Below, piece after piece: positions 1 to 64,000 of a stretch of 64,000 nt of DNA. The DNA is taken from positions 22,136 to 86,135 of the forward strand of contig ONIM01000011.1 of assembly GCA_900317885.1 (NCBI GenBank). The letters run 5' to 3'. Source of the stretch: an uncultured Bacteroidales bacterium (GTDB lineage Bacteria > Bacteroidota > Bacteroidia > Bacteroidales > Paludibacteraceae). Both the position numbers and the translations under genes were made by a program. The notes under the pieces are model-generated. The model was not told where the DNA came from, did not search any database, and saw only the letters and a list, made by a program, of their open reading frames with translations. Numbering within the stretch: position 1 is the stretch's first letter; each line of letters starts with the position of its first letter.

Positions 1-1004
1 GCTGCGATCTTGGCAATATGCGGTAGCGCCATACGAACTTGTTGGTAGCGGTCGGAGTGCAAGATGAAGATATTCTCCTGGAATTGGTCAATGGCATAGT
101 TCACACTATCGTTCATTAAGTCGTGAAAAGCGAGCGTAGAGTAGGGTATATTCTGCGCTTTGAGTTCCTGCCTCAGCAGCCGAATGGAAGGAGCGAGATC
201 CGATTCGCGTGTCTCTACGAACACGCAGTGTCTGTCTTCGCGGTTGGCTATCCATTGCGCTAAGGCTTTTGCTTCGTCTTTGTCCGGCGAGTTGAACTGA
301 TAGATATACGGATGTCCCTGCAGGTCCATCTCGTCGCTGAAGGGTAACATCAGCGGTACTTGGTGTTTCTCACACCATTTTGCCACAATCTCTATCTGAA
401 TCGGATATACAGGTCCCAATATACCTTGCACGCTGTCCAACTCCGTGCTGTCGCAGAGTGCGTTCACTCTTCGTTCGCTGCGTTCGGTGTCGTACACGCG
501 CAAGCGGTAGAGAGTGCTGTCGTTTTGGAGGTCGCGCAGCGCCAAGAGAGCTCCTTCATAGAACTCCATCATCCGCTCCGCGTTCACCGAGCGTTTTATC
601 TGCCGGCTCTCAAACGGTAGGAGTAGAGCCAGTTCAATCACTTTCCGCTGCGGCACGGCTATGATACTATCCGGTGTAGCAACCGCAATTCTGGTCTCGG
701 TAATGATGGTTTGCACCACTTGTGCTTTGGTCTCTTTCACTACCGGCCTTTTGGTAGGAATCAGCAAGGTCTCGCCGTAGTGCAAGCCTCTCTCACGCAG
801 TTGCGGATTGAGACGGATGATATCGTTCTGCTGCACACCGAAGTTTACGCCGATTCGGTATAGACCTATACTGCGCTCCACCTCATAGCGATATACCTCT
901 TCGCCGTCAATGGTATCCAGCGGGTAATTCAGCAATTCTTGGGCCCGGATACTCGTCATGGCAACCAGAGCTGCTAAAATGAAAAAGATTCTTCTACTCC
1001 TCAT
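1..1004 (-). CDS. LysM domain plus periplasmic-binding-like protein, partial
   Basis: The 3' end lies beyond the left edge, so only about the first 334 residues are visible. The frame opens with a signal peptide (MRSRRIFFILAALVAMTS, cleavage probably near IRAQ). A LysM-like segment follows at about residues 30-75 (GLYRIGVNFGVQQNDIIRLNP, then LLIP), which is expected to bind peptidoglycan. After a linker, from about residue 110, the sequence (LALLLPFES, GPVYPIQIEIV, FNSPDKDEA) resembles the type I periplasmic-binding fold of amino-acid-receptor/LysM proteins common in Bacteroidales. It is the last visible gene of the nrnA-foldase-gldG transcription unit, about 50 bp downstream of gldG with a family A repeat in the gap. 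A role in envelope sensing or wall binding is inference. Confidence 0.75.
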   Translation of the reverse strand, partial: MRSRRIFFILAALVAMTSIRAQELLNYPLDTIDGEEVYRYEVERSIGLYRIGVNFGVQQNDIIRLNPQLRERGLHYGETLLIPTKRPVVKETKAQVVQTIITETRIAVATPDSIIAVPQRKVIELALLLPFESRQIKRSVNAERMMEFYEGALLALRDLQNDSTLYRLRVYDTERSERRVNALCDSTELDSVQGILGPVYPIQIEIVAKWCEKHQVPLMLPFSDEMDLQGHPYIYQFNSPDKDEAKALAQWIANREDRHCVFVETRESDLAPSIRLLRQELKAQNIPYSTLAFHDLMNDSVNYAIDQFQENIFILHSDRYQQVRMALPHIAKIA

Positions 1005-1015
1005 ATTGCTTTCTT

Positions 1016-1045
1016 CTTTGAGCGGCTTTGCCGCGGTCTTTCTAC
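1016..1045 (-). repeat. Family A phrase repeat, copy 1 (gldG/LysM spacer)
   Basis: A 30-bp phrase beginning CTTTGAGCGGCTTTGCCGC on the plus strand, with the perfect inverted repeat GCGGC-TTT-GCCGC at 1022-1034. It is followed by further CTTTCGACTTTCTACT units to about 1068, which run into the 3' end of gldG. Confidence 0.85.
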
Positions 1046-1055
1046 TTTCGACTTT

Positions 1056-2750
1056 CTACTGTCTTTCGTATTTTCTCTTTCGTATCACAAATACTATGCC
1101 ACCTATAAGTGCCAGGATGGCTATCGGGCTGATCGTGCTGACCAGCTGTACTTGCATCCTTTTCTCGTGTGCGCGTTTGTCGTTGAGCAACCGCAATGCC
1201 ACACTCTTCTCCCGCAATGCAATCAGTCCGTCTCCGTCGGTGAGCCAGAGCACAGCGTTTGTTGCGAAATCGCGGTTACTGAACTGCATGCCGCTGTAGC
1301 GGTCGTAGCCCATGGGCAGAGCCTGGTTCTTCATCGTCTCGTTGATCAGTACGCTTCCGCTACCGATGACCACTTGCCGGGTCTTTGCGCTGCTCTTTTT
1401 GATCGGCTCGTCCGTCTCGATGCCCTCCGGCGCCATCCGGTGCGCAAAAGCGCTGGGGAAGGAACCTTCCAGCGACACCGCTACCGGCACGTACTGGTAC
1501 GCAAAGGTGCTCATGTCGGGGTTCAGATCGTTCAGGTCCACTTCTCCCGGTGTTGCCGTCACGCGGCTGGCAGTCGAAGTAGCCAGCAGGACACGTTTCT
1601 CAATCCCGTCTTCGCCGCCCACAGCATCTATCGGGCTGACAAACGTGCTCATCACTTGGCCTAAGTCCTTCGTGATCGGCGAACCTTGGCTGGTGAGCAG
1701 CAGCGGCGCGTAGGTCCAAGGCATCGGTTGCAGGTTCGGTTGTTCCGGGTCGCTGCTGACGTTCACCGGAATCGGCAGGCATTGGATGTCTTGTACCAAC
1801 GCGGGGTTGACGCGTACGCCGTAACGGAAGAGCATGTCTGTGAGTCCTAAATCCAAAGGCAGGATAGGGGTGAATCCTTCGCGTTGCAGCACTTCTTCGC
1901 TCAGCTTCACGCCGTTAAGCGACCATAAGACCGCTCCGCCGCGCATGATATACTGGTCGATGACGAAGCGCTCCTGCTCGCTGAAGGCGGTCTGCGGATT
2001 CAGAACAATGATAGCCTTGTATCCGTCTAAGATGTGGACGTTAATCGGTCTTTGAGCGACTTCGTCGCGGTCTTTTGTCTTTGAGCGAAGCGGTCTTTCG
2101 ACTATACTGCCTCTGTCCACCTGGAAATACTTGCTTAGGGCACTCATTAGGTCGTACGTGTGCGCTTCGTCGGGTTCGCCGTGTCCTTCGAGGATCGCTA
2201 CGCGCGGTGTCTCGGTTTGCTGCAAGAGATGCAAGGCTTCCATGAAGGCGAACTCCAACTGCTCAATGCTGGCATTCAGGTTCTCTTCTCCGCTGAGTCC
2301 GCGGGTGTTTTTTAAGAGTGTAACAACTGCGTGCCGCCCGTTGTAGTCGATGATTGCGTAGGGCCAGACGGTTGTTTGTGCGGTCTTGCCGTTCTGCTCC
2401 CGCTCGTGAATGACGATCGGCCGCAGGCCTAAGGAATCCATCCTGCCGTCATGGAGCAGCTCCGTTGCGCTCGCTTCGTCCTTCAGCCGTATATCCGCAT
2501 AGACGTCCAGCTCCTCCAGGGTCTCTTCGGTTGCTTTCTTGAGCCGCCGGAAACCCGCATTGAGATCTCCGCCCAAGAGCAGCGTAACCTCAGCTGTGTT
2601 GTCGAGGGTTGAAAGCATCTTCTTGCTTGATTCACTCAAGCTATAGTGCTTGTCGTCCGTCAGATCCCAGCGAACCGGTCGGAGCTCCAATGCTCCGATC
2701 AGCAGTAGCCACAGGCCGCAGAGAAATATGTAATAGCTGTACTTACGCAA
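1056..2750 (-). CDS. gldG: GldG-like ABC transporter auxiliary protein
   Basis: The 564-residue product matches GldG, the gliding-motility-associated ABC transporter component. In flavobacteria it works with GldF and GldA; in non-gliding Bacteroidales its role is unclear. An N-terminal membrane anchor (about residues 7-24, LCGLWLLLIGALELRP) is followed by the family motif VRWDLTDDKHYSLSESSKK, a large extracytoplasmic domain, and a C-terminal membrane helix (about 535-555, ISPIAILALIGGIVFVI) ending in basic residues. No gldF or gldA is adjacent. Residues about 214-236 contain the repeat-derived stretch SKTKDRDEVAQRP, read in frame from a family A phrase. The gene starts 31 bp after the foldase stop, so both are probably cotranscribed. 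Confidence 0.85.
   Translation of the reverse strand: MRKYSYYIFLCGLWLLLIGALELRPVRWDLTDDKHYSLSESSKKMLSTLDNTAEVTLLLGGDLNAGFRRLKKATEETLEELDVYADIRLKDEASATELLHDGRMDSLGLRPIVIHEREQNGKTAQTTVWPYAIIDYNGRHAVVTLLKNTRGLSGEENLNASIEQLEFAFMEALHLLQQTETPRVAILEGHGEPDEAHTYDLMSALSKYFQVDRGSIVERPLRSKTKDRDEVAQRPINVHILDGYKAIIVLNPQTAFSEQERFVIDQYIMRGGAVLWSLNGVKLSEEVLQREGFTPILPLDLGLTDMLFRYGVRVNPALVQDIQCLPIPVNVSSDPEQPNLQPMPWTYAPLLLTSQGSPITKDLGQVMSTFVSPIDAVGGEDGIEKRVLLATSTASRVTATPGEVDLNDLNPDMSTFAYQYVPVAVSLEGSFPSAFAHRMAPEGIETDEPIKKSSAKTRQVVIGSGSVLINETMKNQALPMGYDRYSGMQFSNRDFATNAVLWLTDGDGLIALREKSVALRLLNDKRAHEKRMQVQLVSTISPIAILALIGGIVFVIRKRKYERQ
2050..2103 (-). repeat. Family A phrase repeat, copy 2, inside gldG
   Basis: The plus strand reads CTTTGAGCGACTTCGTCGCG followed by a shortened second unit, TTTGAGCGAAGCGGTCTTTC. 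The inverted repeat is GCGAC-TTC-GTCGC at 2056-2068: both stem arms differ from copy 1 but still pair. In gldG it encodes KDRDEVAQ in frame. Confidence 0.85.
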
Positions 2751-2781
2751 ATCTTAAAAATAGTACATTTTTGAAGCGATC

Positions 2782-4539
2782 TTATTTCTTGATCTTCTGC
2801 CAAACGTCCTCGTTGATGACTACGGGATATTTCTCGCGCAGTTTCTTAACCCATGCAGCCTCCAAGAAGTCCTGGTAGTCGGTGGTCACTTTGCCTTTTT
2901 CGTCGCTCCAGGTCTCGGGTGCTTTGAGTTTCTTACCGACGCATTCTACCACCGGCAGGTCTTCTTTCGGCGTGAAGGCAGCTTTCTTGTTCTTGAATCC
3001 GAACTTGTCGATAGCGCCGTTCTTTCCGGCTTCCCACAGGCCGTGTTGCACCTTGACGTAGGTCACGCTGTCGCAGTTGACGCGGCGTGCGATATAGCTC
3101 TGGATGGAGTCTGCTTCAGCACTTTTGACGATGGCTTTTGCAGCTTTTGCGCTGGATTTGTCTTTCGCCTGAATGAGGTAGCCTTTCCAGCGCGGAGCAG
3201 CCCAGGTGTATTCTTTCTTATGTGCTTTGAAGTATGCTTCGAGTCCTGCGGTGTCTTTGGCGGCTTTGTCCCATACCTCACGCAGGGAGACCTCGAAGAG
3301 GAGGATTCCGTCGTGGTATTCCTGTACCAGATGGCGCAACTCCGGATATTTCTCCTCCAGATGCGCGTCGGCGTAAGCCTTCACTTCCGCGTCGCTCATC
3401 TCTGCCGGCAGGTGATACTCAGCGCGTGTCTTACGAGCAAAACTCTTCTCTGCCTCCAGCGCACGCTCATCACGCATCACTTGGCGTTGTACCTGAGCGC
3501 GGATACTGTCTAAGGGTTGAATACCGCGCTCGTCCTCCTTATAGAGAATATGCCATCCGTATTGGGTACGAACCGGAGCACTGATCTCGCCGGGCTTCAT
3601 GCTGAAAGCTGCGTCCTCGAACTCTTTGACCATCATTCCCTTACCGAACCAACCTAATTCTCCGCCGCGAGCACTGCTGCCGCGGTCGTCCGACTCGGTT
3701 TTCGCTACTTCTGCGAAGTTCTCCGGGCTGACGATAGCACGAATGCTATCTATCTGTGCTTTCTTTGCAGCAGACAAACTGTCTTCCGGAACCATTTTCA
3801 TGATATGGCTGGCCTTGACCTCAATGTGGTCACGCTCCTCTTCCACCTTCACGATATGCCATCCGTATTGGGTGCGGAACGGCTTGCTGATGCTGCCGAC
3901 CGGCGTGTTATATACGGCTTCCTCCAGCGGATAGACATATCGGAACGGCGTGATCCATCCCAGCTCGCCGCCTGTCTGCGCAACGTTCGGGTCGGTGCTC
4001 ATGTCGCGTGCAACGAACTCAAACGAGTCGGGTTTGCGCACTTTCTTCTTCTTGCCTCCGCGCACAGAGACCTCTTTGCCGACGGTGACGCGCATGTAAG
4101 CCTGGTTGATTTTCTCCCACGCTTCATCCTGAGCTGCGCTATCTGCGGACATCGGGCATTGGATGGCGATATGCGCCGCACGGCGGTCCTTCGCCAAGTG
4201 CTGATAACTCATCTCAATCAGGCTATCCATCGCCGCTTCGTCCTGCAGGTACTTAGGCGTAGCTTGTGCGCGATAGCCCTTCAGCTCTTTCTTGAAAGCC
4301 TCCGTGGTGTCAATACCTTGCGCCTCGGCTTCCGCTACTTTGAGTTTGAAATTGATGAACATGTCCAGGTACTCGTCCATGGTCTTGGGATCCACGGCTC
4401 CGGCCTGGTTGTTCTTCTCGTAGATGTAGAGGAACTCCTCTGCGCTTACGTCTTTGCCATTGATACTCATCAGCGGTTTCTCTGCCCATAAATTCAGGCT
4501 CATTGCCGCTGCGGCTACAAATAAAATTGTCTTTTTCAT
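2782..4539 (-). CDS. SurA-like periplasmic foldase with two PpiC domains
   Basis: The 585-residue secreted protein has a signal peptide (MKKTILFVAAAAMSLNLWA), a SurA-type N-terminal helical region and two parvulin (PpiC) rotamase domains at about residues 119-233 and 240-345. The paired motifs GGELGWITPF/GGELGWFGKG and RTQYGWHIVKVEEE/RTQYGWHILYKEDE mark the two domains. The C-terminal 240 residues are a helical extension rich in lysine. The expected role is prolyl isomerisation and chaperoning of outer-membrane proteins in the periplasm. The ATG overlaps the nrnA stop by 4 bp, which indicates translational coupling. Confidence 0.88.
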   Translation of the reverse strand: MKKTILFVAAAAMSLNLWAEKPLMSINGKDVSAEEFLYIYEKNNQAGAVDPKTMDEYLDMFINFKLKVAEAEAQGIDTTEAFKKELKGYRAQATPKYLQDEAAMDSLIEMSYQHLAKDRRAAHIAIQCPMSADSAAQDEAWEKINQAYMRVTVGKEVSVRGGKKKKVRKPDSFEFVARDMSTDPNVAQTGGELGWITPFRYVYPLEEAVYNTPVGSISKPFRTQYGWHIVKVEEERDHIEVKASHIMKMVPEDSLSAAKKAQIDSIRAIVSPENFAEVAKTESDDRGSSARGGELGWFGKGMMVKEFEDAAFSMKPGEISAPVRTQYGWHILYKEDERGIQPLDSIRAQVQRQVMRDERALEAEKSFARKTRAEYHLPAEMSDAEVKAYADAHLEEKYPELRHLVQEYHDGILLFEVSLREVWDKAAKDTAGLEAYFKAHKKEYTWAAPRWKGYLIQAKDKSSAKAAKAIVKSAEADSIQSYIARRVNCDSVTYVKVQHGLWEAGKNGAIDKFGFKNKKAAFTPKEDLPVVECVGKKLKAPETWSDEKGKVTTDYQDFLEAAWVKKLREKYPVVINEDVWQKIKK

Positions 4540-5597
4540 TGTTTCAAATAGTTCTTATAGGTGTTTTCAAATAATTTTACTGCTTGTTCGAGGCTTCCGA
4601 AGAGTTCTCCTCCGGAGGCGTTCATGTGTCCTCCTCCGTGGAATACTTCGCTTGCCCAGATGTTTACGGGTCTGTCTCCTTGCGAGCGGAAGGAGATACG
4701 TATCCGGGGTTTGGGAGTGCCGGGTTTGGGCCGTTCCTCCCGCATGAAGACGGAGTAGAAGACATCTCCGATCTGCAGCGGCATGTTCACCAGCCCTTCG
4801 CAATCGCCCTGCTTGTAGTGGTATTGCTCCAGCTCCGATGCCGTCAGTGTGATGAGCGCCAGATGGTACTCCGGGAAGATGCGCATCTTGCGGTAGAGCG
4901 CATAACCCGTCAGCCTCATCCGGTCCGTGGAGTACTGGTTAAACACGCGGTCGTAGATCTCGTCTTTTTTTGCGCCCGCGCGTAAAAGAGAAGCAACAAT
5001 CTCGTATATCTCCGGGTTGTTGGAGTTATAACTGAAATTGCCTGTATCCGTCATCAGACCTGTATAAATACAGGTAGCTATCTCCTCTGTCATGCAGCCT
5101 ATCAACCGATACACGATCTCGCACGCGGAACTCGCCTCCGGGTGCGAATGTATCTCCGCCCATATACTATCCTCTTTCGACTTTTGACTTTGAGCGACTT
5201 CGTCGCGGTCTTTCGACTTTTGACTTTCGACTAATATATGATGGTCAATGAGGATCTTCTCGCAGGGGTTCGCAATCATCTTCTCTCCCATCGGTCCGAT
5301 ACGTTTCGGGTCATTGAAGTCCGTGCAGATAAACAGATCCGCTTGCTCGATTAGGGCATCGCATTCGCGGCTTTTTTGCTCGTATATCCGAATCTCTTCT
5401 GCTCCGGGCATCCATCCCAAGAACGCCGGAAACGCATTCGGCACAATCACCGTCACGCTTTCGTCTTTCGACTTTCGACTTTCGACTTTTGACTTGCACC
5501 AATGCCACATTGCGAGAGCCGATCCCATGGCGTCTCCATCGGGCGCCATGTGGGTAAAAATAACGATATGTTGTGCTCTTTCTATTTGCTCTTTCAT
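4536..5597 (-). CDS. nrnA: DHH-family phosphoesterase (NrnA-like oligoribonuclease/pAp phosphatase)
   Basis: The 353-residue cytosolic enzyme has the DHH-family motifs: HMAPDGDAMGSALA (residues 16-29), FICTDFND (about 89-96), IDHH (117-120) and the DHHA1-domain GGGHMNASGG near residue 321. NrnA enzymes degrade nanoRNA and dephosphorylate 3'-phosphoadenosine 5'-phosphate. Three low-complexity insertions set this copy apart: SKVESRKSKDE (about 36-46), ESQKSKDRDEVAQSQKSKED just after the catalytic IDHH (about 124-143), and RPKPGTPKPR in the DHHA1 part. All coincide with phrase repeats and keep frame. It is the first gene of a minus-strand operon with a clear promoter at 5619-5650. Confidence 0.87.
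   Translation of the reverse strand: MKEQIERAQHIVIFTHMAPDGDAMGSALAMWHWCKSKVESRKSKDESVTVIVPNAFPAFLGWMPGAEEIRIYEQKSRECDALIEQADLFICTDFNDPKRIGPMGEKMIANPCEKILIDHHILVESQKSKDRDEVAQSQKSKEDSIWAEIHSHPEASSACEIVYRLIGCMTEEIATCIYTGLMTDTGNFSYNSNNPEIYEIVASLLRAGAKKDEIYDRVFNQYSTDRMRLTGYALYRKMRIFPEYHLALITLTASELEQYHYKQGDCEGLVNMPLQIGDVFYSVFMREERPKPGTPKPRIRISFRSQGDRPVNIWASEVFHGGGHMNASGGELFGSLEQAVKLFENTYKNYLKQ
4705..4733 (-). repeat. Phrase repeat inside nrnA (GGGTTTGGGAGTGCC type)
   Basis: The plus strand shows two near copies of CGGGGTTTGGG and CCGGGTTTGGG separated by AGTGC. It is translated in nrnA as RPKPGTPKPR, an insertion ahead of the conserved strand IRISFRS. Confidence 0.5.
5188..5230 (-). repeat. Family A phrase repeat, copy 3, inside nrnA
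   Basis: CTTTGAGCGACTTCGTCGCG with the inverted repeat GCGAC-TTC-GTCGC at 5194-5206, flanked on both sides by CTTTCGACTTTTGACTT units. It is translated as KSKDRDEVAQSQKSK, the same reading phase as copy 2 in gldG. Confidence 0.85.
5461..5493 (-). repeat. GTCGAAA-type tandem phrase inside nrnA
   Basis: Four near-tandem CTTTCGA/CTTTTGA units on the plus strand (the family A flank without the hairpin), translated as SKVESRKSKDE between two conserved NrnA segments. Confidence 0.75.
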
Positions 5598-5618
5598 ACT
5601 ACGTCACGAAAAATCGCG

Positions 5619-5650
5619 CAAAGATACTAAAAAAAATTGATATATCCAAA
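5619..5650 (-). promoter_or_regulatory. Promoter of the nrnA operon
   Basis: On the minus strand TTTG (5650-5647), 20 bp, then TATCTTTG (5626-5619), matching the Bacteroides -33/-7 pattern. The -7 box lies about 22 bp upstream of the nrnA ATG. It is back-to-back with the walJ promoter. Confidence 0.85.
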
Positions 5651-5674
5651 TAATTCGAAAAAAATGAGCAAATG

Positions 5675-5706
5675 TTTGCATATATGCAATTTTTGTTGTA
5701 CCTTTG
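5675..5706 (+). promoter_or_regulatory. Promoter of the walJ-argS unit
   Basis: TTTG (5675-5678), 20 bp, then TACCTTTG (5699-5706). The -33 box continues as TTTGCATATATGC. Only 24 bp separates it from the -33 box of the divergent nrnA promoter. Confidence 0.88.
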
Positions 5707-5723
5707 CAGGCTGAATTGGTAAT

Positions 5724-6557
5724 ATGGAGGAAAACGGACTTATATTCAGATGTTTTGCGAGCGGAAGTAGCGGTAACTGCTACTATCTCGGTACGCGTCA
5801 ACGGGGAGTTCTCATTGACGCGGGCATCTCTGCGCGTCAGATACAGAAGTGTCTGCGCGAGATGGGTCTGGATTTTCCGAATATCATGGGCGTACTTGTG
5901 ACGCACGATCATGCGGATCATATTCGTGCGGTAGGAACCTTGGGCGAGCGGGTACATCTGCCTATCTACACGACCGCGGAGATTCATGAAGGAATCGACC
6001 GCAACTACGGCGTGCGCGAGAAGCTGCGTACCAGCCGGCGCTATTTCGAGATAGAGAAAGAGTGGGAGCTCTTTGATTTCAAGATCAACACCTTCCATAT
6101 TGAGCACGACTCGACGGATTGCTTGGGGTATTGTATTGATTATCAAGACCAGCGCTTTGTGCTGATGACCGATTGCGGTTCGATCAACGACCGGATGGAG
6201 GAGTACATCCGTACGGCGAACCACCTGGTGATTGAGGCGAACCACGACGAACACATGTTGCTCAACGGTCCTTATCCGACGTATCTGAAGCAGCGTATTC
6301 TCTCTCCCCGCGGCCATCAGAGCAACGATGTATGCGGCGAACTGTTGGAGCGTAACTGGCATCCCGATTTGCGAAACGTGTGGTTATGCCACCTCTCGCT
6401 GGAGAACAACGATCCGCAGGTGGCTTACGATACAGTAGCTTCGTATCTGGAGGAGATAGAGATACTTCCCGGGCAGGACATTTTCCTCAAGGCGCTGGAG
6501 CGTACTGCGCCCAGCCCGGTCTATGAGCTTAATAATAAGATGATTACTGAATACTGA
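5724..6557 (+). CDS. MBL-fold metallohydrolase, WalJ/YycJ-like
   Basis: The 277-residue product starts MEENGLIFRCFASGSSGNCY, typical of the WalJ/YycJ branch of the metallo-beta-lactamase fold. The metal-binding motif THDHADH lies at residues 60-66, with further ligands expected at MTDCG and NHDEHML. These proteins are predicted nucleases or exonucleases linked in Firmicutes to cell-wall and replication coordination; the substrate here is unproven. Translation starts 18 bp after the -7 box. The last residues (MITEY) fall in a short ACTGAATACTGAAAACTGAA phrase. A glycosyltransferase follows after 15 bp. Confidence 0.85.
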   Translation: MEENGLIFRCFASGSSGNCYYLGTRQRGVLIDAGISARQIQKCLREMGLDFPNIMGVLVTHDHADHIRAVGTLGERVHLPIYTTAEIHEGIDRNYGVREKLRTSRRYFEIEKEWELFDFKINTFHIEHDSTDCLGYCIDYQDQRFVLMTDCGSINDRMEEYIRTANHLVIEANHDEHMLLNGPYPTYLKQRILSPRGHQSNDVCGELLERNWHPDLRNVWLCHLSLENNDPQVAYDTVASYLEEIEILPGQDIFLKALERTAPSPVYELNNKMITEY

Positions 6558-6570
6558 AAACTGAATACTC
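6540..6570 (+). repeat. ACTGAATACTGAAAACTGAA-type phrase at the walJ stop
   Basis: Three imperfect tandem ACTGAA(T)A units spanning the end of walJ and its spacer to the next gene. The final walJ codons are built from this phrase. Confidence 0.55.
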
Positions 6571-6572
6571 CT

Positions 6573-7313
6573 ATGATAGAACGATTAGTTATTATTCCGA
6601 CTTACAACGAGAAAGAGAACATCGAAGCCATCATCACCGCTGTGATGGAGTTGCCTATGGGATTTCACGTCTTGATTATCGACGATGGTTCGCCGGACGG
6701 CACCGCTGAGATTGTCAAGAAGATGATGAAGGGCAAATACAAAGGATGTATCGACCTCATCGAGCGCGAGGGTAAACTGGGCTTGGGTACCGCGTATATC
6801 ACCGGCTTCCAATGGGCCATCGAACATAAAGCCAATTATATCTTCGAGATGGACGCGGACTTTAGCCATAATCCTCAGGATCTGCTCAAACTCTATGACG
6901 CTTGTGCCGTACGCGGCGCCGACCTCGCTATCGGTAGTCGCTATGTAACCGGCGTCAATGTGGTGAACTGGCCTATGGGGCGCGTTCTGATGTCTTATTT
7001 CGCATCCAAATATGTGCGGTTCGTCCTCGGCGTGGATATTCATGATACGACCGCCGGCTTCGTTTGCTACCGCCGTAAGACGCTGGAAACAATCGAGTTG
7101 GATAAGATTCGTTTCAAAGGCTACGCCTTCCAGATCGAGATGAAGTTCACCGCTTCCAAATGCGGCGCAAAGATCATCGAGGTGCCGATCATCTTCGTCA
7201 ACCGGGTACTCGGTACTTCCAAGATGAGCGGAGGTATCTTCTCCGAAGCACTACTCGGCGTCATCAAACTTAAGATAAGCAGTTGGTTCAGAAAATATCC
7301 CCAAATTGTATGA
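6573..7313 (+). CDS. Polyprenol-phosphate mannosyltransferase-like glycosyltransferase (GT2)
   Basis: The 246-residue family 2 glycosyltransferase resembles dolichol/polyprenol monophosphate mannose synthase. Visible motifs are IPTYNEKENI (8-17), the nucleotide-binding DDGSPDGT (37-44), the DxD-type EMDADFSHNP (about 90-99) and SRYVTGVNVVNWP. It has no C-terminal membrane domain, so it is the short DPM1-like type, expected to transfer a sugar from a nucleotide donor to a polyprenyl phosphate at the cytoplasmic face. Its stop overlaps the argS ATG (ATGA), pointing to coupled translation. Confidence 0.85.
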   Translation: MIERLVIIPTYNEKENIEAIITAVMELPMGFHVLIIDDGSPDGTAEIVKKMMKGKYKGCIDLIEREGKLGLGTAYITGFQWAIEHKANYIFEMDADFSHNPQDLLKLYDACAVRGADLAIGSRYVTGVNVVNWPMGRVLMSYFASKYVRFVLGVDIHDTTAGFVCYRRKTLETIELDKIRFKGYAFQIEMKFTASKCGAKIIEVPIIFVNRVLGTSKMSGGIFSEALLGVIKLKISSWFRKYPQIV

Positions 7314-9151
7314 CTTTAGAACAACATATATCTTCTCTTGCAAAATCTGCTGTCAAGGATCTCTATGATGTAGAAGCCACAGACGCACAGATTCAGTTAC
7401 AAAAGACGCGTCCGGAGTTTGAGGGAAACATCACCCTCGTGGTCTTTCCATTTGTCAAGCTGGCGCGCAAAGCCCCGGCTCAGGTAGCCGCAGAGATTGG
7501 CGAAGAACTCATGAAAAGTGAGTTGGTCGCTAAATATAACGCCGTTCAGGGTTTTCTCAACCTCTCTATCTCCGATGCCTTCTGGGTAGAGCAACTCCGG
7601 GCCATCGACGCCGACGAGCACTATGGACGCTTTGAGCGTCCTTCGGAAAAAGCCCTTCCCTTTAAGGAGGGGGAAGGGGTAGGCTCCCCCCTGATGATGG
7701 TTGAGTACTCCTCCCCGAATACGAACAAACCGCTTCACCTGGGTCACGTGCGCAATAACCTTCTTGGTTATTCGATTGCTAAAATCCAAGAGGCGAACGG
7801 ATGGAAGGTGGTGAAAACCAATATTGTCAACGACCGCGGTATTCATATCTGCAAATCCATGCTTGCGTGGCTGAAGTTCGGCAACGGCGAGACGCCGGAG
7901 TCTTCCGGCAAGAAAGGTGACCACCTCATCGGCGACTACTACGTGCGTTTCGATAAGGAGTACAAGGCGCAGATAGCAGAGCTAACGGCGAAAGGCATGG
8001 ACGAAGAGACCGCCAAACGTGAGGCGCCGCTGATGCTTGAGGCGCAGGAGATGCTCCGTAAATGGGAGGCGAACGACCCCGAAGTGCGCGCGCTGTGGGC
8101 GAAGATGAACGAGTGGGTCTACGCCGGTTTTGACGAGACCTACAAGCGCATGGGCGTCTCTTTCGATAAGATCTACTATGAGTCCAACACCTATCTGGAG
8201 GGCAAATCCGAGGTGGAGAAGGGACTTGCTTCGGGGGCTTTCTACCGCCGTGAGGACGGCTCTGTATGGGCGGATCTGACGAAGGACGGACTCGACGAGA
8301 AGCTGCTGCTTCGTTCGGACGGCACTTCCGTCTATATGACCCAGGATATAGGTACCGCCAAGCTCCGCTTCCAGGACTACCCGATAGATAAGATGGTCTA
8401 TGTGGTGGGTAACGAACAGGAGTATCACTTCAAGGTGCTCTCCATCCTCCTTGACCGCCTCGGGTTCCCGTTTGGTAAGGAGTTGGTACACTTCTCGTAC
8501 GGCATGGTCGAGCTCCCGAACGGTAAGATGAAAAGCCGTGAAGGAACGGTGGTTGATGCCGACGATCTGATGGATAAGATGGTTTCTGACGCGCGTGAGA
8601 TCAGTAAGGATAAGGTGAACACCCTGCAGGGCATTACGGAAGCTGAGGCAGACGAGATCGCCCGCAAGGTAGGCTTGGGCGCTCTGAAATACTTCATCCT
8701 CAAGGTTGATCCGCGTAAGAACATGCTCTTCAATCCTGCTGAGTCGATTGATTTCAACGGCAACACCGGGCCGTTCATCCAATACACCTACGCGCGTATC
8801 CAGTCTGTCCTGCGGAAATCTGTCAGTCCGAAGGATGGTCTGTCTTCTGTCAGCGATAGCGGTCTGTCAGCCGAAGGCGGTCTCGATGCCAAAGAATTGG
8901 CATTGATCCAGCGCCTATGCGAGTACCCCGCAGCGGTACGTACTGCCGGAGATGAGTTCTCGCCCGCGGTCCTTTGTAATTACGCGTACGCGTTAGCGTG
9001 TGACTTCAACTCCTTCTATCACGATCTCTCGATCCTCAACGAACCCGACGAGCAAAAGAAAACGCTACGTCTGCTTCTTTCTGCAAACGTAGCGAAGATC
9101 TTAAAATCCGCTTTCGGGCTCCTCGGTATCGAGATGCCCGAGCGGATGTAA
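7310..9151 (+). CDS. argS: Arginyl-tRNA synthetase
   Basis: A class I aminoacyl-tRNA synthetase of 613 residues, charging tRNA-Arg in the cytosol. The N-terminal additional domain starts MTLEQHISSLA. The HIGH-type motif is KPLHLGHVRNN, the ATP-site loop is KMKSREGTVVDADDL, and the anticodon domain includes YTYARIQSVLRK. I choose the ATG at 7310 because it overlaps the previous stop and begins at the normal family N-terminus; an in-frame TTG lies 27 bp upstream. Two repeat-derived insertions are visible: ALPFKEGEGVGSPL just before the first catalytic block, and SVSPKDGLSSVSDSGLSAEG after YARIQSVLRK. The stop lies only 4 bp from the convergent rpsA stop. Confidence 0.95.
   Translation: MTLEQHISSLAKSAVKDLYDVEATDAQIQLQKTRPEFEGNITLVVFPFVKLARKAPAQVAAEIGEELMKSELVAKYNAVQGFLNLSISDAFWVEQLRAIDADEHYGRFERPSEKALPFKEGEGVGSPLMMVEYSSPNTNKPLHLGHVRNNLLGYSIAKIQEANGWKVVKTNIVNDRGIHICKSMLAWLKFGNGETPESSGKKGDHLIGDYYVRFDKEYKAQIAELTAKGMDEETAKREAPLMLEAQEMLRKWEANDPEVRALWAKMNEWVYAGFDETYKRMGVSFDKIYYESNTYLEGKSEVEKGLASGAFYRREDGSVWADLTKDGLDEKLLLRSDGTSVYMTQDIGTAKLRFQDYPIDKMVYVVGNEQEYHFKVLSILLDRLGFPFGKELVHFSYGMVELPNGKMKSREGTVVDADDLMDKMVSDAREISKDKVNTLQGITEAEADEIARKVGLGALKYFILKVDPRKNMLFNPAESIDFNGNTGPFIQYTYARIQSVLRKSVSPKDGLSSVSDSGLSAEGGLDAKELALIQRLCEYPAAVRTAGDEFSPAVLCNYAYALACDFNSFYHDLSILNEPDEQKKTLRLLLSANVAKILKSAFGLLGIEMPERM
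7651..7692 (+). repeat. Family C G/C-block phrase inside argS
   Basis: CCCTTCCCTTTAAGGAGGGG followed by GAAGGGGTAGGCTCCCCCC: blocks of C and G able to pair, read in frame as LPFKEGEGVGSP. Related blocks occur at 14113-14145, 14178-14215, 15963-15980 and 63531-63548. Confidence 0.6.
8811..8882 (+). repeat. GGTCTGTC-type phrase inside argS
   Basis: Imperfect tandem phrases (CTGTCAGTCCGAAGGATGG, TCTGTCTTCTGTCAGCGA, GGTCTGTCAGCCGAAGGCGG) form a serine/glycine-rich insertion between two conserved segments of the anticodon-binding domain. Confidence 0.55.
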
Positions 9152-9155
9152 GGAA

Positions 9156-10964
9156 TTACTCCTCGTCTTTCTTAGCAGCTGCCTTCTTGGTGGCTGCTTT
9201 TTTTGCCGGCTTCTCCTCAGCTTCCATGGAAGCCTTGAGTTCTGCCAGAGCGCTCAGGTCACCGAGAGTAGTCTTCTCTACCTTCGGCATCTCTACCTGC
9301 GGTTCCTCTTTAGCAGCTTTCTTAGCTGCCTTCGGAGCTGCCTCTTTGCGCTCCTCCCATGTGCGGAGGTGGCTAACGAGAATACGTTTCGCGTCGCGGT
9401 TGAACTCGATTACCTTGAACGGCAGCTCGTCGCCTACAGCAACCGGGCTCTTGTCCTCTTTCTGGAGGTGGCGGGTCGTGCAGAATGCCTCTACGCCTTC
9501 CTCGAGAGAGATAACGGCTCCCTTGTCGGTCAACTCAACTACCTTACCATCTACGATGGTGTCAACACCGAACTTAGCCTCAAGTTCCTCCCAAGGATTC
9601 TCCTCGAGTTGCTTGTGACCAAGGCTCAGACGGCGGTTAGCTACGTCGATGTCAAGTACAACAACCTCGATCTGAGCACCGATCTGGGTGAACTCATTCG
9701 GGTGTTTGATCTTCTTGGTCCAGCTCAGGTCGCTGATGTGGATCAGACCGTCAACGCCTTCCTCGATCTCTACAAAGACACCGAAGTTGGTGAAGTTACG
9801 AACCTTAGCCCAGTGACGGGTTCCGACTGCGTACTTGGTCTCTACGTTTGCCCACGGATCAGCCTTGAGTTGCTTGATACCGAGAGACATCTTACGCTCA
9901 GCGCGGTCGAGAGTCAGGATAACAGCGTCAACCTCGTCGCCTACTTTCAAGAAGTCGTTAGCGGAACGGAGGTGCTGGCTCCAGCTCATCTCAGATACGT
10001 GTACCAGACCTTCTACGCCTTCTGCAATCTCAACGAATGCTCCGTAGTCAGCCATAACGACTACCTTACCGTGAACCTTGTCACCAACCTTCAGGTTAGG
10101 ATCAAGAGCATCCCACGGATGCGGAGTCAGCTGCTTCAGACCAAGAGCGATACGCTTCTTATCATCGTCGAAATCAAGGATTACCACGTTGATCTTCTGG
10201 TCGAGCTGCAGCAACTCGTGCGGGTCGTTGACGCGGCCCCAGCTCAGGTCGGTAATGTGGATCAGACCGTCAACACCACCCAGGTCGATGAAGACGCCGT
10301 AGTTGGTGATATTCTTAACGGTACCCTCGAGTACCTGACCCTTCTCGAGCTTGCCGACGATCTCAGCCTTTTGTGCTTCGAGTTCAGCCTCGATGAGGGC
10401 TTTGTGAGAAACAACGACGTTACGGAACTCCGGATTCAGTTTCACGATCTTGAACTCCATCGTCTTACCTACGAGAATATCGTAGTCGCGAACCGGCTTC
10501 ACGTCGATCTGGCTGCCCGGGAGGAATGCTTCCATGCCGAGAACGTCCACGATCATGCCGCCTTTCGAACGCCATTTGATGTAACCGGTAACGATCTCAC
10601 CTGCGTTGTAAGCCTCGTTAACGCGGTCCCAAGCGCGAGCGGTGCGAGCCTCTTTGTGCGAAAGCACGAGCTGACCCTTCTTGTCCTCCTGGCTCTGAAT
10701 ATAGACTTCTACTTTGTCGCCTACCTTCAGCTCCGGGTTGTAACGGAACTCTGCTGCCGGTACAATACCGTCAGACTTGTAGCCTACGTTGACAACTACC
10801 TCGCGTTTGTTAATCGAAATAACGGTACCTTCTACTACTTCGTTGTCCTTGATAGCGGAAAGGGTCTCGTTGTACTTTTGGATTTCTTCTTCGTTTTGTT
10901 TGCCTTGCTTTTGTGCTTCATAGGCATCCCAGTCGAAGTTCTGGAGAGAAAGATTTTCTGCCAT
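9156..10964 (-). CDS. rpsA: 30S ribosomal protein S1
   Basis: The 602-residue product contains six successive S1 RNA-binding repeats (for example GVFIDLGGVDGLIHITDLSW, GAFVEIAEGVEGLVHVSEMS and GVFVEIEEGVDGLIHISDLS) and ends in a lysine/alanine-rich tail (KKAATKKAAAKKDEE) common in Bacteroidota. S1 helps mRNA binding on the 30S subunit, notable in a lineage that largely lacks Shine-Dalgarno sites. I choose MAENLSLQNFD at 10964 as start; an upstream in-frame ATG at 10997 is possible but adds an atypical leader. It lies 39 bp downstream of serS and probably shares its transcript. Codon use is strongly biased, as expected for high expression. Confidence 0.95.
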   Translation of the reverse strand: MAENLSLQNFDWDAYEAQKQGKQNEEEIQKYNETLSAIKDNEVVEGTVISINKREVVVNVGYKSDGIVPAAEFRYNPELKVGDKVEVYIQSQEDKKGQLVLSHKEARTARAWDRVNEAYNAGEIVTGYIKWRSKGGMIVDVLGMEAFLPGSQIDVKPVRDYDILVGKTMEFKIVKLNPEFRNVVVSHKALIEAELEAQKAEIVGKLEKGQVLEGTVKNITNYGVFIDLGGVDGLIHITDLSWGRVNDPHELLQLDQKINVVILDFDDDKKRIALGLKQLTPHPWDALDPNLKVGDKVHGKVVVMADYGAFVEIAEGVEGLVHVSEMSWSQHLRSANDFLKVGDEVDAVILTLDRAERKMSLGIKQLKADPWANVETKYAVGTRHWAKVRNFTNFGVFVEIEEGVDGLIHISDLSWTKKIKHPNEFTQIGAQIEVVVLDIDVANRRLSLGHKQLEENPWEELEAKFGVDTIVDGKVVELTDKGAVISLEEGVEAFCTTRHLQKEDKSPVAVGDELPFKVIEFNRDAKRILVSHLRTWEERKEAAPKAAKKAAKEEPQVEMPKVEKTTLGDLSALAELKASMEAEEKPAKKAATKKAAAKKDEE

Positions 10965-11003
10965 GTTGGTAAAAATCTCAATTAAAGGGTTAAACAATGT
11001 TAA

Positions 11004-12371
11004 TTATCGGATCATCGTGTCGCCGAAGTAAGGCTGTAAAGCCGCAGGGATGCGGATACCTTCCTCCGTCTGGTTATTCTCCAGAAGCGCAGCGACGATG
11101 CGCGGGAGAGCGAGCGCCGAACCGTTCAGCGTGTGGCAGAGCGTCACTTTCTTATCCTCCGCACGGCGGTAACGGCATTTCAGCCGGTTCGCCTGGTAGG
11201 TGTCGAAATTAGACGTACTGGACACTTCCAGCCAGCGGTGCTGGGCTTCGCTATATACTTCAAAATCATAACATAGAGCCGCCGTGAAACTCATATCTCC
11301 GCCGCTTAGACGAAGGATACGATACGGTAACTCGAGCTTCTGCAAGAGACCTTCTACGTGCGCGAGCATCTCCTTATGACTCGCGTCCGAGTGCTCGGGC
11401 GTGTCTATACGCACGATCTCGATCTTCGAGAACTCATGGAGTCGGTTCAGACCCCGTACGTCCTTGCCGTAACTGCCTGCCTCGCGACGGAAACACTCCG
11501 TGTAAGCGCAGTTCTTGATTGGCAACTTGTCCTCGTCGATGATCACGTCGCGGTAGAGGTTCGTCACCGGTACCTCGGCGGTCGGAATGAGATACAGGTC
11601 ATCTACCTCGCAGTGGTACATCTGTCCCTCTTTGTCGGGCAGCTGACCGGTGCCGTAACCCGAAGCGGCATTGACCACCGTCGGCGGCATGATCTCTGTA
11701 TAGCCGGCTTTGTTCGCTTCGGCGAGGAAGAAATTGATGAGCGCGCGTTGCAAACGGGCACCCTGACCGATATATACCGGGAATCCAGCACCGGAGATCT
11801 TCACGCCTAAGTCGAAGTCAATGAGGTTGTATTTCTTCGCGAGCTCCCAGTGAGGCAACTTCTCGCTCTGGGCGATGCGCTCAGCGGCGATAGCCTCATC
11901 TACCTCGCTGTTCCAGTCCTTCAGCGCTACAGCGCCGTCCTTGCTAATCGCGTCGATCATCGGCTGGTTAGGCCAGTTGCCGATACGCACGGCGAGGTTG
12001 TCCTCGGCACTTGCGCCTTCCGGCACGATGTCGTACGGTACGTTCGGGATGGTCAGCAGCAACTTGGTCTGCGCCTCCTCTGCCTCCGCCATCTTCGCGT
12101 CGTACTCGGCGATCTGCGCTTTGAGGGATCCCGTCTGCGCTTTCGCTTCCTCTGCCTCTCCGCGTTTGCCTTGCGCCATCAGCGCACCGATGGACTTCGA
12201 GATCTTATTCATCTCTGCTGCAGCCGCATCTTTCTGCTGCTGAGCAGCCTTGCGTTCTCCATCCAGACGAAGCACCTCGTCTATCGCCTCTGCGGCTCCA
12301 GCGAAGTGCTTCTTTTCCAAACCGGCTACGATACGAGCTTTGTCATCGTAGATTTGTTTGAGTGTTAGCAT
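11004..12371 (-). CDS. serS: Seryl-tRNA synthetase
   Basis: A class II synthetase of 455 residues (usual length about 425), charging tRNA-Ser and tRNA-Sec-type acceptors. The N-terminal coiled-coil arm (about residues 25-110, rich in alanine, glutamate and lysine) binds the tRNA and is slightly long here. Class II motifs are visible: VVNAASGYGTGQLP, LIPTAEVPVTNLY, FRREAGSYGKDVRGLNRLHEF (motif 2) and NGSALALPRIVAALLENNQ (motif 3). It sits downstream of rpmA, separated by a 58-bp spacer that holds a family A phrase. Confidence 0.95.
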   Translation of the reverse strand: MLTLKQIYDDKARIVAGLEKKHFAGAAEAIDEVLRLDGERKAAQQQKDAAAAEMNKISKSIGALMAQGKRGEAEEAKAQTGSLKAQIAEYDAKMAEAEEAQTKLLLTIPNVPYDIVPEGASAEDNLAVRIGNWPNQPMIDAISKDGAVALKDWNSEVDEAIAAERIAQSEKLPHWELAKKYNLIDFDLGVKISGAGFPVYIGQGARLQRALINFFLAEANKAGYTEIMPPTVVNAASGYGTGQLPDKEGQMYHCEVDDLYLIPTAEVPVTNLYRDVIIDEDKLPIKNCAYTECFRREAGSYGKDVRGLNRLHEFSKIEIVRIDTPEHSDASHKEMLAHVEGLLQKLELPYRILRLSGGDMSFTAALCYDFEVYSEAQHRWLEVSSTSNFDTYQANRLKCRYRRAEDKKVTLCHTLNGSALALPRIVAALLENNQTEEGIRIPAALQPYFGDTMIR

Positions 12372-12388
12372 AGTCTTTCAACTTTTGT

Positions 12389-12418
12389 CTTTGAGCGGCT
12401 TTGCCGCGGTCTTTCGAC
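12389..12418 (-). repeat. Family A phrase repeat, copy 4 (rpmA/serS spacer)
   Basis: A 30-bp unit with the inverted repeat GCGGC-TTT-GCCGC at 12395-12407, identical over its full length to copy 5 upstream of rplU. Partial units (TTTCAACTTTTG, TTTCGACTTTCTTC) flank it. Confidence 0.88.
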
Positions 12419-12429
12419 TTTCTTCTTTT

Positions 12430-12687
12430 TTACTCTACCGGTTGAATGGATACGTACGATTTGTTGTCGCGTTTCTTGCGGAAGGTTACGATACCGTCGC
12501 AAAGTGCGAACAACGTGTGGTCGCTTCCCATACCCATGTTTTCACCCGGGTTGTGAACCGTACCACGTTGACGTACGATGATGTTACCTGCCTTTGCGAA
12601 TTGACCACCAAAGATCTTCACGCCAAGACGTTTGCTTTCTGATTCACGGCCGTTCTTAGAACTACCGACACCTTTCTTGAATAACAA
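12430..12687 (-). CDS. rpmA: 50S ribosomal protein L27 with an unusual start
   Basis: From its fourth residue this 85-residue protein is a standard L27 ([20 protein letters not shown] onwards), part of the peptidyl-transferase region of the 50S subunit. The N-terminus is odd: instead of the usual ATG with MAHKKG, the only start in frame is a TTG giving MLFKKG, with a stop codon four codons upstream of it. That TTG lies 26 bp inside the end of rplU. Either the genes overlap with a non-ATG start, or a small deletion (real or from assembly) has removed the original L21 stop and L27 ATG. Confidence 0.85.
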
Positions 12688-12994
12688 TTTCTTTAACTAC
12701 TACGTTGGTCAGATCCTGACGGTGACCATTCAGCTTGCGATAACCTTTGCGACGTTTCTTGTGGAATACAAGAATCTTCTCGCCACGGCACTCGTTGTCG
12801 AGCACTTCGCAAACTACTTTAGCGCCTTTCACGTACGGAGCGCCTACTTTTACTTTGCCCTCGTTGTCGAGCAGCAGTACGTTCTCGAATTCAACCGTCG
12901 CGCCTTTCTCAAGGTCTGCAACGCGGTTGATGAACAGTTTCTTGCCAGCTTCTACTTTAAACTGCTGGCCTTTCATTTCTACAATTGCGTACAT
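12662..12994 (-). CDS. rplU: 50S ribosomal protein L21
   Basis: The 110-residue L21 starts [20 protein letters not shown] and keeps the family signature [18 protein letters not shown] near the C-terminus. It binds 23S rRNA in the large subunit. The last residues ([13 protein letters not shown]) run into the beginning of rpmA in another frame and do not look like a normal L21 end. It is the first gene of the rplU-rpmA-serS-rpsA unit. The predicted transcription start near 13167 leaves a leader of about 170 nt that contains a family A hairpin. Confidence 0.92.
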
Positions 12995-13025
12995 CTGTAC
13001 TTTATTAGTATTTGGGGGATTTCGT

Positions 13026-13055
13026 CTTTGAGCGGCTTTGCCGCGGTCTTTCGAC
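13026..13055 (-). repeat. Family A phrase repeat, copy 5 (rplU leader)
   Basis: A 30-bp unit identical to copy 4, with the inverted repeat GCGGC-TTT-GCCGC at 13032-13044, lying in the transcribed leader of rplU about 30 bp upstream of its ATG. Confidence 0.88.
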
Positions 13056-13173
13056 TTTCGACTAATTCCCTTGTTACGGCGGTGCGGCGATAACCTTTTC
13101 CTGTGCGCTGCTGTCGTACGACTCATACGCTGCGGTGGTTATACTTAATCTGGCCTTTCCGCAAAATAGCCCG

Positions 13174-13205
13174 CAAAATTACTACTTTTTTCTGACATGA
13201 CCAAA
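13174..13205 (-). promoter_or_regulatory. Promoter of the rplU operon
   Basis: Minus strand TTTG (13205-13202), 20 bp, TAATTTTG (13181-13174). It is divergent from the promoter at 13254-13285. Confidence 0.85.
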
Positions 13206-13253
13206 TTTTTTTGCATTTTTTTTGCTTTTTTAGCAATTTTTTCTTGCGTTGTT

Positions 13254-13285
13254 CTTGCGTATCTCGTTTTTTTATTGTACCTTTG
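13254..13285 (+). promoter_or_regulatory. Promoter of the small tagged secreted protein
   Basis: CTTG (13254-13257), 20 bp, TACCTTTG (13278-13285), followed 31 bp later by the ATG at 13316. The -33 region continues as TTGCGTATC. Confidence 0.85.
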
Positions 13286-13315
13286 CGGCATGATTTATAA
13301 AACGTTAGTTTGAAT

Positions 13316-13774
13316 ATGATATTGAGAAAATGTATCCTATGCGTATTTTTAGCGGCATTAAGCATTCATTCGCTAAAAGCAGATGATGACCCATGCCATA
13401 TATATATGGGGGCTATGTCGGTTGGGGTTTTCCGTTCTACGCTAGTTTATGACATCTCTAAAAATGGAACAATTACGCCACCTTATGTTGATAGTGTTTG
13501 GGTAACGCCTGCCGATACAAGCGATGTGCTTATGGTTACGTATGCCCAAAATCATGAAAAAATAGATATATCTTGCCTTGACAGAGGAATATACGTTCTG
13601 TTTATTCGAATAGGAGATTGTGTGATTGGCAGAATGTTTTATTATAGGGGATATGCAACAGATGTCTTGGAAACGAAAACAAAGCCTTTTGTTCGTAAAT
13701 ATATACACGATGGAAAATTACTAATAAAATGTGATGACAAGACTTACACGGTGATAGGACAAGAGGTTAAGTAA
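13316..13774 (+). CDS. Small secreted protein with T9SS-like C-terminal tag
   Basis: I do not recognise a known domain in this 152-residue protein. It has a signal peptide (MILRKCILCVFLAALSIHSL, cleavage probably before ADDD) and a short mixed-strand middle with DISCLDRGIYVLFI. It ends with DGKLLIKCDDKTYTVIGQEVK. That end matches the tag seen on other secreted proteins in this window ((D/N)G-x-L/I-F-I, then Y-x-hydrophobic-x-G-x-x-V-K/R at the extreme C-terminus), which resembles the last strand of T9SS sorting domains. The coding sequence is richer in A/T than its neighbours. It has its own promoter and terminator, so it is probably monocistronic. Confidence 0.75.
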   Translation: MILRKCILCVFLAALSIHSLKADDDPCHIYMGAMSVGVFRSTLVYDISKNGTITPPYVDSVWVTPADTSDVLMVTYAQNHEKIDISCLDRGIYVLFIRIGDCVIGRMFYYRGYATDVLETKTKPFVRKYIHDGKLLIKCDDKTYTVIGQEVK

Positions 13775-13798
13775 ACCCAAACAGCCGCTAATTTTCAG

Positions 13799-13824
13799 AA
13801 GGAGTCCTTCAGGGCTCCTTTTTT
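13799..13824 (+). terminator. Intrinsic terminator after the small tagged protein
   Basis: Stem AAGGAGTCC / GGGCTCCTT (one T-G wobble) with a TTCA loop, running straight into a T tract at 13819-13824. Confidence 0.88.
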
Positions 13825-13969
13825 AATGACCAATAACCAACTACTACGAATTTTTAATTTTTAATTTCTAAAGCAGGGTATCGCGACGTACGTAGAGGAG
13901 AACAAAGGACGAGAGGATGGATTGTATATGACGTACTTTAGACGAAGTAAACGCTAATAGACGCAGAAA

Positions 13970-14073
13970 CGAATAGACCAGAAGACCAGATGACCAGTTG
14001 TTTTCTTACACTATACCCACGCGCGTGTGTGAGATTATAATAAGAAACTGGTCAGCCGGTCAGCTGGTCAGCC
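13970..14073. repeat. GACCAG phrase and inverted counterpart
   Basis: AGACCAGAAGACCAGATGACC (three units near 13974-13997) faces CTGGTCAGCCGGTCAGCTGG (14048-14072). The inner arms GACCAGTTGTTTTCTTA (13992-14008) and TAAGAAACTGGTC (14041-14053) are inverted repeats enclosing about 32 bp that contain the palindrome CACGCGCGTG. Confidence 0.7.
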
Positions 14074-14084
14074 TAAAAAACGTC

Positions 14085-14216
14085 GTCCATTGCGTCCGAA
14101 TTCTATTCGGACATCTTCCCCTCTATTGGGGGATTGAGGGGCTATTTTGTCCATTGCGTCGGGATGTTATCCCGACATAGCCCTCCTTCCCTGAATGGGG
14201 GAGGTTAGGAAGGGTT
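14085..14216. repeat. Two tandem hairpin plus G/C-block units
   Basis: Each unit reads GTCCATTGC, then a hairpin, then ACAT and a family C block. Hairpin 1 is GTCCGAAT-TCT-ATTCGGAC (14094-14112). Hairpin 2 is GTCGGGAT-GTT-ATCCCGAC (14158-14176). The stems differ at three paired positions, each compensated on the other arm. The blocks at 14113-14145 (CCCCTCTATTGGGGG) and 14178-14215 (CCCTCCTTCCCTGAATGGGG) are themselves able to fold. Confidence 0.8.
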
Positions 14217-14304
14217 TATCAGCCTCCATTTACGGCTCAAAACCGCGATATGACCGCGACGTGACCGCGACCTCTACGTACTGTTACACGAAAATAAAAA
14301 AGAT

Positions 14305-14412
14305 ATGAGAATCATTCCTATTATGCCGAAAGTCAAAATGATGGCGGGTATCGCCGCTATTTCCGGTAAATTCGGAAACATGTTTTGTGGTGACTACCGC
14401 TTGAAAAAGTAA
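14305..14412 (+). CDS. Possible 35-residue peptide
   Basis: An ATG-to-TAA frame encodes MRIIPIMPKVKMMAGIAAIS and ends GKFGNMFCGDYRLKK. It follows an A-rich stretch (AAAATAAAAAAGAT) of the sort that often precedes starts in Bacteroidales. The sequence is basic with a hydrophobic middle. I do not recognise a family with confidence. It lies directly after the repeat-packed region and ends 20 bp before the convergent ATPase gene. It could equally be a chance frame or the remnant of a longer gene. Confidence 0.3.
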   Translation: MRIIPIMPKVKMMAGIAAISGKFGNMFCGDYRLKK

Positions 14413-14432
14413 TGATGCGTTTGGAATAGTTA

Positions 14433-15641
14433 TCAGTACAAGAAACCAAACAGGTAAAGCGGAATGCTGTTACCTGTCCCATACTCTATCCCGTCTAAAG
14501 CCAGATAACTATTCGGTATATCTTTAATCTGTTGGAATGTTTTTCCAGCTCCTCCTACTTCAAACGTATAATGCTTATCCACGATGTAATCACCTTTGGG
14601 TGGAAGCAGAACTTGGTGTGTTTTACGAACTTGGTTGACGAAGAAAGTCTCACGCAAGGTCCCTTCATTCACAAAACCGGTTAATGAGTACATCTGGTTG
14701 GTGTTATTCAGATAAATCTTGTCCGGTCTGGAAAGAGTTTTGTAACTGTTACTCTCTTTATTAACAAGCATCAATAGACCTGCTTTTTCCATCGTATAGA
14801 GCAGACGAATGACGATGTCTCGTGTCGCTCCTATTTCCCGGCATAGCGTACTGATATTTGGCTCCAAAGGTACTTGTGTTGCTAAAATCATCATCAGTTT
14901 CTGGGCTTTCTGAAGAGTCTGTAGCGAAATATCTTCTACTTTCGGAATTTCCTGATAGATGATGAGCAGCATCAGTTGTTCTAATCGCCGTAAGTAATCT
15001 TGTTGGGCTTCTAAAACAAACGGGTAATAGCCTTGACGTAAGTATTCGTCAAAGAGCATCAACGGTTTGATCTTTGAACTGATGTGCATGGCTAACGAAG
15101 TGTGATTAGCAAGCAAGTACTCCAGACTTATAGCTTCTTGATGCAGATAGCCCATGAAGAGCAGATATTCACGGAATGAGAACCCTTGCAACTCATAGAC
15201 TGTTTGGCGACGGGATAGATCCGCCTGAGCTTCGTCTATCTGCAACATGGATGAGCCCGTATATACGATCTTCAGTTCGCCAAAGGAGTCAAAGATGTTT
15301 TTCAGTTGTTGCCCCCAATGTTGAGAGTAATGGACTTCATCAACGAAAAGGGCTTCAATGCCGTGGGTGTAGGCATATTCTGCTACTTCAAATAAACTCA
15401 TCAATTGAAAATGGAAACTATCCAATGAGACATATAGTACTTTGTTCAAATCCGGATAATGCTCTTTGATGTATTGTAATAGCATAGTCGTTTTCCCTGT
15501 ACCGCGAGCACCTCGAATACCGATGAGACGCGCATCCCAATTAATTTGATGATAGAGATAACGCTTATGAGTAAGCTCAACGTGGTTCACACGCCCTAAA
15601 AACTCATTTTGTAACTGTCTAAATTGATGTTCTTGTATCAT
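14433..15641 (-). CDS. AAA-family ATPase with DUF4143-type C-terminus
   Basis: The 402-residue protein has a P-loop (GARGTGKTTMLLQYI, about residues 43-57), a Walker B-like ALFVDEVHY (about 98-106) and a sensor-like IVYTGSSML. A winged-helix segment (CREIGATRDIVIRLLYTMEKAGLL) and a nuclease-like C-terminal domain ending GNSIPLYLFGFLY follow. This is the common AAA_14/DUF4143 family of predicted ATPases, very abundant in Bacteroidales and without a settled function. It has its own promoter at 15670-15701. A relative lies at 61744-62955. Confidence 0.85.
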   Translation of the reverse strand: MIQEHQFRQLQNEFLGRVNHVELTHKRYLYHQINWDARLIGIRGARGTGKTTMLLQYIKEHYPDLNKVLYVSLDSFHFQLMSLFEVAEYAYTHGIEALFVDEVHYSQHWGQQLKNIFDSFGELKIVYTGSSMLQIDEAQADLSRRQTVYELQGFSFREYLLFMGYLHQEAISLEYLLANHTSLAMHISSKIKPLMLFDEYLRQGYYPFVLEAQQDYLRRLEQLMLLIIYQEIPKVEDISLQTLQKAQKLMMILATQVPLEPNISTLCREIGATRDIVIRLLYTMEKAGLLMLVNKESNSYKTLSRPDKIYLNNTNQMYSLTGFVNEGTLRETFFVNQVRKTHQVLLPPKGDYIVDKHYTFEVGGAGKTFQQIKDIPNSYLALDGIEYGTGNSIPLYLFGFLY

Positions 15642-15669
15642 AATATATAATCAGGGTTGAAAAACGCTG

Positions 15670-15701
15670 CAAAGGTACAACTTTTATTTTGAAAAAGCAA
15701 A
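15670..15701 (-). promoter_or_regulatory. Promoter of the first DUF4143-type ATPase
   Basis: Minus strand TTTG (15701-15698), 20 bp, TACCTTTG (15677-15670), 29 bp upstream of the ATG. Confidence 0.85.
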
Positions 15702-15814
15702 TTTTTCGAAAGATTTTTATTATGCAAAAGTGAAAATTGTGCTATTTATTACTTTTTTATACTAAAAATTATATATTTGTATATTCCCAAATCGCCATCT
15801 TGGGGTTGCATTCA

Positions 15815-15850
15815 GTAAGACTTTTGTAAGACTTTTGTAAGACTTTCAAA
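15815..15850. repeat. GTAAGACTTTT tandem phrase
   Basis: Three near-identical GTAAGACTTT(TGT) units in tandem, just downstream of the SGNH hydrolase gene. Confidence 0.7.
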
Positions 15851-15867
15851 ATCTGCTGCAAAGGTTG

Positions 15868-17766
15868 TTAACGAACCTGTGCTCCCGTAACGGAATAGGT
15901 CTTGCCGCCCCGGAGGATAAAGATCTGACCGTTGAGGAGAATCTTACGAACCGGCATCCCGGCTCCCTGAAGGGAAGAGGAGACTTCTTCGATGCCTTCC
16001 TCACCGGGCTCGAACGCCATACCCTCGATGCGGACATTACGCAGGCCGATATACTTGCTATCCTTTACCTCTCCGTAGTCATGCCAAGGGAGGATACGCA
16101 CGTGAAGGGTCTCTCCGGCAGGGATAGTGAGGGTAGGCGTGAGGTCCACGTGCTCGATGACGCGGGAAGGCATGTTGCGTTTCTCATAGATAGTTGTTAC
16201 ATCCGTGAACTCGGAGCCGAAGCCGGTATTGAGGTGGTAGCACATGGTAGAGGTACCATCGGAAGCGATCTCCATGGCAATACGGGTGATGCGTACGTCC
16301 ATCGCTGCCGGTGCAGTGACCGCGAAATCGAGGTAACGGTTGGCGTTCTCATCGATCTCTCCTGCGGGCCACGGGGTACGTGCCGAACCGTCGGCAGAGT
16401 TATGGAAACGCGCGAGGATAATACCTTGTTCATCACCATCGACGAAATAGTTTTTGGAGGCATTATAATCGATACAAGCCATCTGGCTCATGGTGAACTC
16501 GGCGCTGATGGGGCCTTCAACCACGGGGGCGGGTACGGGTTTGGCACCGATTGCCCAGAAGGCGCTGACGGTTGCTCCTCCATCGAGCGAGATGGCGTTT
16601 GCGGCTACAGGCACGGCTACTACATGTTCGCCCGAGGTAGCATAGATAGTGTCGAAATGGAAGCCTCCGGTGGTATAGTTTGCGCGGATAAAGACTTTCT
16701 GGAACATCGAGCCGCCTTCGTACGAAGCCTGTGCGGTCGAAGCGTAGTTCTCTTTGTCGAGGGAGATGAGCAGGTTAGAAGTCGCACGCAGACTAACCGT
16801 ACCTGCCGCGGGTGCGAGACCGTAACCGGTGAGGAGGAACTCTTTGTTCTGCGGCACGGAGCAATAGGTCTCGCCGATATGGATAGAAGCGGGATTGGCG
16901 GTGATGTCCGTGGGGATCTCTATATGGTCGGCGAGGATGCCTGCGTTCTTGAGGAGCTGGGCAGCAGCACGTGCCACGAGGTTACCTCCCATGGCGTTGG
17001 TGTGGGTCTTGTCGCCGGAGCAGAAGAGCAGGCTCAGACACTGGCTCTCGCCATAGGAGAGGTATAGCTGGCGGGTAGCGTCGGTGAGGTCGATGAAGGG
17101 CACGTCTTTCTCTGCCGCTACGACACGCATCGCCTCTACATAACTCATCGAGAGGTCGGTAGCCGGCACGCTTTGGTTCTGCTTGAGTTCGCCGTTCTCG
17201 ATCTTGGCGAACTTATCGCCGAGGTCGTGTTGGCCTTTGCGGGTGATGTTATTGCCGCTGAAATAAGCACGGCAGATAGGGCCCACGAGAACCGGGTTCA
17301 CGCCTAATGCGCGCGCTTCGTCGATGAAGAGGCGCAGGTAGTCGCGATAGGTCGTCTGCGGGTTGGTACCGCGTGCATCGGAAGGAGCCGGCAGGCTATG
17401 CTCGGTGCAATAGGCAGCGTACTCGAGGTTATCCAAGCCGGAGAGGTTACTGTCGTTACCTTCGTCGTTATGGGCAAACTGGATAAGCAGGTAGTCGCCT
17501 GCACTCATCTGGCTCTTCACGGAGGGCCAGTAGGCGGCGCCGTTGTAGAAACCACGGGTGTCGGCACCGGACTTACCTCGGTTGTTGACAGTGACAAAAG
17601 CGGGATCGAAGAACGAAGCGAGGTACATACCCCAACCGCGTTTGTCGGTAGTCGATTCGTCGTACTCCGCCATCGTCGAATCGCCGATGGTGTGAACTTT
17701 GATTGCGGCCTGCATCATCGGCAGGCTAAGCAGCATAGCTGCGAAGAAGGAAAAGATTTTTTTCAT
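15868..17766 (-). CDS. SGNH hydrolase, rhamnogalacturonan acetylesterase-like, with T9SS-like tag
   Basis: The 632-residue secreted protein begins with a signal peptide (MKKIFSFFAAMLLSLPMMQA). An SGNH esterase domain of the CE12 type follows: block I IGDSTMAEYD (about residues 25-34), a block III-like LIQFAHNDEG and the catalytic-dyad block DKTHTNAMGG. These enzymes remove acetyl groups from pectin rhamnogalacturonan. Residues from about 290 form one or more extra beta-rich domains of unknown role, and the protein ends with NGQIFILRGGKTYSVTGAQV plus Arg, the shared C-terminal tag. The upstream in-frame ATG at 17850 lies before the promoter, so the start at 17766 is preferred. The last 40 residues are close to those of the partial gene at the right edge. 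Confidence 0.8.
   Translation of the reverse strand: MKKIFSFFAAMLLSLPMMQAAIKVHTIGDSTMAEYDESTTDKRGWGMYLASFFDPAFVTVNNRGKSGADTRGFYNGAAYWPSVKSQMSAGDYLLIQFAHNDEGNDSNLSGLDNLEYAAYCTEHSLPAPSDARGTNPQTTYRDYLRLFIDEARALGVNPVLVGPICRAYFSGNNITRKGQHDLGDKFAKIENGELKQNQSVPATDLSMSYVEAMRVVAAEKDVPFIDLTDATRQLYLSYGESQCLSLLFCSGDKTHTNAMGGNLVARAAAQLLKNAGILADHIEIPTDITANPASIHIGETYCSVPQNKEFLLTGYGLAPAAGTVSLRATSNLLISLDKENYASTAQASYEGGSMFQKVFIRANYTTGGFHFDTIYATSGEHVVAVPVAANAISLDGGATVSAFWAIGAKPVPAPVVEGPISAEFTMSQMACIDYNASKNYFVDGDEQGIILARFHNSADGSARTPWPAGEIDENANRYLDFAVTAPAAMDVRITRIAMEIASDGTSTMCYHLNTGFGSEFTDVTTIYEKRNMPSRVIEHVDLTPTLTIPAGETLHVRILPWHDYGEVKDSKYIGLRNVRIEGMAFEPGEEGIEEVSSSLQGAGMPVRKILLNGQIFILRGGKTYSVTGAQVR
15963..15980. 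repeat. 18-bp block shared by two tagged secreted genes
   Basis: CTCCCTGAAGGGAAGAGG is identical at 15963-15980 and 63531-63548 and encodes SSSLQG ahead of the C-terminal tag in both genes. It resembles the family C G/C-block phrases. Confidence 0.75.
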
Positions 17767-17787
17767 GGTTGTTTCGAATTTCGGGTG

Positions 17788-17819
17788 CAAAGGTACGAAA
17801 AATATTTGAAATTTGAAAA
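17788..17819 (-). promoter_or_regulatory. Probable promoter of the SGNH hydrolase
   Basis: A perfect -7 box TACCTTTG (minus, 17795-17788) lies 21 bp upstream of the ATG. The -33 position shows only TTTT rather than TTTG, so the promoter may be weaker or activator-dependent. Confidence 0.65.
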
Positions 17820-17838
17820 TTGAAATTTGAAAATTGAA
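17806..17838. repeat. AAATTTGAAAATTG tandem phrase
   Basis: Four alternating AATTTGAAA and AATTGAAA units between the two divergent promoters. A related AATTCAAA run lies at 57778-57810. Confidence 0.65.
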
Positions 17839-17877
17839 CAAAATGCACACATTTTATAAAATAAATGTGCGCGTGCG

Positions 17878-17909
17878 CTTGCGTATGTCAAAAAAAAGCA
17901 GTACCTTTG
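17878..17909 (+). promoter_or_regulatory. Promoter of the ftsW-murG unit
   Basis: CTTG (17878-17881), 20 bp, TACCTTTG (17902-17909), with the -33 region continuing TTGCGTATGTC. The ATG of ftsW follows at 17946. Confidence 0.85.
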
Positions 17910-17945
17910 TGCCCAAATTGTCAAACCTCAAACCTTAATGCGATT

Positions 17946-19178
17946 ATGAAACTGAATCTACAACACATCGACCGCACGTTCTGGGGGCTCTATATCACCC
18001 TGATCGTCGTAGCTGTCATCGCCCTCTTCTCGGCGTCTTCTACCTTGGTATATATGCATCACTCCGCCTTAGGACCGATCGGGCAGCAGATGTTCTTCAT
18101 CGTGTTAGGCCTGATTGCAGCCTTCGGCATCCAGTATATCCCCACCCATTGGATTCGTCTGGGCGGGTACGTATTATTGGCGATCAGCACGCTCCTGGTT
18201 TATTCCACGATGATTCCCGGTAACCCCTTGGTCGTGACGATCAACGGCGCTGCGAGATGGGTGCGTATTGCGGGAATCACCTTCCAGCCTTCGGAGCTGG
18301 CGAAGCTGAGTCTGATCATCGTCGTGGCGGACCAGCTGGCACGTATCCGTACCGAGGAGGACAAAAAGAAATACTTCATCCGAACGCTGGTTCTCTCGGG
18401 TATTGTGATGCTGCCGATCATGGCGTCCAACCTCTCGACGGCGGTGCTGATAGGTCTGATTGTCTTCTGCCTGTGGATCTTAGCGCGGATCCCATGGAAA
18501 TATACACTGTCGATCGTCGGCATCGCCATTGTGGTGCTGGTGCTCGGCTACGCGATTGTGGAGTTCGGGTTCGTTCGGCCGGGACGGCAGATGCACGGAC
18601 CCTTCAAGCGCGCAACGACCTGGGTGTCCCGTATCGACAGGCATTTCAACGACGAGGGAGCATCCAAATACGTCCTCACGGACGAGAATATCCAGGAGGT
18701 CTATTCGTCGGTAGCTATCGCCCGCGGCGGTACCACCCCTCTCGGCGTCTTACCCGGTAACAGCAAGGAACGGGATTATCTGCCCTTGGCGTTTGCGGAT
18801 TATATCTTCGCCATCATCGTCGAGGAGTCCGGCATCATCGGTGCCGCGTTCTTAATCTTCCTGTACTTGGCAGTACTGTTCAGGGCCTGCAATGTGTCGA
18901 GCCGGTATTCCGACATACCGGCGATGCTGATGACGATGGGGCTGGCGCTGATGATCACCTGCCAGGCACTGATCTCCATGCTCGTGGCGGTAGGATTGGG
19001 ACCGGTGACGGGACAGCCCCTGCCGCTGATATCCAGGGGCGGTACATCGGTGCTGATCACCTCGATATACTTCGGCATTATGATGAGCGTGAGCCGCGAG
19101 CAACTGGCCCTCCGCGAACGCGTACAGGAGACCATCAGCGAGAGCCAGGAAGAAGTACCGATCGTGACGGTGGAATGA
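17946..19178 (+). CDS. ftsW: FtsW-like septal peptidoglycan polymerase (SEDS family)
   Basis: The 410-residue polytopic membrane protein has about ten helices and the SEDS signatures INGAARWVRIAGITFQPSEL and GQPLPLISRGGTSVLITSIYF. It also shows DYIFAIIVEESGIIGA. FtsW polymerises lipid II at the division site with its partner class b PBP. Placement directly before murG matches the division and cell-wall cluster order and favours FtsW over RodA. The ATG at 17946 follows the promoter; an upstream in-frame start would lie before the -7 box. The spacer to murG contains a TTAATGGTGAAATGATGAA phrase. Confidence 0.9.
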   Translation: MKLNLQHIDRTFWGLYITLIVVAVIALFSASSTLVYMHHSALGPIGQQMFFIVLGLIAAFGIQYIPTHWIRLGGYVLLAISTLLVYSTMIPGNPLVVTINGAARWVRIAGITFQPSELAKLSLIIVVADQLARIRTEEDKKKYFIRTLVLSGIVMLPIMASNLSTAVLIGLIVFCLWILARIPWKYTLSIVGIAIVVLVLGYAIVEFGFVRPGRQMHGPFKRATTWVSRIDRHFNDEGASKYVLTDENIQEVYSSVAIARGGTTPLGVLPGNSKERDYLPLAFADYIFAIIVEESGIIGAAFLIFLYLAVLFRACNVSSRYSDIPAMLMTMGLALMITCQALISMLVAVGLGPVTGQPLPLISRGGTSVLITSIYFGIMMSVSREQLALRERVQETISESQEEVPIVTVE

Positions 19179-19218
19179 TGAAATGGTGGATTGATTAATG
19201 GTGAAATGATGAATTGAT

Positions 19219-20301
19219 ATGCGTTACTTAATTTCCGGAGGAGGGACCGGAGGACATATATTCCCTGCCATCAGTATTGCCAATGCATTGAAAGAATTAG
19301 ACCCGGAGGCGGAGATCCTCTTCGTAGGCGCGTTAGGGCGCATGGAGATGGAGCGCGTGCCGCAAGCGGGGTACAAGATCGTCGGTCTGCCGGTACGCGG
19401 CTTCAACCGCGCACAGCCGTGGAAGAACGTGTCGGTGTTAGTGGACTTGGTCAAGTCCATCCGGCAGGTGAAGAGGATCATCCGGGATTTTCGGCCGGAT
19501 GTAGGGGTCGGCGTAGGCGGTTACGCTTCCGGTGCTGCCATGTGGGCGGCGGCGAACATGGGGATCCCTATCTTGCTGCAAGAGCAGAACGGCTTCGCCG
19601 GCGTGACGAATAAGATCCTGAAGAACAAAGCTGCGAAGATTTGTGTCGCGTACCCCGGCATGGAGCGCTTCTTCCCCGCGGAGAAGATCATCCTCACGGG
19701 TAATCCCGTTAGGCAGAATCTGACGAAAGTAGAAAGTAGAAAGTCGAAAGTAGAAAGTCGAAAGACGCTCCTTATTATCGGCGGGTCATTGGGAGCACGG
19801 ACGATCAATGAGGCGGTGAAGGCGGCGCTGCCGGAGTTAGCCAAGAGCGATATACAGGTCGTTTGGCAAACCGGAAAGGTGTATTACGAGTCCTGCAAAG
19901 CCGCATGGGAAGCAGCCGGCCAACCGGCGAACATCGAGTGTCTGGACTTCCTGAGCGACATGCCGGAGCGGTACGCACAAGCGGACCTGGTGATCTCCCG
20001 CGCAGGTGCTTCGTCCATCAGCGAGATATGCCTCTTAGGCAAACCTGCTATCTTAGTTCCCTCGCCGAACGTGGCGGAGGATCATCAGACGCATAACGCC
20101 ATGGCATTGGTGAACCGCGAAGCAGCGGTACTGGTACGCGATGCAGAGGCGGCAGAGAAACTGATTCCGACGGCCATGACACTGATTGAGGACAATGCCA
20201 AACTGGAGGTCCTGCACAAGAACGTGCTGAAACTCGCGCAGGCCGATTCCGCTACACGGATTGCGAAAGAAGTGATAGCGCTGGGAAAGAAGATTGATTA
20301 A
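19219..20301 (+). CDS. murG: MurG N-acetylglucosaminyltransferase (lipid II synthesis)
   Basis: The 360-residue GT28 enzyme transfers GlcNAc from UDP-GlcNAc to lipid I on the inner face of the cytoplasmic membrane. It shows SGGGTGGHI at residues 6-14, GVGGYASGAAMWAA, and the donor-site motifs LLIIGGSLGARTIN and SRAGASSISEICLLGKPAI. The linker joining the two Rossmann domains (about residues 171-185) is KVESRKSKVESRKT, encoded by tandem GAAAGTAGAAAGTCGAAA phrases. The flanking conserved blocks are intact, so the enzyme is probably functional. Confidence 0.95.
   Translation: MRYLISGGGTGGHIFPAISIANALKELDPEAEILFVGALGRMEMERVPQAGYKIVGLPVRGFNRAQPWKNVSVLVDLVKSIRQVKRIIRDFRPDVGVGVGGYASGAAMWAAANMGIPILLQEQNGFAGVTNKILKNKAAKICVAYPGMERFFPAEKIILTGNPVRQNLTKVESRKSKVESRKTLLIIGGSLGARTINEAVKAALPELAKSDIQVVWQTGKVYYESCKAAWEAAGQPANIECLDFLSDMPERYAQADLVISRAGASSISEICLLGKPAILVPSPNVAEDHQTHNAMALVNREAAVLVRDAEAAEKLIPTAMTLIEDNAKLEVLHKNVLKLAQADSATRIAKEVIALGKKID
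19728..19767 (+). repeat. GAAAGTAGAAAGTCGAAA tandem phrase inside murG
   Basis: Five near-tandem GAAAGTAGA/GAAAGTCGA units at the inter-domain linker of murG, the same flank phrase that accompanies family A. Confidence 0.85.
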
Positions 20302-20339
20302 TGGTGACGCGGCTGAGCCGCTTAATGGTGAAATGATAT
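20293..20339 (+). repeat. ATTAATGGTG phrase with family A-like hairpin, copy 6
   Basis: The spacer after murG reads ATTGATTAATGGTGAC, then the inverted repeat GCGGC-TGA-GCCGC at 20309-20321, then TTAATGGTGAAATGATAT. The ftsW/murG spacer at 19186-19217 carries the same ATTAATGGTGAAATGATGAA phrase without the hairpin. Confidence 0.7.
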
Positions 20340-21410
20340 ATGAAGAAACTGTTTATTATTGCTGTGCTGATGATCGGCACAATGAGTAGTCGGGCGCAGA
20401 AACAGAACCCGACGTATCTGGCGTACATCGAGGAATGGAAAGCGATCGCTATCCAGGAGCAGGTGGACTATGGCATCCCCGCCAGCATCACAATGGCGCA
20501 AGCACTGTTAGAGTCCCAAGCCGGGCAGAGCGAGTTGGCTCTCAATGCCAAGAACCATTTCGGTATCAAGTGTACCAGCGAGTGGTTCGGCGGTGTCTAT
20601 TACCACGACGACGACAGTGAGGGAGAGTGTTTCCGTCAGTACGGCAACGCCGCAGAGAGTTTCAAGGACCACTCGATCTTCCTCAAGCGGCCGCGTTACT
20701 CGACTTGTTTTGAGATCGCGGTAGAGGACTACGAAGGTTGGGCTCGCCGACTCAAAGAGTGCGGCTACGCCACGGATCCTTCCTACGCACCGAAGTTAAT
20801 CAAACTCATTGAAGACTACCGTCTGGATACGCTGACCGTCACGCGTGCCGTCAAAGGTAGTGCCGCGGTTGCTGCCGCGGTTGCCGCTGCCGCAGATACG
20901 GTAGCCAAGCCGGCACCCAAACCCAAGCGCCCGCTGAAAGCTACGATCGTTCGCCGTTCGGAGCCGATTATGGTTATTCATAACGACCCTGAACCACCGT
21001 ACGTAGAACCGCTGACGGCGAAAGAGGAGCGGGATAGTTTCTTCCTGATGCACCCCCGCAAGAAATGCAACGGCATCCAGTACGTCGTTGCGCGCGAGGG
21101 AGACACCTACGCGAACGTGGCATTCCGTCTGAACGTGCGCGAGCGTGACCTGCGCGAGGATAACGACGCCTTAGGACGCGAGTTGGCGAAAGGCGACCGT
21201 ATTTATCTGGACTCCAAGAAGAACACCGGCGAGGAGCCTTTCGTCTGGAGCCACACCGGTCAGTCGCTCTGGCAACTGAGCCAGGAGGTGGGCGTGAAGA
21301 TAGAGGCAATACAGAAATGGAACGAACTGGATCCGCAGATCCGTACCTTCCGTACGCGGCAGCGGATATATCTACGTAAGACCAAAGAGGAAGATGTCTA
21401 TCAACGCTAA
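20340..21410 (+). CDS. Secreted N-acetylglucosaminidase with LysM-like region
   Basis: The 356-residue protein has a signal peptide (MKKLFIIAVLMIGTMSSRAQ) and a glucosaminidase (GH73/FlgJ-like) domain at about residues 35-165. That domain includes GIPASITMAQALLESQAGQS, NHFGIKC and the terminal YATDPSYAPKLIKLIEDY. An alanine/proline-rich linker leads to a LysM-type C-terminal part (VAREGDTYANVAFRLNVRER, later QSLWQLSQEVGVKIEAIQKW). It is expected to cleave glycan strands of peptidoglycan in the periplasm. It follows murG in the same unit, and its stop overlaps the DUF721 gene by 17 bp. Confidence 0.88.
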   Translation: MKKLFIIAVLMIGTMSSRAQKQNPTYLAYIEEWKAIAIQEQVDYGIPASITMAQALLESQAGQSELALNAKNHFGIKCTSEWFGGVYYHDDDSEGECFRQYGNAAESFKDHSIFLKRPRYSTCFEIAVEDYEGWARRLKECGYATDPSYAPKLIKLIEDYRLDTLTVTRAVKGSAAVAAAVAAAADTVAKPAPKPKRPLKATIVRRSEPIMVIHNDPEPPYVEPLTAKEERDSFFLMHPRKKCNGIQYVVAREGDTYANVAFRLNVRERDLREDNDALGRELAKGDRIYLDSKKNTGEEPFVWSHTGQSLWQLSQEVGVKIEAIQKWNELDPQIRTFRTRQRIYLRKTKEEDVYQR

Positions 21411-21690
21411 TTCCCTCTCCATCACCGACGCCCTCGTGGATTTCCTCCGGGAGAGCGGCCTGGAGCAAACGGTGATGGACAGGCAGATCGAGGAAGTCTG
21501 GCCGCAAGTGATGGGCGAGACCGTTCAGCAACTGACGCGATCCGTGGAAGTGAAGGACGGCATGCTCTACGTGCGGGTTAACTCTGCGGCGCTGAAGACC
21601 CAACTCTTCGAAAACCGGTTCGAGTTGGTGCGCAAACTGAACGAAGCCGTCGGCGCACCGGCGATTAGGGATTGTAGGATATTGGGGTGA
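21394..21690 (+). CDS. DUF721 (DciA-like) protein
   Basis: The 98-residue protein fits the DUF721 family: IEEVWPQVMGETVQQLTRSV and DGMLYVRVNSAALKTQLFEN are typical. In many bacteria DciA, a family member, helps load the replicative helicase DnaB. Whether this short Bacteroidota form does so is not shown by the sequence. It overlaps the genes on both sides (17 bp with the glucosaminidase, TGATG with mutS2), so expression is probably translationally coupled. Confidence 0.8.
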   Translation: MSINANSLSITDALVDFLRESGLEQTVMDRQIEEVWPQVMGETVQQLTRSVEVKDGMLYVRVNSAALKTQLFENRFELVRKLNEAVGAPAIRDCRILG

Positions 21691-24014
21691 TGTTTTATCC
21701 GAATAACATAGAAGAGAAGATTGACTTCACGGTGATCCGTGAAGAGTTGGCTCGTCGGTGTACGTCTGGGCTGGGACGCGAGCGCGTGGAGGCGATGCAG
21801 ATGGAGACGGAGTACGCGAAAGTGCAGGCGATGCTGATGCTCACCGACCAGATGCGCATGGCGCACGAGGACGCAAGAGTGAGCATGCCCCGCGGAGAGA
21901 TATACGACCTCAGAGAGTCTGTCGCACGGATTCGTATCGAGGGCCTGTTCATGGACGAAGCGGAGTTGGATGAGTTGCGTAAGAGCCTGAGTTTTGCCGT
22001 AGAGATAGAGCAATGTTTTGCGGCGATGGACGAGACGAGGTACGGCGCGTTGAAGGGGTTGACGGTTAGTGGATTAGGGGTTAGCGGATTAGAGGGGATA
22101 GTGAAAACTATCGACCGCGTGTTAGACCGCTACGGCAAGATAGCCGATAACGCATCGCCGGAGTTAGCCCGCATCCGCCGTGAGATAACGAACCAGCAAG
22201 GCAGTGTCAGCCGCACCTTAGCTGCTATCTTACGACAAGCCAAGACCGACGGCTACGTTGAGAGCGATGCTGCGCCCACATTACGCGAAGGACGACTCGT
22301 GATCCCTGTATCGCCGGGATACAAACGAAAGATAGGCGGAATCGTTCACGACGAGTCTGCTACCGGAAAGACGGTGTATATCGAGCCGCAACAGGTGGTG
22401 GACGCCAATAATAAGATCCGCGAGTTAGAGGGAGCAGAGCGGCGTGAACGAATCCGTATCCTGCGCGAAGTGACGGACTTCATCCGTCCGCAGAGCGAGC
22501 AGATCATGGCGAGTCAGCGGATGTTGGCAGAGGTGGACTTTCTGAACGCCAAAGTCTCCCTCGCACAAGCGATGAAAGCCATCCGGCCGGAGCTGGTGGA
22601 GGGACCACTCGTGGAATGGTCGGAAGCCAGACACCCGGTACTATGGCTGCATTACGCGCCGCAAGGCAAGACCGTGGTGCCGCTTTCTATCCGGTTGGAG
22701 AGAGACAAGAACCGCGTGCTCGTCATCAGCGGTCCCAATGCCGGCGGTAAATCCGTGTGCCTCAAGACCGTGGCGATGATGCAATATATGCTGCAATGCG
22801 GTCTGTTGGTGCCCGTAGCGGAGCAGAGCAGGGCAGGGGTGTTTGATAACCTTATGATTGATATCGGCGACGAGCAGTCGATCCAGGACGAGTTATCCAC
22901 CTATTCATCCCACCTGCGTAACATGCGCGCTTTCCTGCGTCAGGCGGATGAACGGACGCTGATCCTCATCGATGAGATGGGAACGGGTACGGAGCCGATG
23001 ATCGGCGGCGCGATAGCGGAAGCAATCCTGCGCGAGTTAGTGCAGAGAAGAGTCTTCGGCGTGATCACAACCCACTACACCAATCTCAAGCATTTTGCGG
23101 AAGAGACGCCGGGCGTTGTAAACGGCGCGATGCTCTATGACCGCGGCGCGATGCGGCCGTTGTTCCAACTATCCATCGGTCAGGCCGGCAGCTCCTTTGC
23201 TATAGAGATAGCCCGCCAGACAGGCCTGAGCGAAGAGATCATCCGTTACGCGACGGACCTGGTAGGAGAGGAGCATATAGATTACGACAAACAGCTCCAG
23301 GATATAGCCCGAGACAAGCGCTACTGGGAAAACAAGCGACAGGCCATCCGCCAGAAAGAGAAAGCGCTTGAAGCCCGCATGGCGGAGTACGAAGAGCGGA
23401 TGGCGGGCGTGAAGAAAGAGAAGAAAGAGATCTTAGAGGAGGCGCGGCAGGAAGCCGAGAGACTCCTCCAACAATCCAACGCCACCATCGAGCGTACCAT
23501 CCGCGAGATCAAAGAAGCCAAAGCGGACAAGGAGAAGACCAAGGCGGCACGGAAGAAAGTGGAGAGTCTGAAGGAGAGAGTCAAGAGTCAAGAGTCGAAA
23601 GTAGAAAGTAAGTCGAAAGAAGAAAGTCGAAAGATGGGCGTGTTGCGGGACTTCTCGGAGTTGAGGAAACTGAGCAAGACGATGGCTAAAGACCCGGAGA
23701 CGAAGAGTAATATCACCATTCGGAGCACCGTTAGGCAACGAACCTTGGCGTTTGAGCGAACGCTGGACCTGCGCGGCTATCGGGCAGACGAGGCATTGGA
23801 GAAACTGATTGCGTACATGGACGATGCGCTGATGGTCGGCGCAGGCGAAGTGACGATTCTGCACGGCACGGGAACAGGCGCGTTGAAGCAGCTGACGAGG
23901 GACTATCTCAATGACCTTAACCGCCAGCGACGCAAACGCGGGCAGGTGGCGCTCGAGTTCGGCGACGGAGATGTCAACCACGGCGGTGCCGGACTCACCG
24001 TAGTACAATTATAA
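21690..24014 (+). CDS. mutS2: MutS2 endonuclease/ribosome-rescue ATPase
   Basis: The 774-residue product has the MutS-like core and ATPase (Walker A SGPNAGGKSVC near residues 346-356, Walker B LILIDEMGTGTEP), a long coiled coil (about 515-660) and a C-terminal Smr domain (LDLRGYRADEAL and HGTGTGALKQL). MutS2 proteins are linked to recombination suppression and, in Bacillus, to rescue of collided ribosomes. Two phrase-derived insertions are present: GLTVSGLGVSGLEG at about 124-137 and the KSQESKVESKSKEESRK segment at about 631-648 between coiled coil and Smr. The ATG at 21690 overlaps the DUF721 stop. Confidence 0.93.
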   Translation: MFYPNNIEEKIDFTVIREELARRCTSGLGRERVEAMQMETEYAKVQAMLMLTDQMRMAHEDARVSMPRGEIYDLRESVARIRIEGLFMDEAELDELRKSLSFAVEIEQCFAAMDETRYGALKGLTVSGLGVSGLEGIVKTIDRVLDRYGKIADNASPELARIRREITNQQGSVSRTLAAILRQAKTDGYVESDAAPTLREGRLVIPVSPGYKRKIGGIVHDESATGKTVYIEPQQVVDANNKIRELEGAERRERIRILREVTDFIRPQSEQIMASQRMLAEVDFLNAKVSLAQAMKAIRPELVEGPLVEWSEARHPVLWLHYAPQGKTVVPLSIRLERDKNRVLVISGPNAGGKSVCLKTVAMMQYMLQCGLLVPVAEQSRAGVFDNLMIDIGDEQSIQDELSTYSSHLRNMRAFLRQADERTLILIDEMGTGTEPMIGGAIAEAILRELVQRRVFGVITTHYTNLKHFAEETPGVVNGAMLYDRGAMRPLFQLSIGQAGSSFAIEIARQTGLSEEIIRYATDLVGEEHIDYDKQLQDIARDKRYWENKRQAIRQKEKALEARMAEYEERMAGVKKEKKEILEEARQEAERLLQQSNATIERTIREIKEAKADKEKTKAARKKVESLKERVKSQESKVESKSKEESRKMGVLRDFSELRKLSKTMAKDPETKSNITIRSTVRQRTLAFERTLDLRGYRADEALEKLIAYMDDALMVGAGEVTILHGTGTGALKQLTRDYLNDLNRQRRKRGQVALEFGDGDVNHGGAGLTVVQL
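22060..22098 (+). repeat. GGTTAGTGGATTAGG phrase inside mutS2
   Basis: Two tandem units, GGTTAGTGGATTAGG and GGTTAGCGGATTAGA, read in frame as TVSGLGVSGLEG. Confidence 0.65.
23578..23632 (+). repeat. GTCGAAAGTAGAAAG phrase inside mutS2
   Basis: Tandem AGAGTCAAGAGTC, GAAAGTAGAAAGT and GAAAGAAGAAAGTCGAAA units between the coiled coil and the Smr domain; the same flank phrase as in murG and nrnA. Confidence 0.75.
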
Positions 24015-24035
24015 GACAATAATATCCTTAAATAC

Positions 24036-24776
24036 ATGCGGAAAACAATTCTTTTTTTAGTAGTATTAGTGACCCTTCCGATAGCAGCGAAAGAGTATAT
24101 CTCGCTGGACGGAGGTCATGACCTGATGGGCTTCGGCGAAGAGCGATATTCGCTTTCGCTGATGGCCGAGTACGGGTATAACCGGACCTGGGGACATATG
24201 GGTAATGTAGATATCTTTGCCCACATGCCGGTCGTAAAAAACTTGCAGCTGGATGCCCGGATGCAGTACCAGTCGGCGAATGTGTTCACCGGAGCAGTAG
24301 TGCTGCGGCCGACGATAGACCTGCCGGTCGGACAGCTCTTCGCGGAGACAGAGGTGCTGTACAAAGGAGTGTTCCGCAACCGAATGAATGATTTTAATGC
24401 GGCGCTGTCTGTAGGATGGCGCTTTGACTACGTAGCGGTGCAGATAGGCGGATTCATGCGGGTGATGGATAGTTGGGACCGCTCCTGGCACTCGGAGGAC
24501 AAGTACGAGATGGAGCCGTTTAACCTGCTGTACAGCCTGGAGGTCTTCGCGCGCCCGCAGAAGAACAACTGGAATATATCCTTGGCGATCAGCAACAAGG
24601 ATGACTGGCAGATGGAGCGAATGTGGCAGCCGATGTTCTTCCTTCATTCGCGCTACGATATAGACGAACACTGGCGCGTCCACCTGGACGGACAGATGAA
24701 GATCACGGGAATGTTTCACCTTAATGCTACTTTCTACGCCGCTTACCTGCGCGCAGGATTCAGCTACCGATTTTAG
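24036..24776 (+). CDS. Predicted outer-membrane beta-barrel protein
   Basis: The 246-residue protein has a signal peptide (MRKTILFLVVLVTLPIAA) followed by alternating amphipathic strands such as YSLSLMAEYGYNRTW, LQLDARMQYQSANVFTG and GQLFAETEVLYKGVF. It ends YLRAGFSYRF, with the terminal phenylalanine typical of barrels inserted by BamA. I cannot assign a transport or binding role. It lies 21 bp after mutS2 and 5 bp before a metallophosphoesterase lipoprotein gene. Confidence 0.7.
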   Translation: MRKTILFLVVLVTLPIAAKEYISLDGGHDLMGFGEERYSLSLMAEYGYNRTWGHMGNVDIFAHMPVVKNLQLDARMQYQSANVFTGAVVLRPTIDLPVGQLFAETEVLYKGVFRNRMNDFNAALSVGWRFDYVAVQIGGFMRVMDSWDRSWHSEDKYEMEPFNLLYSLEVFARPQKNNWNISLAISNKDDWQMERMWQPMFFLHSRYDIDEHWRVHLDGQMKITGMFHLNATFYAAYLRAGFSYRF

Positions 24777-24781
24777 ACACT

Positions 24782-25678
24782 ATGAAAAGACAGTATTTAG
24801 CAGCATTGCTGATGGGGGTGCTTTGCACGGCGTGCAACCCCAATTACGATATGTTAGGCATGTTCAACGGCACGAGTCCGGAGATCAAGGAGCGGTTCAA
24901 GGAGTCGCGTGAGTATAGCGAGAAGCACGGCGTGGTGCATATGCAGATGCCGGAGGACTACCGCGTGTTCGTCTGCACCGACAGCCATATAGACAGTACC
25001 CACTACGGGCTGGAGAAATTTATCCGGACGTACAAGGCGGACACCCATCCGCATTTCTGCCTTTTTTTAGGCGATCTGATTAACGCGCAGGCGCACTTCG
25101 CCCACGCGGATAGCATCCTCCATCTGGATGGCGTGATGAAGAATCGCAAAGATACAGTGTTTATGACCTGCGGAAACCACGATATTTATTTTAACCAGTG
25201 GCACGTCTGGCAGCAGTATTACGGCAGCTCCACCTATTGGTTTGATACTTACACCGGGGCTTCCTATGAGACAGGAAAGAAGCAGGATCTGTATATCTGT
25301 TTCGACACCGCGGAGGGTACCTTAGGCACGGATCAGATGCAATGGCTGAAGGATCTGCTGGCGGAAAAGAAGAACGCCGGATACCGGCATATCATCGTCT
25401 TTACGCATACCCATCTCTTCAAACAGGATAACTCGCAGGGACATACTTCCAATCTGGCGATTGAAGAGACCTACGAGTTGACGAGCGTGTTGAGTTCGGC
25501 CGGAGTGGATCTGTACCTCGCGGGTCATGACCACAGCCGCGAAGTAACGGATTACGGAAAGGTACGGTATATAACAGTGGATTCCAGCACCGATGCGGAG
25601 CCGGAACCCTACTATATGGAGATGGAGATCGGAGAGGAAATCCGATACAGATTTGTCAGTCTGCTGCCTCTGAAGTAA
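24782..25678 (+). CDS. Metallophosphoesterase lipoprotein
   Basis: The 298-residue calcineurin-like phosphoesterase has a lipoprotein signal peptide (MKRQYLAALLMGVLCTAC, lipobox LCTAC). The metal-binding motifs appear in order: DSHID, FLGDLINA, CGNHD, FTHTH and AGHDH. Its substrate is unknown; it is expected at the periplasmic or outer face of the envelope. It is the last gene of the ftsW unit, and its stop directly abuts the stop of the convergent BspA-like gene with no terminator between. Confidence 0.85.
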   Translation: MKRQYLAALLMGVLCTACNPNYDMLGMFNGTSPEIKERFKESREYSEKHGVVHMQMPEDYRVFVCTDSHIDSTHYGLEKFIRTYKADTHPHFCLFLGDLINAQAHFAHADSILHLDGVMKNRKDTVFMTCGNHDIYFNQWHVWQQYYGSSTYWFDTYTGASYETGKKQDLYICFDTAEGTLGTDQMQWLKDLLAEKKNAGYRHIIVFTHTHLFKQDNSQGHTSNLAIEETYELTSVLSSAGVDLYLAGHDHSREVTDYGKVRYITVDSSTDAEPEPYYMEMEIGEEIRYRFVSLLPLK

Positions 25679-27364
25679 TCAGCGACACCCTTTGAAAGCA
25701 TTCTTACCTACCTCTACTGCGGGCGCCAGAACAGGCGTCCGTAAGTATTTACAGTCCATGAAAGCTTCGACACCGATGGCCTGCAGAGAGTCGTTCCATT
25801 GCACCTCGCGCAGGCTGCGGCAACCGTAGAAAGCACCGTCATCGATGCGTTTGAGAGAAGCGTTGAGGATGAGTTTTTGCAGATTGATGCACTGCGCGAA
25901 AGCACCTTGTTGCAGCCGTTGGAGCGATGCGGGCAGCTGGACCTCCTCCAGCATCTTACACTCCTGGAAAGCACCTTCCTCGATCATATGAATGTGATCC
26001 ACGAGGGCGATGCCCCGGAGCTGCTGACAATTATGGAACGCACGCACGCCGATGCGGAAGGTAGAGAGCGGGATATTGATCTTCTCCAGCGCCAGGCAAC
26101 CGTCGAGGGCTTCGTCTCCGATGGCGTAGATGCCATCCGGCAGGTCGATGCGGTAGAGACGCGTGCAGCCCTGGAAAGCCTGCTTGGGTAGCGAGTTGAT
26201 GCCATAAGGTATAACAACCTTACGCAAGGTGGCGCAGCCTGCGAACACCTGGTCGCCCATGAAGGTGAGCGTCGAAGGAAGTTCGATAGTCTCTATGTTG
26301 GAGCAACCGGCGAAGACACCAGCATCCAGACGGCGCAAACGGGCAGGGAGTGTGATGGCTTTGAGAGCTCGGCAGGAGAAGAAAGTAGCGCGCTCGAGCA
26401 CCTCGATCTTATCGCTCAGAATCTGTTCCTTGAGATTGACGCAGCCGTAGAATGCGCCAGCGCCGAGGTGCTCCAAGTCACGCGGCAGAAGGGCGTTCTT
26501 GATAAGACCACAGTTATAGAAAGCGAAGTTGCCTACCTTGCGTACTGTAGCAGGAATAGTGACGTCAACGAGGTTCTCGCATTGGTAGAAACAGGCTGTA
26601 GGAACGGCTGTGACGGTCTCGGGGATGACGACGGTGCGCAGGTTCTTGCGGTTGGCAAACGCCCGCTCGGCAATAAGACGGATAGGGATCTTGTTCTTGA
26701 AGATATATTTCGCCGGCAGATCGTTGTTGGTCGCTACCAGACAGTCGTCAATAATGAGCGCACCTTTCTTCCATTTCTTCTCGTTCTGATAGATGCCGCA
26801 GCCGAGGAAAGCATCTTCGCCGATGGAGGTGATGGTCTTCGGGATGACCACTTTCTGCAGGTTCTTGCAATCGCGGAAAGTCTCATGGTCGATGCGGGAG
26901 ATGCAGGCCGGTAGTTCCACCCGCTGGAGCGCTTTATTGCCCTGGAAGGCACCGGCGGCGATAAGACGGGTCCCCTCAGGAACGACGAATCGCGGTTTGA
27001 TGGTCTTGTCTGTGGCGATGAGGATAGAGTCAATCCAGAGACATCCGTCCTTCCAGTTCTCCTTGTTGAGCATGATACCCGTGCCGTCAAAAGCCGAGCG
27101 ATAGACGCGCTCGATAGTCTTTGGCAGAACGATGGCGGTAAGGTTCTTGCAGCCCTTGAAAGCCTTGTCGCCGATAGCGATGACCATGTAGGTATTCTGA
27201 CCTACGACGATGGTCTCGGGGATGAGCAGTTCACCCGAGGCTTTTGGATTAAGCGTCACCTCTGCCGTCAGACGATTGTCATCGACGGTATAATGAACGT
27301 CTTGGTACTGCGCGTCTTCAGCGCATACAAGGTTAGCGACTAATACGGCGACCGGTAAGATCAT
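25679..27364 (-). CDS. BspA-like leucine-rich-repeat (LRR_5) secreted protein
   Basis: The 561-residue protein has a signal peptide (MILPVAVLVANLVCAED) and about eighteen LRR_5 repeats, each reading roughly IPxTVxxIGxxAFxGCxxLxxV (for example YAIGDEALDGCLALEKINIP). Such Treponema pallidum-type repeats are frequent on Bacteroidales surfaces and are linked to adhesion. It ends at AFKGCR with no sorting tag. The start at 27364 gives a clean signal peptide; an ATG at 27400 would add twelve residues. Either way the start lies inside the 3' end of the upstream pectate-lyase gene (32 or 68 bp overlap). Confidence 0.85.
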   Translation of the reverse strand: MILPVAVLVANLVCAEDAQYQDVHYTVDDNRLTAEVTLNPKASGELLIPETIVVGQNTYMVIAIGDKAFKGCKNLTAIVLPKTIERVYRSAFDGTGIMLNKENWKDGCLWIDSILIATDKTIKPRFVVPEGTRLIAAGAFQGNKALQRVELPACISRIDHETFRDCKNLQKVVIPKTITSIGEDAFLGCGIYQNEKKWKKGALIIDDCLVATNNDLPAKYIFKNKIPIRLIAERAFANRKNLRTVVIPETVTAVPTACFYQCENLVDVTIPATVRKVGNFAFYNCGLIKNALLPRDLEHLGAGAFYGCVNLKEQILSDKIEVLERATFFSCRALKAITLPARLRRLDAGVFAGCSNIETIELPSTLTFMGDQVFAGCATLRKVVIPYGINSLPKQAFQGCTRLYRIDLPDGIYAIGDEALDGCLALEKINIPLSTFRIGVRAFHNCQQLRGIALVDHIHMIEEGAFQECKMLEEVQLPASLQRLQQGAFAQCINLQKLILNASLKRIDDGAFYGCRSLREVQWNDSLQAIGVEAFMDCKYLRTPVLAPAVEVGKNAFKGCR

Positions 27365-29498
27365 AAACCGCTTCGCCCATGCGGATAAAAAGTTTGCCAT
27401 CTTGGATAAATTTATGAGTTATGATTGCTGATGGATGATTATCGATGCCTTGGTGCTGCGAAGAATGTGTGTTGGGGATGCCCAAGAGCAGGCAGATCGC
27501 GTTCTCTATAAGCCGCTTGCCATCGGTAGTGAGGTATGCAGTCGAGTACTCGCTCACGCCGATCATGTACATCGGTTGCGGGAGAGTCGTTCCGTTGCAG
27601 ACGGTGCCCTGAGGGAAGAACGCAATCGATGTAGATTCCGTTTGCGACACCGGCGAAGCAAGCACGTCGAAGCCTTCGGTATTGGTCCATGCGGAGATCG
27701 CAGTAACCGCGTTTGTCTCGCAACGAGCGAAGAGTGTTGCCTCGCCTTCCGTGATGCTCAGTCCCCCGAAAAGCGGATGAGAGGCGTTCGTCACCGAGAT
27801 AGACAAATCCTCTGTGTTTACCGCCGTTCCCCATGACCATACGCCTTGCTTTAATAACCACGGTTTAAGGAGTACCATAGGCTTGTCGTAGCCTTTGAGT
27901 GGGGTGAAGCCAGAAGCACTGCTGCTGGGTTTGGAACCTAAGACGATCACTTCGTAGGTGCTATAGTCCACTTCGGGATCCATGGCGTCGGTCTCGACAA
28001 TCCAGAGACTGTCGTTGGCGCGGAGGTATTGGAGCAGAGCTTTGTCTTCCGGCGATTGAGGGATGGTGACGAACGCTACGGCATGGGTGCCTTCGGGTTG
28101 AACGGCAGGGATGGTATCGTCTCCTCCGGGTTCGGGATCATGTCTTTCGCCCGGAGTCTCGTAGCAGCCTAAGTCCGGCGCGAAATCGTTGTACCAGAGG
28201 TTGACGTCGATGCCGGCGTTGATGAGCGTTGAGCCGGTAGCCAGATGCAGACAGGTTCCCTCCGGCAGCGAGCCATCCGCGGCACGTGGGGCAAGGATCT
28301 GCGTCGTGTCGAGCGACTGAAAGTCCGAGGCCGAAACGGAAAAACCATTATTCCAACTATTATGGTCGATGGTCACGACCGTCTTTGATTTGTAGCTGTC
28401 GTTATTCTTACCCGCAAAACTGATACAGTTCTGAATGGTGTTAGTGCCGTAGGCGGTGGTGAAACCGAAGTTCACGCCGTTGTCATAACCGGTATTGTTA
28501 TAGACCCACATGGTACCGCCGTTGTTGTTCTGGTCAAAGCCGCGGGCGTTATTGGCTACTGCCAGACAGTGGTGGATCAAGATCTTATGGTTGGTAGGGA
28601 CTGCTGTACCGTCGGGATTCTTTCCGGCTCCGCCCATCTTGAAACCGTTGCCGTTGCCCTGGCAGGGATAGCGGTTAAGGGTAATGGTGATGGTTTGACC
28701 ATAGCGGTCGGTCATCTGGGTTCCTACTTTGGAGTCAAACCACGGTTTGTCCACGCCTAATGCACGTGGGTTATGAGACATGTCGTAGTACGGCATGCCG
28801 TTCTGGTAGCAGACGCAGTTTTCAATGACAGTATTGGACGAGCTGACACGTTGGAAGAAATCCCATCCGTCGTCGGAGTTGTTCCACGCGCGGCAACCGA
28901 TATAGTGGTTTCCTGCACCGGTGAACTGCTTGTCGGCAAAGCCATCGGCGTTACCACCGAAATTAGCGGAGGTGCCGGACATCGTCTCGTAGTCGAAGTT
29001 ATCGTGGGAGTCCACATTGAGGATGACGTTGTTTCCGCCTTTCTTCATCTGGCATCCCGTATCGGCAGAGCCGTATATATCGAGGTTCTCAAAGAGGCAG
29101 TACGAGCCTTCGTTATAGAGGTTGTTCTTGCCGGACCATGCAATCGCAAGATCTTTGATATGGACGTACAGCGAGTTGGCGTGCACGGAGATACCGCGTG
29201 TGCCGTATGGCACTTGGTGAAAATCCAGAATCGCTTTCTCGCCCGGGTATCCGGAGATGACGATGCGTTTGGAGGAAGAGCCCTGTTTGTTGATGGAGAA
29301 TTTATCCGTGAACTCATATGTGCCGCCCAGAAGATAGAGTGTGTCACCGGGGACTGTGAGTTTGGCTACGCCTGCAGCAAACGAGGTCGGCGAGGCATAA
29401 GATGACCCGTCGCCTGTGCCATTAGGCGAAGCAAAATAGGTAGCTGCCTGCAAGGAGACGCAGCCTGTCAAAAGAATGAAGATGAAGAATCGTTTCAT
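27333..29498 (-). CDS. PL9-like pectate lyase with ThuA-like domain and T9SS-like tag
   Basis: The 721-residue secreted protein has a signal peptide (MKRFFIFILLTGCVSLQAA). A right-handed beta-helix of the pectate lyase family 9 type follows, with the typical NADGFADKQF and AWNNSDDGWDF segments around residues 180-215. Family 9 enzymes cleave polygalacturonate by beta-elimination. From about residue 455 a second domain (AVAFVTIPQSPEDKALLQYL, later HPLFGGLSITEGEATLF) resembles a flavodoxin/ThuA-like fold. The protein ends DGKLFIRMGEAVYDLTGRRI plus SR, the shared tag in slightly extended form. The start overlaps the upstream glycosyltransferase stop by 4 bp. Confidence 0.8.
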   Translation of the reverse strand: MKRFFIFILLTGCVSLQAATYFASPNGTGDGSSYASPTSFAAGVAKLTVPGDTLYLLGGTYEFTDKFSINKQGSSSKRIVISGYPGEKAILDFHQVPYGTRGISVHANSLYVHIKDLAIAWSGKNNLYNEGSYCLFENLDIYGSADTGCQMKKGGNNVILNVDSHDNFDYETMSGTSANFGGNADGFADKQFTGAGNHYIGCRAWNNSDDGWDFFQRVSSSNTVIENCVCYQNGMPYYDMSHNPRALGVDKPWFDSKVGTQMTDRYGQTITITLNRYPCQGNGNGFKMGGAGKNPDGTAVPTNHKILIHHCLAVANNARGFDQNNNGGTMWVYNNTGYDNGVNFGFTTAYGTNTIQNCISFAGKNNDSYKSKTVVTIDHNSWNNGFSVSASDFQSLDTTQILAPRAADGSLPEGTCLHLATGSTLINAGIDVNLWYNDFAPDLGCYETPGERHDPEPGGDDTIPAVQPEGTHAVAFVTIPQSPEDKALLQYLRANDSLWIVETDAMDPEVDYSTYEVIVLGSKPSSSASGFTPLKGYDKPMVLLKPWLLKQGVWSWGTAVNTEDLSISVTNASHPLFGGLSITEGEATLFARCETNAVTAISAWTNTEGFDVLASPVSQTESTSIAFFPQGTVCNGTTLPQPMYMIGVSEYSTAYLTTDGKRLIENAICLLLGIPNTHSSQHQGIDNHPSAIITHKFIQDGKLFIRMGEAVYDLTGRRISR

Positions 29499-30202
29499 GA
29501 TATGAAGTGAATTTTTAGTCTTAACAGGGTTAACAAAATGATTAGTTTACCTTTTATGGTTTGTCCTTTGAGTCTTTTTCGTAACTCTTCAAAAAGGCGT
29601 TTTTGGGCTTCTTTATGGGTTTGCGAAGTCGTACTATGGGGATTGAGGGTATATAGGTACCCGCTGTAGTTTAACATTCGGCATTTCGGACTCCTCAGCC
29701 ACCAATCAACGGACCAGATGACATCTTCGTAAATCATTCCTTCCGGAAAAGAGAGCCCTGCCATTTTTTTCCGTTTGTAGAGCCGCATGCAGGGCGAGGT
29801 GAATTGGTAGCGATGTCTGGGGATTTGTGGTTTTGACGCTACGCCGTTATATATACGTTGGTATCCGCTCTGTACGTAATCGCAATCTCCGATGGCTGCC
29901 AGATGTTTCTCACACCAGTCGGGAGCCAAGGCATCGTCCGCGTCCACGAAGGCGAGGAATTCGCCTTGGGCGTGCCGGAGAGCAAAATTACGCGCTGCCG
30001 ATTGTCCCGTGTGTGGTTGCTGTAAAAGCAAAATACGCGAGTCTTTGGAGGCGAAAGAGTGTGCGATAGTATAGCTGCCATCGGTGCTACCGTCGTCCAC
30101 CAGAATAATCTGCAGATCCTGCTCCGTCTGGCAAAGCAAGCTCTCCAAACACCTTTGCAGATAGGTCTCTGTATTATATATGGGGACGATGATACTAATC
30201 AT
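29495..30202 (-). CDS. Family 2 glycosyltransferase
   Basis: The 235-residue protein begins MISIIVPIYNTETYLQRCLE and carries VDDGSTDGS and FVDADDALAPDW, the nucleotide-sugar and metal-binding motifs of GT2 enzymes with a GT-A fold. It probably adds a sugar to a surface glycan; donor and acceptor are unknown. The ATG at 30202 gives the normal family start and overlaps the upstream glycosyltransferase stop by 8 bp. Confidence 0.87.
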   Translation of the reverse strand: MISIIVPIYNTETYLQRCLESLLCQTEQDLQIILVDDGSTDGSYTIAHSFASKDSRILLLQQPHTGQSAARNFALRHAQGEFLAFVDADDALAPDWCEKHLAAIGDCDYVQSGYQRIYNGVASKPQIPRHRYQFTSPCMRLYKRKKMAGLSFPEGMIYEDVIWSVDWWLRSPKCRMLNYSGYLYTLNPHSTTSQTHKEAQKRLFEELRKRLKGQTIKGKLIILLTLLRLKIHFIS

Positions 30203-31409
30203 GGCGAATGAGGGAAAGGAAGATGTTTTCAAACTGTTGCGCTTGGTATTGGCGGGTAAAGAGCTGTTTGAACTCCGTGTTCACCGGTTGGCGTGTGAAG
30301 CCCTTGGCTTTCCATTCGGCATATTTGTCCAGAATGAATGCTTGTATTTCTTGCACGGAGGAGGCCGCCAGGCCAGCGTTGGTCTCTTGGATGACCTCAG
30401 CCAGACACTCTTTATCCGAAGGAACGCAAAGTACGGGTTTTTCTACACCCAAAGCCTCGAAGAATTTCGTCGTCATAATGCCGTGCGGTCCCTTCTCGGT
30501 TGCCAGATGAGAAAGGACTAAAGCGATGCTGCATCCGTGCAGCAAGTGCGGTATGTCCCGTGTCGGCACATAGTCGTGGTAATGCATCGGAAGATGGCAG
30601 TGGTAGAGGGATGCAAGGTGCTGAATCGTCTCTTTTCCTTTTGTGTCGGTGTACCATTCCACGGAGAGATGTTCCATGGGAGGCAGCGTCGCAAGGGCTT
30701 GAATAAAGGGCTTGGGGTCCTGCAACTCCGATTCATAGATACGTCCGGTATAAAGGATGCGGAAAGTATCTGTCGGTATGTCGGAAGGCATGAACAAGCG
30801 GTTATCGTATCCGTTGTAGATCAGCGAAGTGTGCGGATTGATTTGGCTTATAAAATCCACGTGCCACGGAGAGACGGTAGTCACGCTGTCGGCCTGTCGA
30901 ACGATCGTATTTCTTCTCCGGATATGTATATCTCTGTAGATTCGTCTGAAGGGTCTTGTCCACCATTGCCGGTGCGACTGATACTGGCTGTTCGGCGCTT
31001 GTTCGTCCAGGTCGCGCAGGTCCACATGGAGAGGGATGTGTTTGGCATTGGCAACCGTTAGGGCTGCGCGCAGGGGGAAAGTAGAGAACGTCGTACAGAA
31101 GACCAGATCGTACTGTTTGTGCTCTGTGCCCTTCAGCAGCCATCGTGCAAAAGCCCGGTTTTTCCAGTCCGAGAGCAACGACCAGGCTGTTTTCAGCATC
31201 CAGTCCCAAGAGCGATTGCGGTAAAGCGGGCACTCGAAAATAGGGTAGTTGTGCTCAAAATCAAGCGGCACAAACTGCTCTGTATATACTTCGACGTCCC
31301 AGCCGTTCTGAACCAGGTATTCGCAAATACTGCGAAGACGAGGTGCAAAACTGGGTTTGCCGAAAGCATCGGCAACGACTAATATCCTATGTGATTTATT
31401 TGTCGGCAA
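30195..31409 (-). CDS. GT4-like glycosyltransferase
   Basis: The 404-residue protein has a two-domain GT-B layout. The N-terminal domain starts ILVVADAFGKPSFAPRLRSI, and the C-terminal domain shows FRILYTGRIYESELQDPKPF and FFEALGVEKPVLCVPSDKE. It is likely to act in assembly of a surface polysaccharide. No ATG is available near the family N-terminus; the best start is TTG at 31409, which overlaps the restored end of the upstream deacetylase by 14 bp. A longer reading is open upstream, but it runs through that gene in the wrong frame. Confidence 0.78.
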   Translation of the reverse strand: MPTNKSHRILVVADAFGKPSFAPRLRSICEYLVQNGWDVEVYTEQFVPLDFEHNYPIFECPLYRNRSWDWMLKTAWSLLSDWKNRAFARWLLKGTEHKQYDLVFCTTFSTFPLRAALTVANAKHIPLHVDLRDLDEQAPNSQYQSHRQWWTRPFRRIYRDIHIRRRNTIVRQADSVTTVSPWHVDFISQINPHTSLIYNGYDNRLFMPSDIPTDTFRILYTGRIYESELQDPKPFIQALATLPPMEHLSVEWYTDTKGKETIQHLASLYHCHLPMHYHDYVPTRDIPHLLHGCSIALVLSHLATEKGPHGIMTTKFFEALGVEKPVLCVPSDKECLAEVIQETNAGLAASSVQEIQAFILDKYAEWKAKGFTRQPVNTEFKQLFTRQYQAQQFENIFLSLIRHD

Positions 31410-32443
31410 TAAATTGAAGTATTTGCGAATACAACGATGCGTGGTAGGTCTCCGGCGTAATACGGTTGTTATGCCAGAGGAGGCAGAGGTCGCCGTGGTG
31501 GAGGGAGGGTCAGCGGCGTTAGTTCGTAGGTCTTGGGGTTGATCCAGCGCACGGCGCGCGAGGTCTGGAGACGGAAACCGATGTGATCCGGGAAACCCAT
31601 TGTGAAATCGTCGCGATAACCGGCGTCCACGAGGCGTTGCATCTGGTCGATAGAGCACCTTAAGTAATGCGCGCGATACATGCGGCTGTATTTGATTTTC
31701 GGCAGGTAGCCGTAGTAGCTGCCGTGTACGCCGAGGTAGGCGTTATTGTGCCGGAGCAGTTTCTTTAGGTGTCTCCAGTCAAAGCCGCGAAGGCAGTATT
31801 GCGGGTAGTCGTAGCCCCATCCGAAGGTATGCTTGACAAAATAAATCATATCGGCATTCGGTACCTTTGAATCCTGCTCTATGAACCACGGGAAGGTGTA
31901 AATCGGATCGTTGTGGATGTTCCAGATCGACCGCCAAACCTGTTTCCATTCGCCGCGAAGGATACCTCCTATTGCTCCGCGCAGATGGCGGTATTGGGAG
32001 ATCGAGTCGATGTCGTGGGTGAGGTATATATGTCCGAATCCTTCTTCCGGAAGCGGCAGGTTGAGTTGCTTGAGAACGAGTCGTGCGTACTCGTCCAGCC
32101 GCGGAATCAACAGACGGCTTTTGTAGGAGAGCATCGAGTCCTTGGCGGTAAATCGTCCGTGCTCGTCTCGTTTGGGATTGAGCAGTTCTTCCGCGCGGGA
32201 TGTGAAGAAGAAGGTCGAATAGACGATGTCCGTGCGGATGATTGTCTTGTCCTTTGCCGGCTGCTCTACCACGGGGCGTGTTAACTCCGGAACAATCAGG
32301 TCTTTGCCCAAATGTCCGTTAGGCACAATGATGAGGTCATAGGTCTCCAGCGCCTTCTCGTCGGCCGTGTACGCTACGCGTTTGGCGGCTTCTTCGTCTC
32401 CGTAGCAAAGCCACGTGATAAGGTAATTTACGATTTCGTTCAT
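31396..32443 (-). pseudogene. Polysaccharide deacetylase-like protein, frame-disrupted near the 3' end
   Basis: The first 310 residues read as a polysaccharide-deacetylase-family protein of surface-glycan loci: IYLTHDIDSISQYRHLRG holds the metal-site HDID, followed by GVHGSYYGYLP and FTMGFPDHIGFRLQTSRAV. After ELTPLTL (near 31510) the frame runs into PPPRRPLPPLA and stops at 31469. In another frame the sequence continues HHGDLCLLWHNNRITPETYH and ends FIADK at 31396, which looks like the family's genuine C-terminus. From memory of the family about 35 residues normally lie between these blocks, so an out-of-frame deletion is likely. It could be a real mutation or an assembly error. Confidence 0.72.
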
Positions 32444-32444
32444 A

Positions 32445-34286
32445 TTACTCTTCGCTTAAAATTTCCCATTCGTACATTTTTTGCTCTATCTGGTGTTTGA
32501 CAGATTCGTATCGTTGGAAGTTCTCTTGGGTCTGGTTCTCGGGGAGAGAGAGCAGTTGCTCCATCTCCGCCTGTTGTGTCTCGAGGGCAGCGATGGCCTC
32601 TTCGGTCTCGGCAATCTGTTTCTCTTTCTTGCGCCGCTCGGCAGCTGCGGCTTTCTGGGCAGCGTAGTCGAGTTTGGCATTCGAGGGCTCTACAGGGGCG
32701 TTACATTGGCTTTGACCGTCGGTTGACCGTCGGTTGACCGTCGGGATTGGACTTACTTTGGACCGTTCGAGGTCTTGAAGGGTTTCTATCTTTTTGGCAC
32801 GGAGGAAATCGTAAATTCCGCCGAGGTGTTCTTTGACTCTTCCGCCGCCGAATTCGTACACTTTCTCGACGAGTCCGTTGAGGAAATCGCGGTCGTGCGA
32901 GACGCAGATGACGGTTCCGTTAAAGTCCTGCAGGGCGGCTTTGAGGACATCTTTGGATTGCATGTCCAGGTGGTTGGTGGGCTCATCGAGGATGAGGAGG
33001 TTGCAGGGTTCGAGGAGGAGCCGTATCATCGCCAGGCGGCTTCGTTCGCCTCCGGAGAGGACTTTGACTTTTTTCTCGGACGCTTCGCCGCCGAACATAA
33101 AGGCGCCGAGTATGTCTCGGATCTTCGTACGTATGTCTCCGACGGCGACGTAGTCGATGGTGTCGAAGACGGAGAGGTTTTCGTCCAGCAGGGCTGCCTG
33201 GTTCTGGGCGAAATAACCGATCTTGACGTTGTGTCCGATTTTGAGGGTGCCCAGGTAGTCGAGCTGGCCCATGATGCACTTGACGAGTGTGGATTTACCT
33301 TCTCCGTTTTTGCCGACGAATGCCACTTTCTCGCCGCGGCGGATGGTGAAGGTGACGTCATGGAAGACGTTATGGTCGCCGAAATCCTTGCGCAGGTCCT
33401 CCACGATAAGCGGAAAATCGCCACTTCTCGGGGCCGGCGGGAAACGCAGGTTGAGTCGCGAGGTGTCTTCCAAATCCACCTCCAGCCGCTCGAGTTTCTC
33501 CAACTGCTTGATGCGGCTTTGTACTTGTACGGCTTTGGTGGCTTTATAGCGGAATCGCTCGATGAAGTCCTCTGTGTCCTGAATCATCTTCTGCTGGTTC
33601 TGGTAGGCGCGGACCTGTTGCTCGTGGCGTTCTTTCCGGAGTTCCACAAAACGGCTGTAATTGACGTTATAATCGTAGATGCGGCCGAGGGTTATTTCTA
33701 TCGTGCGTGGGCAGGTGTTGTCTATGAACGCGCGGTCGTGGGATACCATGAGTACGGCGGAAGGGCTGGTCTTGAGGAAGTCCTCGAGCCACTGGATAGA
33801 CTCGATGTCGAGGTGGTTCGTCGGCTCGTCAAGGAGCAGTAAGTCCGGATGAGACAAGAGGATTTTCGCCAACTCGATACGCATTCTCCATCCGCCGGAG
33901 AACTCTGAGCAGGGACGTTCAAAATCTTTGCGCTCGAATCCCAGACCGATGATGGTCCTGTCCATTTCTGCGATGAATCGCGCCTCATCCGTTTGTAGAT
34001 CGTCTTTTGCGCCTTTGTCCCGGACAGACATTACTTCTTCACGGAGGGTCTTGTCGTCCTGGAAGAGCATCACCTGCGGGAGGTAACCGATGGTCATGTC
34101 AGCGTCTTTGGCGATGCGTCCGGAGGTAGGCTGGTATTCTCCAGCGATGAGTCGCAGGAGGGTTGTTTTGCCGGCTCCGTTCTTGCCCACGAGCGCAATA
34201 CGCTCCTTTCGGTTGATGAGGAACGTAATGTCGTCCAGCACAGGGCGGGACGAAAACTCCATACTTACATGATCAATGGTTAACAT
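32445..34286 (-). CDS. ABC-F family ATPase
   Basis: The 613-residue protein has two nucleotide-binding domains and no membrane segment. Domain 1 shows LVGKNGAGKTTLLRLI, FSGGWRMRIELAKIL and LLLDEPTNHLDIES. Domain 2 shows FVGKNGEGKSTLVKCI, LSGGERSRLAMIRLL and LILDEPTNHLDMQS. ABC-F proteins act on the ribosome near the E site, either in translation elongation or in antibiotic protection; subtype cannot be settled here. A C-terminal coiled coil begins about residue 545. Residues about 509-528 (PIPTVNRRSTDGQSQCNAP) come from a family B repeat read in frame. The ATG abuts the stop of the WecA-like gene. Confidence 0.9.
   Translation of the reverse strand: MLTIDHVSMEFSSRPVLDDITFLINRKERIALVGKNGAGKTTLLRLIAGEYQPTSGRIAKDADMTIGYLPQVMLFQDDKTLREEVMSVRDKGAKDDLQTDEARFIAEMDRTIIGLGFERKDFERPCSEFSGGWRMRIELAKILLSHPDLLLLDEPTNHLDIESIQWLEDFLKTSPSAVLMVSHDRAFIDNTCPRTIEITLGRIYDYNVNYSRFVELRKERHEQQVRAYQNQQKMIQDTEDFIERFRYKATKAVQVQSRIKQLEKLERLEVDLEDTSRLNLRFPPAPRSGDFPLIVEDLRKDFGDHNVFHDVTFTIRRGEKVAFVGKNGEGKSTLVKCIMGQLDYLGTLKIGHNVKIGYFAQNQAALLDENLSVFDTIDYVAVGDIRTKIRDILGAFMFGGEASEKKVKVLSGGERSRLAMIRLLLEPCNLLILDEPTNHLDMQSKDVLKAALQDFNGTVICVSHDRDFLNGLVEKVYEFGGGRVKEHLGGIYDFLRAKKIETLQDLERSKVSPIPTVNRRSTDGQSQCNAPVEPSNAKLDYAAQKAAAAERRKKEKQIAETEEAIAALETQQAEMEQLLSLPENQTQENFQRYESVKHQIEQKMYEWEILSEE
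32701..32759. repeat. Family B phrase repeat, copy 1, inside the ABC-F gene
   Basis: A 59-bp element with three GGTTGACCGTC-like units and flanks TTACATTGGCTTTG and GGGATTGGACTTACTTT. It matches 54196-54254 at 55 of 59 positions. Confidence 0.88.
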
Positions 34287-34315
34287 TTAGACATTTACTA
34301 TTTGGTCATTTGCCA
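34283..34315 (-). repeat. AAATGGCAAATGACCAAATA phrase at the wecA 3' end
   Basis: On the minus strand TGGCAAATGACCAAATAG then TAAATGTCTAAATGT: imperfect tandem units that supply the last codons (MANDQIVNV) and the stop of the WecA-like gene and the ATG of the next gene. Confidence 0.55.
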
Positions 34316-35375
34316 TTTTCTTATTGAGGATGCGCCATAGGAGCATCGTGAGGACAGTAGCGAGCGCAAAATCGCATATCAGTAGCAGCCATATATTCCA
34401 GTTTCTGCCGAGGATAGCGAGGCCGATGAAGAGCACGCTGAACGACAGCAGGACGCAGGTCGTCTGGATGTGATTGAGACCGGTCCGGAGGAGCAGATGA
34501 TGGATATGATTCTTATCCGGCAGGAAAGGCGAACGATGTTGTTTGATGCGCGTGAGGCTGACCCGGATGGTGTCGAAAATAGGGATGGTCAGGACGCATA
34601 TAGCTACCGCCGGAGCCGCCGTCATCTCGAGCGCTGCCGGCACCTGATGGTAGGCGTTGATCTCGCAGAAATGGAAGACAAACGCCGTTAGCAGGTATCC
34701 CAAGAGCAGGCTTCCGGAGTCGCCCATGAAGATCTTTTCGCGGTTTCCGAAGACGTTATAGATGAAGAACACCGCCAATGACCCGACCATGCAAATGGCT
34801 AAAATCGACCAACTTACCTCACCCGCAAGGCCGAAATATACGGCGAAGAAAAGACAGTAGAGGATTCCCAGACCGCTTGCCAGGCCGTCAATACCATCAA
34901 TCAGGTTGACTGCGTTGATGATAGCTAACAGCACAAAGAGCGAGATCAAGTAACTGGGAATGACTCCAATCCCGGCGATGCCGAAGATGCCGTGGAGATG
35001 GGTGATACGCAGGTCCGCAAATCCGATGAGAGCAATACCTGCCAGGGTTTCTCCCAAGAGTTTTGCCAAAGGCGTCAGTACCAATACGTCGTCGATAAAT
35101 CCGACCGCCATGATTGCCAGCAGACCGATCATGAAAAACTGGCTTTGGCTCAACTGGTCGTACTCAAAGAGCAGGTACGTCAACATAAAACTGAAATAGA
35201 TATTCAGTCCGCCGATATTCGGCACTTCGCCCGTGTGGCTCATTCTTTTATTCGGGCGCACGACAAATCCTTTCGCCTTCGCGATACGGATCACGACAGG
35301 CATGCCGATTAATCCAAAGGCAAAACTGATAAGTCCGATGAGGTAACTATGGGAAATAAAAAATGTTTGTATCAT
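34287..35375 (-). CDS. WecA/TagO-like undecaprenyl-phosphate sugar-1-phosphate transferase
   Basis: The 362-residue polytopic membrane protein belongs to the MraY/WecA superfamily. Motifs include GFIDDVLVLTPLAKLLGE, NAVNLIDGIDGLASGLGI, the catalytic-loop FMGDSGSLLLGYLL and LPDKNHIHHLLLRTGL. It transfers an N-acetylhexosamine-1-phosphate from a UDP-sugar to undecaprenyl phosphate, starting O-antigen or capsule synthesis. The MraY-specific histidine-rich region is replaced by NHIHHLL, which favours WecA type. It overlaps the dehydratase gene by 4 bp, consistent with a shared glycan pathway. Confidence 0.88.
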   Translation of the reverse strand: MIQTFFISHSYLIGLISFAFGLIGMPVVIRIAKAKGFVVRPNKRMSHTGEVPNIGGLNIYFSFMLTYLLFEYDQLSQSQFFMIGLLAIMAVGFIDDVLVLTPLAKLLGETLAGIALIGFADLRITHLHGIFGIAGIGVIPSYLISLFVLLAIINAVNLIDGIDGLASGLGILYCLFFAVYFGLAGEVSWSILAICMVGSLAVFFIYNVFGNREKIFMGDSGSLLLGYLLTAFVFHFCEINAYHQVPAALEMTAAPAVAICVLTIPIFDTIRVSLTRIKQHRSPFLPDKNHIHHLLLRTGLNHIQTTCVLLSFSVLFIGLAILGRNWNIWLLLICDFALATVLTMLLWRILNKKMANDQIVNV

Positions 35376-37327
35376 TGTGGATCTAATTGCTCGTAAATAG
35401 AGTTGTTGCTGATGAATTCGGGTACTAATTGTTTCATGAGCGTCACGGTGGTGAAGGGCTTTGTGAGCCGGCTGGTCTTGATCAGTTCATCCACTTTGGA
35501 ATTAATTTCTTCAAAATCAAACTCCCTTACCCGTGCCACCATGATTTTCTCGTTGGCGGTCGGCAGAGTAGTCTCTTTCTGGTTGAGGAGTTCCTCATAG
35601 AGTTTCTCTCCCGGTCGGAGGCCCGTGAACTTGATCATTATATCTTTCTCCGGCGTGTAGCCCGCGAGGCGGATCATGTTTCTCGCGAGGTCGAGGATCT
35701 TAACCGGTTTGCCCATGTCGAAGACGAATATCTCTCCTCCGTCTCCTAATGTACTGGCCTCCATGACGAGGCAGCAGGCCTCCGGAATGGTCATGAAATA
35801 GCGGATGATATCCGGGTGGGTTACGGTAACCGGCCCTCCGGCGGCAATCTGTTTGCGGAAATACGGAATAACGGATCCGTTGCTGCCAAGGACGTTACCG
35901 AATCGCGTGGTGATGAATTTCGTGCAGTCGGGGTCTTTGGCGTGCAGTTTGCGGAAGAGCGACTGGACATAAATCTCCGCAATACGTTTGCTTGCTCCCA
36001 TGATATTGGTGGGGTTGACGGCTTTGTCGGTAGAGATCATGACAAACCGCTTCACGCCGTATTTGACCGCCATGTCCGCCATGTTTTTCGTCCCGGCTAC
36101 GTTAGCCTGGATCGCTTCGTTCGGGAAACTCTCCATGAGCGGCACATGCTTATACGCCGCGGCGTGATAGACGACATCCGGGCGCATCTCGCTGAAGACC
36201 TGTTCGATGCGTCCTCTGTTGCGTACGTCCGCGATAACCGGTATGAACCGGGCTTCGGGGAACTGTTTGTTGAGGTCCAGGACGAGGTCGTGCAAGGGCG
36301 ACTCCGCCATCTCCAGGAGGATAGTTACCTGTGGTGCGTATTGCTGAATCTGCCGCACCAGTTCGCTTCCTATGCTGCCGGCCGCACCGCTGACCAGAAC
36401 CACTTTGTTCCGGATGATCTGCCGGACGTTCTCCGTGTTGATGTCTATCTGCGGGCGTTCCAAGAGATCCTCAATGCGGATTGCTTCCACGCGTCCGATG
36501 CGCTGTGTGTCGATCTCGTCCAGATTATCCCACTGCGTGAAGTACGGAGTCGTGAGAATGCGGATGTTATGATCGATGAAGATCTGCAGGTCCTTTGCGG
36601 GGTCTATCTCCCGCATTTTCAGCGGGGAGATGATCACATGGTTTACTCCGTGACCGTTCATCCATTCGAATAATTTCTCATTCAGCGGGCGTACTCTCAG
36701 TCCCGCCAGATCGTACCCGTAACGCTCCTTCGCTCCGGCGATGAATCCGATAGGATGGTAGGGTATGTTTCCTGCCGAACGCAGCATTTTTGCGATAGCA
36801 ATACCCGCAGCCTGCGTCCCGTAAATCATCACGCGCGGAGTCGCCTGGTTGCGCTCCAGGGTCTCACTCAGCGTCTTGACGCCCACGCGAAGCGAGAAGA
36901 GCAATACGAACGAGGTAGGCACATAAACCGCAAGAACGGTATTCAGAATAGGATGCCATCCCGTGGAGTGATGTATCACGACATTTACCAATACCAATAC
37001 CAAGCCGGTGCAGATATTCGACAGCAGCACCTTGACGGTGTCGATAAAAGTCGAATACCGCAGGATACCCGAATAGGTATGGAAAACCCAGAAGGCGATG
37101 ATCTGTACAAGCATCACGATCAGGTATTGCACCCCGATGGGTACTATCTGATTGTTGAGATTAACGTAGTTCAGGAAACCACTACCGACCCATACGCTGA
37201 TCCAGAACGCGATCGTACAAAGCATCACATCCATCAGCAAAACGCCCCATCTCGGCAGATAAGTTACCTGCGGAATATGGGAGAAGATATCTGAGCTGCG
37301 CAGTTCGTTTAAATTATTTTTTCTCAT
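35372..37327 (-). CDS. WbpM/CapD-like nucleotide-sugar 4,6-dehydratase
   Basis: The 651-residue protein has four N-terminal membrane helices (about residues 30-150), a CoA-binding-like middle domain, and a C-terminal short-chain dehydrogenase domain. That domain shows VVLVSGAAGSIGSELVRQI, YHAAAYKHVPLMES and STDKAVNPTNIMGASKRIAE, the WbpM-type TDKA/MxxxK active-site region. These enzymes convert UDP-GlcNAc to 4-keto-6-deoxy sugars for surface glycans. The start [13 protein letters not shown] at 37327 overlaps the uvrA stop by 14 bp; an ATG seven codons earlier is possible. Confidence 0.88.
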   Translation of the reverse strand: MRKNNLNELRSSDIFSHIPQVTYLPRWGVLLMDVMLCTIAFWISVWVGSGFLNYVNLNNQIVPIGVQYLIVMLVQIIAFWVFHTYSGILRYSTFIDTVKVLLSNICTGLVLVLVNVVIHHSTGWHPILNTVLAVYVPTSFVLLFSLRVGVKTLSETLERNQATPRVMIYGTQAAGIAIAKMLRSAGNIPYHPIGFIAGAKERYGYDLAGLRVRPLNEKLFEWMNGHGVNHVIISPLKMREIDPAKDLQIFIDHNIRILTTPYFTQWDNLDEIDTQRIGRVEAIRIEDLLERPQIDINTENVRQIIRNKVVLVSGAAGSIGSELVRQIQQYAPQVTILLEMAESPLHDLVLDLNKQFPEARFIPVIADVRNRGRIEQVFSEMRPDVVYHAAAYKHVPLMESFPNEAIQANVAGTKNMADMAVKYGVKRFVMISTDKAVNPTNIMGASKRIAEIYVQSLFRKLHAKDPDCTKFITTRFGNVLGSNGSVIPYFRKQIAAGGPVTVTHPDIIRYFMTIPEACCLVMEASTLGDGGEIFVFDMGKPVKILDLARNMIRLAGYTPEKDIMIKFTGLRPGEKLYEELLNQKETTLPTANEKIMVARVREFDFEEINSKVDELIKTSRLTKPFTTVTLMKQLVPEFISNNSIYEQLDPQ

Positions 37328-40055
37328 GCTTATTAAGGATTTGGGCAAGGTACTTGCCGGTATAACTCTCTTTGCATTTACTAATCTCTTCCGGGGTGCC
37401 GGTGCAGACGATTTGTCCGCCCTCTTTTCCCCCTTCGGGACCTAAATCTATCACATGATCCGCCGCCAGAATGACCGCAGGGTTATGCTCGATGATGATG
37501 ACCGTGTGGCCTTTGCTGATGAGCCGGTTGAGGGCTTTGAGCAGCACTTCTATATCGCGGTGGTGCAGACCGGTTGTAGGTTCGTCAAAGACGAAGATGG
37601 TAGGTGTATCATTCTCTTGCGCGAGGAATGAGGCTAACTTCACACGCTGGCTCTCACCGCCGGAGAGGGTACTGCTGCTTTGTCCCAGTTGGATATATCC
37701 GATTCCTACTTCCTGCAGGGGCTTTAACTTCTGCACAATACGGCTGCATTCGGGGTCCTGAGAGAAGAAATCTATCGCCTGGTTCACGGTCATGCAGAGG
37801 ATGTCGTAGATGGATTTGTCGCGGTAGTGTACGTCGAGGATATCTTGTTTGAAGCGCTTGCCGTGGCATTGTTCGCACTCCAAGATCAAGTCCGCCATGA
37901 ACTGCATCTCAATGGTGATTGTTCCTTCTCCCTGGCATGTCTCGCACCGGCCTCCCGGGGTGTTGAAGGAGAAATGCGCAGGAGTGAAGCCCAACTGTTT
38001 GGCTAAGGGCTGCTCGGCGTAGAGCCGCCGGATCTCATCGTACGCCTTGAGGTATGTCACAGGGTTGCTGCGGCTCGAACGGCTGAGCGGGTTCTGATCG
38101 ACGAACTCAATATCTCTCATCAGATGGAGGCTGCCGCGGAGATGTCCGAAGTCGCCGGTGTGCTCCGTGAACACCGCTCCGTAGTGTTTCTTGAGGGCAG
38201 GGTAGAGGACCTTGCTTACCAGCGACGATTTGCCGCTGCCGCTCACGCCCGTAACCACGGTCATTACGTGCAGCGGGAAACGTACTGTCAGGTTCTTGAG
38301 GTTGTTCTCACACGCCCCTTCAATCTCAATATAGTTGCTCCAATGGCGTCTTTGCGCAGGTATCTCAAAGCGGAACTGATCCGGTCGCGGTTTGCCTTCA
38401 TAGACTACTTCGCCGCCATGTCTGCCAGCCGCCGGACCGATCTCGATGATGTGATCCGCTGCGGCGATGATATCTTCGTCGTGCTCCACGACGACAATCG
38501 TGTTACCTAAGTCGCGCAGCTGTTTGAGCACATGGATCAGCCTCTCTGTGTCCCGCGGGTGCAGACCGATGGAAGGTTCGTCCAATACATACAGCGAGCC
38601 TACCAGACTGCTACCTAAGGATTTAGCGATGCTGATTCGCTGACTTTCTCCTCCGGAGAGGGTTGTGCTTTGACGGTTGAGCGTGAGGTAACTTAGTCCG
38701 ACATCTTTCATGAACTGCAACCGGCTCTTGATCTCCGCGAGAACCATCTCTACCGTTTTTTCTTCCGTTTCGTTTAGTTGTAGCGCGTCGAACCACTCGT
38801 CCAATTCCGAGATGGGCATTGTGCAAAGCTGCTGTATGCTCTTTCCTCCGACGAGTACGTAACCTGCCTCTTTGCGCAGGTGCAAGCCGTTGCAGACAGG
38901 GCATGTCGTCTTGCCTTTGTAGCGCGCCAGCATCACTTTGTATTGCAGTTTTGAGAATTGCTCTTTCTCCAGTTCTTTGAAGAACTCATGCAAGCCTTTG
39001 AAATACCCGTTTCCGCTCCAAAGCAGTTGTTTCTGCTCCGGGCTCAGGGCATAGAAGGGCGTATGGATCGGGAAATCAAATTTCGCCGCATTGAAGATCA
39101 ACTCGTCCTGCCAGCTCTTCATCTTCTCGCTTTGCCAGCACGCGATAGCGCCTTCGTAGATTGTCTTGGACTTATCGGGAACCACCAGATCCGGATCAAT
39201 ACCCATCACCGTTCCCACTCCCTTACATTCCGGACAAGCGCCTATAGGACTGTTGAAGTCGAACAGATGTTCGCTGGGTTCTACGAACTGTATTCCGTCC
39301 GCTTCGAAACGCTCCGAGAACACTTTCTCCCGGTTGTTTACCCATACGCGGCACTCTCCGTTGCCCTCAAAGAAAGCAGTCTGGACGGAGTCCGCGAACC
39401 GGTTACTCGTTGCCTGCTCATGATCGACGACAATGCGATCTACCAACAGATATGCCTCATGTCCTTCGATCTTCTCCCATGTGCCTGCATCCAAGCGCAC
39501 GCTGTCTCCGTCAATCATCATTCGGCTGAAACCCTGGCTTTGCCATAAAGCCAGTTGCTCTTGCAGGGTCCGTCCATCCGGCAGCACAATAGGGCTCAGC
39601 AGGTACAGCCGCGCCCCCTCTTCTTGCGCTTCCATGTATTGCACGACATCGCGGATCGTATTTCTGCGCACCTCTTCTCCGCTCACGGGCGAGTAGGTGT
39701 GTCCTACGCGCGCGTACAATAATTTGAGATAATCGTATATCTCCGTGACGGTACCAACCGTGGAACGGGGATTGCGACTGGTTACTTTCTGTTGGATGGC
39801 AATAGCCGGCGGGATGCCTTCAATTTTCTCCACCTCCGGCTTTTGCATTCGTCCCATGAATTGCCGCGCGTAGGCGCTAAGGCTCTCCACATATCTTCGC
39901 TGGCCTTCCGCATACAAGGTGTCGAACGCCAGCGAACTCTTGCCGCTGCCGCTCACACCTGTTATAACCACCAGTTTGTTGCGGGGGATATCTACCGATA
40001 TATGTTTCAGGTTATGGGTGTCTGCCCCTTCTATGTGAATAAAATCACTCTCCAC
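37314..40055 (-). CDS. uvrA: Excinuclease ABC subunit A
   Basis: The 913-residue nucleotide-excision-repair protein scans DNA for lesions as a dimer with UvrB. Both ATPase halves are present: [15 protein letters not shown] and later [15 protein letters not shown], with signatures [12 protein letters not shown] and [12 protein letters not shown]. Zinc-binding cysteines appear in [14 protein letters not shown] and [16 protein letters not shown]. No ATG precedes the conserved [17 protein letters not shown] take the GTG at 40055 ([10 protein letters not shown]), which overlaps the stop of the upstream gene by 11 bp. It is unusual to find it directly upstream of a surface-glycan dehydratase with a 14-bp overlap. 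Confidence 0.95.
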
Positions 40056-41226
40056 TTCGTAAAGCTTCTTCGCGCAGACTCTCGATAGTAGCCATCGTCT
40101 GCGCATTCGTGGTGTCTAACTGCAGTTTTGTCAGTTTCGGTACACGAATAGGTGTTCCCACTTCGATGTTATGCGGGTTAGAGATCACATCCCGGTTCGC
40201 GTCGTACAAGTACGGCCAGTAGATTTTTGCGCCATAGAACCGCTTCGCCATCCATGCCAGCCGGCTTGCTTCGTGCATCGGCTCTGTAGTAATCAAGTCC
40301 GGGTACTTGTTTTCCGCCGGAGACAGTTCTCCCGAGGCCTCCAAGAACTCTGCCAAGATCTGTTCTTGCGAAATCTCCCCTTCGGGAATCATGTTCTCAG
40401 GAGCAGGTTCGGTCACCTCAACCGCTTCTTCTGTTTCTACTACAGCCTGCGCCGTTGTGTCTGCCACTACTTCTGTATCAGACGGTTGCATGATATTTTG
40501 CAGGATATCTCCCAAACGATGGCGCAGGAAGAAATAGCCTGCTAATAGCAGCATCAGCAAGATCACGACACAGATTAGTGTGTCCCGCACGAAATGATAT
40601 TTCTTTTTCGGTTCGGGCTCAACAACGGGCTCAGGTATAACTACCGGCTCCGGCTGAACTACAGGCTCGGGTTCGGGTTCTTTAACCGGCTCAGGTATAA
40701 CTACGGGCTCCGGCTGAACTACAGGCTCGGGTTCGGGCTCTTTAACGGGCTCAGGTATAACTACGGGCTCCGGTATGACTACCGGTTCGGGTTCCGGTTC
40801 TTTTACTTCCTCTTTAGGGCTCTGTCCCAGGTCGCCTAAGATATCTACTATCTCCTCGGCCTGGGCACCTAATTTCTTCAGTGGATCAATCTCTTTTGGC
40901 GACTCATCGGGGGTATCCGTTTCCTCGCTGCTGACCTCACTTTTTTCCACCAGCTCTTTCACCCCCGCTTCCGGAGCGAAAACCAGTTTGTTATAGCCTT
41001 CAATAATGATTTCCTCACCGGTGTTTACGTCCACACTTTTACGCGGGGCAACGGCCTGCACTTTGAAAGTGCCTAAACCATTGATCTTGACCTGTTTGTC
41101 GGTCTTTAAGACCTCTATCAATTGATCTTGAAAAGCGCTTAGGAAAGCACCTGCTTTTTTCTCGCTCACTCCGGCGCGCAATGCCAGAGCGTGACGTAAA
41201 TCCGTCCAACTCAGTTTGTCTGCCAT
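40045..41226 (-). CDS. HU-domain, PEP-repeat, membrane-anchored LysM-like protein
   Basis: The 393-residue protein has an unusual layout. Residues 1-90 are an HU/IHF-type DNA-binding domain ([40 protein letters not shown]). Residues about 143-210 are a Pro/Glu/Val repeat (units of [16 protein letters not shown]). One membrane helix follows (about 217-237, [17 protein letters not shown]). After a spacer, residues about 313-366 resemble a LysM-like fold ([32 protein letters not shown]). With the HU domain in the cytoplasm and the LysM-like part outside, it could tether the nucleoid to the envelope; that is inference. It is followed by uvrA and preceded by a stand-alone HU gene. Confidence 0.8.
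40612..40802 (-). repeat. Coding tandem repeat of the PEP region
   Basis: Near-identical units of GGCTCAGGTATAACTACGGG and CTCCGGCTGAACTACAGGCT recur with about 60-66 bp spacing, encoding the proline/glutamate-rich spacer of the HU-LysM protein. Copy number could vary between strains. Confidence 0.8.
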
Positions 41227-41229
41227 AGT

Positions 41230-41508
41230 TTAGAGTTTTTTGAATTCATCTTTGATTGTTCCCGCCGGTCTGAACACCAGTTGGTTTTTACTCGGAACCA
41301 CCGAACGTTCTCCCGTACGCGGATGCACGATCATGCGCGCCTGACGTTCTTTAATCTCCAGCGCACCTAAGCCCTGCATCTGTACAGACTTGCCGTCTAT
41401 CAGATTCTCCCGAATGATCGCATTCATGGTTGTCAGGAGTTGTTCAGTTTCTTTTTTGCTCAGTTCCGCTTTTGCAGCCACCAAGCCCAGAAATTCTTTT
41501 GTCAGCAT
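41230..41508 (-). CDS. HU-family DNA-binding protein
   Basis: The 92-residue protein is a stand-alone HU/IHF-like protein (MLTKEFLGLVAAKAELSKKE, GLGALEIKERQARMIVHPRT). The dimerising helices are at the N-terminus; the arm region around RMIVHPRTGERSVVP would contact the DNA minor groove. It lies 10 bp downstream of rimO and 3 bp upstream of the gene encoding a second HU domain fused to a membrane anchor, so the two HU proteins may be coexpressed and could heterodimerise (inference). Confidence 0.88.
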   Translation of the reverse strand: MLTKEFLGLVAAKAELSKKETEQLLTTMNAIIRENLIDGKSVQMQGLGALEIKERQARMIVHPRTGERSVVPSKNQLVFRPAGTIKDEFKKL

Positions 41509-41518
41509 GGTATATATG

Positions 41519-42829
41519 TTATTCTATTTCTCCGTATAAATCGAACTCTTCCGCCTTCGAGATCTTGACCTCTACGAATTGTCCGATAGCGGGTCTTTCT
41601 TTTTTTGCCTTTATCAGCACTTCGCAATCCACCTCGGGACTATCGTACTGGGTTCGCCCGATGAAGTATTCTCCCTCTTCTCGGTCGATGATCACGCGTT
41701 CTGTTTTACCCACAAACCGCTGCATTAGTTCCAGGCTGATCTCTTGCTGTATAGCCATCAGTTCAGCCGCCCGTGCATCTTTGACTTCTTGGGGTATATC
41801 GTCTTTGTAATGCCGATTGGCGTAAGTACCTTCTTCGTCGGAATAGGCGAAACAGCCCATTCGGTCGAAGCGCATCTCTTTGACCCATTGTTTGAGTTGT
41901 TCAAAATCCTCTTCTGTCTCACCCGGATGTCCTACCAAAAGGGTAGTGCGGATACAGATACCCGGCACTCTCTCGCGGATCTTGCGAATGAGCGCATCTT
42001 GCTCGGCCCGGGTTATATGCCGCCGCATCAGAGACAACATGTGGTCCGAACAATGTTGCAAAGCGATATCCAGGTATTTGCAGACATTCGGGTGTTTCGC
42101 CATTATGTCTAATAAGTCCTCCGGAAAATCCGTGGGGTAGGCATAATGCAGTCGGATCCACTCCACGCCCTCTATCTGCGCCATCTCGTCAACCAACTCC
42201 GGCAAGAGGTGGCGTTTAGCAAGGTCGAGACCGTAGCTGCTCAGGTCCTGGGCGATGACGTTCAGTTCCTTGACGCCCTGCGATACCAACCATCGTACCT
42301 CCGCGAGGATTTCCTCTTTGGGACGACTGGTGTGCCTGCCGGTAATCAGCGGGATGGCGCAATAGGAACACATCCGGTTGCAGCCCTCTGAAATTTTCAA
42401 ATAGGCATAGTGTGAGGGGGTTGTAATGTGCCTCTCATAGATGCTGTATGGTCTAGGATTCGTCTTACTTGGGTGTTGTCCAATCCTTACTTTCATCCTT
42501 TCGAAGTCAAATTTGCCGTAATAGGCATCGACTTCGGGTATTTCCGTTTCGAGTTCTGCTCGGTAGCGCTCGGAGAGACATCCCATGACGATGAGGAGTC
42601 TGAGTTTGCCTGCTTTCTTGCGTTCCGCCATTTGGAGGATCATGTTGATGCTTTCTTCTTTGGCATCGCAGATAAATCCGCAGGTATTGATGACACAGAT
42701 CTCTCCTTTGGGCTCTTCCGGGTCATGTACACAGCGCCATCCGGCAGCTTCCAACTGCCGCATGATCCGCTCTGCATCGACTAAGTTTTTCGAGCATCCA
42801 AGCGTTATGAAATCAATGACACCTTGCAT
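41519..42829 (-). CDS. rimO: Ribosomal protein S12 methylthiotransferase RimO
   Basis: The 436-residue radical-SAM enzyme adds a methylthio group to an aspartate of ribosomal protein S12. It has the N-terminal methylthiotransferase domain (FITLGCSKNLVDAE, VINTCGFICDAKEE), the radical-SAM cluster motif CNRMCSYCAIP, the family sequence QDLSSYGLDLA, and a C-terminal TRAM domain ending FDLYGEIE. MQGVIDFITLG at 42829 is the best start; an upstream TTG adds five residues. It follows recQ by 32 bp. Confidence 0.93.
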   Translation of the reverse strand: MQGVIDFITLGCSKNLVDAERIMRQLEAAGWRCVHDPEEPKGEICVINTCGFICDAKEESINMILQMAERKKAGKLRLLIVMGCLSERYRAELETEIPEVDAYYGKFDFERMKVRIGQHPSKTNPRPYSIYERHITTPSHYAYLKISEGCNRMCSYCAIPLITGRHTSRPKEEILAEVRWLVSQGVKELNVIAQDLSSYGLDLAKRHLLPELVDEMAQIEGVEWIRLHYAYPTDFPEDLLDIMAKHPNVCKYLDIALQHCSDHMLSLMRRHITRAEQDALIRKIRERVPGICIRTTLLVGHPGETEEDFEQLKQWVKEMRFDRMGCFAYSDEEGTYANRHYKDDIPQEVKDARAAELMAIQQEISLELMQRFVGKTERVIIDREEGEYFIGRTQYDSPEVDCEVLIKAKKERPAIGQFVEVKISKAEEFDLYGEIE

Positions 42830-42861
42830 ATAAATGACTCCCAATGGCCCAAAACTACCAA

Positions 42862-45045
42862 TCAGTTACCGAGGTCGCAGTGGAACTTGATGCGAACAAG
42901 GCGGACGTGGATCTCGTCGTAATCGTCTTCGCCCAGTTCCTCCATAGCCTTTTTGATATTATCGTTGTCTGCCTCTTTGAAGTACTCGTAGATTTCCTCT
43001 TCTTCGTCGGGATCGACCACTTCCTGGATGAAATAATTGATGTCGATCTTCGTGCCGGAGAAGACGATTGCCTCCAGTTCGTCCAGCATCTCCTCCATGG
43101 ACATACCATTGCTTTCCGCCAAGTCGTCCAGATCGACACGGCGGTCGATGGCTTGGATAATCTGTTTCTTGCGGGTGGATTTTTTGGCTACGGTACGAAT
43201 CCGCAGGTCTTCGGGCCGGATGATCTCGTTTTCGTCCACGTACTCTTTGATGATCCGGAGGAACTCATCTCCGTATCGTTTTGCTTTCGCGATACCCACG
43301 CCCGGAATGGTGAGCAACTCTTCCATAGTAATGGGATACGTTGTTGCCATAGCCTCCAGACTCGGGTCCTGGAAGATGACAAAGGGCGGAACATCGTTCT
43401 TTTTCGCTACTTTCCGTCGTATATCTTTCAAGATAGAGAAGAGTACTTCATCCGCTGCTGCGCAAGTAGCTCCGGCTCCGTCCATGATTTCTGATTCTTC
43501 GTCCTGGATCTCTATCGGAACTTCGAATTTGCCGGGTTTGCGCAGGAATTTTGCGCCATCTTTCGTTACCTTCAGATCGCCGTATGAATCTACATCTTTC
43601 TTCAGCATTCCGGCCACCAGAGCTTGGCGGATGATAGCGTGTAAGGTACTCTCTTCCTCGTCACTCGCGGCGCCGAAATTCTCCAAATCGTCGTGGTGAT
43701 AGCTCATGACCTCAGCCGTTTGATTTCCGTGCAGGATATCTACGATATGTTCTGCTTTGTGGTGCTCGTTGACTTGCTGGATGGTCTCTATAATCAACTC
43801 GAGCAGTTCACTTGCGTCCACTTGTTTGTAGGTCTTGCGGCAGTTGTCGCAGTTGCCGCAATTCTCTTCGTTATACTCTTCGCCGAAATAGTGCAGGAGC
43901 AGTTTTCTGCGGCATAATGTACTCTCCGCATAGCTCTGTGTCTCGAAGAGGAGCTGGTTGCCGATGCCGATTTCTTTCGGGGTCTTTCCCTGCTGGAAAC
44001 GTCTGAGCCTCTCGATGTCGTCCGGGGAGTAGAAACAGAGACATATCCCTTCTCCACCGTCTCGTCCCGCGCGGCCGGTCTCCTGATAATATCCCTCGAG
44101 GCTCTTCGGAATATCGTAGTGCACCACGAAGCGCACGTCGGGTTTGTCGATACCCATTCCGAAGGCGATGGTAGCCACAATAACCTGCACTTCCTCCATG
44201 AGGAAGGCATCCTGGTTAGCTGTTCTTGTTTGCGCATCCATGCCCGCGTGATATGCTCGCGCGCTAATTCCGTTTACTTGTAGTACTTGCGCGAGATCTT
44301 CCACCTCTTTGCGCGCGAGACAATAGACGATACCACTCTTGCCTTCCATACTACGTATAAAACGCACCAGGTCCTTATCCACATCGGCAGTTTTCGGTCG
44401 TACTTCGTAGTAGAGGTTCGGTCGGTTGAAACTGGATTTGAATACCGTAGCGTCGGGCATGCCGAGGTTCTTCTGGATATCTTTCTGTACTTTGGGCGTG
44501 GCGGTTGCAGTCAAGGCAATGATCGGTGCCTTGCCGATACGCTGAACCATGCTTCGGATCTGGCTGTACTCCGGCCGGAAGTCATGTCCCCACTCGGAGA
44601 TACAATGCGCCTCGTCGACGGCGTAAAAGCTGATTTTTACGCCTTTCAAGAAGTCCACATTCTCAGCCTTCTGCAAACTCTCGGGAGCGAGGTACAGCAA
44701 TTTCGTCTTTCCTCCCACTACGTCATCCTTCACTGCGTTGATCTCGCTTCGGCTCAGGCTGGAGTTGATAAAATGCGCCACGCCTTCCTCCTCCGAGTAG
44801 TTGCGCATCGCATCCACCTGGTTCTTCATCAGCGCTATCAACGGACTAATCACAATTGCCACTCCATCCATGATCAACGACGGCAACTGGTAGCACAAGC
44901 TTTTTCCTCCACCGGTAGGCATCAAAACAAACGTGTCATTCCCCTCCATCACATTACGTATGATGGCTTCCTGATTGCCCTTGAAGGTGTCGAAGCCGAA
45001 ATAGTCCTGCAACGCCTTTATTAATTCCTCATGTGTTATTTCCAT
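42862..45045 (-). CDS. recQ: ATP-dependent DNA helicase RecQ
   Basis: The 727-residue protein is a full-length 3'-5' helicase. Motifs include VLMPTGGGKSLCYQLP (Walker A), VDEAHCISEWGHDFRPEY (DEAH box with the RecQ aromatic loop), IALTATATPKVQKDI, QETGRAGRDG, the zinc-binding cysteines of CRRKLLLHYFG and CGNCDNCR, an RQC domain, and an HRDC domain with ITMEELLTIPGVGIAKAKRY. A C-terminal extension of roughly 100 residues is acidic (VDPDEEEEIYEYFKEADND). The start MEITHEELIKAL at 45045 lies 22 bp after the -7 box. It heads the long minus-strand unit. Confidence 0.95.
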   Translation of the reverse strand: MEITHEELIKALQDYFGFDTFKGNQEAIIRNVMEGNDTFVLMPTGGGKSLCYQLPSLIMDGVAIVISPLIALMKNQVDAMRNYSEEEGVAHFINSSLSRSEINAVKDDVVGGKTKLLYLAPESLQKAENVDFLKGVKISFYAVDEAHCISEWGHDFRPEYSQIRSMVQRIGKAPIIALTATATPKVQKDIQKNLGMPDATVFKSSFNRPNLYYEVRPKTADVDKDLVRFIRSMEGKSGIVYCLARKEVEDLAQVLQVNGISARAYHAGMDAQTRTANQDAFLMEEVQVIVATIAFGMGIDKPDVRFVVHYDIPKSLEGYYQETGRAGRDGGEGICLCFYSPDDIERLRRFQQGKTPKEIGIGNQLLFETQSYAESTLCRRKLLLHYFGEEYNEENCGNCDNCRKTYKQVDASELLELIIETIQQVNEHHKAEHIVDILHGNQTAEVMSYHHDDLENFGAASDEEESTLHAIIRQALVAGMLKKDVDSYGDLKVTKDGAKFLRKPGKFEVPIEIQDEESEIMDGAGATCAAADEVLFSILKDIRRKVAKKNDVPPFVIFQDPSLEAMATTYPITMEELLTIPGVGIAKAKRYGDEFLRIIKEYVDENEIIRPEDLRIRTVAKKSTRKKQIIQAIDRRVDLDDLAESNGMSMEEMLDELEAIVFSGTKIDINYFIQEVVDPDEEEEIYEYFKEADNDNIKKAMEELGEDDYDEIHVRLVRIKFHCDLGN

Positions 45046-45067
45046 AACTAAAAACTCAATTTGGCTA

Positions 45068-45099
45068 CAAAAGTACGAATAAATTTTTATATACGCAAA
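45068..45099 (-). promoter_or_regulatory. Promoter of the recQ unit
   Basis: Minus strand TTTG (45099-45096), 20 bp, TACTTTTG (45075-45068), with the -33 box continuing TTTGCGTATATAA. It is divergent from the sugar-porter promoter. Confidence 0.85.
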
Positions 45100-45144
45100 T
45101 AATTTTGCAAAAAAGTAAAAAAATAAAAAAAAATGCACTCACCT

Positions 45145-45176
45145 CTTGCATATTCGAAAAAAAAGCAGTAATTTTG
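45145..45176 (+). promoter_or_regulatory. Promoter of the glycan-utilisation operon
   Basis: CTTG (45145-45148), 20 bp, TAATTTTG (45169-45176), with the -33 box continuing TTGCATATTC. The predicted leader before the ATG at 45225 is about 40 nt. Confidence 0.82.
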
Positions 45177-45224
45177 TGCCCGATTTTAATAAATCTATTT
45201 ATTATACCTTTAGAAAAAACACAT

Positions 45225-46571
45225 ATGGAGAAGCGAAATCTGTCTTTCACGCAACTCTTCAACTTGAGTTTTGGATTCTTTGGAGTACAAATAGCTTATG
45301 CTCTTCAGAGCGCCAACATCTCCCGTATTTTTGCTACATTGGGTGCGGACCCTCACACGCTGAGTTTCTTTTGGATTCTTCCGCCGTTGATGGGTATGAT
45401 CGTTCAGCCGTTAGTGGGTAAGTATTCGGACAAGACCTGGAATCGTCTTGGTCGTCGTAAACCTTATTTGCTCGTGGGCGCGCTGATTGCTGTTGCAGTA
45501 ATGCTGTTGCTGCCGAACGCAGGTAACTTCACTTTTACGCAGGCGGCTTTCCTTGGTTTGAATGCGGCGATGTGGTTTGGCTTGTTCAGCCTCATGTTTC
45601 TGGATACGAGCATCAATATTGCTATGCAGCCGTTTAAGATGATGGTTGGCGACATGGTGAACGAGGAGCAGAAGGGTACTGCGTATGCTATTCAGTCGGC
45701 TCTTTGTAACGCGGGTTCGCTCGTGGGATACATCTTCCCAATCTTCTTTACTTGGATCGGTATCGCTAATACCGCTCCTGAAGGCGTTATTCCGGATTCC
45801 GTGAAATGGTCGTTCTACTGCGGCGCAGCGATTTTGATTCTCTGCTCGCTTTATACTTTTGCGACGGTCAAGGAACTCAATCCTGCGGAGTACGCCGAGT
45901 TCCACGGCATCGATTTGAAAAAGAAAGAAGAGAAAGAGGAGGAGAAAGGTTTCATCTCGCTTCTTGCTGAAGCTCCTTCTGCTTTCTGGTCGGTCGGTCT
46001 TGTGCAGTTCTTCTGCTGGGCGGCGTTTATGTATATGTGGACGTACTCCAACGGCGCTATCGCCGCTAACTGCTATGGTTGGGATGGTGTGAGCGCTGCC
46101 GACGAAGCTTTCCAGACCGCAGGAAACTGGGTGGGGGTAGTCTTCGCTATTCAGGCAGTCGGTTCGCTGTTGTGGGCGATGTTCCTGCCCAAACTTGAGC
46201 ATTGGACCGGAAACAAGGGTGCTTACGCTATCTCGTTGCTCGTTGGAGCCGCAGGATTCATTTCCATCTGGTTCGTTACGAATCCGTACGTTCTCTGGCT
46301 CAGCTACGCGCTTATCGGCGCCGCTTGGGCAGCTATGTTGGCCTTGCCGTTCACGATTGTGACAAACGCTATCAAGGGTGGAAATATGGGATATTACCTT
46401 GGTTTGTTCAACTGTACGATCTGCGTTCCGCAAATCGTTGCAGCTCTGTGCGGAGGTTTACTCCTTAAATATATATGCGCGCACGTGCAAGCCGGAATGC
46501 TTGTGGTAGCGGGTGTGCTACTGATATTGGGTGCCGCTTCCGTCTTCTTGATCAAAGAAAAAGAAGATTAA
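45225..46571 (+). CDS. MFS sugar transporter, SLC45/GPH-like
   Basis: The 448-residue polytopic protein has about twelve membrane helices and resembles SLC45-type sugar porters: SFTQLFNLSFGFFGVQIAYA and QPLVGKYSDKTWNRLGRRKP (the MFS loop between helices 2 and 3). A central acidic/basic loop (KKKEEKEEEKG) separates the halves. It would import a mono- or disaccharide across the inner membrane, completing the SusC/SusD route encoded downstream. The ATG at 45225 begins the conserved N-terminus; an earlier in-frame start would precede the promoter. Confidence 0.87.
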   Translation: MEKRNLSFTQLFNLSFGFFGVQIAYALQSANISRIFATLGADPHTLSFFWILPPLMGMIVQPLVGKYSDKTWNRLGRRKPYLLVGALIAVAVMLLLPNAGNFTFTQAAFLGLNAAMWFGLFSLMFLDTSINIAMQPFKMMVGDMVNEEQKGTAYAIQSALCNAGSLVGYIFPIFFTWIGIANTAPEGVIPDSVKWSFYCGAAILILCSLYTFATVKELNPAEYAEFHGIDLKKKEEKEEEKGFISLLAEAPSAFWSVGLVQFFCWAAFMYMWTYSNGAIAANCYGWDGVSAADEAFQTAGNWVGVVFAIQAVGSLLWAMFLPKLEHWTGNKGAYAISLLVGAAGFISIWFVTNPYVLWLSYALIGAAWAAMLALPFTIVTNAIKGGNMGYYLGLFNCTICVPQIVAALCGGLLLKYICAHVQAGMLVVAGVLLILGAASVFLIKEKED

Positions 46572-46612
46572 CAGTTACCTGTAGTAAAATAATAACAAAA
46601 AATCTAAATACA

Positions 46613-47752
46613 ATGAACAATCTTTACAAATCATTCAAACTGGTTGCATTACTTGCAGCAGTTATTGGTTTGGCTGCTTGTCAAAAGGGTGAAAGCGATG
46701 TCATGGAATTGAATGGCAAAATCGCCAACAAGACTATCCCGGGTATCTATACCTGTATCTCTGTTGACACGGTGGCTATGAACACAACACTCTATGAATG
46801 GACTCTCACCATGGATCCTGAGAAAGGCCGTATCGGCTCATACCGTATGGCTGCTACCGGTAATGCCAAGGACGTTTCTACAGAAACTCCCCTTACTTGG
46901 GAGGAGGCAAAGATGGCAGAGGATGGTCTCTCAATGACTATTCCTGTAACAGTTGGCGGCGAGTCAAAGACACTCATCTGGCAAGATGGTGTTGTTACTG
47001 TCGATGGTTATACCACTTCCAAAGAGCTTATCTCCAAGGTCTCGGTGCTTCGTTCCGTGCACGAGAACTTCGCCAATCTCGATTTCGTCCTCATGGATAC
47101 AACTTTCTACATTACCGTAGCGAAGGATACTTTCTATTATCTCGCATGGAAAACGCAGGTGGTTAGTTACACTCAGGCTCAAATTGATAGTGCAAAGGAT
47201 GCCATGATCCAGTATCATGACACTATTCTTTGGTTCAACGAGACATATCCTAATCGTGCCGTGCCTGACACAGTGCGTTTCTCAACGAAGGCACAAGGCG
47301 ATGGTACTTATAAAGGTCAGGTTTCTGTGCCTTACGAGGATATGGAAATCAAGGATATCAAGACCAACCATGGTCCGCTCCACATCATTAATAGTGAAAT
47401 GGTCTTCAACCGAGACGCAGAGGGGAAAGTCCCTGCTGCATTCAGTTGGAAGGAAGAGACTTGGAATCAGGAGTATTATACCAAGCCCGGCTCTTCCGAA
47501 GCAAGCCATACAAGTTACATTGTAGAGGTGACCGACGGTCTGTGGACACCGACGGCTTACACCAATATCAAGAAATTCAACATCCTCGTTAAGGGTAAAT
47601 ACATGCTCCAGCGCAAGCACGAAGAGGGTGGTACGGACATCATCGATGAGTCCGTGGAGAAGGAGGAAGGTTCGATCGAACTCCCGCTCTCTGCTTTTAA
47701 CAAGGCAGATGGTGAGGTGACCTACAAAGAAATGAAGTATAAGACTAAATAA
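46613..47752 (+). CDS. Lipoprotein of unknown function upstream of susC
   Basis: The 379-residue protein has a lipoprotein signal peptide (MNNLYKSFKLVALLAAVIGLAAC, lipobox LAAC). I do not recognise a domain. The mature part is rich in strands and threonine, with ELNGKIANKTIPGIYTCISV near the start and VSVPYEDMEIKDI in the middle. It is probably exported to the outer membrane, and its position between the sugar porter and susC suggests an accessory glycan-binding or assembly role (inference). The upstream gap is 41 bp with no promoter box; susC follows after 14 bp. Confidence 0.72.
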   Translation: MNNLYKSFKLVALLAAVIGLAACQKGESDVMELNGKIANKTIPGIYTCISVDTVAMNTTLYEWTLTMDPEKGRIGSYRMAATGNAKDVSTETPLTWEEAKMAEDGLSMTIPVTVGGESKTLIWQDGVVTVDGYTTSKELISKVSVLRSVHENFANLDFVLMDTTFYITVAKDTFYYLAWKTQVVSYTQAQIDSAKDAMIQYHDTILWFNETYPNRAVPDTVRFSTKAQGDGTYKGQVSVPYEDMEIKDIKTNHGPLHIINSEMVFNRDAEGKVPAAFSWKEETWNQEYYTKPGSSEASHTSYIVEVTDGLWTPTAYTNIKKFNILVKGKYMLQRKHEEGGTDIIDESVEKEEGSIELPLSAFNKADGEVTYKEMKYKTK

Positions 47753-47766
47753 TAACACCTGATACG

Positions 47767-50700
47767 ATGAAAAACTATTTCTTTTCATTCCGCGCATTGT
47801 TGACGGCCTCGCTTCTCTTGTTGGGCATGACCGCATTTGCGCAGACAGCCGTTAATGGAACGGTTATTGATGCCGCTAATGGCGAACCGATCATCGGTGC
47901 CTCTGTACTGGAAATTGGTACTACTAACGGTACAATCACCGATTGGGATGGTAACTTTACTATCACTGTAAAACCCGGCGCTAAATTAGCTATCTCTTAT
48001 ATGGGTTATAAGACTCAGGAAGTGACTGCAGCATCGAGTCTCTCTATTAAGTTGGCGGAGGACTCCGAGTTGTTGGACGAAGTGGTGGTTGTAGGTTATG
48101 GTGTCGTTAAGAAAAATGACGCTACCGGATCTGTGACTGCTATCAAGCCCGACGAGATGAACAAAGGTCTGCAGACCAACGCCCAAGACATGCTCTCCGG
48201 TAAAATCGCTGGTGTGGCTGTGACCAATGGTGGCGGTACACCGGGTGGTGGCGCAACCATTCGTATTCGTGGAGGATCGTCTCTATCTGCTTCCAATGAC
48301 CCGTTGATTGTCATTGATGGTTTGGCAATGGATAATAATGGTATCCCGGGAGCAGCCAACCCTCTCTCGATGGTGAACCCCTCGGATATTGAGACCTTTA
48401 CCGTCCTCAAAGACGCTTCGGCAACCGCTATTTATGGTAGCCGTGCTTCCAATGGTGTCATCATCATTACGACGAAGAAAGGCTCCGCCGGTCAGAAGAT
48501 GAAAGTCTCTTATGACGGTAACGTCTCTTTTGGTACGCTGACTAACCGTCTGCAAACACTCACTGGTGATCAAACGCGTGCATATGCGATGTCGCTTGGT
48601 TACAGCAAGGATCAGATGGCTTATCTGGGCACGGAGAATACCGATTGGCAGGATCAAGTCTATCGTACTGCTGTTTCTACAGACCATAATGTCTCAATGA
48701 CCGGTGGCTTCAAAGATAAGAACGTAAACATGCCTTACCGTGCGTCTATCGGTTATACCCTCAATAATGGTACGATTAAGACCTCCCAGATGCAGCGTGT
48801 AACCGCTTCGTTGAACCTCAACCCCTCGTTCTTGGAGAACCACCTCTCCTTCAACCTCAATGCGAAGGGAATGTATATCTATAACAGCTACGAACCGGGT
48901 GTAGTAGGAGCGGCACTCCATATGGATCCGACCCAGCCTGTACAAGTAGGTGAGGGCGGAGTTAAAGGTATTTATGGTGATGTCCTGCTCTCAAAAGAAG
49001 ATGCCGATAAGATGTTCGGCGGTTACTACCAACCGACGCAGGATGCCGCTTACGGCGACACCGAGTGGACACTCGCGCCGAAGAGCAATATTACTTACAA
49101 CCCTGTTTCAGCTCTTAACCAGCAATCTTCTATAGCGAACTCCGCTGCATTTGTAGGAAACTTCGAGGCGGATTATAAGATCCACGGATTCGAGGACCTT
49201 CGACTCCATGCGAACTTCGGTGCAAACTTCGCTACCGGTAAGCAGCGCTCCCATCAGGCACGCACCGGTGCTGCTGGGCACTACTACGGATGGGATGATG
49301 AAGAGGTGAAAAAGAACTATAAACTTGAGTTCAGCGCTACCGCTCAGTATTACAAGGACTTTAACGAGAACCAGCACTTTGACGTCATGGTCGGTTATGA
49401 GTGGTCGCATACTTATAATGACGGACACAAAAACGGTAATGGTTGGTACCCGATGACCAACACCAAGTTGGACGCAAATGGTAATCCGCTCGCAGGAACG
49501 ATGGCGAATCTCTCTAAGAGTTCATGGGCTTCGGAGAGTTATCTCGTATCTTTCTTCGGTCGTGCCAATTATGTAGGATGGAATCAGCTCCTTTTGACAG
49601 TGAATTTCCGTGCCGATGGTTCTTCGCGCTTTGCGCCTGAGCACCGTTGGGGTTATTTCCCCTCTGTTTCTGCAGGTTGGAAGATAAAAGAGACCTTCAT
49701 GAAGGATGTCAACTGGCTCGATGACCTCAAACTTCGTCTCGGTTATGGTATTACCGGCCAGCAAGAGTTGAACAATGGTGACTACCCCTATTTGGCTACC
49801 TACACCAAGTCTAGTGAGCATCAAGTCTTCTATCCTGTCGGCTATGATAACTACGCTGAGGAGAACCGCAATGCTGAGCAGGTATTCCCCGATCAGGGAC
49901 AGTACGTAGTGGATAATAATGGCAACATTCTCTACTACTCCTATCGTCCGAATGCGTATAACTATGACCTGACATGGGAGAAGACCACGACGTATAATGC
50001 CGGTATTGACTTCTCTTTCCTCAATAACCGTATTTCCGGTAGTGTGGATTATTACTATCGTAAGACCGATGACCTGCTCAATACAGTGACTGTAGCAGCC
50101 GGTACGAACTTCCGTAACCGCGTCATCTCGAACGTCGGATCGCTTTCGAACCAAGGTATTGAGTTTGCTATCAATGCGGTAGCCATAGATATGGGACGTA
50201 AGTTCAAATGGGATCTTGGTTATAACCTGACATGGAATCAAAATAAGATACTCCGCCTCAACACTGGTGAAAGCCAGACCGCACTTCCTGTGGGTGGTAT
50301 ATCTTCGGGAACGGGTAACACCATCCAGCAACACGCAGTGGGTCAAGCCGCCTATTCCTTCTATGTATATGAGGCTAAATCCAATGTAGCCGAGGATGGA
50401 ACCAAGTATTGGTACGTAGTGGATCGTGATAACAACGGCTCGATTGATGAGAATGACAAGTATTTCTTCCACAGCGCAGCTGCTCCAATTTCGATGGGTT
50501 TCCAGATGAAGTTCCAATTCTACGATTTCGACCTCGGTATGTCCTTCCGTTCCAATATCGGAAACTATGTATATAATGATGTCAAAGCTTCTAACCTCCA
50601 GATGGTTACCCGTGAGAACTTCAACCGTAACAACTTTGTAGAGGGTATTCTGACGCAGTGTTTCGACACCTATTATAACGATAACATGCGTTCCGACGTG

Positions 50701-50973
50701 CTCTATGCGAATCCTGAGCGAACGGCAAAGTTTGACAAATGGTATGCAACCGACTATTTTGTAGAGAACGCTTCCTTCCTCCGTTGCGATAATATTACGC
50801 TCGGTTGGTCGTTCAAGCGTCCGAAGATTAATGGTCGTGTTTATGCAACGGTTAGCAACCCATTCGTCATCACCGGTTATTCCGGTCTTGATCCAGAGCA
50901 CGCGTTCGGTATAGATAATAACATCTATCCGCGTTCGATGACTACGGTACTGGGTATTAACCTTCAGTTCTAA
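47767..50973 (+). CDS. susC: SusC/RagA-type TonB-dependent outer-membrane transporter
   Basis: The 1068-residue protein has a signal peptide (MKNYFFSFRALLTASLLLLG onward to FAQ), then a carboxypeptidase-regulatory-like domain (VNGTVIDAANGEPIIGASVL, about residues 27-100). A TonB-box-like stretch LDEVVVVGYG precedes the plug domain (LSGKIAGVAVTNGGGTPGGG, TIRIRGGSSLSASNDPLIVI). The remainder is the 22-stranded barrel, ending TTVLGINLQF with the terminal aromatic residue. With SusD it imports oligosaccharides across the outer membrane. Codon use is strongly biased, suggesting high expression. Confidence 0.95.
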   Translation: MKNYFFSFRALLTASLLLLGMTAFAQTAVNGTVIDAANGEPIIGASVLEIGTTNGTITDWDGNFTITVKPGAKLAISYMGYKTQEVTAASSLSIKLAEDSELLDEVVVVGYGVVKKNDATGSVTAIKPDEMNKGLQTNAQDMLSGKIAGVAVTNGGGTPGGGATIRIRGGSSLSASNDPLIVIDGLAMDNNGIPGAANPLSMVNPSDIETFTVLKDASATAIYGSRASNGVIIITTKKGSAGQKMKVSYDGNVSFGTLTNRLQTLTGDQTRAYAMSLGYSKDQMAYLGTENTDWQDQVYRTAVSTDHNVSMTGGFKDKNVNMPYRASIGYTLNNGTIKTSQMQRVTASLNLNPSFLENHLSFNLNAKGMYIYNSYEPGVVGAALHMDPTQPVQVGEGGVKGIYGDVLLSKEDADKMFGGYYQPTQDAAYGDTEWTLAPKSNITYNPVSALNQQSSIANSAAFVGNFEADYKIHGFEDLRLHANFGANFATGKQRSHQARTGAAGHYYGWDDEEVKKNYKLEFSATAQYYKDFNENQHFDVMVGYEWSHTYNDGHKNGNGWYPMTNTKLDANGNPLAGTMANLSKSSWASESYLVSFFGRANYVGWNQLLLTVNFRADGSSRFAPEHRWGYFPSVSAGWKIKETFMKDVNWLDDLKLRLGYGITGQQELNNGDYPYLATYTKSSEHQVFYPVGYDNYAEENRNAEQVFPDQGQYVVDNNGNILYYSYRPNAYNYDLTWEKTTTYNAGIDFSFLNNRISGSVDYYYRKTDDLLNTVTVAAGTNFRNRVISNVGSLSNQGIEFAINAVAIDMGRKFKWDLGYNLTWNQNKILRLNTGESQTALPVGGISSGTGNTIQQHAVGQAAYSFYVYEAKSNVAEDGTKYWYVVDRDNNGSIDENDKYFFHSAAAPISMGFQMKFQFYDFDLGMSFRSNIGNYVYNDVKASNLQMVTRENFNRNNFVEGILTQCFDTYYNDNMRSDVLYANPERTAKFDKWYATDYFVENASFLRCDNITLGWSFKRPKINGRVYATVSNPFVITGYSGLDPEHAFGIDNNIYPRSMTTVLGINLQF

Positions 50974-50975
50974 TC

Positions 50976-51014
50976 CTAATTGAAATTCACAATTCGTAAT
51001 TTTTAATAGTTAAT
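50976..51014 (+). repeat. AATTGAAATTCACAATTCGT phrase between susC and susD
   Basis: Imperfect tandem AATT-containing units fill the susC/susD spacer; the first ATG of susD at 51013 lies in its tail. Confidence 0.45.
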
Positions 51015-51018
51015 GATT

Positions 51019-52707
51019 ATGAAAAACATTGTAAAATATATTTCCTTGGCTTGTGCAGTTTTCGCCTTCACGGCATGTGTGCAAGATTTGAATACGCGTC
51101 CTATTGATCCGCTTTCTACGACGGGCTTTAACCAAGACGCTATTTTCACCAAGATCTATTCAACGCTTGGTACTACCGGTCAGACAGGCCCTGCAGGAGC
51201 CGGTGACATTGACGATATTGATGAGGGTTGGTCCGGCCTGTTCCGTGTGTCCTTTGTGCTCAACGAGTTCCCGACCGACTGTGGTTGGTGGATTTGGGCG
51301 GATCCGGGTGTAGATCAGGCTCGTATCATGACGTGGGACGGAGATAACCCGCTTGTGAAGTGTCTCTATTTCCGTTGTATGATCGATGCGAAGTATTGCA
51401 ACCACTTCTTGGCATATGCTGACTCGACCTCCAAGAAAGACATGGAGGAGCGTGCAGAGGTACGTTTCATCCGCGCGCTGAACTACTGGTATCTTCTGGA
51501 TAACTTCAAGTATGCGCCGTTTATGGTCAAGGAGAGTACCGATCCAACCAATTACCCGATCTTTATGTCTCGTCCCGAACTCTATAAATGGCTGGAGAAA
51601 GAGTTACTCGAGTTAACGACCCTGCTGCCGGCTAATCGTCTGAGCAAATACCGCGTGGATCAGACAGCTGCCTGGATGCTGCTTGCGCGTCTTTATTTGA
51701 ATGCAGAGGTATATACCGGTACGCCGCAGTGGCAGAAAGCGAAGAATGCTGCCGACAAAGTGATTGCCGGTCCATACAAACTCCACACGACAGCGAAGGT
51801 CAATAAGGACGGTATCAAATATACGGCATATCAACAACTCTTTATGGGTGACAACGATGTCAATGGTGCGCAAGACGAAGCCATCCTCCTCGTTTATCAG
51901 GACGGTCAGTATTGTCGTTCGTACGGTGGTGTACAATACGTCATTGCTGCTACTCGCGACGGAGGCATGATTCCGTGGGGTGTAGCAGAAAACTGGAAGT
52001 GTCTCCGCTCTTCGCCTGAACTCATATATAAGTTCCTTAACCCGATGGTAGCAGAGACGACAGAGGCTGACGAGTACCATATGATGGACATCGCCAAAGA
52101 CGATCGTGCTATCTTTGTTTCCTATATTCCGGGCAATGCAAATAAATGGAAACTCGAAGGCGGTATGGCGGCTGATTTCTATGCTTCGTGGGGATGCCCG
52201 AAATATACGGCGGTTTACTCTACCGCAGACAGTCTGACCCACATGCTCAACTCCGATGCGAACTGGCCCGATACCGATATTCCTTTGATTCGTTTAGCAG
52301 AAGCATACCTGACTCGTGCAGAGGCTCTTGGACGTCTCAACGGATGGAGCAACGCTTTGGCGGATGTAAACACCATTCGTGCCCGTGCTAACGCAGCTCC
52401 TCTCACCTCGATTGACGAGGCAGGTATGTGTGACGAGTGGTGCCGCGAGTTCTGGGGCGAAGGTCGTCGTCGTATCGACCTCATCCGCTTCAACCGCTTT
52501 GCAGGAGAAAAGGCAGATGAGAACATGTATCACTGGGAAGGTCGTGGCGGCAATGCTATCTTCAAGCACGTGGACGAGAAATATAACTGGTTCCCTGTGC
52601 CTTCAGATGATAAGAAGACCAACCCGAATTTCAGAAAGCAAGTAATGGAAAATCCTGAAAATCCCTTTGCAGCGCAAGGTGGTGACGGATATACATTTGC
52701 TGAATAA
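51019..52707 (+). CDS. susD: SusD/RagB-type surface glycan-binding lipoprotein
   Basis: The 562-residue lipoprotein (signal MKNIVKYISLACAVFAFTAC, lipobox FTAC) has the SusD fold with tetratricopeptide-like helices: VRFIRALNYWYLLDNFKYAP, TAAWMLLARLYLNAEVYTG, and the C-terminal LIRLAEAYLTRAEALGRL and EFWGEGRRRIDLIRF motifs. It caps the SusC barrel and binds the glycan at the cell surface. An ATG two codons upstream (51013) is also possible. Tryptophan- and tyrosine-rich loops hint at an aromatic sugar platform, but the ligand cannot be read from sequence. Confidence 0.93.
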   Translation: MKNIVKYISLACAVFAFTACVQDLNTRPIDPLSTTGFNQDAIFTKIYSTLGTTGQTGPAGAGDIDDIDEGWSGLFRVSFVLNEFPTDCGWWIWADPGVDQARIMTWDGDNPLVKCLYFRCMIDAKYCNHFLAYADSTSKKDMEERAEVRFIRALNYWYLLDNFKYAPFMVKESTDPTNYPIFMSRPELYKWLEKELLELTTLLPANRLSKYRVDQTAAWMLLARLYLNAEVYTGTPQWQKAKNAADKVIAGPYKLHTTAKVNKDGIKYTAYQQLFMGDNDVNGAQDEAILLVYQDGQYCRSYGGVQYVIAATRDGGMIPWGVAENWKCLRSSPELIYKFLNPMVAETTEADEYHMMDIAKDDRAIFVSYIPGNANKWKLEGGMAADFYASWGCPKYTAVYSTADSLTHMLNSDANWPDTDIPLIRLAEAYLTRAEALGRLNGWSNALADVNTIRARANAAPLTSIDEAGMCDEWCREFWGEGRRRIDLIRFNRFAGEKADENMYHWEGRGGNAIFKHVDEKYNWFPVPSDDKKTNPNFRKQVMENPENPFAAQGGDGYTFAE

Positions 52708-52757
52708 TAAACAAAAACCAATTAACATTATTAACAACTAAAAAAATTAATTAAAGT

Positions 52758-54092
52758 ATGAAAAAACTTTATGCATTTTTTGCTGCTGCGCTCATGAGCG
52801 CAAGCATGTATGCTGCAGCTCCGACAGCTGCAGATTTGGCCGCTGAGTACGACGTTGTAAACAACGTAGTATTCTGCATCCAGTTTATTGAGGACGCTGA
52901 AGTCTGCAACGACATCCGTTTCGTTGGTACTCCTAATGGTTGGGGTAAAGGTCTTGACGCACCGGAGGGTGCATCTGAAAGTTGGGATAATTGTGAGAAA
53001 TTCGCTCCCGTCCCCGGTTTTGATGGATGGTATGCCGCTGAGTTGCCGTACAGCGAAGGATTCGAGGGTAAACCGCTTCAAGAGCCGACCAATCGTGCAT
53101 GGACTTGGGATTATCAGTGTGGTGACATTAACGCTTGGGTTCATGTTGATGGCTTGGAGTTATCGCTGTCCGAAGGCTTTGCAGATGAGTGTAACATCGC
53201 AGCTTCTGCTCCGGGTGCTTACATCTATCAACTCAAGTACTGGAAGAAGCACAAATCTCCGTGTGTTGCGGTTGTAGAGCACGACTACACCATTAAACTT
53301 TATGCTCCGGATGCTTGCTCCGAAATGAAGCCGGCTATCATCGGTGATTTCAACGGATGGTCTGCAGGCGTAGCTATGAACGAAGGCTTGGACGAGGAAT
53401 TCAACACGGTTTACACCTATTCCTTCCACGATCAAGAAGGCCACGGCTTCAAGATTAAAGAGGCTACTGACACCGATTGGACCAACGAAATGCAGTATTA
53501 CGACACCGAGAATGACGCTTGGAAAAACTTCCAGAATTTCGAGCTCGGCGCAGAGACTGAAATCGTTCTCGAGTATAGTGACAATGACCTCTATCGTTAT
53601 GCAAAATGCGATGCTTCACCGTCTGAGTACACCGTTTTCACTGTTAATCTCCCGTCTGAGAACGCACCGGAGGCAGTTGAGATCATCGGTACTTTTGATG
53701 GTTGGCAGGGAACTGCAATGGAGAAACTGAATAACGGATGGTTCTTTGTTGAACTCGAGGCTAAGGAGAGCCAGTACTTCAAGTTCCGCAGCGCAGGTTC
53801 ATGGAATAAAGAGATTGAGATTAAAAATGACGAGAGCGGTGAGTGGGCTAAGATCGGTGACAACGCACTCGTATTCGGTCAACTCTGGCAGGATGATACT
53901 TATAAAGGCACTCCTTGCAAGTGGATCGAGTTGGATATGAGCGATCCGGCAAAATATCGTTGGTCTGTTGCTGAGCAGGGTATCGAGAACGTAGTTCTGA
54001 CCGAGAAGGCACAGAAGGTTGTTGTTGACGGCGTTCTTTACATCGTTCGTGACAACAAGATGTTCAACGTACAGGGAACTCAGGTTCGTTAA
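52758..54092 (+). CDS. Secreted glycan-binding protein with CBM48-like modules and T9SS-like tag
   Basis: The 444-residue protein has a signal peptide (MKKLYAFFAAALMSASMYAA) and several modules that resemble starch/glycogen-binding folds (CBM48/SusE-like): RFVGTPNGWGKGL (about residue 54), AIIGDFNGWSAGVAMNEGL (about 193) and EIIGTFDGWQGTAMEKLN (about 312). Each has the paired Trp/Gly turn typical of such domains. It ends VDGVLYIVRDNKMFNVQGTQ plus VR, matching the C-terminal tag shared with other proteins here. It follows susD by 50 bp and takes the place of a SusE/SusF-like surface protein, though attached by a different export route (inference). Confidence 0.8.
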   Translation: MKKLYAFFAAALMSASMYAAAPTAADLAAEYDVVNNVVFCIQFIEDAEVCNDIRFVGTPNGWGKGLDAPEGASESWDNCEKFAPVPGFDGWYAAELPYSEGFEGKPLQEPTNRAWTWDYQCGDINAWVHVDGLELSLSEGFADECNIAASAPGAYIYQLKYWKKHKSPCVAVVEHDYTIKLYAPDACSEMKPAIIGDFNGWSAGVAMNEGLDEEFNTVYTYSFHDQEGHGFKIKEATDTDWTNEMQYYDTENDAWKNFQNFELGAETEIVLEYSDNDLYRYAKCDASPSEYTVFTVNLPSENAPEAVEIIGTFDGWQGTAMEKLNNGWFFVELEAKESQYFKFRSAGSWNKEIEIKNDESGEWAKIGDNALVFGQLWQDDTYKGTPCKWIELDMSDPAKYRWSVAEQGIENVVLTEKAQKVVVDGVLYIVRDNKMFNVQGTQVR

Positions 54093-54111
54093 TCCGAACA
54101 ATCTTTCATCT

Positions 54112-54131
54112 ATCAGCCAATCTTGGCTGAT
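54112..54131 (+). other. Hairpin downstream of the glycan operon
   Basis: A perfect inverted repeat ATCAGCCAA-TC-TTGGCTGAT just after the last stop, without a T tract. It may protect the 3' end or act together with the next hairpin. Confidence 0.7.
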
Positions 54132-54138
54132 AACAAAA

Positions 54139-54168
54139 ATAGCTCGGGCAAATGCCCGGGCTATTTTT
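54139..54168 (+). terminator. Intrinsic terminator of the glycan-utilisation operon
   Basis: Stem ATAGCTCGGGCA / TGCCCGGGCTAT with an A-rich loop (one T-G wobble), then six T residues. It could also work in reverse for the convergent beta-galactosidase gene. Confidence 0.9.
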
Positions 54169-54195
54169 TGTAGTTATAGAGAACTTACAGAGTAC

Positions 54196-54254
54196 TTACG
54201 TTGGCTTTGACTGTCGGTTGACCGTCGTTTGACCGTCGGGATTGGGCTTACTTT
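54196..54254. repeat. Family B phrase repeat, copy 2 (intergenic)
   Basis: A 59-bp copy differing at four positions from the element inside the ABC-F gene; TCACTTTAGGCTCACTTTGG follows as a further phrase. It lies between convergent operons. Confidence 0.88.
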
Positions 54255-54319
54255 CGACTCACTTTAGGCTCACTTTGGAGGGTGCCAAAACTGTTGGGTG
54301 ACGGGAGGGGAATTTGGTT

Positions 54320-56749
54320 TTACTTCAAGCGGAAGTTTCCTTTGGCACCTTTTCGGATGATGAAGGTGCATTGGCCGGCGAAGGCGTGCATCTGAGGTTC
54401 TGTGAAGCTGTCCAGACAAGCAGCGTCTCCGTTTGCGGCGGCAACAAAGCCTTCGCCTTCGTAGGAAATGAGGTTATCGGCAAAGGGACAGAGGTTGCCT
54501 TTCCTATCGACCACCTTGACGGTCATGTAGTATAGTTCTTCGGGATTCTCGCCGGCGTTGGCACATTCTACGACCAAGTGGTGGGGTTTGCCGGCGGTGC
54601 GGATCGTTTCGCGCGCTGCTTCTTTGCCGTTGGCATCGTAGGCTACGACTTCGATCTTTCCTTTCTTATAGGGAACATCAAACCACATGAGGCGGTATCG
54701 CGGTAAGAGTTCCGGCCGCGGGGCAGAACCCCATTCGGGAATTTCGAATTTGCCGACTTGCGGCATTTGGCTCACACGCGCTGCCTTGCTTTCTTTGGTT
54801 TGCGGGAGGGTTGCGGAGAGGTCGCCTTTGGCGAGCTGCTCGGTCTCTTCGGGGGTCGCATGGCGGAGTCTGCCAAAACTCTTTCCGTTGACAAAGAGTT
54901 CCGCCTCGGGGTAGGAGGTATAGCAGAAAACAGGCACTTTGTCGCCCTTTTTCCAGTTCCAGTGCGGGAGGAGATGCAGGGTCTCTGCGTTTTTGTTCCA
55001 CTGACTGCGATAGAGCCAGAAGCGGTCTTTGGGTAGGGACGCGAGGTCGATGATACCGAAATAAGAGCTATGGCTGGGCCATGCGTCGGTATCGTACGGC
55101 GAGGGTTCGCCGAGGTAGTCAAAGCCCGTCCAGACGAATTGGCCGAGTGTCCAAGGGTAGTCATCCTGCAGTTGGAAATCCTGCTCGGGGAGACCCGACC
55201 ATGCGCAGTACTCGAGGTCGTAACCGGAGGACTGGTTGTCGGAATAGAGTTTATCGGGCTGGATGACGGCAGGGATCTTATAAACGCCTCTGGAGGAGAC
55301 AGTAGAGGAGGTCTCGGAGCCGAGAATCATCTTCTGCGGCAGGTTCTCGTACGCCTCTATATATCTTCCTGTGCGGTAGTTGAAGCCCGGCAGTTCGACC
55401 GCCGCGCCAAAACCATTATGGATGACGTGCATCGCCTGGTCCATGCCGTTCGTCACAGGCCGTGTGGGGTCGAGTTGATGGAAGAGGGCCTGCAGCTCGG
55501 TGACGATGCCGATGCCGTCCGGCAGGACTTGGTTCCAGACCTCGTTTCCAGAGGACCAAAGCATGACGGAGGGGTTGTTGCGGTAGTGTTTGACCATGTT
55601 GGTGATGTCCCATTTCCACCAGTCGTCGAACTCGACGTGGTAGTCATTGTCGGTCTTGCCGTGGTTCCAGACATCAAAAGGCTCGACGCAAAGCATGATG
55701 CCCATCTCGTCGCAGAGCTCTACGAGTTCCGGTGCGGGCATGTTATGACTCGTTCGGACGGCGTCGCAACCCATCTCTTTGAGCATGGTCAGCTGGTGGC
55801 GCAGGGCGTCTTTATGAATTGCCACGCCGAGCGGACCGAGGTCATGGTGGAGGCACACGCCTTTGAACTTACGGGTCTCGCCGTTGAGTTGAAAACCGTG
55901 CTCGGGGGTGTAGCTGACAGAGCGGATACCGAAGGGGGTGTTCACTTCGTCGATGATCTCCTTGTTTTTATAGACGCGCGTGCGCGCTGTGTAGATGTTC
56001 GGCGTCTCGGGGCTCCATAACTGCGGGCTGCGGATGTCCGTCGCTCCTTCCTGTCCGTCGATGGCGGCTACCACTTTGCCGTCGAAGAGGATGTCGGTCT
56101 GAATGCTGTATTCGGTGTTTTCGATGCGGAACGAGTCCACTCCATTCTGGAGTTCGGCGGCGAAGGTAATCTGCGCAAAATCCTTGCTCACTTTAGGCGT
56201 CCGGATGAGGACTCCGAAGGTCGGGATATGCACGGGATGGCTCTCTACGAGATGGACGTTGCGGTACAGTCCTGCGCCCGGATACCAGCGGCTCTGCTGG
56301 GGTTTGTTCTCCAGAAAGACATCGATATCTACGCTGTCGGAGGTGATGAGGTGGGGGAGGATGTAGCAATCGAAAGTGTTGTATCCGTAGGGCCAATAGA
56401 CCATCTCTTCGCCGTTGACATAGACGTCGGCATGACTCATGGCACCATCGAAGACGAGGGTGTAGAACTTGTCCTTATTGACTTTGACGCGCGTGCGATA
56501 GTGGCCTTTTCCCATCCACGGGAGTCCACCGCTGCGCCCGGTTTTCCAGGTCGCCTCGTTCTCTCCGTTCTGTACGACGATGACTTTCTGGAGGTCGTTC
56601 TCGCGGTCAAAAGGTCCGCTGATTGCCCAGTCGTGAGGGATGGTCACTTCGCGCCAAACGGTATCGACTTGCGGCATCTGAGCCGACGGCTCCTGGCGGA
56701 ACTGCCAGGAGGTCAGCAGGGTGCTAATCGCTAAAAGGATGCTTAGCAT
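54320..56749 (-). CDS. GH2 beta-galactosidase, secreted
   Basis: The 809-residue glycoside hydrolase has a signal-peptide-like start (MLSILLAISTLLTSWQ). Then come a jelly-roll sugar-binding domain (VTIPHDWAISGPFDRENDLQ), an immunoglobulin-like domain and a TIM barrel. The acid/base glutamate is in WSSGNEVWNQ (about residue 401) and the nucleophile in ILGSETSSTV (about 476). A DUF4982-type and an Ig-like domain close the protein. It probably releases galactose from beta-galactosides in the periplasm. It is the last gene of the galK-galM-GH2 set, convergent to the SusC/SusD operon, which supports a shared substrate. Confidence 0.9.
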   Translation of the reverse strand: MLSILLAISTLLTSWQFRQEPSAQMPQVDTVWREVTIPHDWAISGPFDRENDLQKVIVVQNGENEATWKTGRSGGLPWMGKGHYRTRVKVNKDKFYTLVFDGAMSHADVYVNGEEMVYWPYGYNTFDCYILPHLITSDSVDIDVFLENKPQQSRWYPGAGLYRNVHLVESHPVHIPTFGVLIRTPKVSKDFAQITFAAELQNGVDSFRIENTEYSIQTDILFDGKVVAAIDGQEGATDIRSPQLWSPETPNIYTARTRVYKNKEIIDEVNTPFGIRSVSYTPEHGFQLNGETRKFKGVCLHHDLGPLGVAIHKDALRHQLTMLKEMGCDAVRTSHNMPAPELVELCDEMGIMLCVEPFDVWNHGKTDNDYHVEFDDWWKWDITNMVKHYRNNPSVMLWSSGNEVWNQVLPDGIGIVTELQALFHQLDPTRPVTNGMDQAMHVIHNGFGAAVELPGFNYRTGRYIEAYENLPQKMILGSETSSTVSSRGVYKIPAVIQPDKLYSDNQSSGYDLEYCAWSGLPEQDFQLQDDYPWTLGQFVWTGFDYLGEPSPYDTDAWPSHSSYFGIIDLASLPKDRFWLYRSQWNKNAETLHLLPHWNWKKGDKVPVFCYTSYPEAELFVNGKSFGRLRHATPEETEQLAKGDLSATLPQTKESKAARVSQMPQVGKFEIPEWGSAPRPELLPRYRLMWFDVPYKKGKIEVVAYDANGKEAARETIRTAGKPHHLVVECANAGENPEELYYMTVKVVDRKGNLCPFADNLISYEGEGFVAAANGDAACLDSFTEPQMHAFAGQCTFIIRKGAKGNFRLK

Positions 56750-56755
56750 TTTTTA

Positions 56756-56782
56756 GGTTACGGGTTATGGGTTACGGGTTAC
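56756..56782. repeat. GGTTACGGGTTATGGGTTAC phrase
   Basis: Three tandem GGGTTAC/GGGTTAT units fill the galM-GH2 spacer and include the galM stop codon. Confidence 0.7.
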
Positions 56783-57774
56783 AAGAATCGGTACTCCGTG
56801 GTCTCGTCAAGTTTCTCGCCGGGACGGAGAATGATATTCGGGAAGGAGGGATGATTGATGCTATCCGGCCAGTTCTGCGCCTCGAGACAAACGGCGTGTT
56901 GCTCGTCGTAGAGCTTGCCGTTTTTTCCTTCGTTCTTCTCGATCCAGTTGCCGGTATAGACCTGCAGGCCCTTCATCGTCGTCCAACACTCCATGGTCCT
57001 TCCGTCGGCTTGGAGGGTCGCAGCGTGGCGAAGCTCTTTGGGGGCATCTCCGTCGCAGAGACACCAGTTGTTGTCAATCCCTCTACCGGGCTCAAAGAAC
57101 TTGTCGTGGATGCGGTCGCCGATGCGTACGGGCTGGCGGAAATCCATCGGTGTACCCTCTACAGGAAGGATTTCTCCGGTCGGACAAGCGGTGTCGTCAA
57201 AGGGGGTGTAGCGGTCTGCGAATACTTGCAGGATATGCTCATCCACGCGTCCGCCGTCTTCGCCCGCAAGGTTGAAGTAGGCGTGGTTGGTCATCGCCAC
57301 GAGGGTGGGGGCGTCGGTCTTCGCCTCATAATGAATGACGAGGCGGTTGTCCTTTGTCGCGGTGTATGTAACATAGATGTCCACGTTGCCGGGATAGCCT
57401 TCTTCGCCGTCTTTGGCGCGGTAGCGGAGTTTGATCTCATAGATACTCTGCTCGACGACCTCCCAGATCTTCGCGTTAAATCCCTCCACGCCGCCGTGCA
57501 GGCTGTTCGTGCCGTTATTGACGGGGAGCCGGTAGGTCTTGCCGTCGAGGGTGAACTTGCCGTCCTTGATGCGGTTGGCTACGCGTCCGCAGATGGCGTT
57601 AAAATAAGTCTCTTTGGTTCGCCACTCCTCCGCTGTGCGGAAGCCAAGGACGATATCCTTGACTTCCCCTTTGCGGTTGGCTACCAGCAGCTTGGTGATC
57701 TTCGCGCCGAGATTTGAGATCTCCGCTTTGAGACCACCGCTGCTCTTAATCGTATAGAATTGGATCGGTTTCAC
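56779..57774 (-). CDS. galM: Aldose 1-epimerase (mutarotase)
   Basis: The 331-residue enzyme interconverts alpha- and beta-D-galactose ahead of galactokinase. It shows the family segments FNAICGRVANRIKDGKFTLD, NSLHGGVEGFNAKIWEV, VAMTNHAYFNLAGE (catalytic histidine region) and CLEAQNWPDSINHPSFPN near the C-terminus, which holds the catalytic glutamate. No signal peptide is visible, so it is probably cytosolic. It lies between galK and the GH2 gene with short phrase-repeat spacers on both sides. Confidence 0.93.
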   Translation of the reverse strand: MKPIQFYTIKSSGGLKAEISNLGAKITKLLVANRKGEVKDIVLGFRTAEEWRTKETYFNAICGRVANRIKDGKFTLDGKTYRLPVNNGTNSLHGGVEGFNAKIWEVVEQSIYEIKLRYRAKDGEEGYPGNVDIYVTYTATKDNRLVIHYEAKTDAPTLVAMTNHAYFNLAGEDGGRVDEHILQVFADRYTPFDDTACPTGEILPVEGTPMDFRQPVRIGDRIHDKFFEPGRGIDNNWCLCDGDAPKELRHAATLQADGRTMECWTTMKGLQVYTGNWIEKNEGKNGKLYDEQHAVCLEAQNWPDSINHPSFPNIILRPGEKLDETTEYRFL

Positions 57775-57777
57775 GGA

Positions 57778-57810
57778 AATTCAAAATTCAAAATTCAAAA
57801 TTCAAAATTT
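57778..57810. repeat. AATTCAAA tandem phrase in the galK/galM spacer
   Basis: Four perfect AATTCAAA units in tandem, ending in AATTT, between the galK stop and the galM ATG. Confidence 0.8.
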
Positions 57811-58953
57811 ATTCCAAGCGGGAAACGCCGTCTCCAATTTCTGCAACATAGAAATCGGCTTTGAGGCCGGTTTTCTTCTCATATTCGGTACCGACGAAAG
57901 CTTTGAATCGGTCGATAGCTTCTTCCTTGACGAGGCTGACAGTACATCCTCCGAAACCGCCACCGGTCATACGGCTACCGAGCACGCCTTCTACCTGCCA
58001 AGCGGCTTCAGCAAGGGCGTCCAGTTCGGGACCGGTCACTTCATAATCGTCGCGGAGGGAGACATGGCTGGCAGTCATCAGTTCGCCGAAATACGCGATC
58101 TCTCCTTTCTTGAGCGCCTCAACGGCTGCTGCGGTACGGGCTACTTCGCCGACGACGTGGCGGGCACGCTTCTTGGCAATCGGGTCGGTGATAGCGGATT
58201 CCACTTCTTTCCAGTCGTCCTCGGTCAGCTCGGCGAGGAACTTGATGGGTTTCACTTTGCTGATCTGCTCCACGGCGGTGTGGCATTGGCGGACGCGGTC
58301 GTTGTATGCGCCGCTGTCCAGATGATGCGGGCTGTGGGTATTTGTGATGACCACTTTGATGCCATCCAGTTTGACGGGCACGTGCTCGAACTCGAGGGTG
58401 TCGCAGTTGAGGTGGATAGCATGATCTTTCTTACCCTGCGCACTCGCGAACTGATCCATGATAGACCGATGAGAGCCAGCTCCGTGCGGTATTTCTTGTC
58501 GTCCGGATCTTTCCAACCCATCTCTTCGGTGAAGGCGCGTGCGGTAACCACCTCCATGGCCGCGGAACTGCTCAGACCTGCTCCTGCGGGAACGTTACCG
58601 TAGTAGAGCAAGTCATAACCGCTCTCCAGTTTAGCCTCCGGATGGCGGCGACGGATGATCTCGATACATCCCAGCGAGTAGTTACACCAAGCGCGATCAG
58701 GCTGCGGAGCGATAGCGTCCATCGGGATCTCATAGACCTGCGGCATGTTCAGCGAATGGAAACGCAGCACGCGGTCGTTATTCTTGGCGATCAAGAGCCA
58801 TGCACCGAAACTGAGTGCGCAAGGGAACACAGCGCCGCCGTTATAATCGGTGTGCTCGCCGATAAGATTAACACGACCCGGGGAGAAGAAGATTTTCTGA
58901 GCTTTCTGATGATAGGCTTGCTCGAAAGCCTGTTTCATTTCTTGTGTAGTCAT
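57809..58953 (-). pseudogene. galK: Galactokinase split by an apparent internal deletion
   Basis: Two overlapping frames together make a galactokinase. The first (58953 down to about 58462) has FFSPGRVNLIGEHTDYNGG and the GHMP motif PAGAGLSSSAAMEV, and stays normal to RTELALIG. The second resumes at IMDQFASAQGKKDHAIHLNC and runs through SRMTGGGFGGCTVSLVKEEA to the stop at 57809. At the junction only CT separates GGT from ATCATGGAT, whereas the family has about 13 residues (of the type QKAEHEFVGVNCG) there. The missing 37 nt shift the frame. The lost segment lines the galactose site, so the gene is probably inactive unless this is an assembly error. A normal promoter remains upstream. Confidence 0.85.
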
Positions 58954-58991
58954 AGTAGTGGAAAAATGAGAGTTTAACTAAAAATGGCATG

Positions 58992-59023
58992 CAAAGGTAC
59001 GATTTTTTTTCCAAATATGCAAG
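58992..59023 (-). promoter_or_regulatory. Promoter of the galK-galM-GH2 unit
   Basis: Minus strand CTTG (59023-59020), 20 bp, TACCTTTG (58999-58992), with the -33 box continuing TTGCATATTTGG. It is divergent from the promoter at 59060-59091. Confidence 0.85.
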
Positions 59024-59059
59024 TTTTTGTTGAAATATGCAATAAAAATTGCAAGAACT

Positions 59060-59091
59060 CTTGCATATTCGGAAAAAAAGTTGTATCTTTG
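59060..59091 (+). promoter_or_regulatory. Promoter of the membrane protein at 59141
   Basis: CTTG (59060-59063), 20 bp, TATCTTTG (59084-59091), with the -33 box continuing TTGCATATTC, the same as at the glycan operon. Confidence 0.85.
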
Positions 59092-59140
59092 TGGCGAGTT
59101 TAAAAAATAGCCTTAGTTTAACCCTCAAATCTATAAGCGT

Positions 59141-59887
59141 ATGAAACTCGAATTTCTACTCTATTCTTTATTATTCGTCCTGATCGGATTATTGTTAGTG
59201 TCCTTCTTCCTTATATGGAAGTGGTTTGACGCACATGATCGGCTCAAAGTGGTACGTGAGACCACCCGTGAGCAAACGCTACATGCCATCCGTCATGCGC
59301 ATAATAAATGCCGTATCCTGCTCTACGTTGAGTTAGTGTTGGCTATCGGGTTTATCCAGATTCCTTTGATGTTGCAAGATTATTATACCATGCTCGTATA
59401 TCCGGCAGTAGTTATAGTGGCAGATATCCTCCTTCTTTTCGGCTTGCGTTCCCGCGCGAATTCTTACAAAGCCAGCATAGATGAGTATGTGAACGCCAAT
59501 GAGGAGCACGTGCGTGAGGCAGCTGCAGCCCGTGAGCAACAACGCGAGCAGTGGAGACGCGAGGCTCCGGTACTTAATCCGCAGGCTGAGGCAATTATCA
59601 AAGAGGCCTTAGGCGATGATTATGAGGTTTGGTACCAGCATGATATTCTCACCGGCAGAAATATTCTGGCGAATCGTGAGTTGGGCTTGTTGTACGCTCA
59701 GGGAATCGTTATTCCGTTCTCGGAGATCATGGAGGTGCGTATGGGCCGCAAGGACTTGAAGCTCGTGACATCCAATAGTACGTATCCGTTTATCACCCTG
59801 GATTTCGGTGCCCTGCCGATCAACCCGGAGACCGGAAACAAGTACATGGACGAGATCGCTACGGAAATCCAGAAACTTATTCCGTAA
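59141..59887 (+). CDS. Membrane protein of unknown function
   Basis: The 248-residue protein has an N-terminal membrane helix (about residues 5-27, FLLYSLLFVLIGLLLVSFFL) and two further helices (about 60-80 and 84-104). A charged helical stretch rich in Arg/Glu/Gln follows (EEHVREAAAAREQQREQWRR), then a folded C-terminal domain of about 90 residues (YEVWYQHDILTGRNILANRE, IVIPFSEIMEVRMGRKDLKL). The last part reads like a small PH-type or YcxB-like domain, but I cannot support that firmly. It appears monocistronic; its stop lies 7 bp from the convergent panB stop. Confidence 0.75.
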   Translation: MKLEFLLYSLLFVLIGLLLVSFFLIWKWFDAHDRLKVVRETTREQTLHAIRHAHNKCRILLYVELVLAIGFIQIPLMLQDYYTMLVYPAVVIVADILLLFGLRSRANSYKASIDEYVNANEEHVREAAAAREQQREQWRREAPVLNPQAEAIIKEALGDDYEVWYQHDILTGRNILANRELGLLYAQGIVIPFSEIMEVRMGRKDLKLVTSNSTYPFITLDFGALPINPETGNKYMDEIATEIQKLIP

Positions 59888-59894
59888 TGTACGA

Positions 59895-60710
59895 TTAGTA
59901 GGATTCTTCCGCGTTGGGGAAGGAGCTGTCTTTGACTGCGTTGACGTATTCGCTTACGGCGGATTTGACGTCCTGAGCGAGGTTTGCAAAATGGCGGAGG
60001 AACTTGGGTTTGAAGCCCTGGTTGAGACCTAACATGTCGTGGAGGACGAGGACTTGTCCGTCACAACCGTTGCCGGCGCCGATACCGATAACCGGGCAGG
60101 AGACGGCTTTCGTTACTTTCTCTGCGAGAGCCGCAGGGATCTTCTCCAGGACGATGGAGAAACAGCCGGCTTCGTCCAGGAGTTTGGCGTCTCGGAGCAG
60201 TTTGGCAGCCTCTGCCTCTTCTTTGGCGCGCAGGCCGTAGCCGCCGAACTGGTTGACGCTCTGCGGCGTCAGACCGAGGTGTCCCATGACGGGCACGCCG
60301 GCTTGGATCATGTGGCGGATAGCCGGCAGGATCTCTTCGCCGCCCTCGAGCTTGACGGCGTCGCAACCGGATTCCTTGAGGATCTTGATGGCATTGCGCA
60401 CGGCTTCCTCTTCGCTCACCTGATAACTGCCGAAAGGCATGTCGCAAACGACGAGCGAGTGCTGCGCCGCACGGACGACACCTTTGGTGAGGAAGATCAT
60501 CTCATCCACGGTGATGGGCAGCGTGTATTGGTTGCCGCAAACAACATTGCTGGCGCTGTCGCCCACTAAAATCATATCAATCCCTGCCTCATCGACGAGA
60601 GAGGCAAGGGTAAAATCATAACTTGTTAGCATGGCGATCTTCTCGCCGTTAGCCTTCATCTGACGCAGTTTGGAAGTCGTCATTCGGCTATTTTGTACAT
60701 GTACAGACAT
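59895..60710 (-). CDS. panB: 3-methyl-2-oxobutanoate hydroxymethyltransferase
   Basis: The 271-residue TIM-barrel enzyme makes ketopantoate from 2-oxoisovalerate and methylenetetrahydrofolate, the first step of pantothenate synthesis. Family motifs are MLTSYDFTLASLVDEAGIDM, ILVGDSASNVV (a metal ligand), VKLEGGEEILPAIRHMIQAG, PVMGHLGLTPQSVNQFGGY and CPVIGIGAGNGCDGQVLVLH. It lies 3 bp downstream of a FecCD-type permease gene, an unrelated function, so the pair is probably just cotranscribed. Confidence 0.95.
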   Translation of the reverse strand: MSVHVQNSRMTTSKLRQMKANGEKIAMLTSYDFTLASLVDEAGIDMILVGDSASNVVCGNQYTLPITVDEMIFLTKGVVRAAQHSLVVCDMPFGSYQVSEEEAVRNAIKILKESGCDAVKLEGGEEILPAIRHMIQAGVPVMGHLGLTPQSVNQFGGYGLRAKEEAEAAKLLRDAKLLDEAGCFSIVLEKIPAALAEKVTKAVSCPVIGIGAGNGCDGQVLVLHDMLGLNQGFKPKFLRHFANLAQDVKSAVSEYVNAVKDSSFPNAEESY

Positions 60711-60713
60711 TAT

Positions 60714-61661
60714 TTATTTGTTTTTTAGAATGATCCATATAATTATCGGCGCTCCGAACAAGGCACTGATGGTCGATATCGGAAGCGGATAGACAAAGAG
60801 CGAACACAACACATCGCAAATCAGCAGCAGCCCGGCGCCGATGAGGGCACAAGCAGGGATGGTGATGCGGTGGTTGGAGGTCTGAAAAATCCCCCGGGCG
60901 ATATGCGGAACCGCTACGCCGATGAAGGCGATAGGACCGCAGAAAGCCGTTACGCCGCCGGCTAAGAGACCGGTCGCGAGGACGATATAGAGCCTCGTGC
61001 GTTGCACGTTAATGCCGAGTCCGCGGGCGTAGTCTTCGCCTAAGAGCAGACCGTTCAGCGGCTTCATCGCCAGGATGACAAAGAGCGTGCCGAGGAGCAG
61101 GATAGGGAGTAAAAGCCGCATGTCTGCCCAACTGACGCTACTGAGCGAACCGAGCGTCCAGACGATGAAGAGCTTCAGCGCATCGGGGTTGGCGAAGTTC
61201 TGCAGCAGGCTCACTAACGCGCCGGCGATGGAGCCGAACATCATTCCCACAATCAGCAGGCTGACGTTGCCCGTTACACGCCGACTGACCGCCAAGACCA
61301 GCAGTAAGACACCCGTCGCACCGATGCACGCGGCTATCGGCAGCATCATCACCATCGTCGCGGAGCACATCGTCAGGAACGCCACACCCAGACTCGCGCC
61401 GGACGAGACGCCTAAAGTATAAGGTCCGGCAAGAGGGTTGCGGAAGAGGGTCTGCATGATCAGTCCCGAGACAGACAGCGCCGCGCCGGCAAGAACCGCC
61501 GTGATCGCTTTCGGGATACGGATGGCGTGCAGGATATTGTGCTCCATGACACTCAATGTGTCAAACGGCCACAGCCAGATGCTGCCGCTACATATATCCA
61601 GGCAAAAAAAGAGTGCCAGAAGCACGCCCAACCCTATGAATATTGCTGCATTTCGCTTCAT
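60714..61661 (-). CDS. FecCD-family ABC transporter permease
   Basis: The 315-residue inner-membrane permease has about nine helices and the FecCD/BtuC signatures IRIPKAITAVLAGAALSVSG, NPLAGPYTLGVSSGASLG, and CGPIAFIGVAVPHIAR. It would import a siderophore or cobalamin with a BtuD-like ATPase and a binding protein, neither of which is next to it here. The ATG at 61661 (MKRNAAIF) follows the promoter; an earlier in-frame start would precede the -7 box. No cobalamin-riboswitch-like leader fits in the short 5' region. Confidence 0.88.
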   Translation of the reverse strand: MKRNAAIFIGLGVLLALFFCLDICSGSIWLWPFDTLSVMEHNILHAIRIPKAITAVLAGAALSVSGLIMQTLFRNPLAGPYTLGVSSGASLGVAFLTMCSATMVMMLPIAACIGATGVLLLVLAVSRRVTGNVSLLIVGMMFGSIAGALVSLLQNFANPDALKLFIVWTLGSLSSVSWADMRLLLPILLLGTLFVILAMKPLNGLLLGEDYARGLGINVQRTRLYIVLATGLLAGGVTAFCGPIAFIGVAVPHIARGIFQTSNHRITIPACALIGAGLLLICDVLCSLFVYPLPISTISALFGAPIIIWIILKNK

Positions 61662-61678
61662 CGTTTGCAAAAACGATG

Positions 61679-61710
61679 CAAAGGTACAACAAAAATTGCA
61701 CATACGCAAA
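61679..61710 (-). promoter_or_regulatory. Promoter of the FecCD permease-panB unit
   Basis: Minus strand TTTG (61710-61707), 20 bp, TACCTTTG (61686-61679), with the -33 box continuing TTTGCGTATGTGC. The ATG is 17 bp after the -7 box. Confidence 0.87.
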
Positions 61711-61743
61711 TTTTTCTGTGAATTTTGGCTATTATTGGTGGGC

Positions 61744-62955
61744 TTATAATTTATTCATGCCCAGGAAATGACGCAAATGGATGTGTTTGATGCCTTCTAC
61801 ATCAGAAATAGAATTGAGCGGATTCATTGAAATGACCATCTTCGGATGGTTATTTTTGATAGCTTGCAGATTTCCAAACTCTCTCTTCTCGGTCTCTTCG
61901 TCGGCTATCAAATAGGCTACTTGTATATATATGGTCTCTTCTCCTTTCTCTGCCACAAAATCAATCTCCGCATTCCGTAACTGCCCGACATGCACGTTAT
62001 AACCAAGTCTGAGAAGATGCAGATACACGGCATTCTCAATCCGCTTCTCTATATCATTCGTTTGGCGCGTACGGACAAGTTTGTTGCGTATTCCAAGATC
62101 CTCGAAATAGTACTTGTCGTTGCTCTCTAACAGTTGTTTGCCATGAATGTCGTACCGCTGAACCCGATAGGTGAGATATGCATTGCAAAGGTATTTGAGA
62201 TAATTCTGAATAATGACCGAAGAAAGATTCTCTCCCTGCGAACGGAGGAATTTCATGATCGAGTTAGGAGAAACCAACTTGCCGATAGTATCGCTCACAA
62301 AACGGCTGAGATTGATAAACGAGGTGACATTCCGTATCTGTTCGCGTTGCACAATATCTTTCAGCACTACGGTATCATAAACGCTTTGGATATAGTTCTT
62401 TATCTGCTCCGTATGTTCCAGACCGATAAGCCGCAAGTACGGCAGACCGCCCCACAGGAGGTATTTCTCCAATGCCTCATCGCTGTCCTGCAACTGATGG
62501 AAATAGAGGAACTCGGTATAACTGAGCGCGTGAATAGGAATCTCAATATACCGTGCAGCCAGCAGTGTGGACAACTCGCTACTGAGCATCTTTGCATTAC
62601 TGCCGGTTATTACCACATCCGTTTCGGGATGCTTAATCCAACTTCGTAGAGAACGTTCAAAGCCCAAAATATCTTGTATCTCGTCTATGAGGATATAGTT
62701 GTGTTTGCCTTGCGCGATATGAGCGGATAGGTACGCGTTTAACTCCTCATGCGTGGTGATTGCATCAAACGCAGCATCTTCCTTGTCAATATAGATGATA
62801 TTCACATTGGGATCTGTCTGCTTCTCTTGCGCCAATAAACGCAGACACATACTCTTTCCCACCCGGCGTTGCCCCGTGAGAACGATGATGATTTGTTTGC
62901 CGAGCCATTGAGCGATTGCTTGCGTGTAGTACTCCCTGTGTAATAGTTCTTCCAT
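61744..62955 (-). CDS. Second AAA-family ATPase with DUF4143-type C-terminus
   Basis: The 403-residue protein has the P-loop LTGQRRVGKSMCLRLL (about residues 26-41), a Walker B-like ILIDEIQDILGFE, a sensor-like VITGSNAKML, and a C-terminal nuclease-like domain (NVHVGQLRNAEIDFVAEKGE with the E-(x)-D...xxK pattern). It belongs to the same broad AAA_14/DUF4143 group as the gene at 14433-15641 but is only distantly similar. Function is unsettled; a role in defence or toxin-like behaviour has been proposed for some relatives but nothing here shows it. The ATG at 62955 follows its own promoter. Confidence 0.85.
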   Translation of the reverse strand: MEELLHREYYTQAIAQWLGKQIIIVLTGQRRVGKSMCLRLLAQEKQTDPNVNIIYIDKEDAAFDAITTHEELNAYLSAHIAQGKHNYILIDEIQDILGFERSLRSWIKHPETDVVITGSNAKMLSSELSTLLAARYIEIPIHALSYTEFLYFHQLQDSDEALEKYLLWGGLPYLRLIGLEHTEQIKNYIQSVYDTVVLKDIVQREQIRNVTSFINLSRFVSDTIGKLVSPNSIMKFLRSQGENLSSVIIQNYLKYLCNAYLTYRVQRYDIHGKQLLESNDKYYFEDLGIRNKLVRTRQTNDIEKRIENAVYLHLLRLGYNVHVGQLRNAEIDFVAEKGEETIYIQVAYLIADEETEKREFGNLQAIKNNHPKMVISMNPLNSISDVEGIKHIHLRHFLGMNKL

Positions 62956-62978
62956 AGTACCAATTTTAAAAATCGCTG

Positions 62979-63010
62979 CAAAGATACAACTTTTTGTTGA
63001 TATGTGCAAA
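62979..63010 (-). promoter_or_regulatory. Promoter of the second DUF4143-type ATPase
   Basis: Minus strand TTTG (63010-63007), 20 bp, TATCTTTG (62986-62979), with the -33 box continuing TTTGCACATATC. Confidence 0.86.
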
Positions 63011-63062
63011 TTATTTTGCAAAAATCTAAAGTATATTTAATATTTTATGTGTTTTTGTCGAA

Positions 63063-63156
63063 AATATTAAGTATATTTGCTATAAATACACACCACACGA
63101 GCGGCTCAAGGTAACGAGTCGCCCGTGTGAATAAATCTCAAATGTGAAACTTTGTT
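63063..63156. other. Promoter-like box and strong hairpin without a gene
   Basis: TATATTTG at 63072-63079 (plus) resembles a -7 box, though the -33 position reads TGTG. Fourteen bases on is the hairpin CACACGAGCGGCTC / GAGTCGCCCGTGTG (63093-63128, 12 of 14 pairs). It could be a small RNA on the plus strand or a transcript end for minus-strand genes. Confidence 0.4.
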
Positions 63157-63260
63157 TCATTTAACTTCTTGGCCAGTGAGGGTATATACCATCAGCGCAA
63201 GGTCTGCTGATTTGTGGTTACTTAAACCGACCATTAACCGAAGTCTAATCGATGTTGAAG
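63157..63260 (-). pseudogene. Remnant of a tagged secreted protein
   Basis: The minus strand reads SNHKSADLALMVYTLTGQEV plus Lys and a stop. VYTLTGQEVK closely matches the end of the partial gene at 63439-64000 (VYTLQGQEVK), but upstream there is only A/T-rich repeat sequence and no signal peptide or domain. I read it as the decayed 3' end of a related gene. Confidence 0.4.
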
Positions 63261-63343
63261 CTTGTATTTTTTTTGCTTGGTTTTTTGAGAAAAAGATACA
63301 AGCTATAGAAAAAAGATACAAGCTATATAAAAAAGATACAAGT
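63257..63343. repeat. AAAGATACAAGCTATA tandem phrase
   Basis: Three AAAAGATACAAG(CTATA) units at 63291-63343 and one inverted counterpart (AAGCTTGTATTTTT, 63258-63271). They lie in the gap between two tagged-protein 3' ends. Confidence 0.7.
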
Positions 63344-63360
63344 GGTAAAAAGGAAGGACA

Positions 63361-63402
63361 AAGAAAAAACCGCTTGGCGAATATGAGGTAACGCCAAGCG
63401 GA
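63361..63402 (-). terminator. Intrinsic terminator of the right-edge tagged gene
   Basis: On the minus strand the stem CCGCTTGGCG / CGCCAAGCGG (10 bp, perfect) encloses a 12-nt loop and is followed by TTTTTTCTTT. Confidence 0.92.
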
Positions 63403-63438
63403 ATAGAAACGGGATACAATCCCTATCAGGGGCAAAGT

Positions 63439-64000
63439 CTATTTCACCTCCTGTCCCTGCAAGGTATAAACCTTCTCCCCGCGGAGGATGAAGATTTGGC
63501 CGTTATGGAGAATAAGCCTACCTCTGTCTCCTCCCTGAAGGGAAGAGGATGTTTCTTCGATGCCCGTCGCTATACCTTCGCTTGTCGTGGTGAACTCTCC
63601 GGAATAGGTGGCGATGGTTTGATCATTGGCATCCTTGGCCGTCAAGTTATAGCCGTATTGAGTATTACTGTCGAGACCGGTTACCGTGAACTGTAAGCCG
63701 TTTGCGGTCATGATAGCTTGTGGAGCATGTGCCTGTCCGTCGCGAGAAGACGCAAAAGCAATGCCTGTTAATTGGCCATTGGCATTGAAGGTCAAGGTAC
63801 AGAATAGTACGCCATCTTTGGTAATCTGGATGGTATATGAAGCGGCATTGTTGCTTGTCGGCCAGGTGAGTGTTGCTGCATTGTCCTGCGGTTCCACTTG
63901 TACATCGTTGGTGGCAACGGTTGCTTCTTCGGCTCCGATGGCATAGGTATAGTAGAAATCTCTCCAAACGGCAGCTGCCTTGTACATGTCGATCGAGTTC
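63439..64000 (-). CDS. Secreted protein with T9SS-like tag, partial (5' end missing)
   Basis: Only the C-terminal part of about 186 residues is present; the frame is open through the right edge, so the ATG at 63987 is probably internal. The visible start NSIDMYKAAAVWRDF resembles the end of BspA-like repeat proteins. Then comes a fibronectin-like segment (NAATLTWPTSNNAASYTIQI, later YGYNLTAKDANDQTIATYSG). The end GIEETSSSLQG, then NGQIFILRGEKVYTLQGQEV plus Lys, is the shared C-terminal tag and is close at DNA level to the end of the SGNH hydrolase gene. A strong terminator follows. Confidence 0.75.
   Translation of the reverse strand, partial: NSIDMYKAAAVWRDFYYTYAIGAEEATVATNDVQVEPQDNAATLTWPTSNNAASYTIQITKDGVLFCTLTFNANGQLTGIAFASSRDGQAHAPQAIMTANGLQFTVTGLDSNTQYGYNLTAKDANDQTIATYSGEFTTTSEGIATGIEETSSSLQGGDRGRLILHNGQIFILRGEKVYTLQGQEVK

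Follow-up and report, generated by a model that had tools for sequence, protein, structure and literature searches.

Hairpin modules and heptamer arrays in a Bacteroidales genome suggest an undescribed kind of self-spreading DNA in which folded shape is kept rather than letters

Repeats found inside genes have been described in several systems. Rickettsia palindromic elements (RPE) are palindromic repeats found as in-frame insertions in numerous protein genes that are unrelated to one another (PMC10969869), and PARCEL palindromic repeat coding elements are coding repeats with dyad symmetry that are thought to be mobile (PMC2996958). REP sequences tagged by GTAG or CGTC carry this four-base tag beside a hairpin and are dispersed, some of them within genes; those of the CGTC type have been reported in Bacteroidetes and seem to be without a dedicated transposase (PMC3733652). 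Heptamers of the TAACTGA-like type form tandem arrays, some inside ORFs, in Beggiatoaceae, cyanobacteria and Bacteroidetes (PMC4679880), while nematomorph mitochondria retain perfect inverted repeats in functional coding genes (PMC6649704).

Here we analyze a window of 64,000 nucleotides (contig ONIM01000011.1) from an uncultured Paludibacteraceae bacterium, known from a fragmented draft assembly of 89 contigs and 89% completeness, whose lineage group comprises gut bacteria related to Bacteroides. Whereas RPEs are about 150 bp long and come in families with a conserved peptide, the modules described below are about 12-26 bp long, vary in stem and linker, and are read in all frames. Unlike REP/RAYT systems, they carry GACC or TGAC as the tag, have stems of 2-6 bp without one consensus, stand head to tail in arrays with heptamers mixed in, and show no consistent link to RAYT. 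In contrast to TAACTGA-type repeats, the heptamers here are other and many, often in the middle of genes for conserved proteins and accompanied by hairpins, and TAACTGA is absent from our list of 105 heptamer arrays. Nematomorph palindromes are far longer than these short dispersed modules and their arms encode conserved residues, and PARCEL encodes a 25-residue protein motif, none of which was seen here. No description of such hairpin/heptamer elements was found in our searches of the open-licence PMC literature, and the data suggest an undescribed kind of self-spreading DNA, in which the folded shape is kept rather than the letters.

The original prediction described six copies of a 13-bp hairpin, five of them sharing a 30-bp unit and two of these being identical. 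All six 13-mers are indeed present, as are a unit of about 26-33 bp common to copies 1-5 and an identity of more than 30 bp between copies 4 and 5. The linker of copies 1-5 reads AAAGACC-hairpin-TCAAAG, set among GAAAGTC heptamers, and a 26-mer pattern has five exact matches in the own genome, all on this contig, with three more places at 3 mismatches. The further claim that the copies sit in genes holds for copies 2 and 3, but copies 1, 4, 5 and 6 are intergenic, in short gaps. Copy 1 (1016..1082, minus strand; hairpin 1022-1034, minus strand GCGGC-AAA-GCCGC; linker AAAGACC/TCAAAG) lies in the gap directly 3' of gldG and adjoins a GAAAGTM heptamer array at 1038-1064. Copy 2 (2048..2101, minus strand; hairpin 2056-2068, minus strand GCGAC-GAA-GTCGC) is in frame within gldG, in an insert that also holds a second module with a 2-bp stem, GCTTCGC. 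Copy 3 (5173..5232, minus strand) has its hairpin (5194-5206) between GAAAGTC-type heptamers, in frame at the second insertion site of an NrnA/DHH gene. Copy 4 (12371..12433, minus strand; hairpin 12395-12407 plus heptamers) occupies the gap before ORF 11004-12371, which we take to encode seryl-tRNA synthetase, and copy 5 (13024..13070, minus strand; hairpin 13032-13044 plus heptamers) the leader of a gene presumably encoding ribosomal protein L21. Copy 6 (20298..20331, plus strand; hairpin 20309-20321) reads TTAATGGTGAC-GCGGC-TGA-GCCGC-TTAATGGTGA and stands immediately 3' of murG; grouping it with copies 1-5 is justified by structural class but not by its flanks, which belong to another linker family, ATGGTGAC-hairpin-TTAATGG.

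All six copies belong to one class, in which short linkers enclose a small, perfect hairpin with 2-6 bp in the stem and 3-4 nt in the loop. Among 101 genomes of the genus, the AAGACCG/CTCAAAG linker type is found in 66 (26 copies in the own genome), with 9 matches in total for the reversed-pattern control, so that lone matches in array-poor genomes are partly due to chance. The TGTAAGACC-type linker occurs in 35 of the 101 genomes (2 own copies) and the copy 6 linker in 34 (10 own copies), both with a control of 0; copy 6 is thus not a chance look-alike. Some chance matches are left in such pattern counts. Several linkers have stems in common, and the same linkers are followed by over 20 distinct stems, 2-6 bp long; the tetranucleotide at the hairpin foot is constantly GACC in two linker families and TGAC or AAAC in others. 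Modules are found in both orientations, with exact linkers at dozens of unlinked sites, and a genome of another order (G250) holds a near-identical linker and module, matched 172 times when up to 2 mismatches are allowed (12 times in genome G283), suggesting transfer or an enzyme in common. As regards phage carriage, two exact patterns had 0 matches in viral_contigs. Searching de novo for three clustered 5-bp hairpins did not discriminate (10 in the own genome, 4 when shuffled; 11 in genus loci, 2 when shuffled; 16 in control loci, 11 of them N runs, 17 when shuffled), and hairpins between repeated 8-mers numbered 11 in the own genome, 40 in genus and 7 in control loci (shuffles 2 each), many of these rows being plain heptamer arrays.

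Heptamer arrays, which the original prediction overlooked although they surround the hairpins, are usually found near the modules. With up to 2 mismatches allowed, GAAAGTMGAAAGTMGAAAG matches the own genome 152 times and its reversed control 8 times. The 406 kb analyzed of the own genome contain 29 exact period-7 runs of at least 12 (71 per Mb), and 28 named loci contain 73, with 0 in shuffles; the same two sets yield 2 and 1 runs at period 6 and 4 and 11 at period 8, and control loci from other families (20 loci, 295 kb, part of which reads N) have 7 per Mb (2 runs). Units include AAAGTCG, AATTCTC, AAAGGTG and others, and matches per genome are patchy, ranging from 0 to 137 in a count whose control columns are not all zero (e.g., 48 and 8 for G033). 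The GAAAGTC heptamer (AAAGTCG) is free of stop codons in all six frames, which would make survival within genes easier. This property is not enriched among the heptamers as a whole: at least one strand is open in 82 of the 105 arrays and both strands in 30, the corresponding shares among random heptamers being 87% and 50%.

In-frame arrays interrupt GldG, NrnA, MurG, MutS2, MutY-, RecF- and MurD-type genes. The gldG gene (1056..2750, minus strand) matches TIGR03521 GldG at 455 bits, in a match (5-561) that spans the copy 2 insert, and the gene for an NrnA-like DHH-family phosphoesterase (4536..5597, minus strand; relatives 4py9/3w5w, E 2.6e-89) accommodates two in-frame inserts, the first being a GAAAGTC array of 5.4 copies (5458..5495, minus strand). 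A GAAAGTM array (19725..19766, plus strand) is in frame in murG between two glycosyltransferase domains, and an AGAGTCA/GAAAGTC array (23577..23634, plus strand) in mutS2 between the MutS_V and Smr domains. Selection for charged peptide linkers such as KVESRKS or DRFAV could be read from inserts placed at a few tolerant loops and from the predicted disorder of NrnA residues 124-142, which belong to an insert. However, copies occur in each of the three codon phases, and the reading frame changes between successive modules, giving different peptides. Hairpin arms moreover pair about as often in coding copies (78/85) as in non-coding ones (28/31), and codon phase makes no difference, in a split made by a crude gene caller that over-calls coding (93%), and we regard a peptide-level explanation as very improbable.

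The paired stem changes noted by the original prediction are real and general, being seen in three linker searches, which required nothing of the core but an outer G and C, and in a hand-collected set. Inner pairs are Watson-Crick in 77 of 87 cells of distinct cores for the TGTAAGACC-type search (150 of 371 matches listed), in 142 of 170 for AAGACCG/CTCAAAG (150 of 588 listed) and in 88 of 93 for the copy 6 linker (99 of 99 listed), where match totals are column sums and core counts come from the matches listed; each rate exceeds all of its 1000 arm swaps. Among hand-collected 5-bp modules (17 distinct, with seven stem sequences, one also with G-T), 85/85 cells pair, partly by construction because some rows came from a scan requiring pairing, and double-change cells number 18 vs 4.2 in shuffles (0/500 as high). 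A regex scan with 68 distinct cores gave 174/290 paired cells, against a swap mean of 0.44 and a maximum of 0.50, with unpaired cells mostly in cores not of G..C form; GTTCAT-TTC-ATTCAC and GCTCGC-NNN-GCTCGC break the pattern, pairing 4/6. Arms were thus not found to vary independently, nor were copies few, the two outcomes named beforehand as contrary. Chance or assembly artefact might be suspected where 2-bp hairpins are singly meaningless, the draft is fragmented and some AAGACCG/CTCAAAG matches are fortuitous, but it is refuted by reversed-pattern controls at 0 or near 0, by agreement among MAGs from several projects and by covariation above every swap control, and its probability is negligible.

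The loops of the short modules follow a rule of their own. In 7-nt cores, with a 2-bp stem, the loop is TNC, equivalent to GNA on the opposite strand, in 198 of the 234 copies listed (62/78 for the TGTAAGACC-type search, 72/88 for AAGACCG/CTCAAAG and 64/68 for the copy 6 linker), and the 8-nt cores listed have TNNC in 26/30 (TGTAAGACC-type) and 17/18 (AAGACCG/CTCAAAG). This GNA/GNNA rule is strand-specific, the GNA strand being opposite to GACC, and holds in short-stem modules, longer stems often having AAA, AGA, TGA and other loops. GNA loops are described in DNA hairpins (PMC6479982), and d(GCGAAGC) is described as an extraordinarily thermostable mini-hairpin, a 2-bp example having a Tm of 76.5 C (PMC10527192). 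Judged by sequence, the shortest modules obey the same loop rule as the DNA mini-hairpins with the highest known stability. Under DNA folding parameters the two strands come out with equal energy, and the asymmetry between them is therefore based on the loop rule and on the literature; DNA fits better than RNA because the RNA rule, GNRA, describes 8 of 26 GNNA loops in the TGTAAGACC-type search. Elements acting as mRNA hairpins in stability, translation or termination would suit those copies that lie between co-directional genes or directly after stop codons, as well as a crude sense bias relative to called genes (47 sense vs 14 antisense heptamer arrays; 45 vs 28 hairpin arrays). Yet short-stem loops obey the DNA rule on the strand opposite GACC, many copies are intragenic, sites vary among close relatives, and Rfam has 0 matches at gathering score within the window, making an RNA-level role improbable.

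The proposal of a REP-type element that needs a RAYT is not supported: Y1_Tnp (PF01797) matches 29 of the 101 genus genomes, in many cases partially at about 20-27 bits, and is found in 7 of the 18 array-rich genomes (at least five TGTAAGACC-type modules), leaving 11 without (such as G002, G025, G033, G040 and G145), vs 22/83 others, and there is no single stem consensus. The own genome has a 26-bit partial Y1_Tnp match in a 397-aa frame with one internal TAG, and no RVT_1 match. Reverse transcriptase is likewise not consistently associated (RVT_1 in 24/101 genomes; 6/18 array-rich vs 18/83 others). A dedicated enzyme that has escaped recognition, be it a transposase or of another kind, and that copies modules by recognising hairpin plus linker, much as RAYT acts on REPs, would account for dispersed exact linkers, both orientations, patchy copy number and sporadic presence in another order, and tag plus hairpin resembles the GTAG/CGTC REPs (PMC3733652). 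The distribution of the two families checked speaks against it, as do the variety of linkers and the lack of a stem consensus, and we consider such an enzyme unlikely, while giving it real weight.

Six sites were compared in up to five close relatives, where the orthologous place is shorter or taken up by other hairpins or heptamers, with no clean target duplication seen. The copy 1 site has an extra module in relative L090 and lacks the array in L091, and the copy 4 site has other heptamers in L091 and L092; differences are mostly whole-module swaps plus loop changes, not stepwise paired substitutions. In one relative (L103), 70 nt are identical between NrnA sites 1 and 3, an identity that takes in native coding sequence beyond the array (8 nt or more), and this segment was copied within the gene.

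We give an even chance to the reading that these are selfish or passively spreading repeats, composed of tandem heptamers and linker-hairpin-linker modules, that are spread and perfected by DNA template switching. Hairpins would form where DNA is single-stranded in the course of replication or repair, and polymerase slippage would produce the heptamer arrays. A polymerase switching template across the arms may alter both in a single event, making them perfect, and the short common linkers may allow template switching to copy arrays elsewhere; in-gene copies would persist only where the frame is kept and the site is a tolerant loop. Template switching is reported to yield compensated stems in one event (PMC8794818) and to perfect quasipalindromes in E. 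coli (PMC7202029). No such event was observed in action here, and exact linkers at dozens of unlinked sites are more easily explained by a dedicated enzyme.

With somewhat less than even confidence, we propose a repeat class without conserved primary sequence. Stems, loops, linkers and heptamers vary from one species to the next and even among the copies of one genome; what may be maintained, and also copied and spread through essential genes by a process recognising DNA shape, is a structural rule: a linker, an ultra-stable DNA mini-hairpin and another linker, often amid heptamers. These genomes offer a natural, genome-wide bacterial record of hairpin arms changing jointly, which bears on whether paired changes are proof of RNA selection or a product of DNA template switching, and warns that covariation alone does not prove a functional RNA. 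Conserved proteins of the RecF, MutY, MurG, MurD and NrnA types tolerate inserts that differ between close species, so that the repeats may be a source of protein loops.

All six 13-mers of the original prediction are present in the window at exactly the predicted coordinates (1022-1034, 2056-2068, 5194-5206, 12395-12407, 13032-13044 and 20309-20321; copies 1-6), and copies 1-5 share the unit AAAGACC-hairpin-TCAAAG on the gene strand. The placement inside genes predicted for copies 1-5 holds for copies 2 (gldG) and 3 (an nrnA-like gene); copies 1, 4, 5 and 6 lie in short intergenic gaps. The exact 26-mer pattern of copies 1-5 occurs five times in the organism's own genome, each time on this contig, three further places resemble it with 3 mismatches, and GAAAGTC heptamer arrays and near variants surround copies 1-5. 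At two other own-genome sites (C38:182837-182862 and C79:1408-1433; loci L006 and L008) the hairpin GCGGC-TTT-GCCGC stands between the flanks ATTGAG/GCTCATT, possibly another linker.

We searched 101 genus genomes for three linker patterns, requiring the outer G and C and not the palindrome itself. GACCG-N5-13-CTGTAAGACCG was found in 35 genomes (2 matches in the own genome, none with the reversed control pattern), the copy 6 family ATGGTGACG-N5-13-CTTAATGG in 34 (own 10, control 0), and AAGACCG-N5-13-CTCAAAG in 66 (own 26; at least 5 matches in 24 genomes), the last with 9 control matches in total, so that single hits may be due to chance. Distinct cores between the linkers numbered 49 (GACCG), 62 (AAGACCG) and 32 (copy 6 family) among 150, 150 and 99 matches listed. 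In the distinct cores, inner pairs were Watson-Crick in 77 of 87 cells for GACCG and 142 of 170 for AAGACCG among the matches listed, and in 88 of 93 for the copy 6 family, exceeding in every family each of 1000 controls with exchanged arms (highest values 0.816, 0.688 and 0.871, respectively) and bearing out the predicted paired arm changes. Counted by copy, hairpins were perfect in 130/150 AAGACCG matches listed and 91/99 of the copy 6 family. Seventeen distinct hand-collected 5-bp modules with several linkers were paired in 85/85 cells (one G-T counted), with 18 double-change cells versus 4.2 in shuffles (0/500) and only 20-63% pairing in slid versions; as part of this set came from a scan demanding pairing, the three pattern searches are the fairer test. 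A crude gene caller assigned 85 modules to coding and 31 to non-coding sequence, with perfect hairpins in 78 and 28 of them, respectively; stem starts are spread over the three codon phases (18, 16 and 9), so codons do not account for the pairing. In two species hairpins are also found with another linker, GTnTAAAC in form, and head-to-tail arrays present successive different hairpins between constant linkers.

The loops follow a rule of their own. On the GACC strand, 7-nt cores (2-bp stem) carry a TNC loop in 62/78, 72/88 and 64/68 copies (198/234 in total) and 8-nt cores a TNNC loop in 26/30 and 17/18, all among the matches listed; at stems of at least 5 bp other loops are frequent (AAA, AGA, TGA). 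The complementary strand reads GNA or GNNA, the latter a rule for stable DNA hairpins; among 26 GNNA loops in GACCG-family 8-nt cores, no more than 8 fit the RNA rule GNRA. Passages of two papers give GNA as the rule for extraordinarily stable DNA mini-hairpins (PMC10527192, PMC6479982). The DNA energy parameters used assign equal energy to both strands of a module, and the loop-stability argument therefore rests on literature rather than calculation.

The accompanying heptamer arrays, which resemble described bacterial heptamer arrays, are abundant: across its 89 contigs (2.1 Mb), the own genome holds 152 pattern matches versus 8 for the reversed control. At one mismatch, matches occur in 47/73 genus genomes (own included) and 3/47 other-family genomes, some reversed controls within the genus being nonzero in this survey of 120 genomes. 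Counts of exact period-7 runs (at least 12) reach 29 for 406 kb of own genome and 73 for 28 named loci, against 2 and 1 at period 6, 4 and 11 at period 8, and 0 in shuffles; their density per Mb is 71 for the own genome, 179 across 23 genus loci and 7 across 20 other-family loci. The 28 named loci with an nrnA-like gene are all titled Bacteroidales or Paludibacteraceae bacterium except one Bacteroidia and one distant Eudoraea, from gut parts of yak, sheep, goat or pig where a source is given (RUG in titles presumably denoting rumen). The window holds further heptamer arrays at 6541-6569 (TGAATAC), 17804-17838 (ATTTGAA), 56756-56782 (GGTTACG) and 57777-57809 (AAATTCA), period-11 arrays at 15815-15846 (GTAAGACTTTT), 32712-32744 and 54207-54239 (both TTGACCGTCGG), and a 60-bp tandem repeat of 3.2 copies at 40610-40803; period 11 is modestly enriched relative to most of the other small periods. 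By eye, TTAGTCG or TAGTAG is frequent at the left ends of own-genome heptamer arrays and GAAAGAC at the right, hinting at preferred ends.

The AAAGTCG heptamer is stop-free in both directions and, its length not being divisible by three, encodes one and the same peptide repeat, KVESRKS, in every frame. The property does not generalize: in a collection of 105 arrays covering every type of heptamer, at least one strand is open in 82 and both strands in 30, which does not exceed the rates for random heptamers (87% and 50%). Among 54 arrays in fetched own-genome sequence, part of it chosen for holding such arrays, 23 are preceded by at least 80 and followed by at least 45 codons of open frame on the same strand. 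Domain searches covered 19 of 21 array-bearing proteins plus GldG (10 queries against Pfam, 10 against NCBIfam); three NCBIfam queries gave no match, for L157 the match does not extend over the insert, and in all others the array falls within or between matched domains. Hosts with matched domains comprise GldG, NrnA/DHH, MurG, MutS2, a UPF0004 (MiaB-type) protein, a TsaD-family protein, an HhH-GPD/NUDIX (MutY-type) protein, MurF-Alr, an ATP-grasp ligase, an M24 peptidase, a DegT aminotransferase, a Dpp5-type peptidase, MurD, RecF, an RluA-type enzyme and a 2-oxoacid oxidoreductase. L155:685-2199 encodes a Mur ligase-alanine racemase fusion with a heptamer insert within the Mur ligase domain. 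AlphaFold models the NrnA-like protein with a mean pLDDT of 86, placing the first insert at a helix end and giving residues 124-142, inside the second, values below 50; the protein has ~26 residues where the solved relative 4py9 has ~7.

Orthologous sites differ between species. NrnA-like proteins occur in 94/101 genus genomes, with two loops that carry, depending on species, GAAAGTC, AAAGGTG, GGGTTAC or GTACAAA-type heptamers or hairpin arrays, and are short in others. We compared six window sites with five close relatives wherever flanks were found: the array at NrnA site 1 is shared by L090 and absent in L091, L112 and L061, and L092 has hairpins there with a GTTTAAAC-type linker; the place of copy 4 has different heptamers in L091 and L092, and that of copy 1 an additional module, GCCCTACGGGC, in L090. 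Direct evidence of copying comes from a single case, the nrnA-like gene of L103, where a 70-nt stretch of site 1 is repeated without change at site 3; it continues in frame beyond the array through at least 8 nt (GTGACGGT) which in relatives belong to the native coding sequence.

Among 395 class genomes (own included), the TGTAAGACC pattern occurs only in the own genome and G250, a genome of another order. A looser pattern for GAYCGCTNYGCTGTAA modules gave 172 matches in G250 (L188-L191), 12 in G283 (L192, L194, L196) and none in five further genomes of their family; two exact patterns searched in viral contigs had no match. By eye, the G250 arrays adjoin genes unlike those of the genus, making contamination an unlikely source there; transfer, contamination or shared machinery are possible origins for the modules of the two genomes. 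The recurrence of exact linkers, G250 included, makes a dedicated enzyme that spreads the modules a serious rival to the mechanism favoured below. The REP-associated tyrosine transposase (RAYT) invoked by the original prediction is not required and has no consistent association with the modules, and reverse transcriptase is not required either. Filing as REP was rejected (stem consensus absent, RAYT link inconsistent), and the modules are set apart from Rickettsia palindromic elements by their size, their lack of a consensus and their use of all frames.

As neither enzyme is required and template switching is described for hairpin arms, we favour polymerase slippage and template switching on single-stranded DNA as what would spread and maintain the repeats. 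Published accounts describe template switching inside hairpins as altering both arms in one event (PMC8794818) and perfecting imperfect palindromes (PMC7202029); in human Pol theta, an analogue only, two terminal base pairs are reported to suffice as the start of stem-loop synthesis (PMC11292364). Purifying selection would then act on the copies, such that in-frame ones in tolerant loops remain. The modules would work like a selfish small palindromic repeat.
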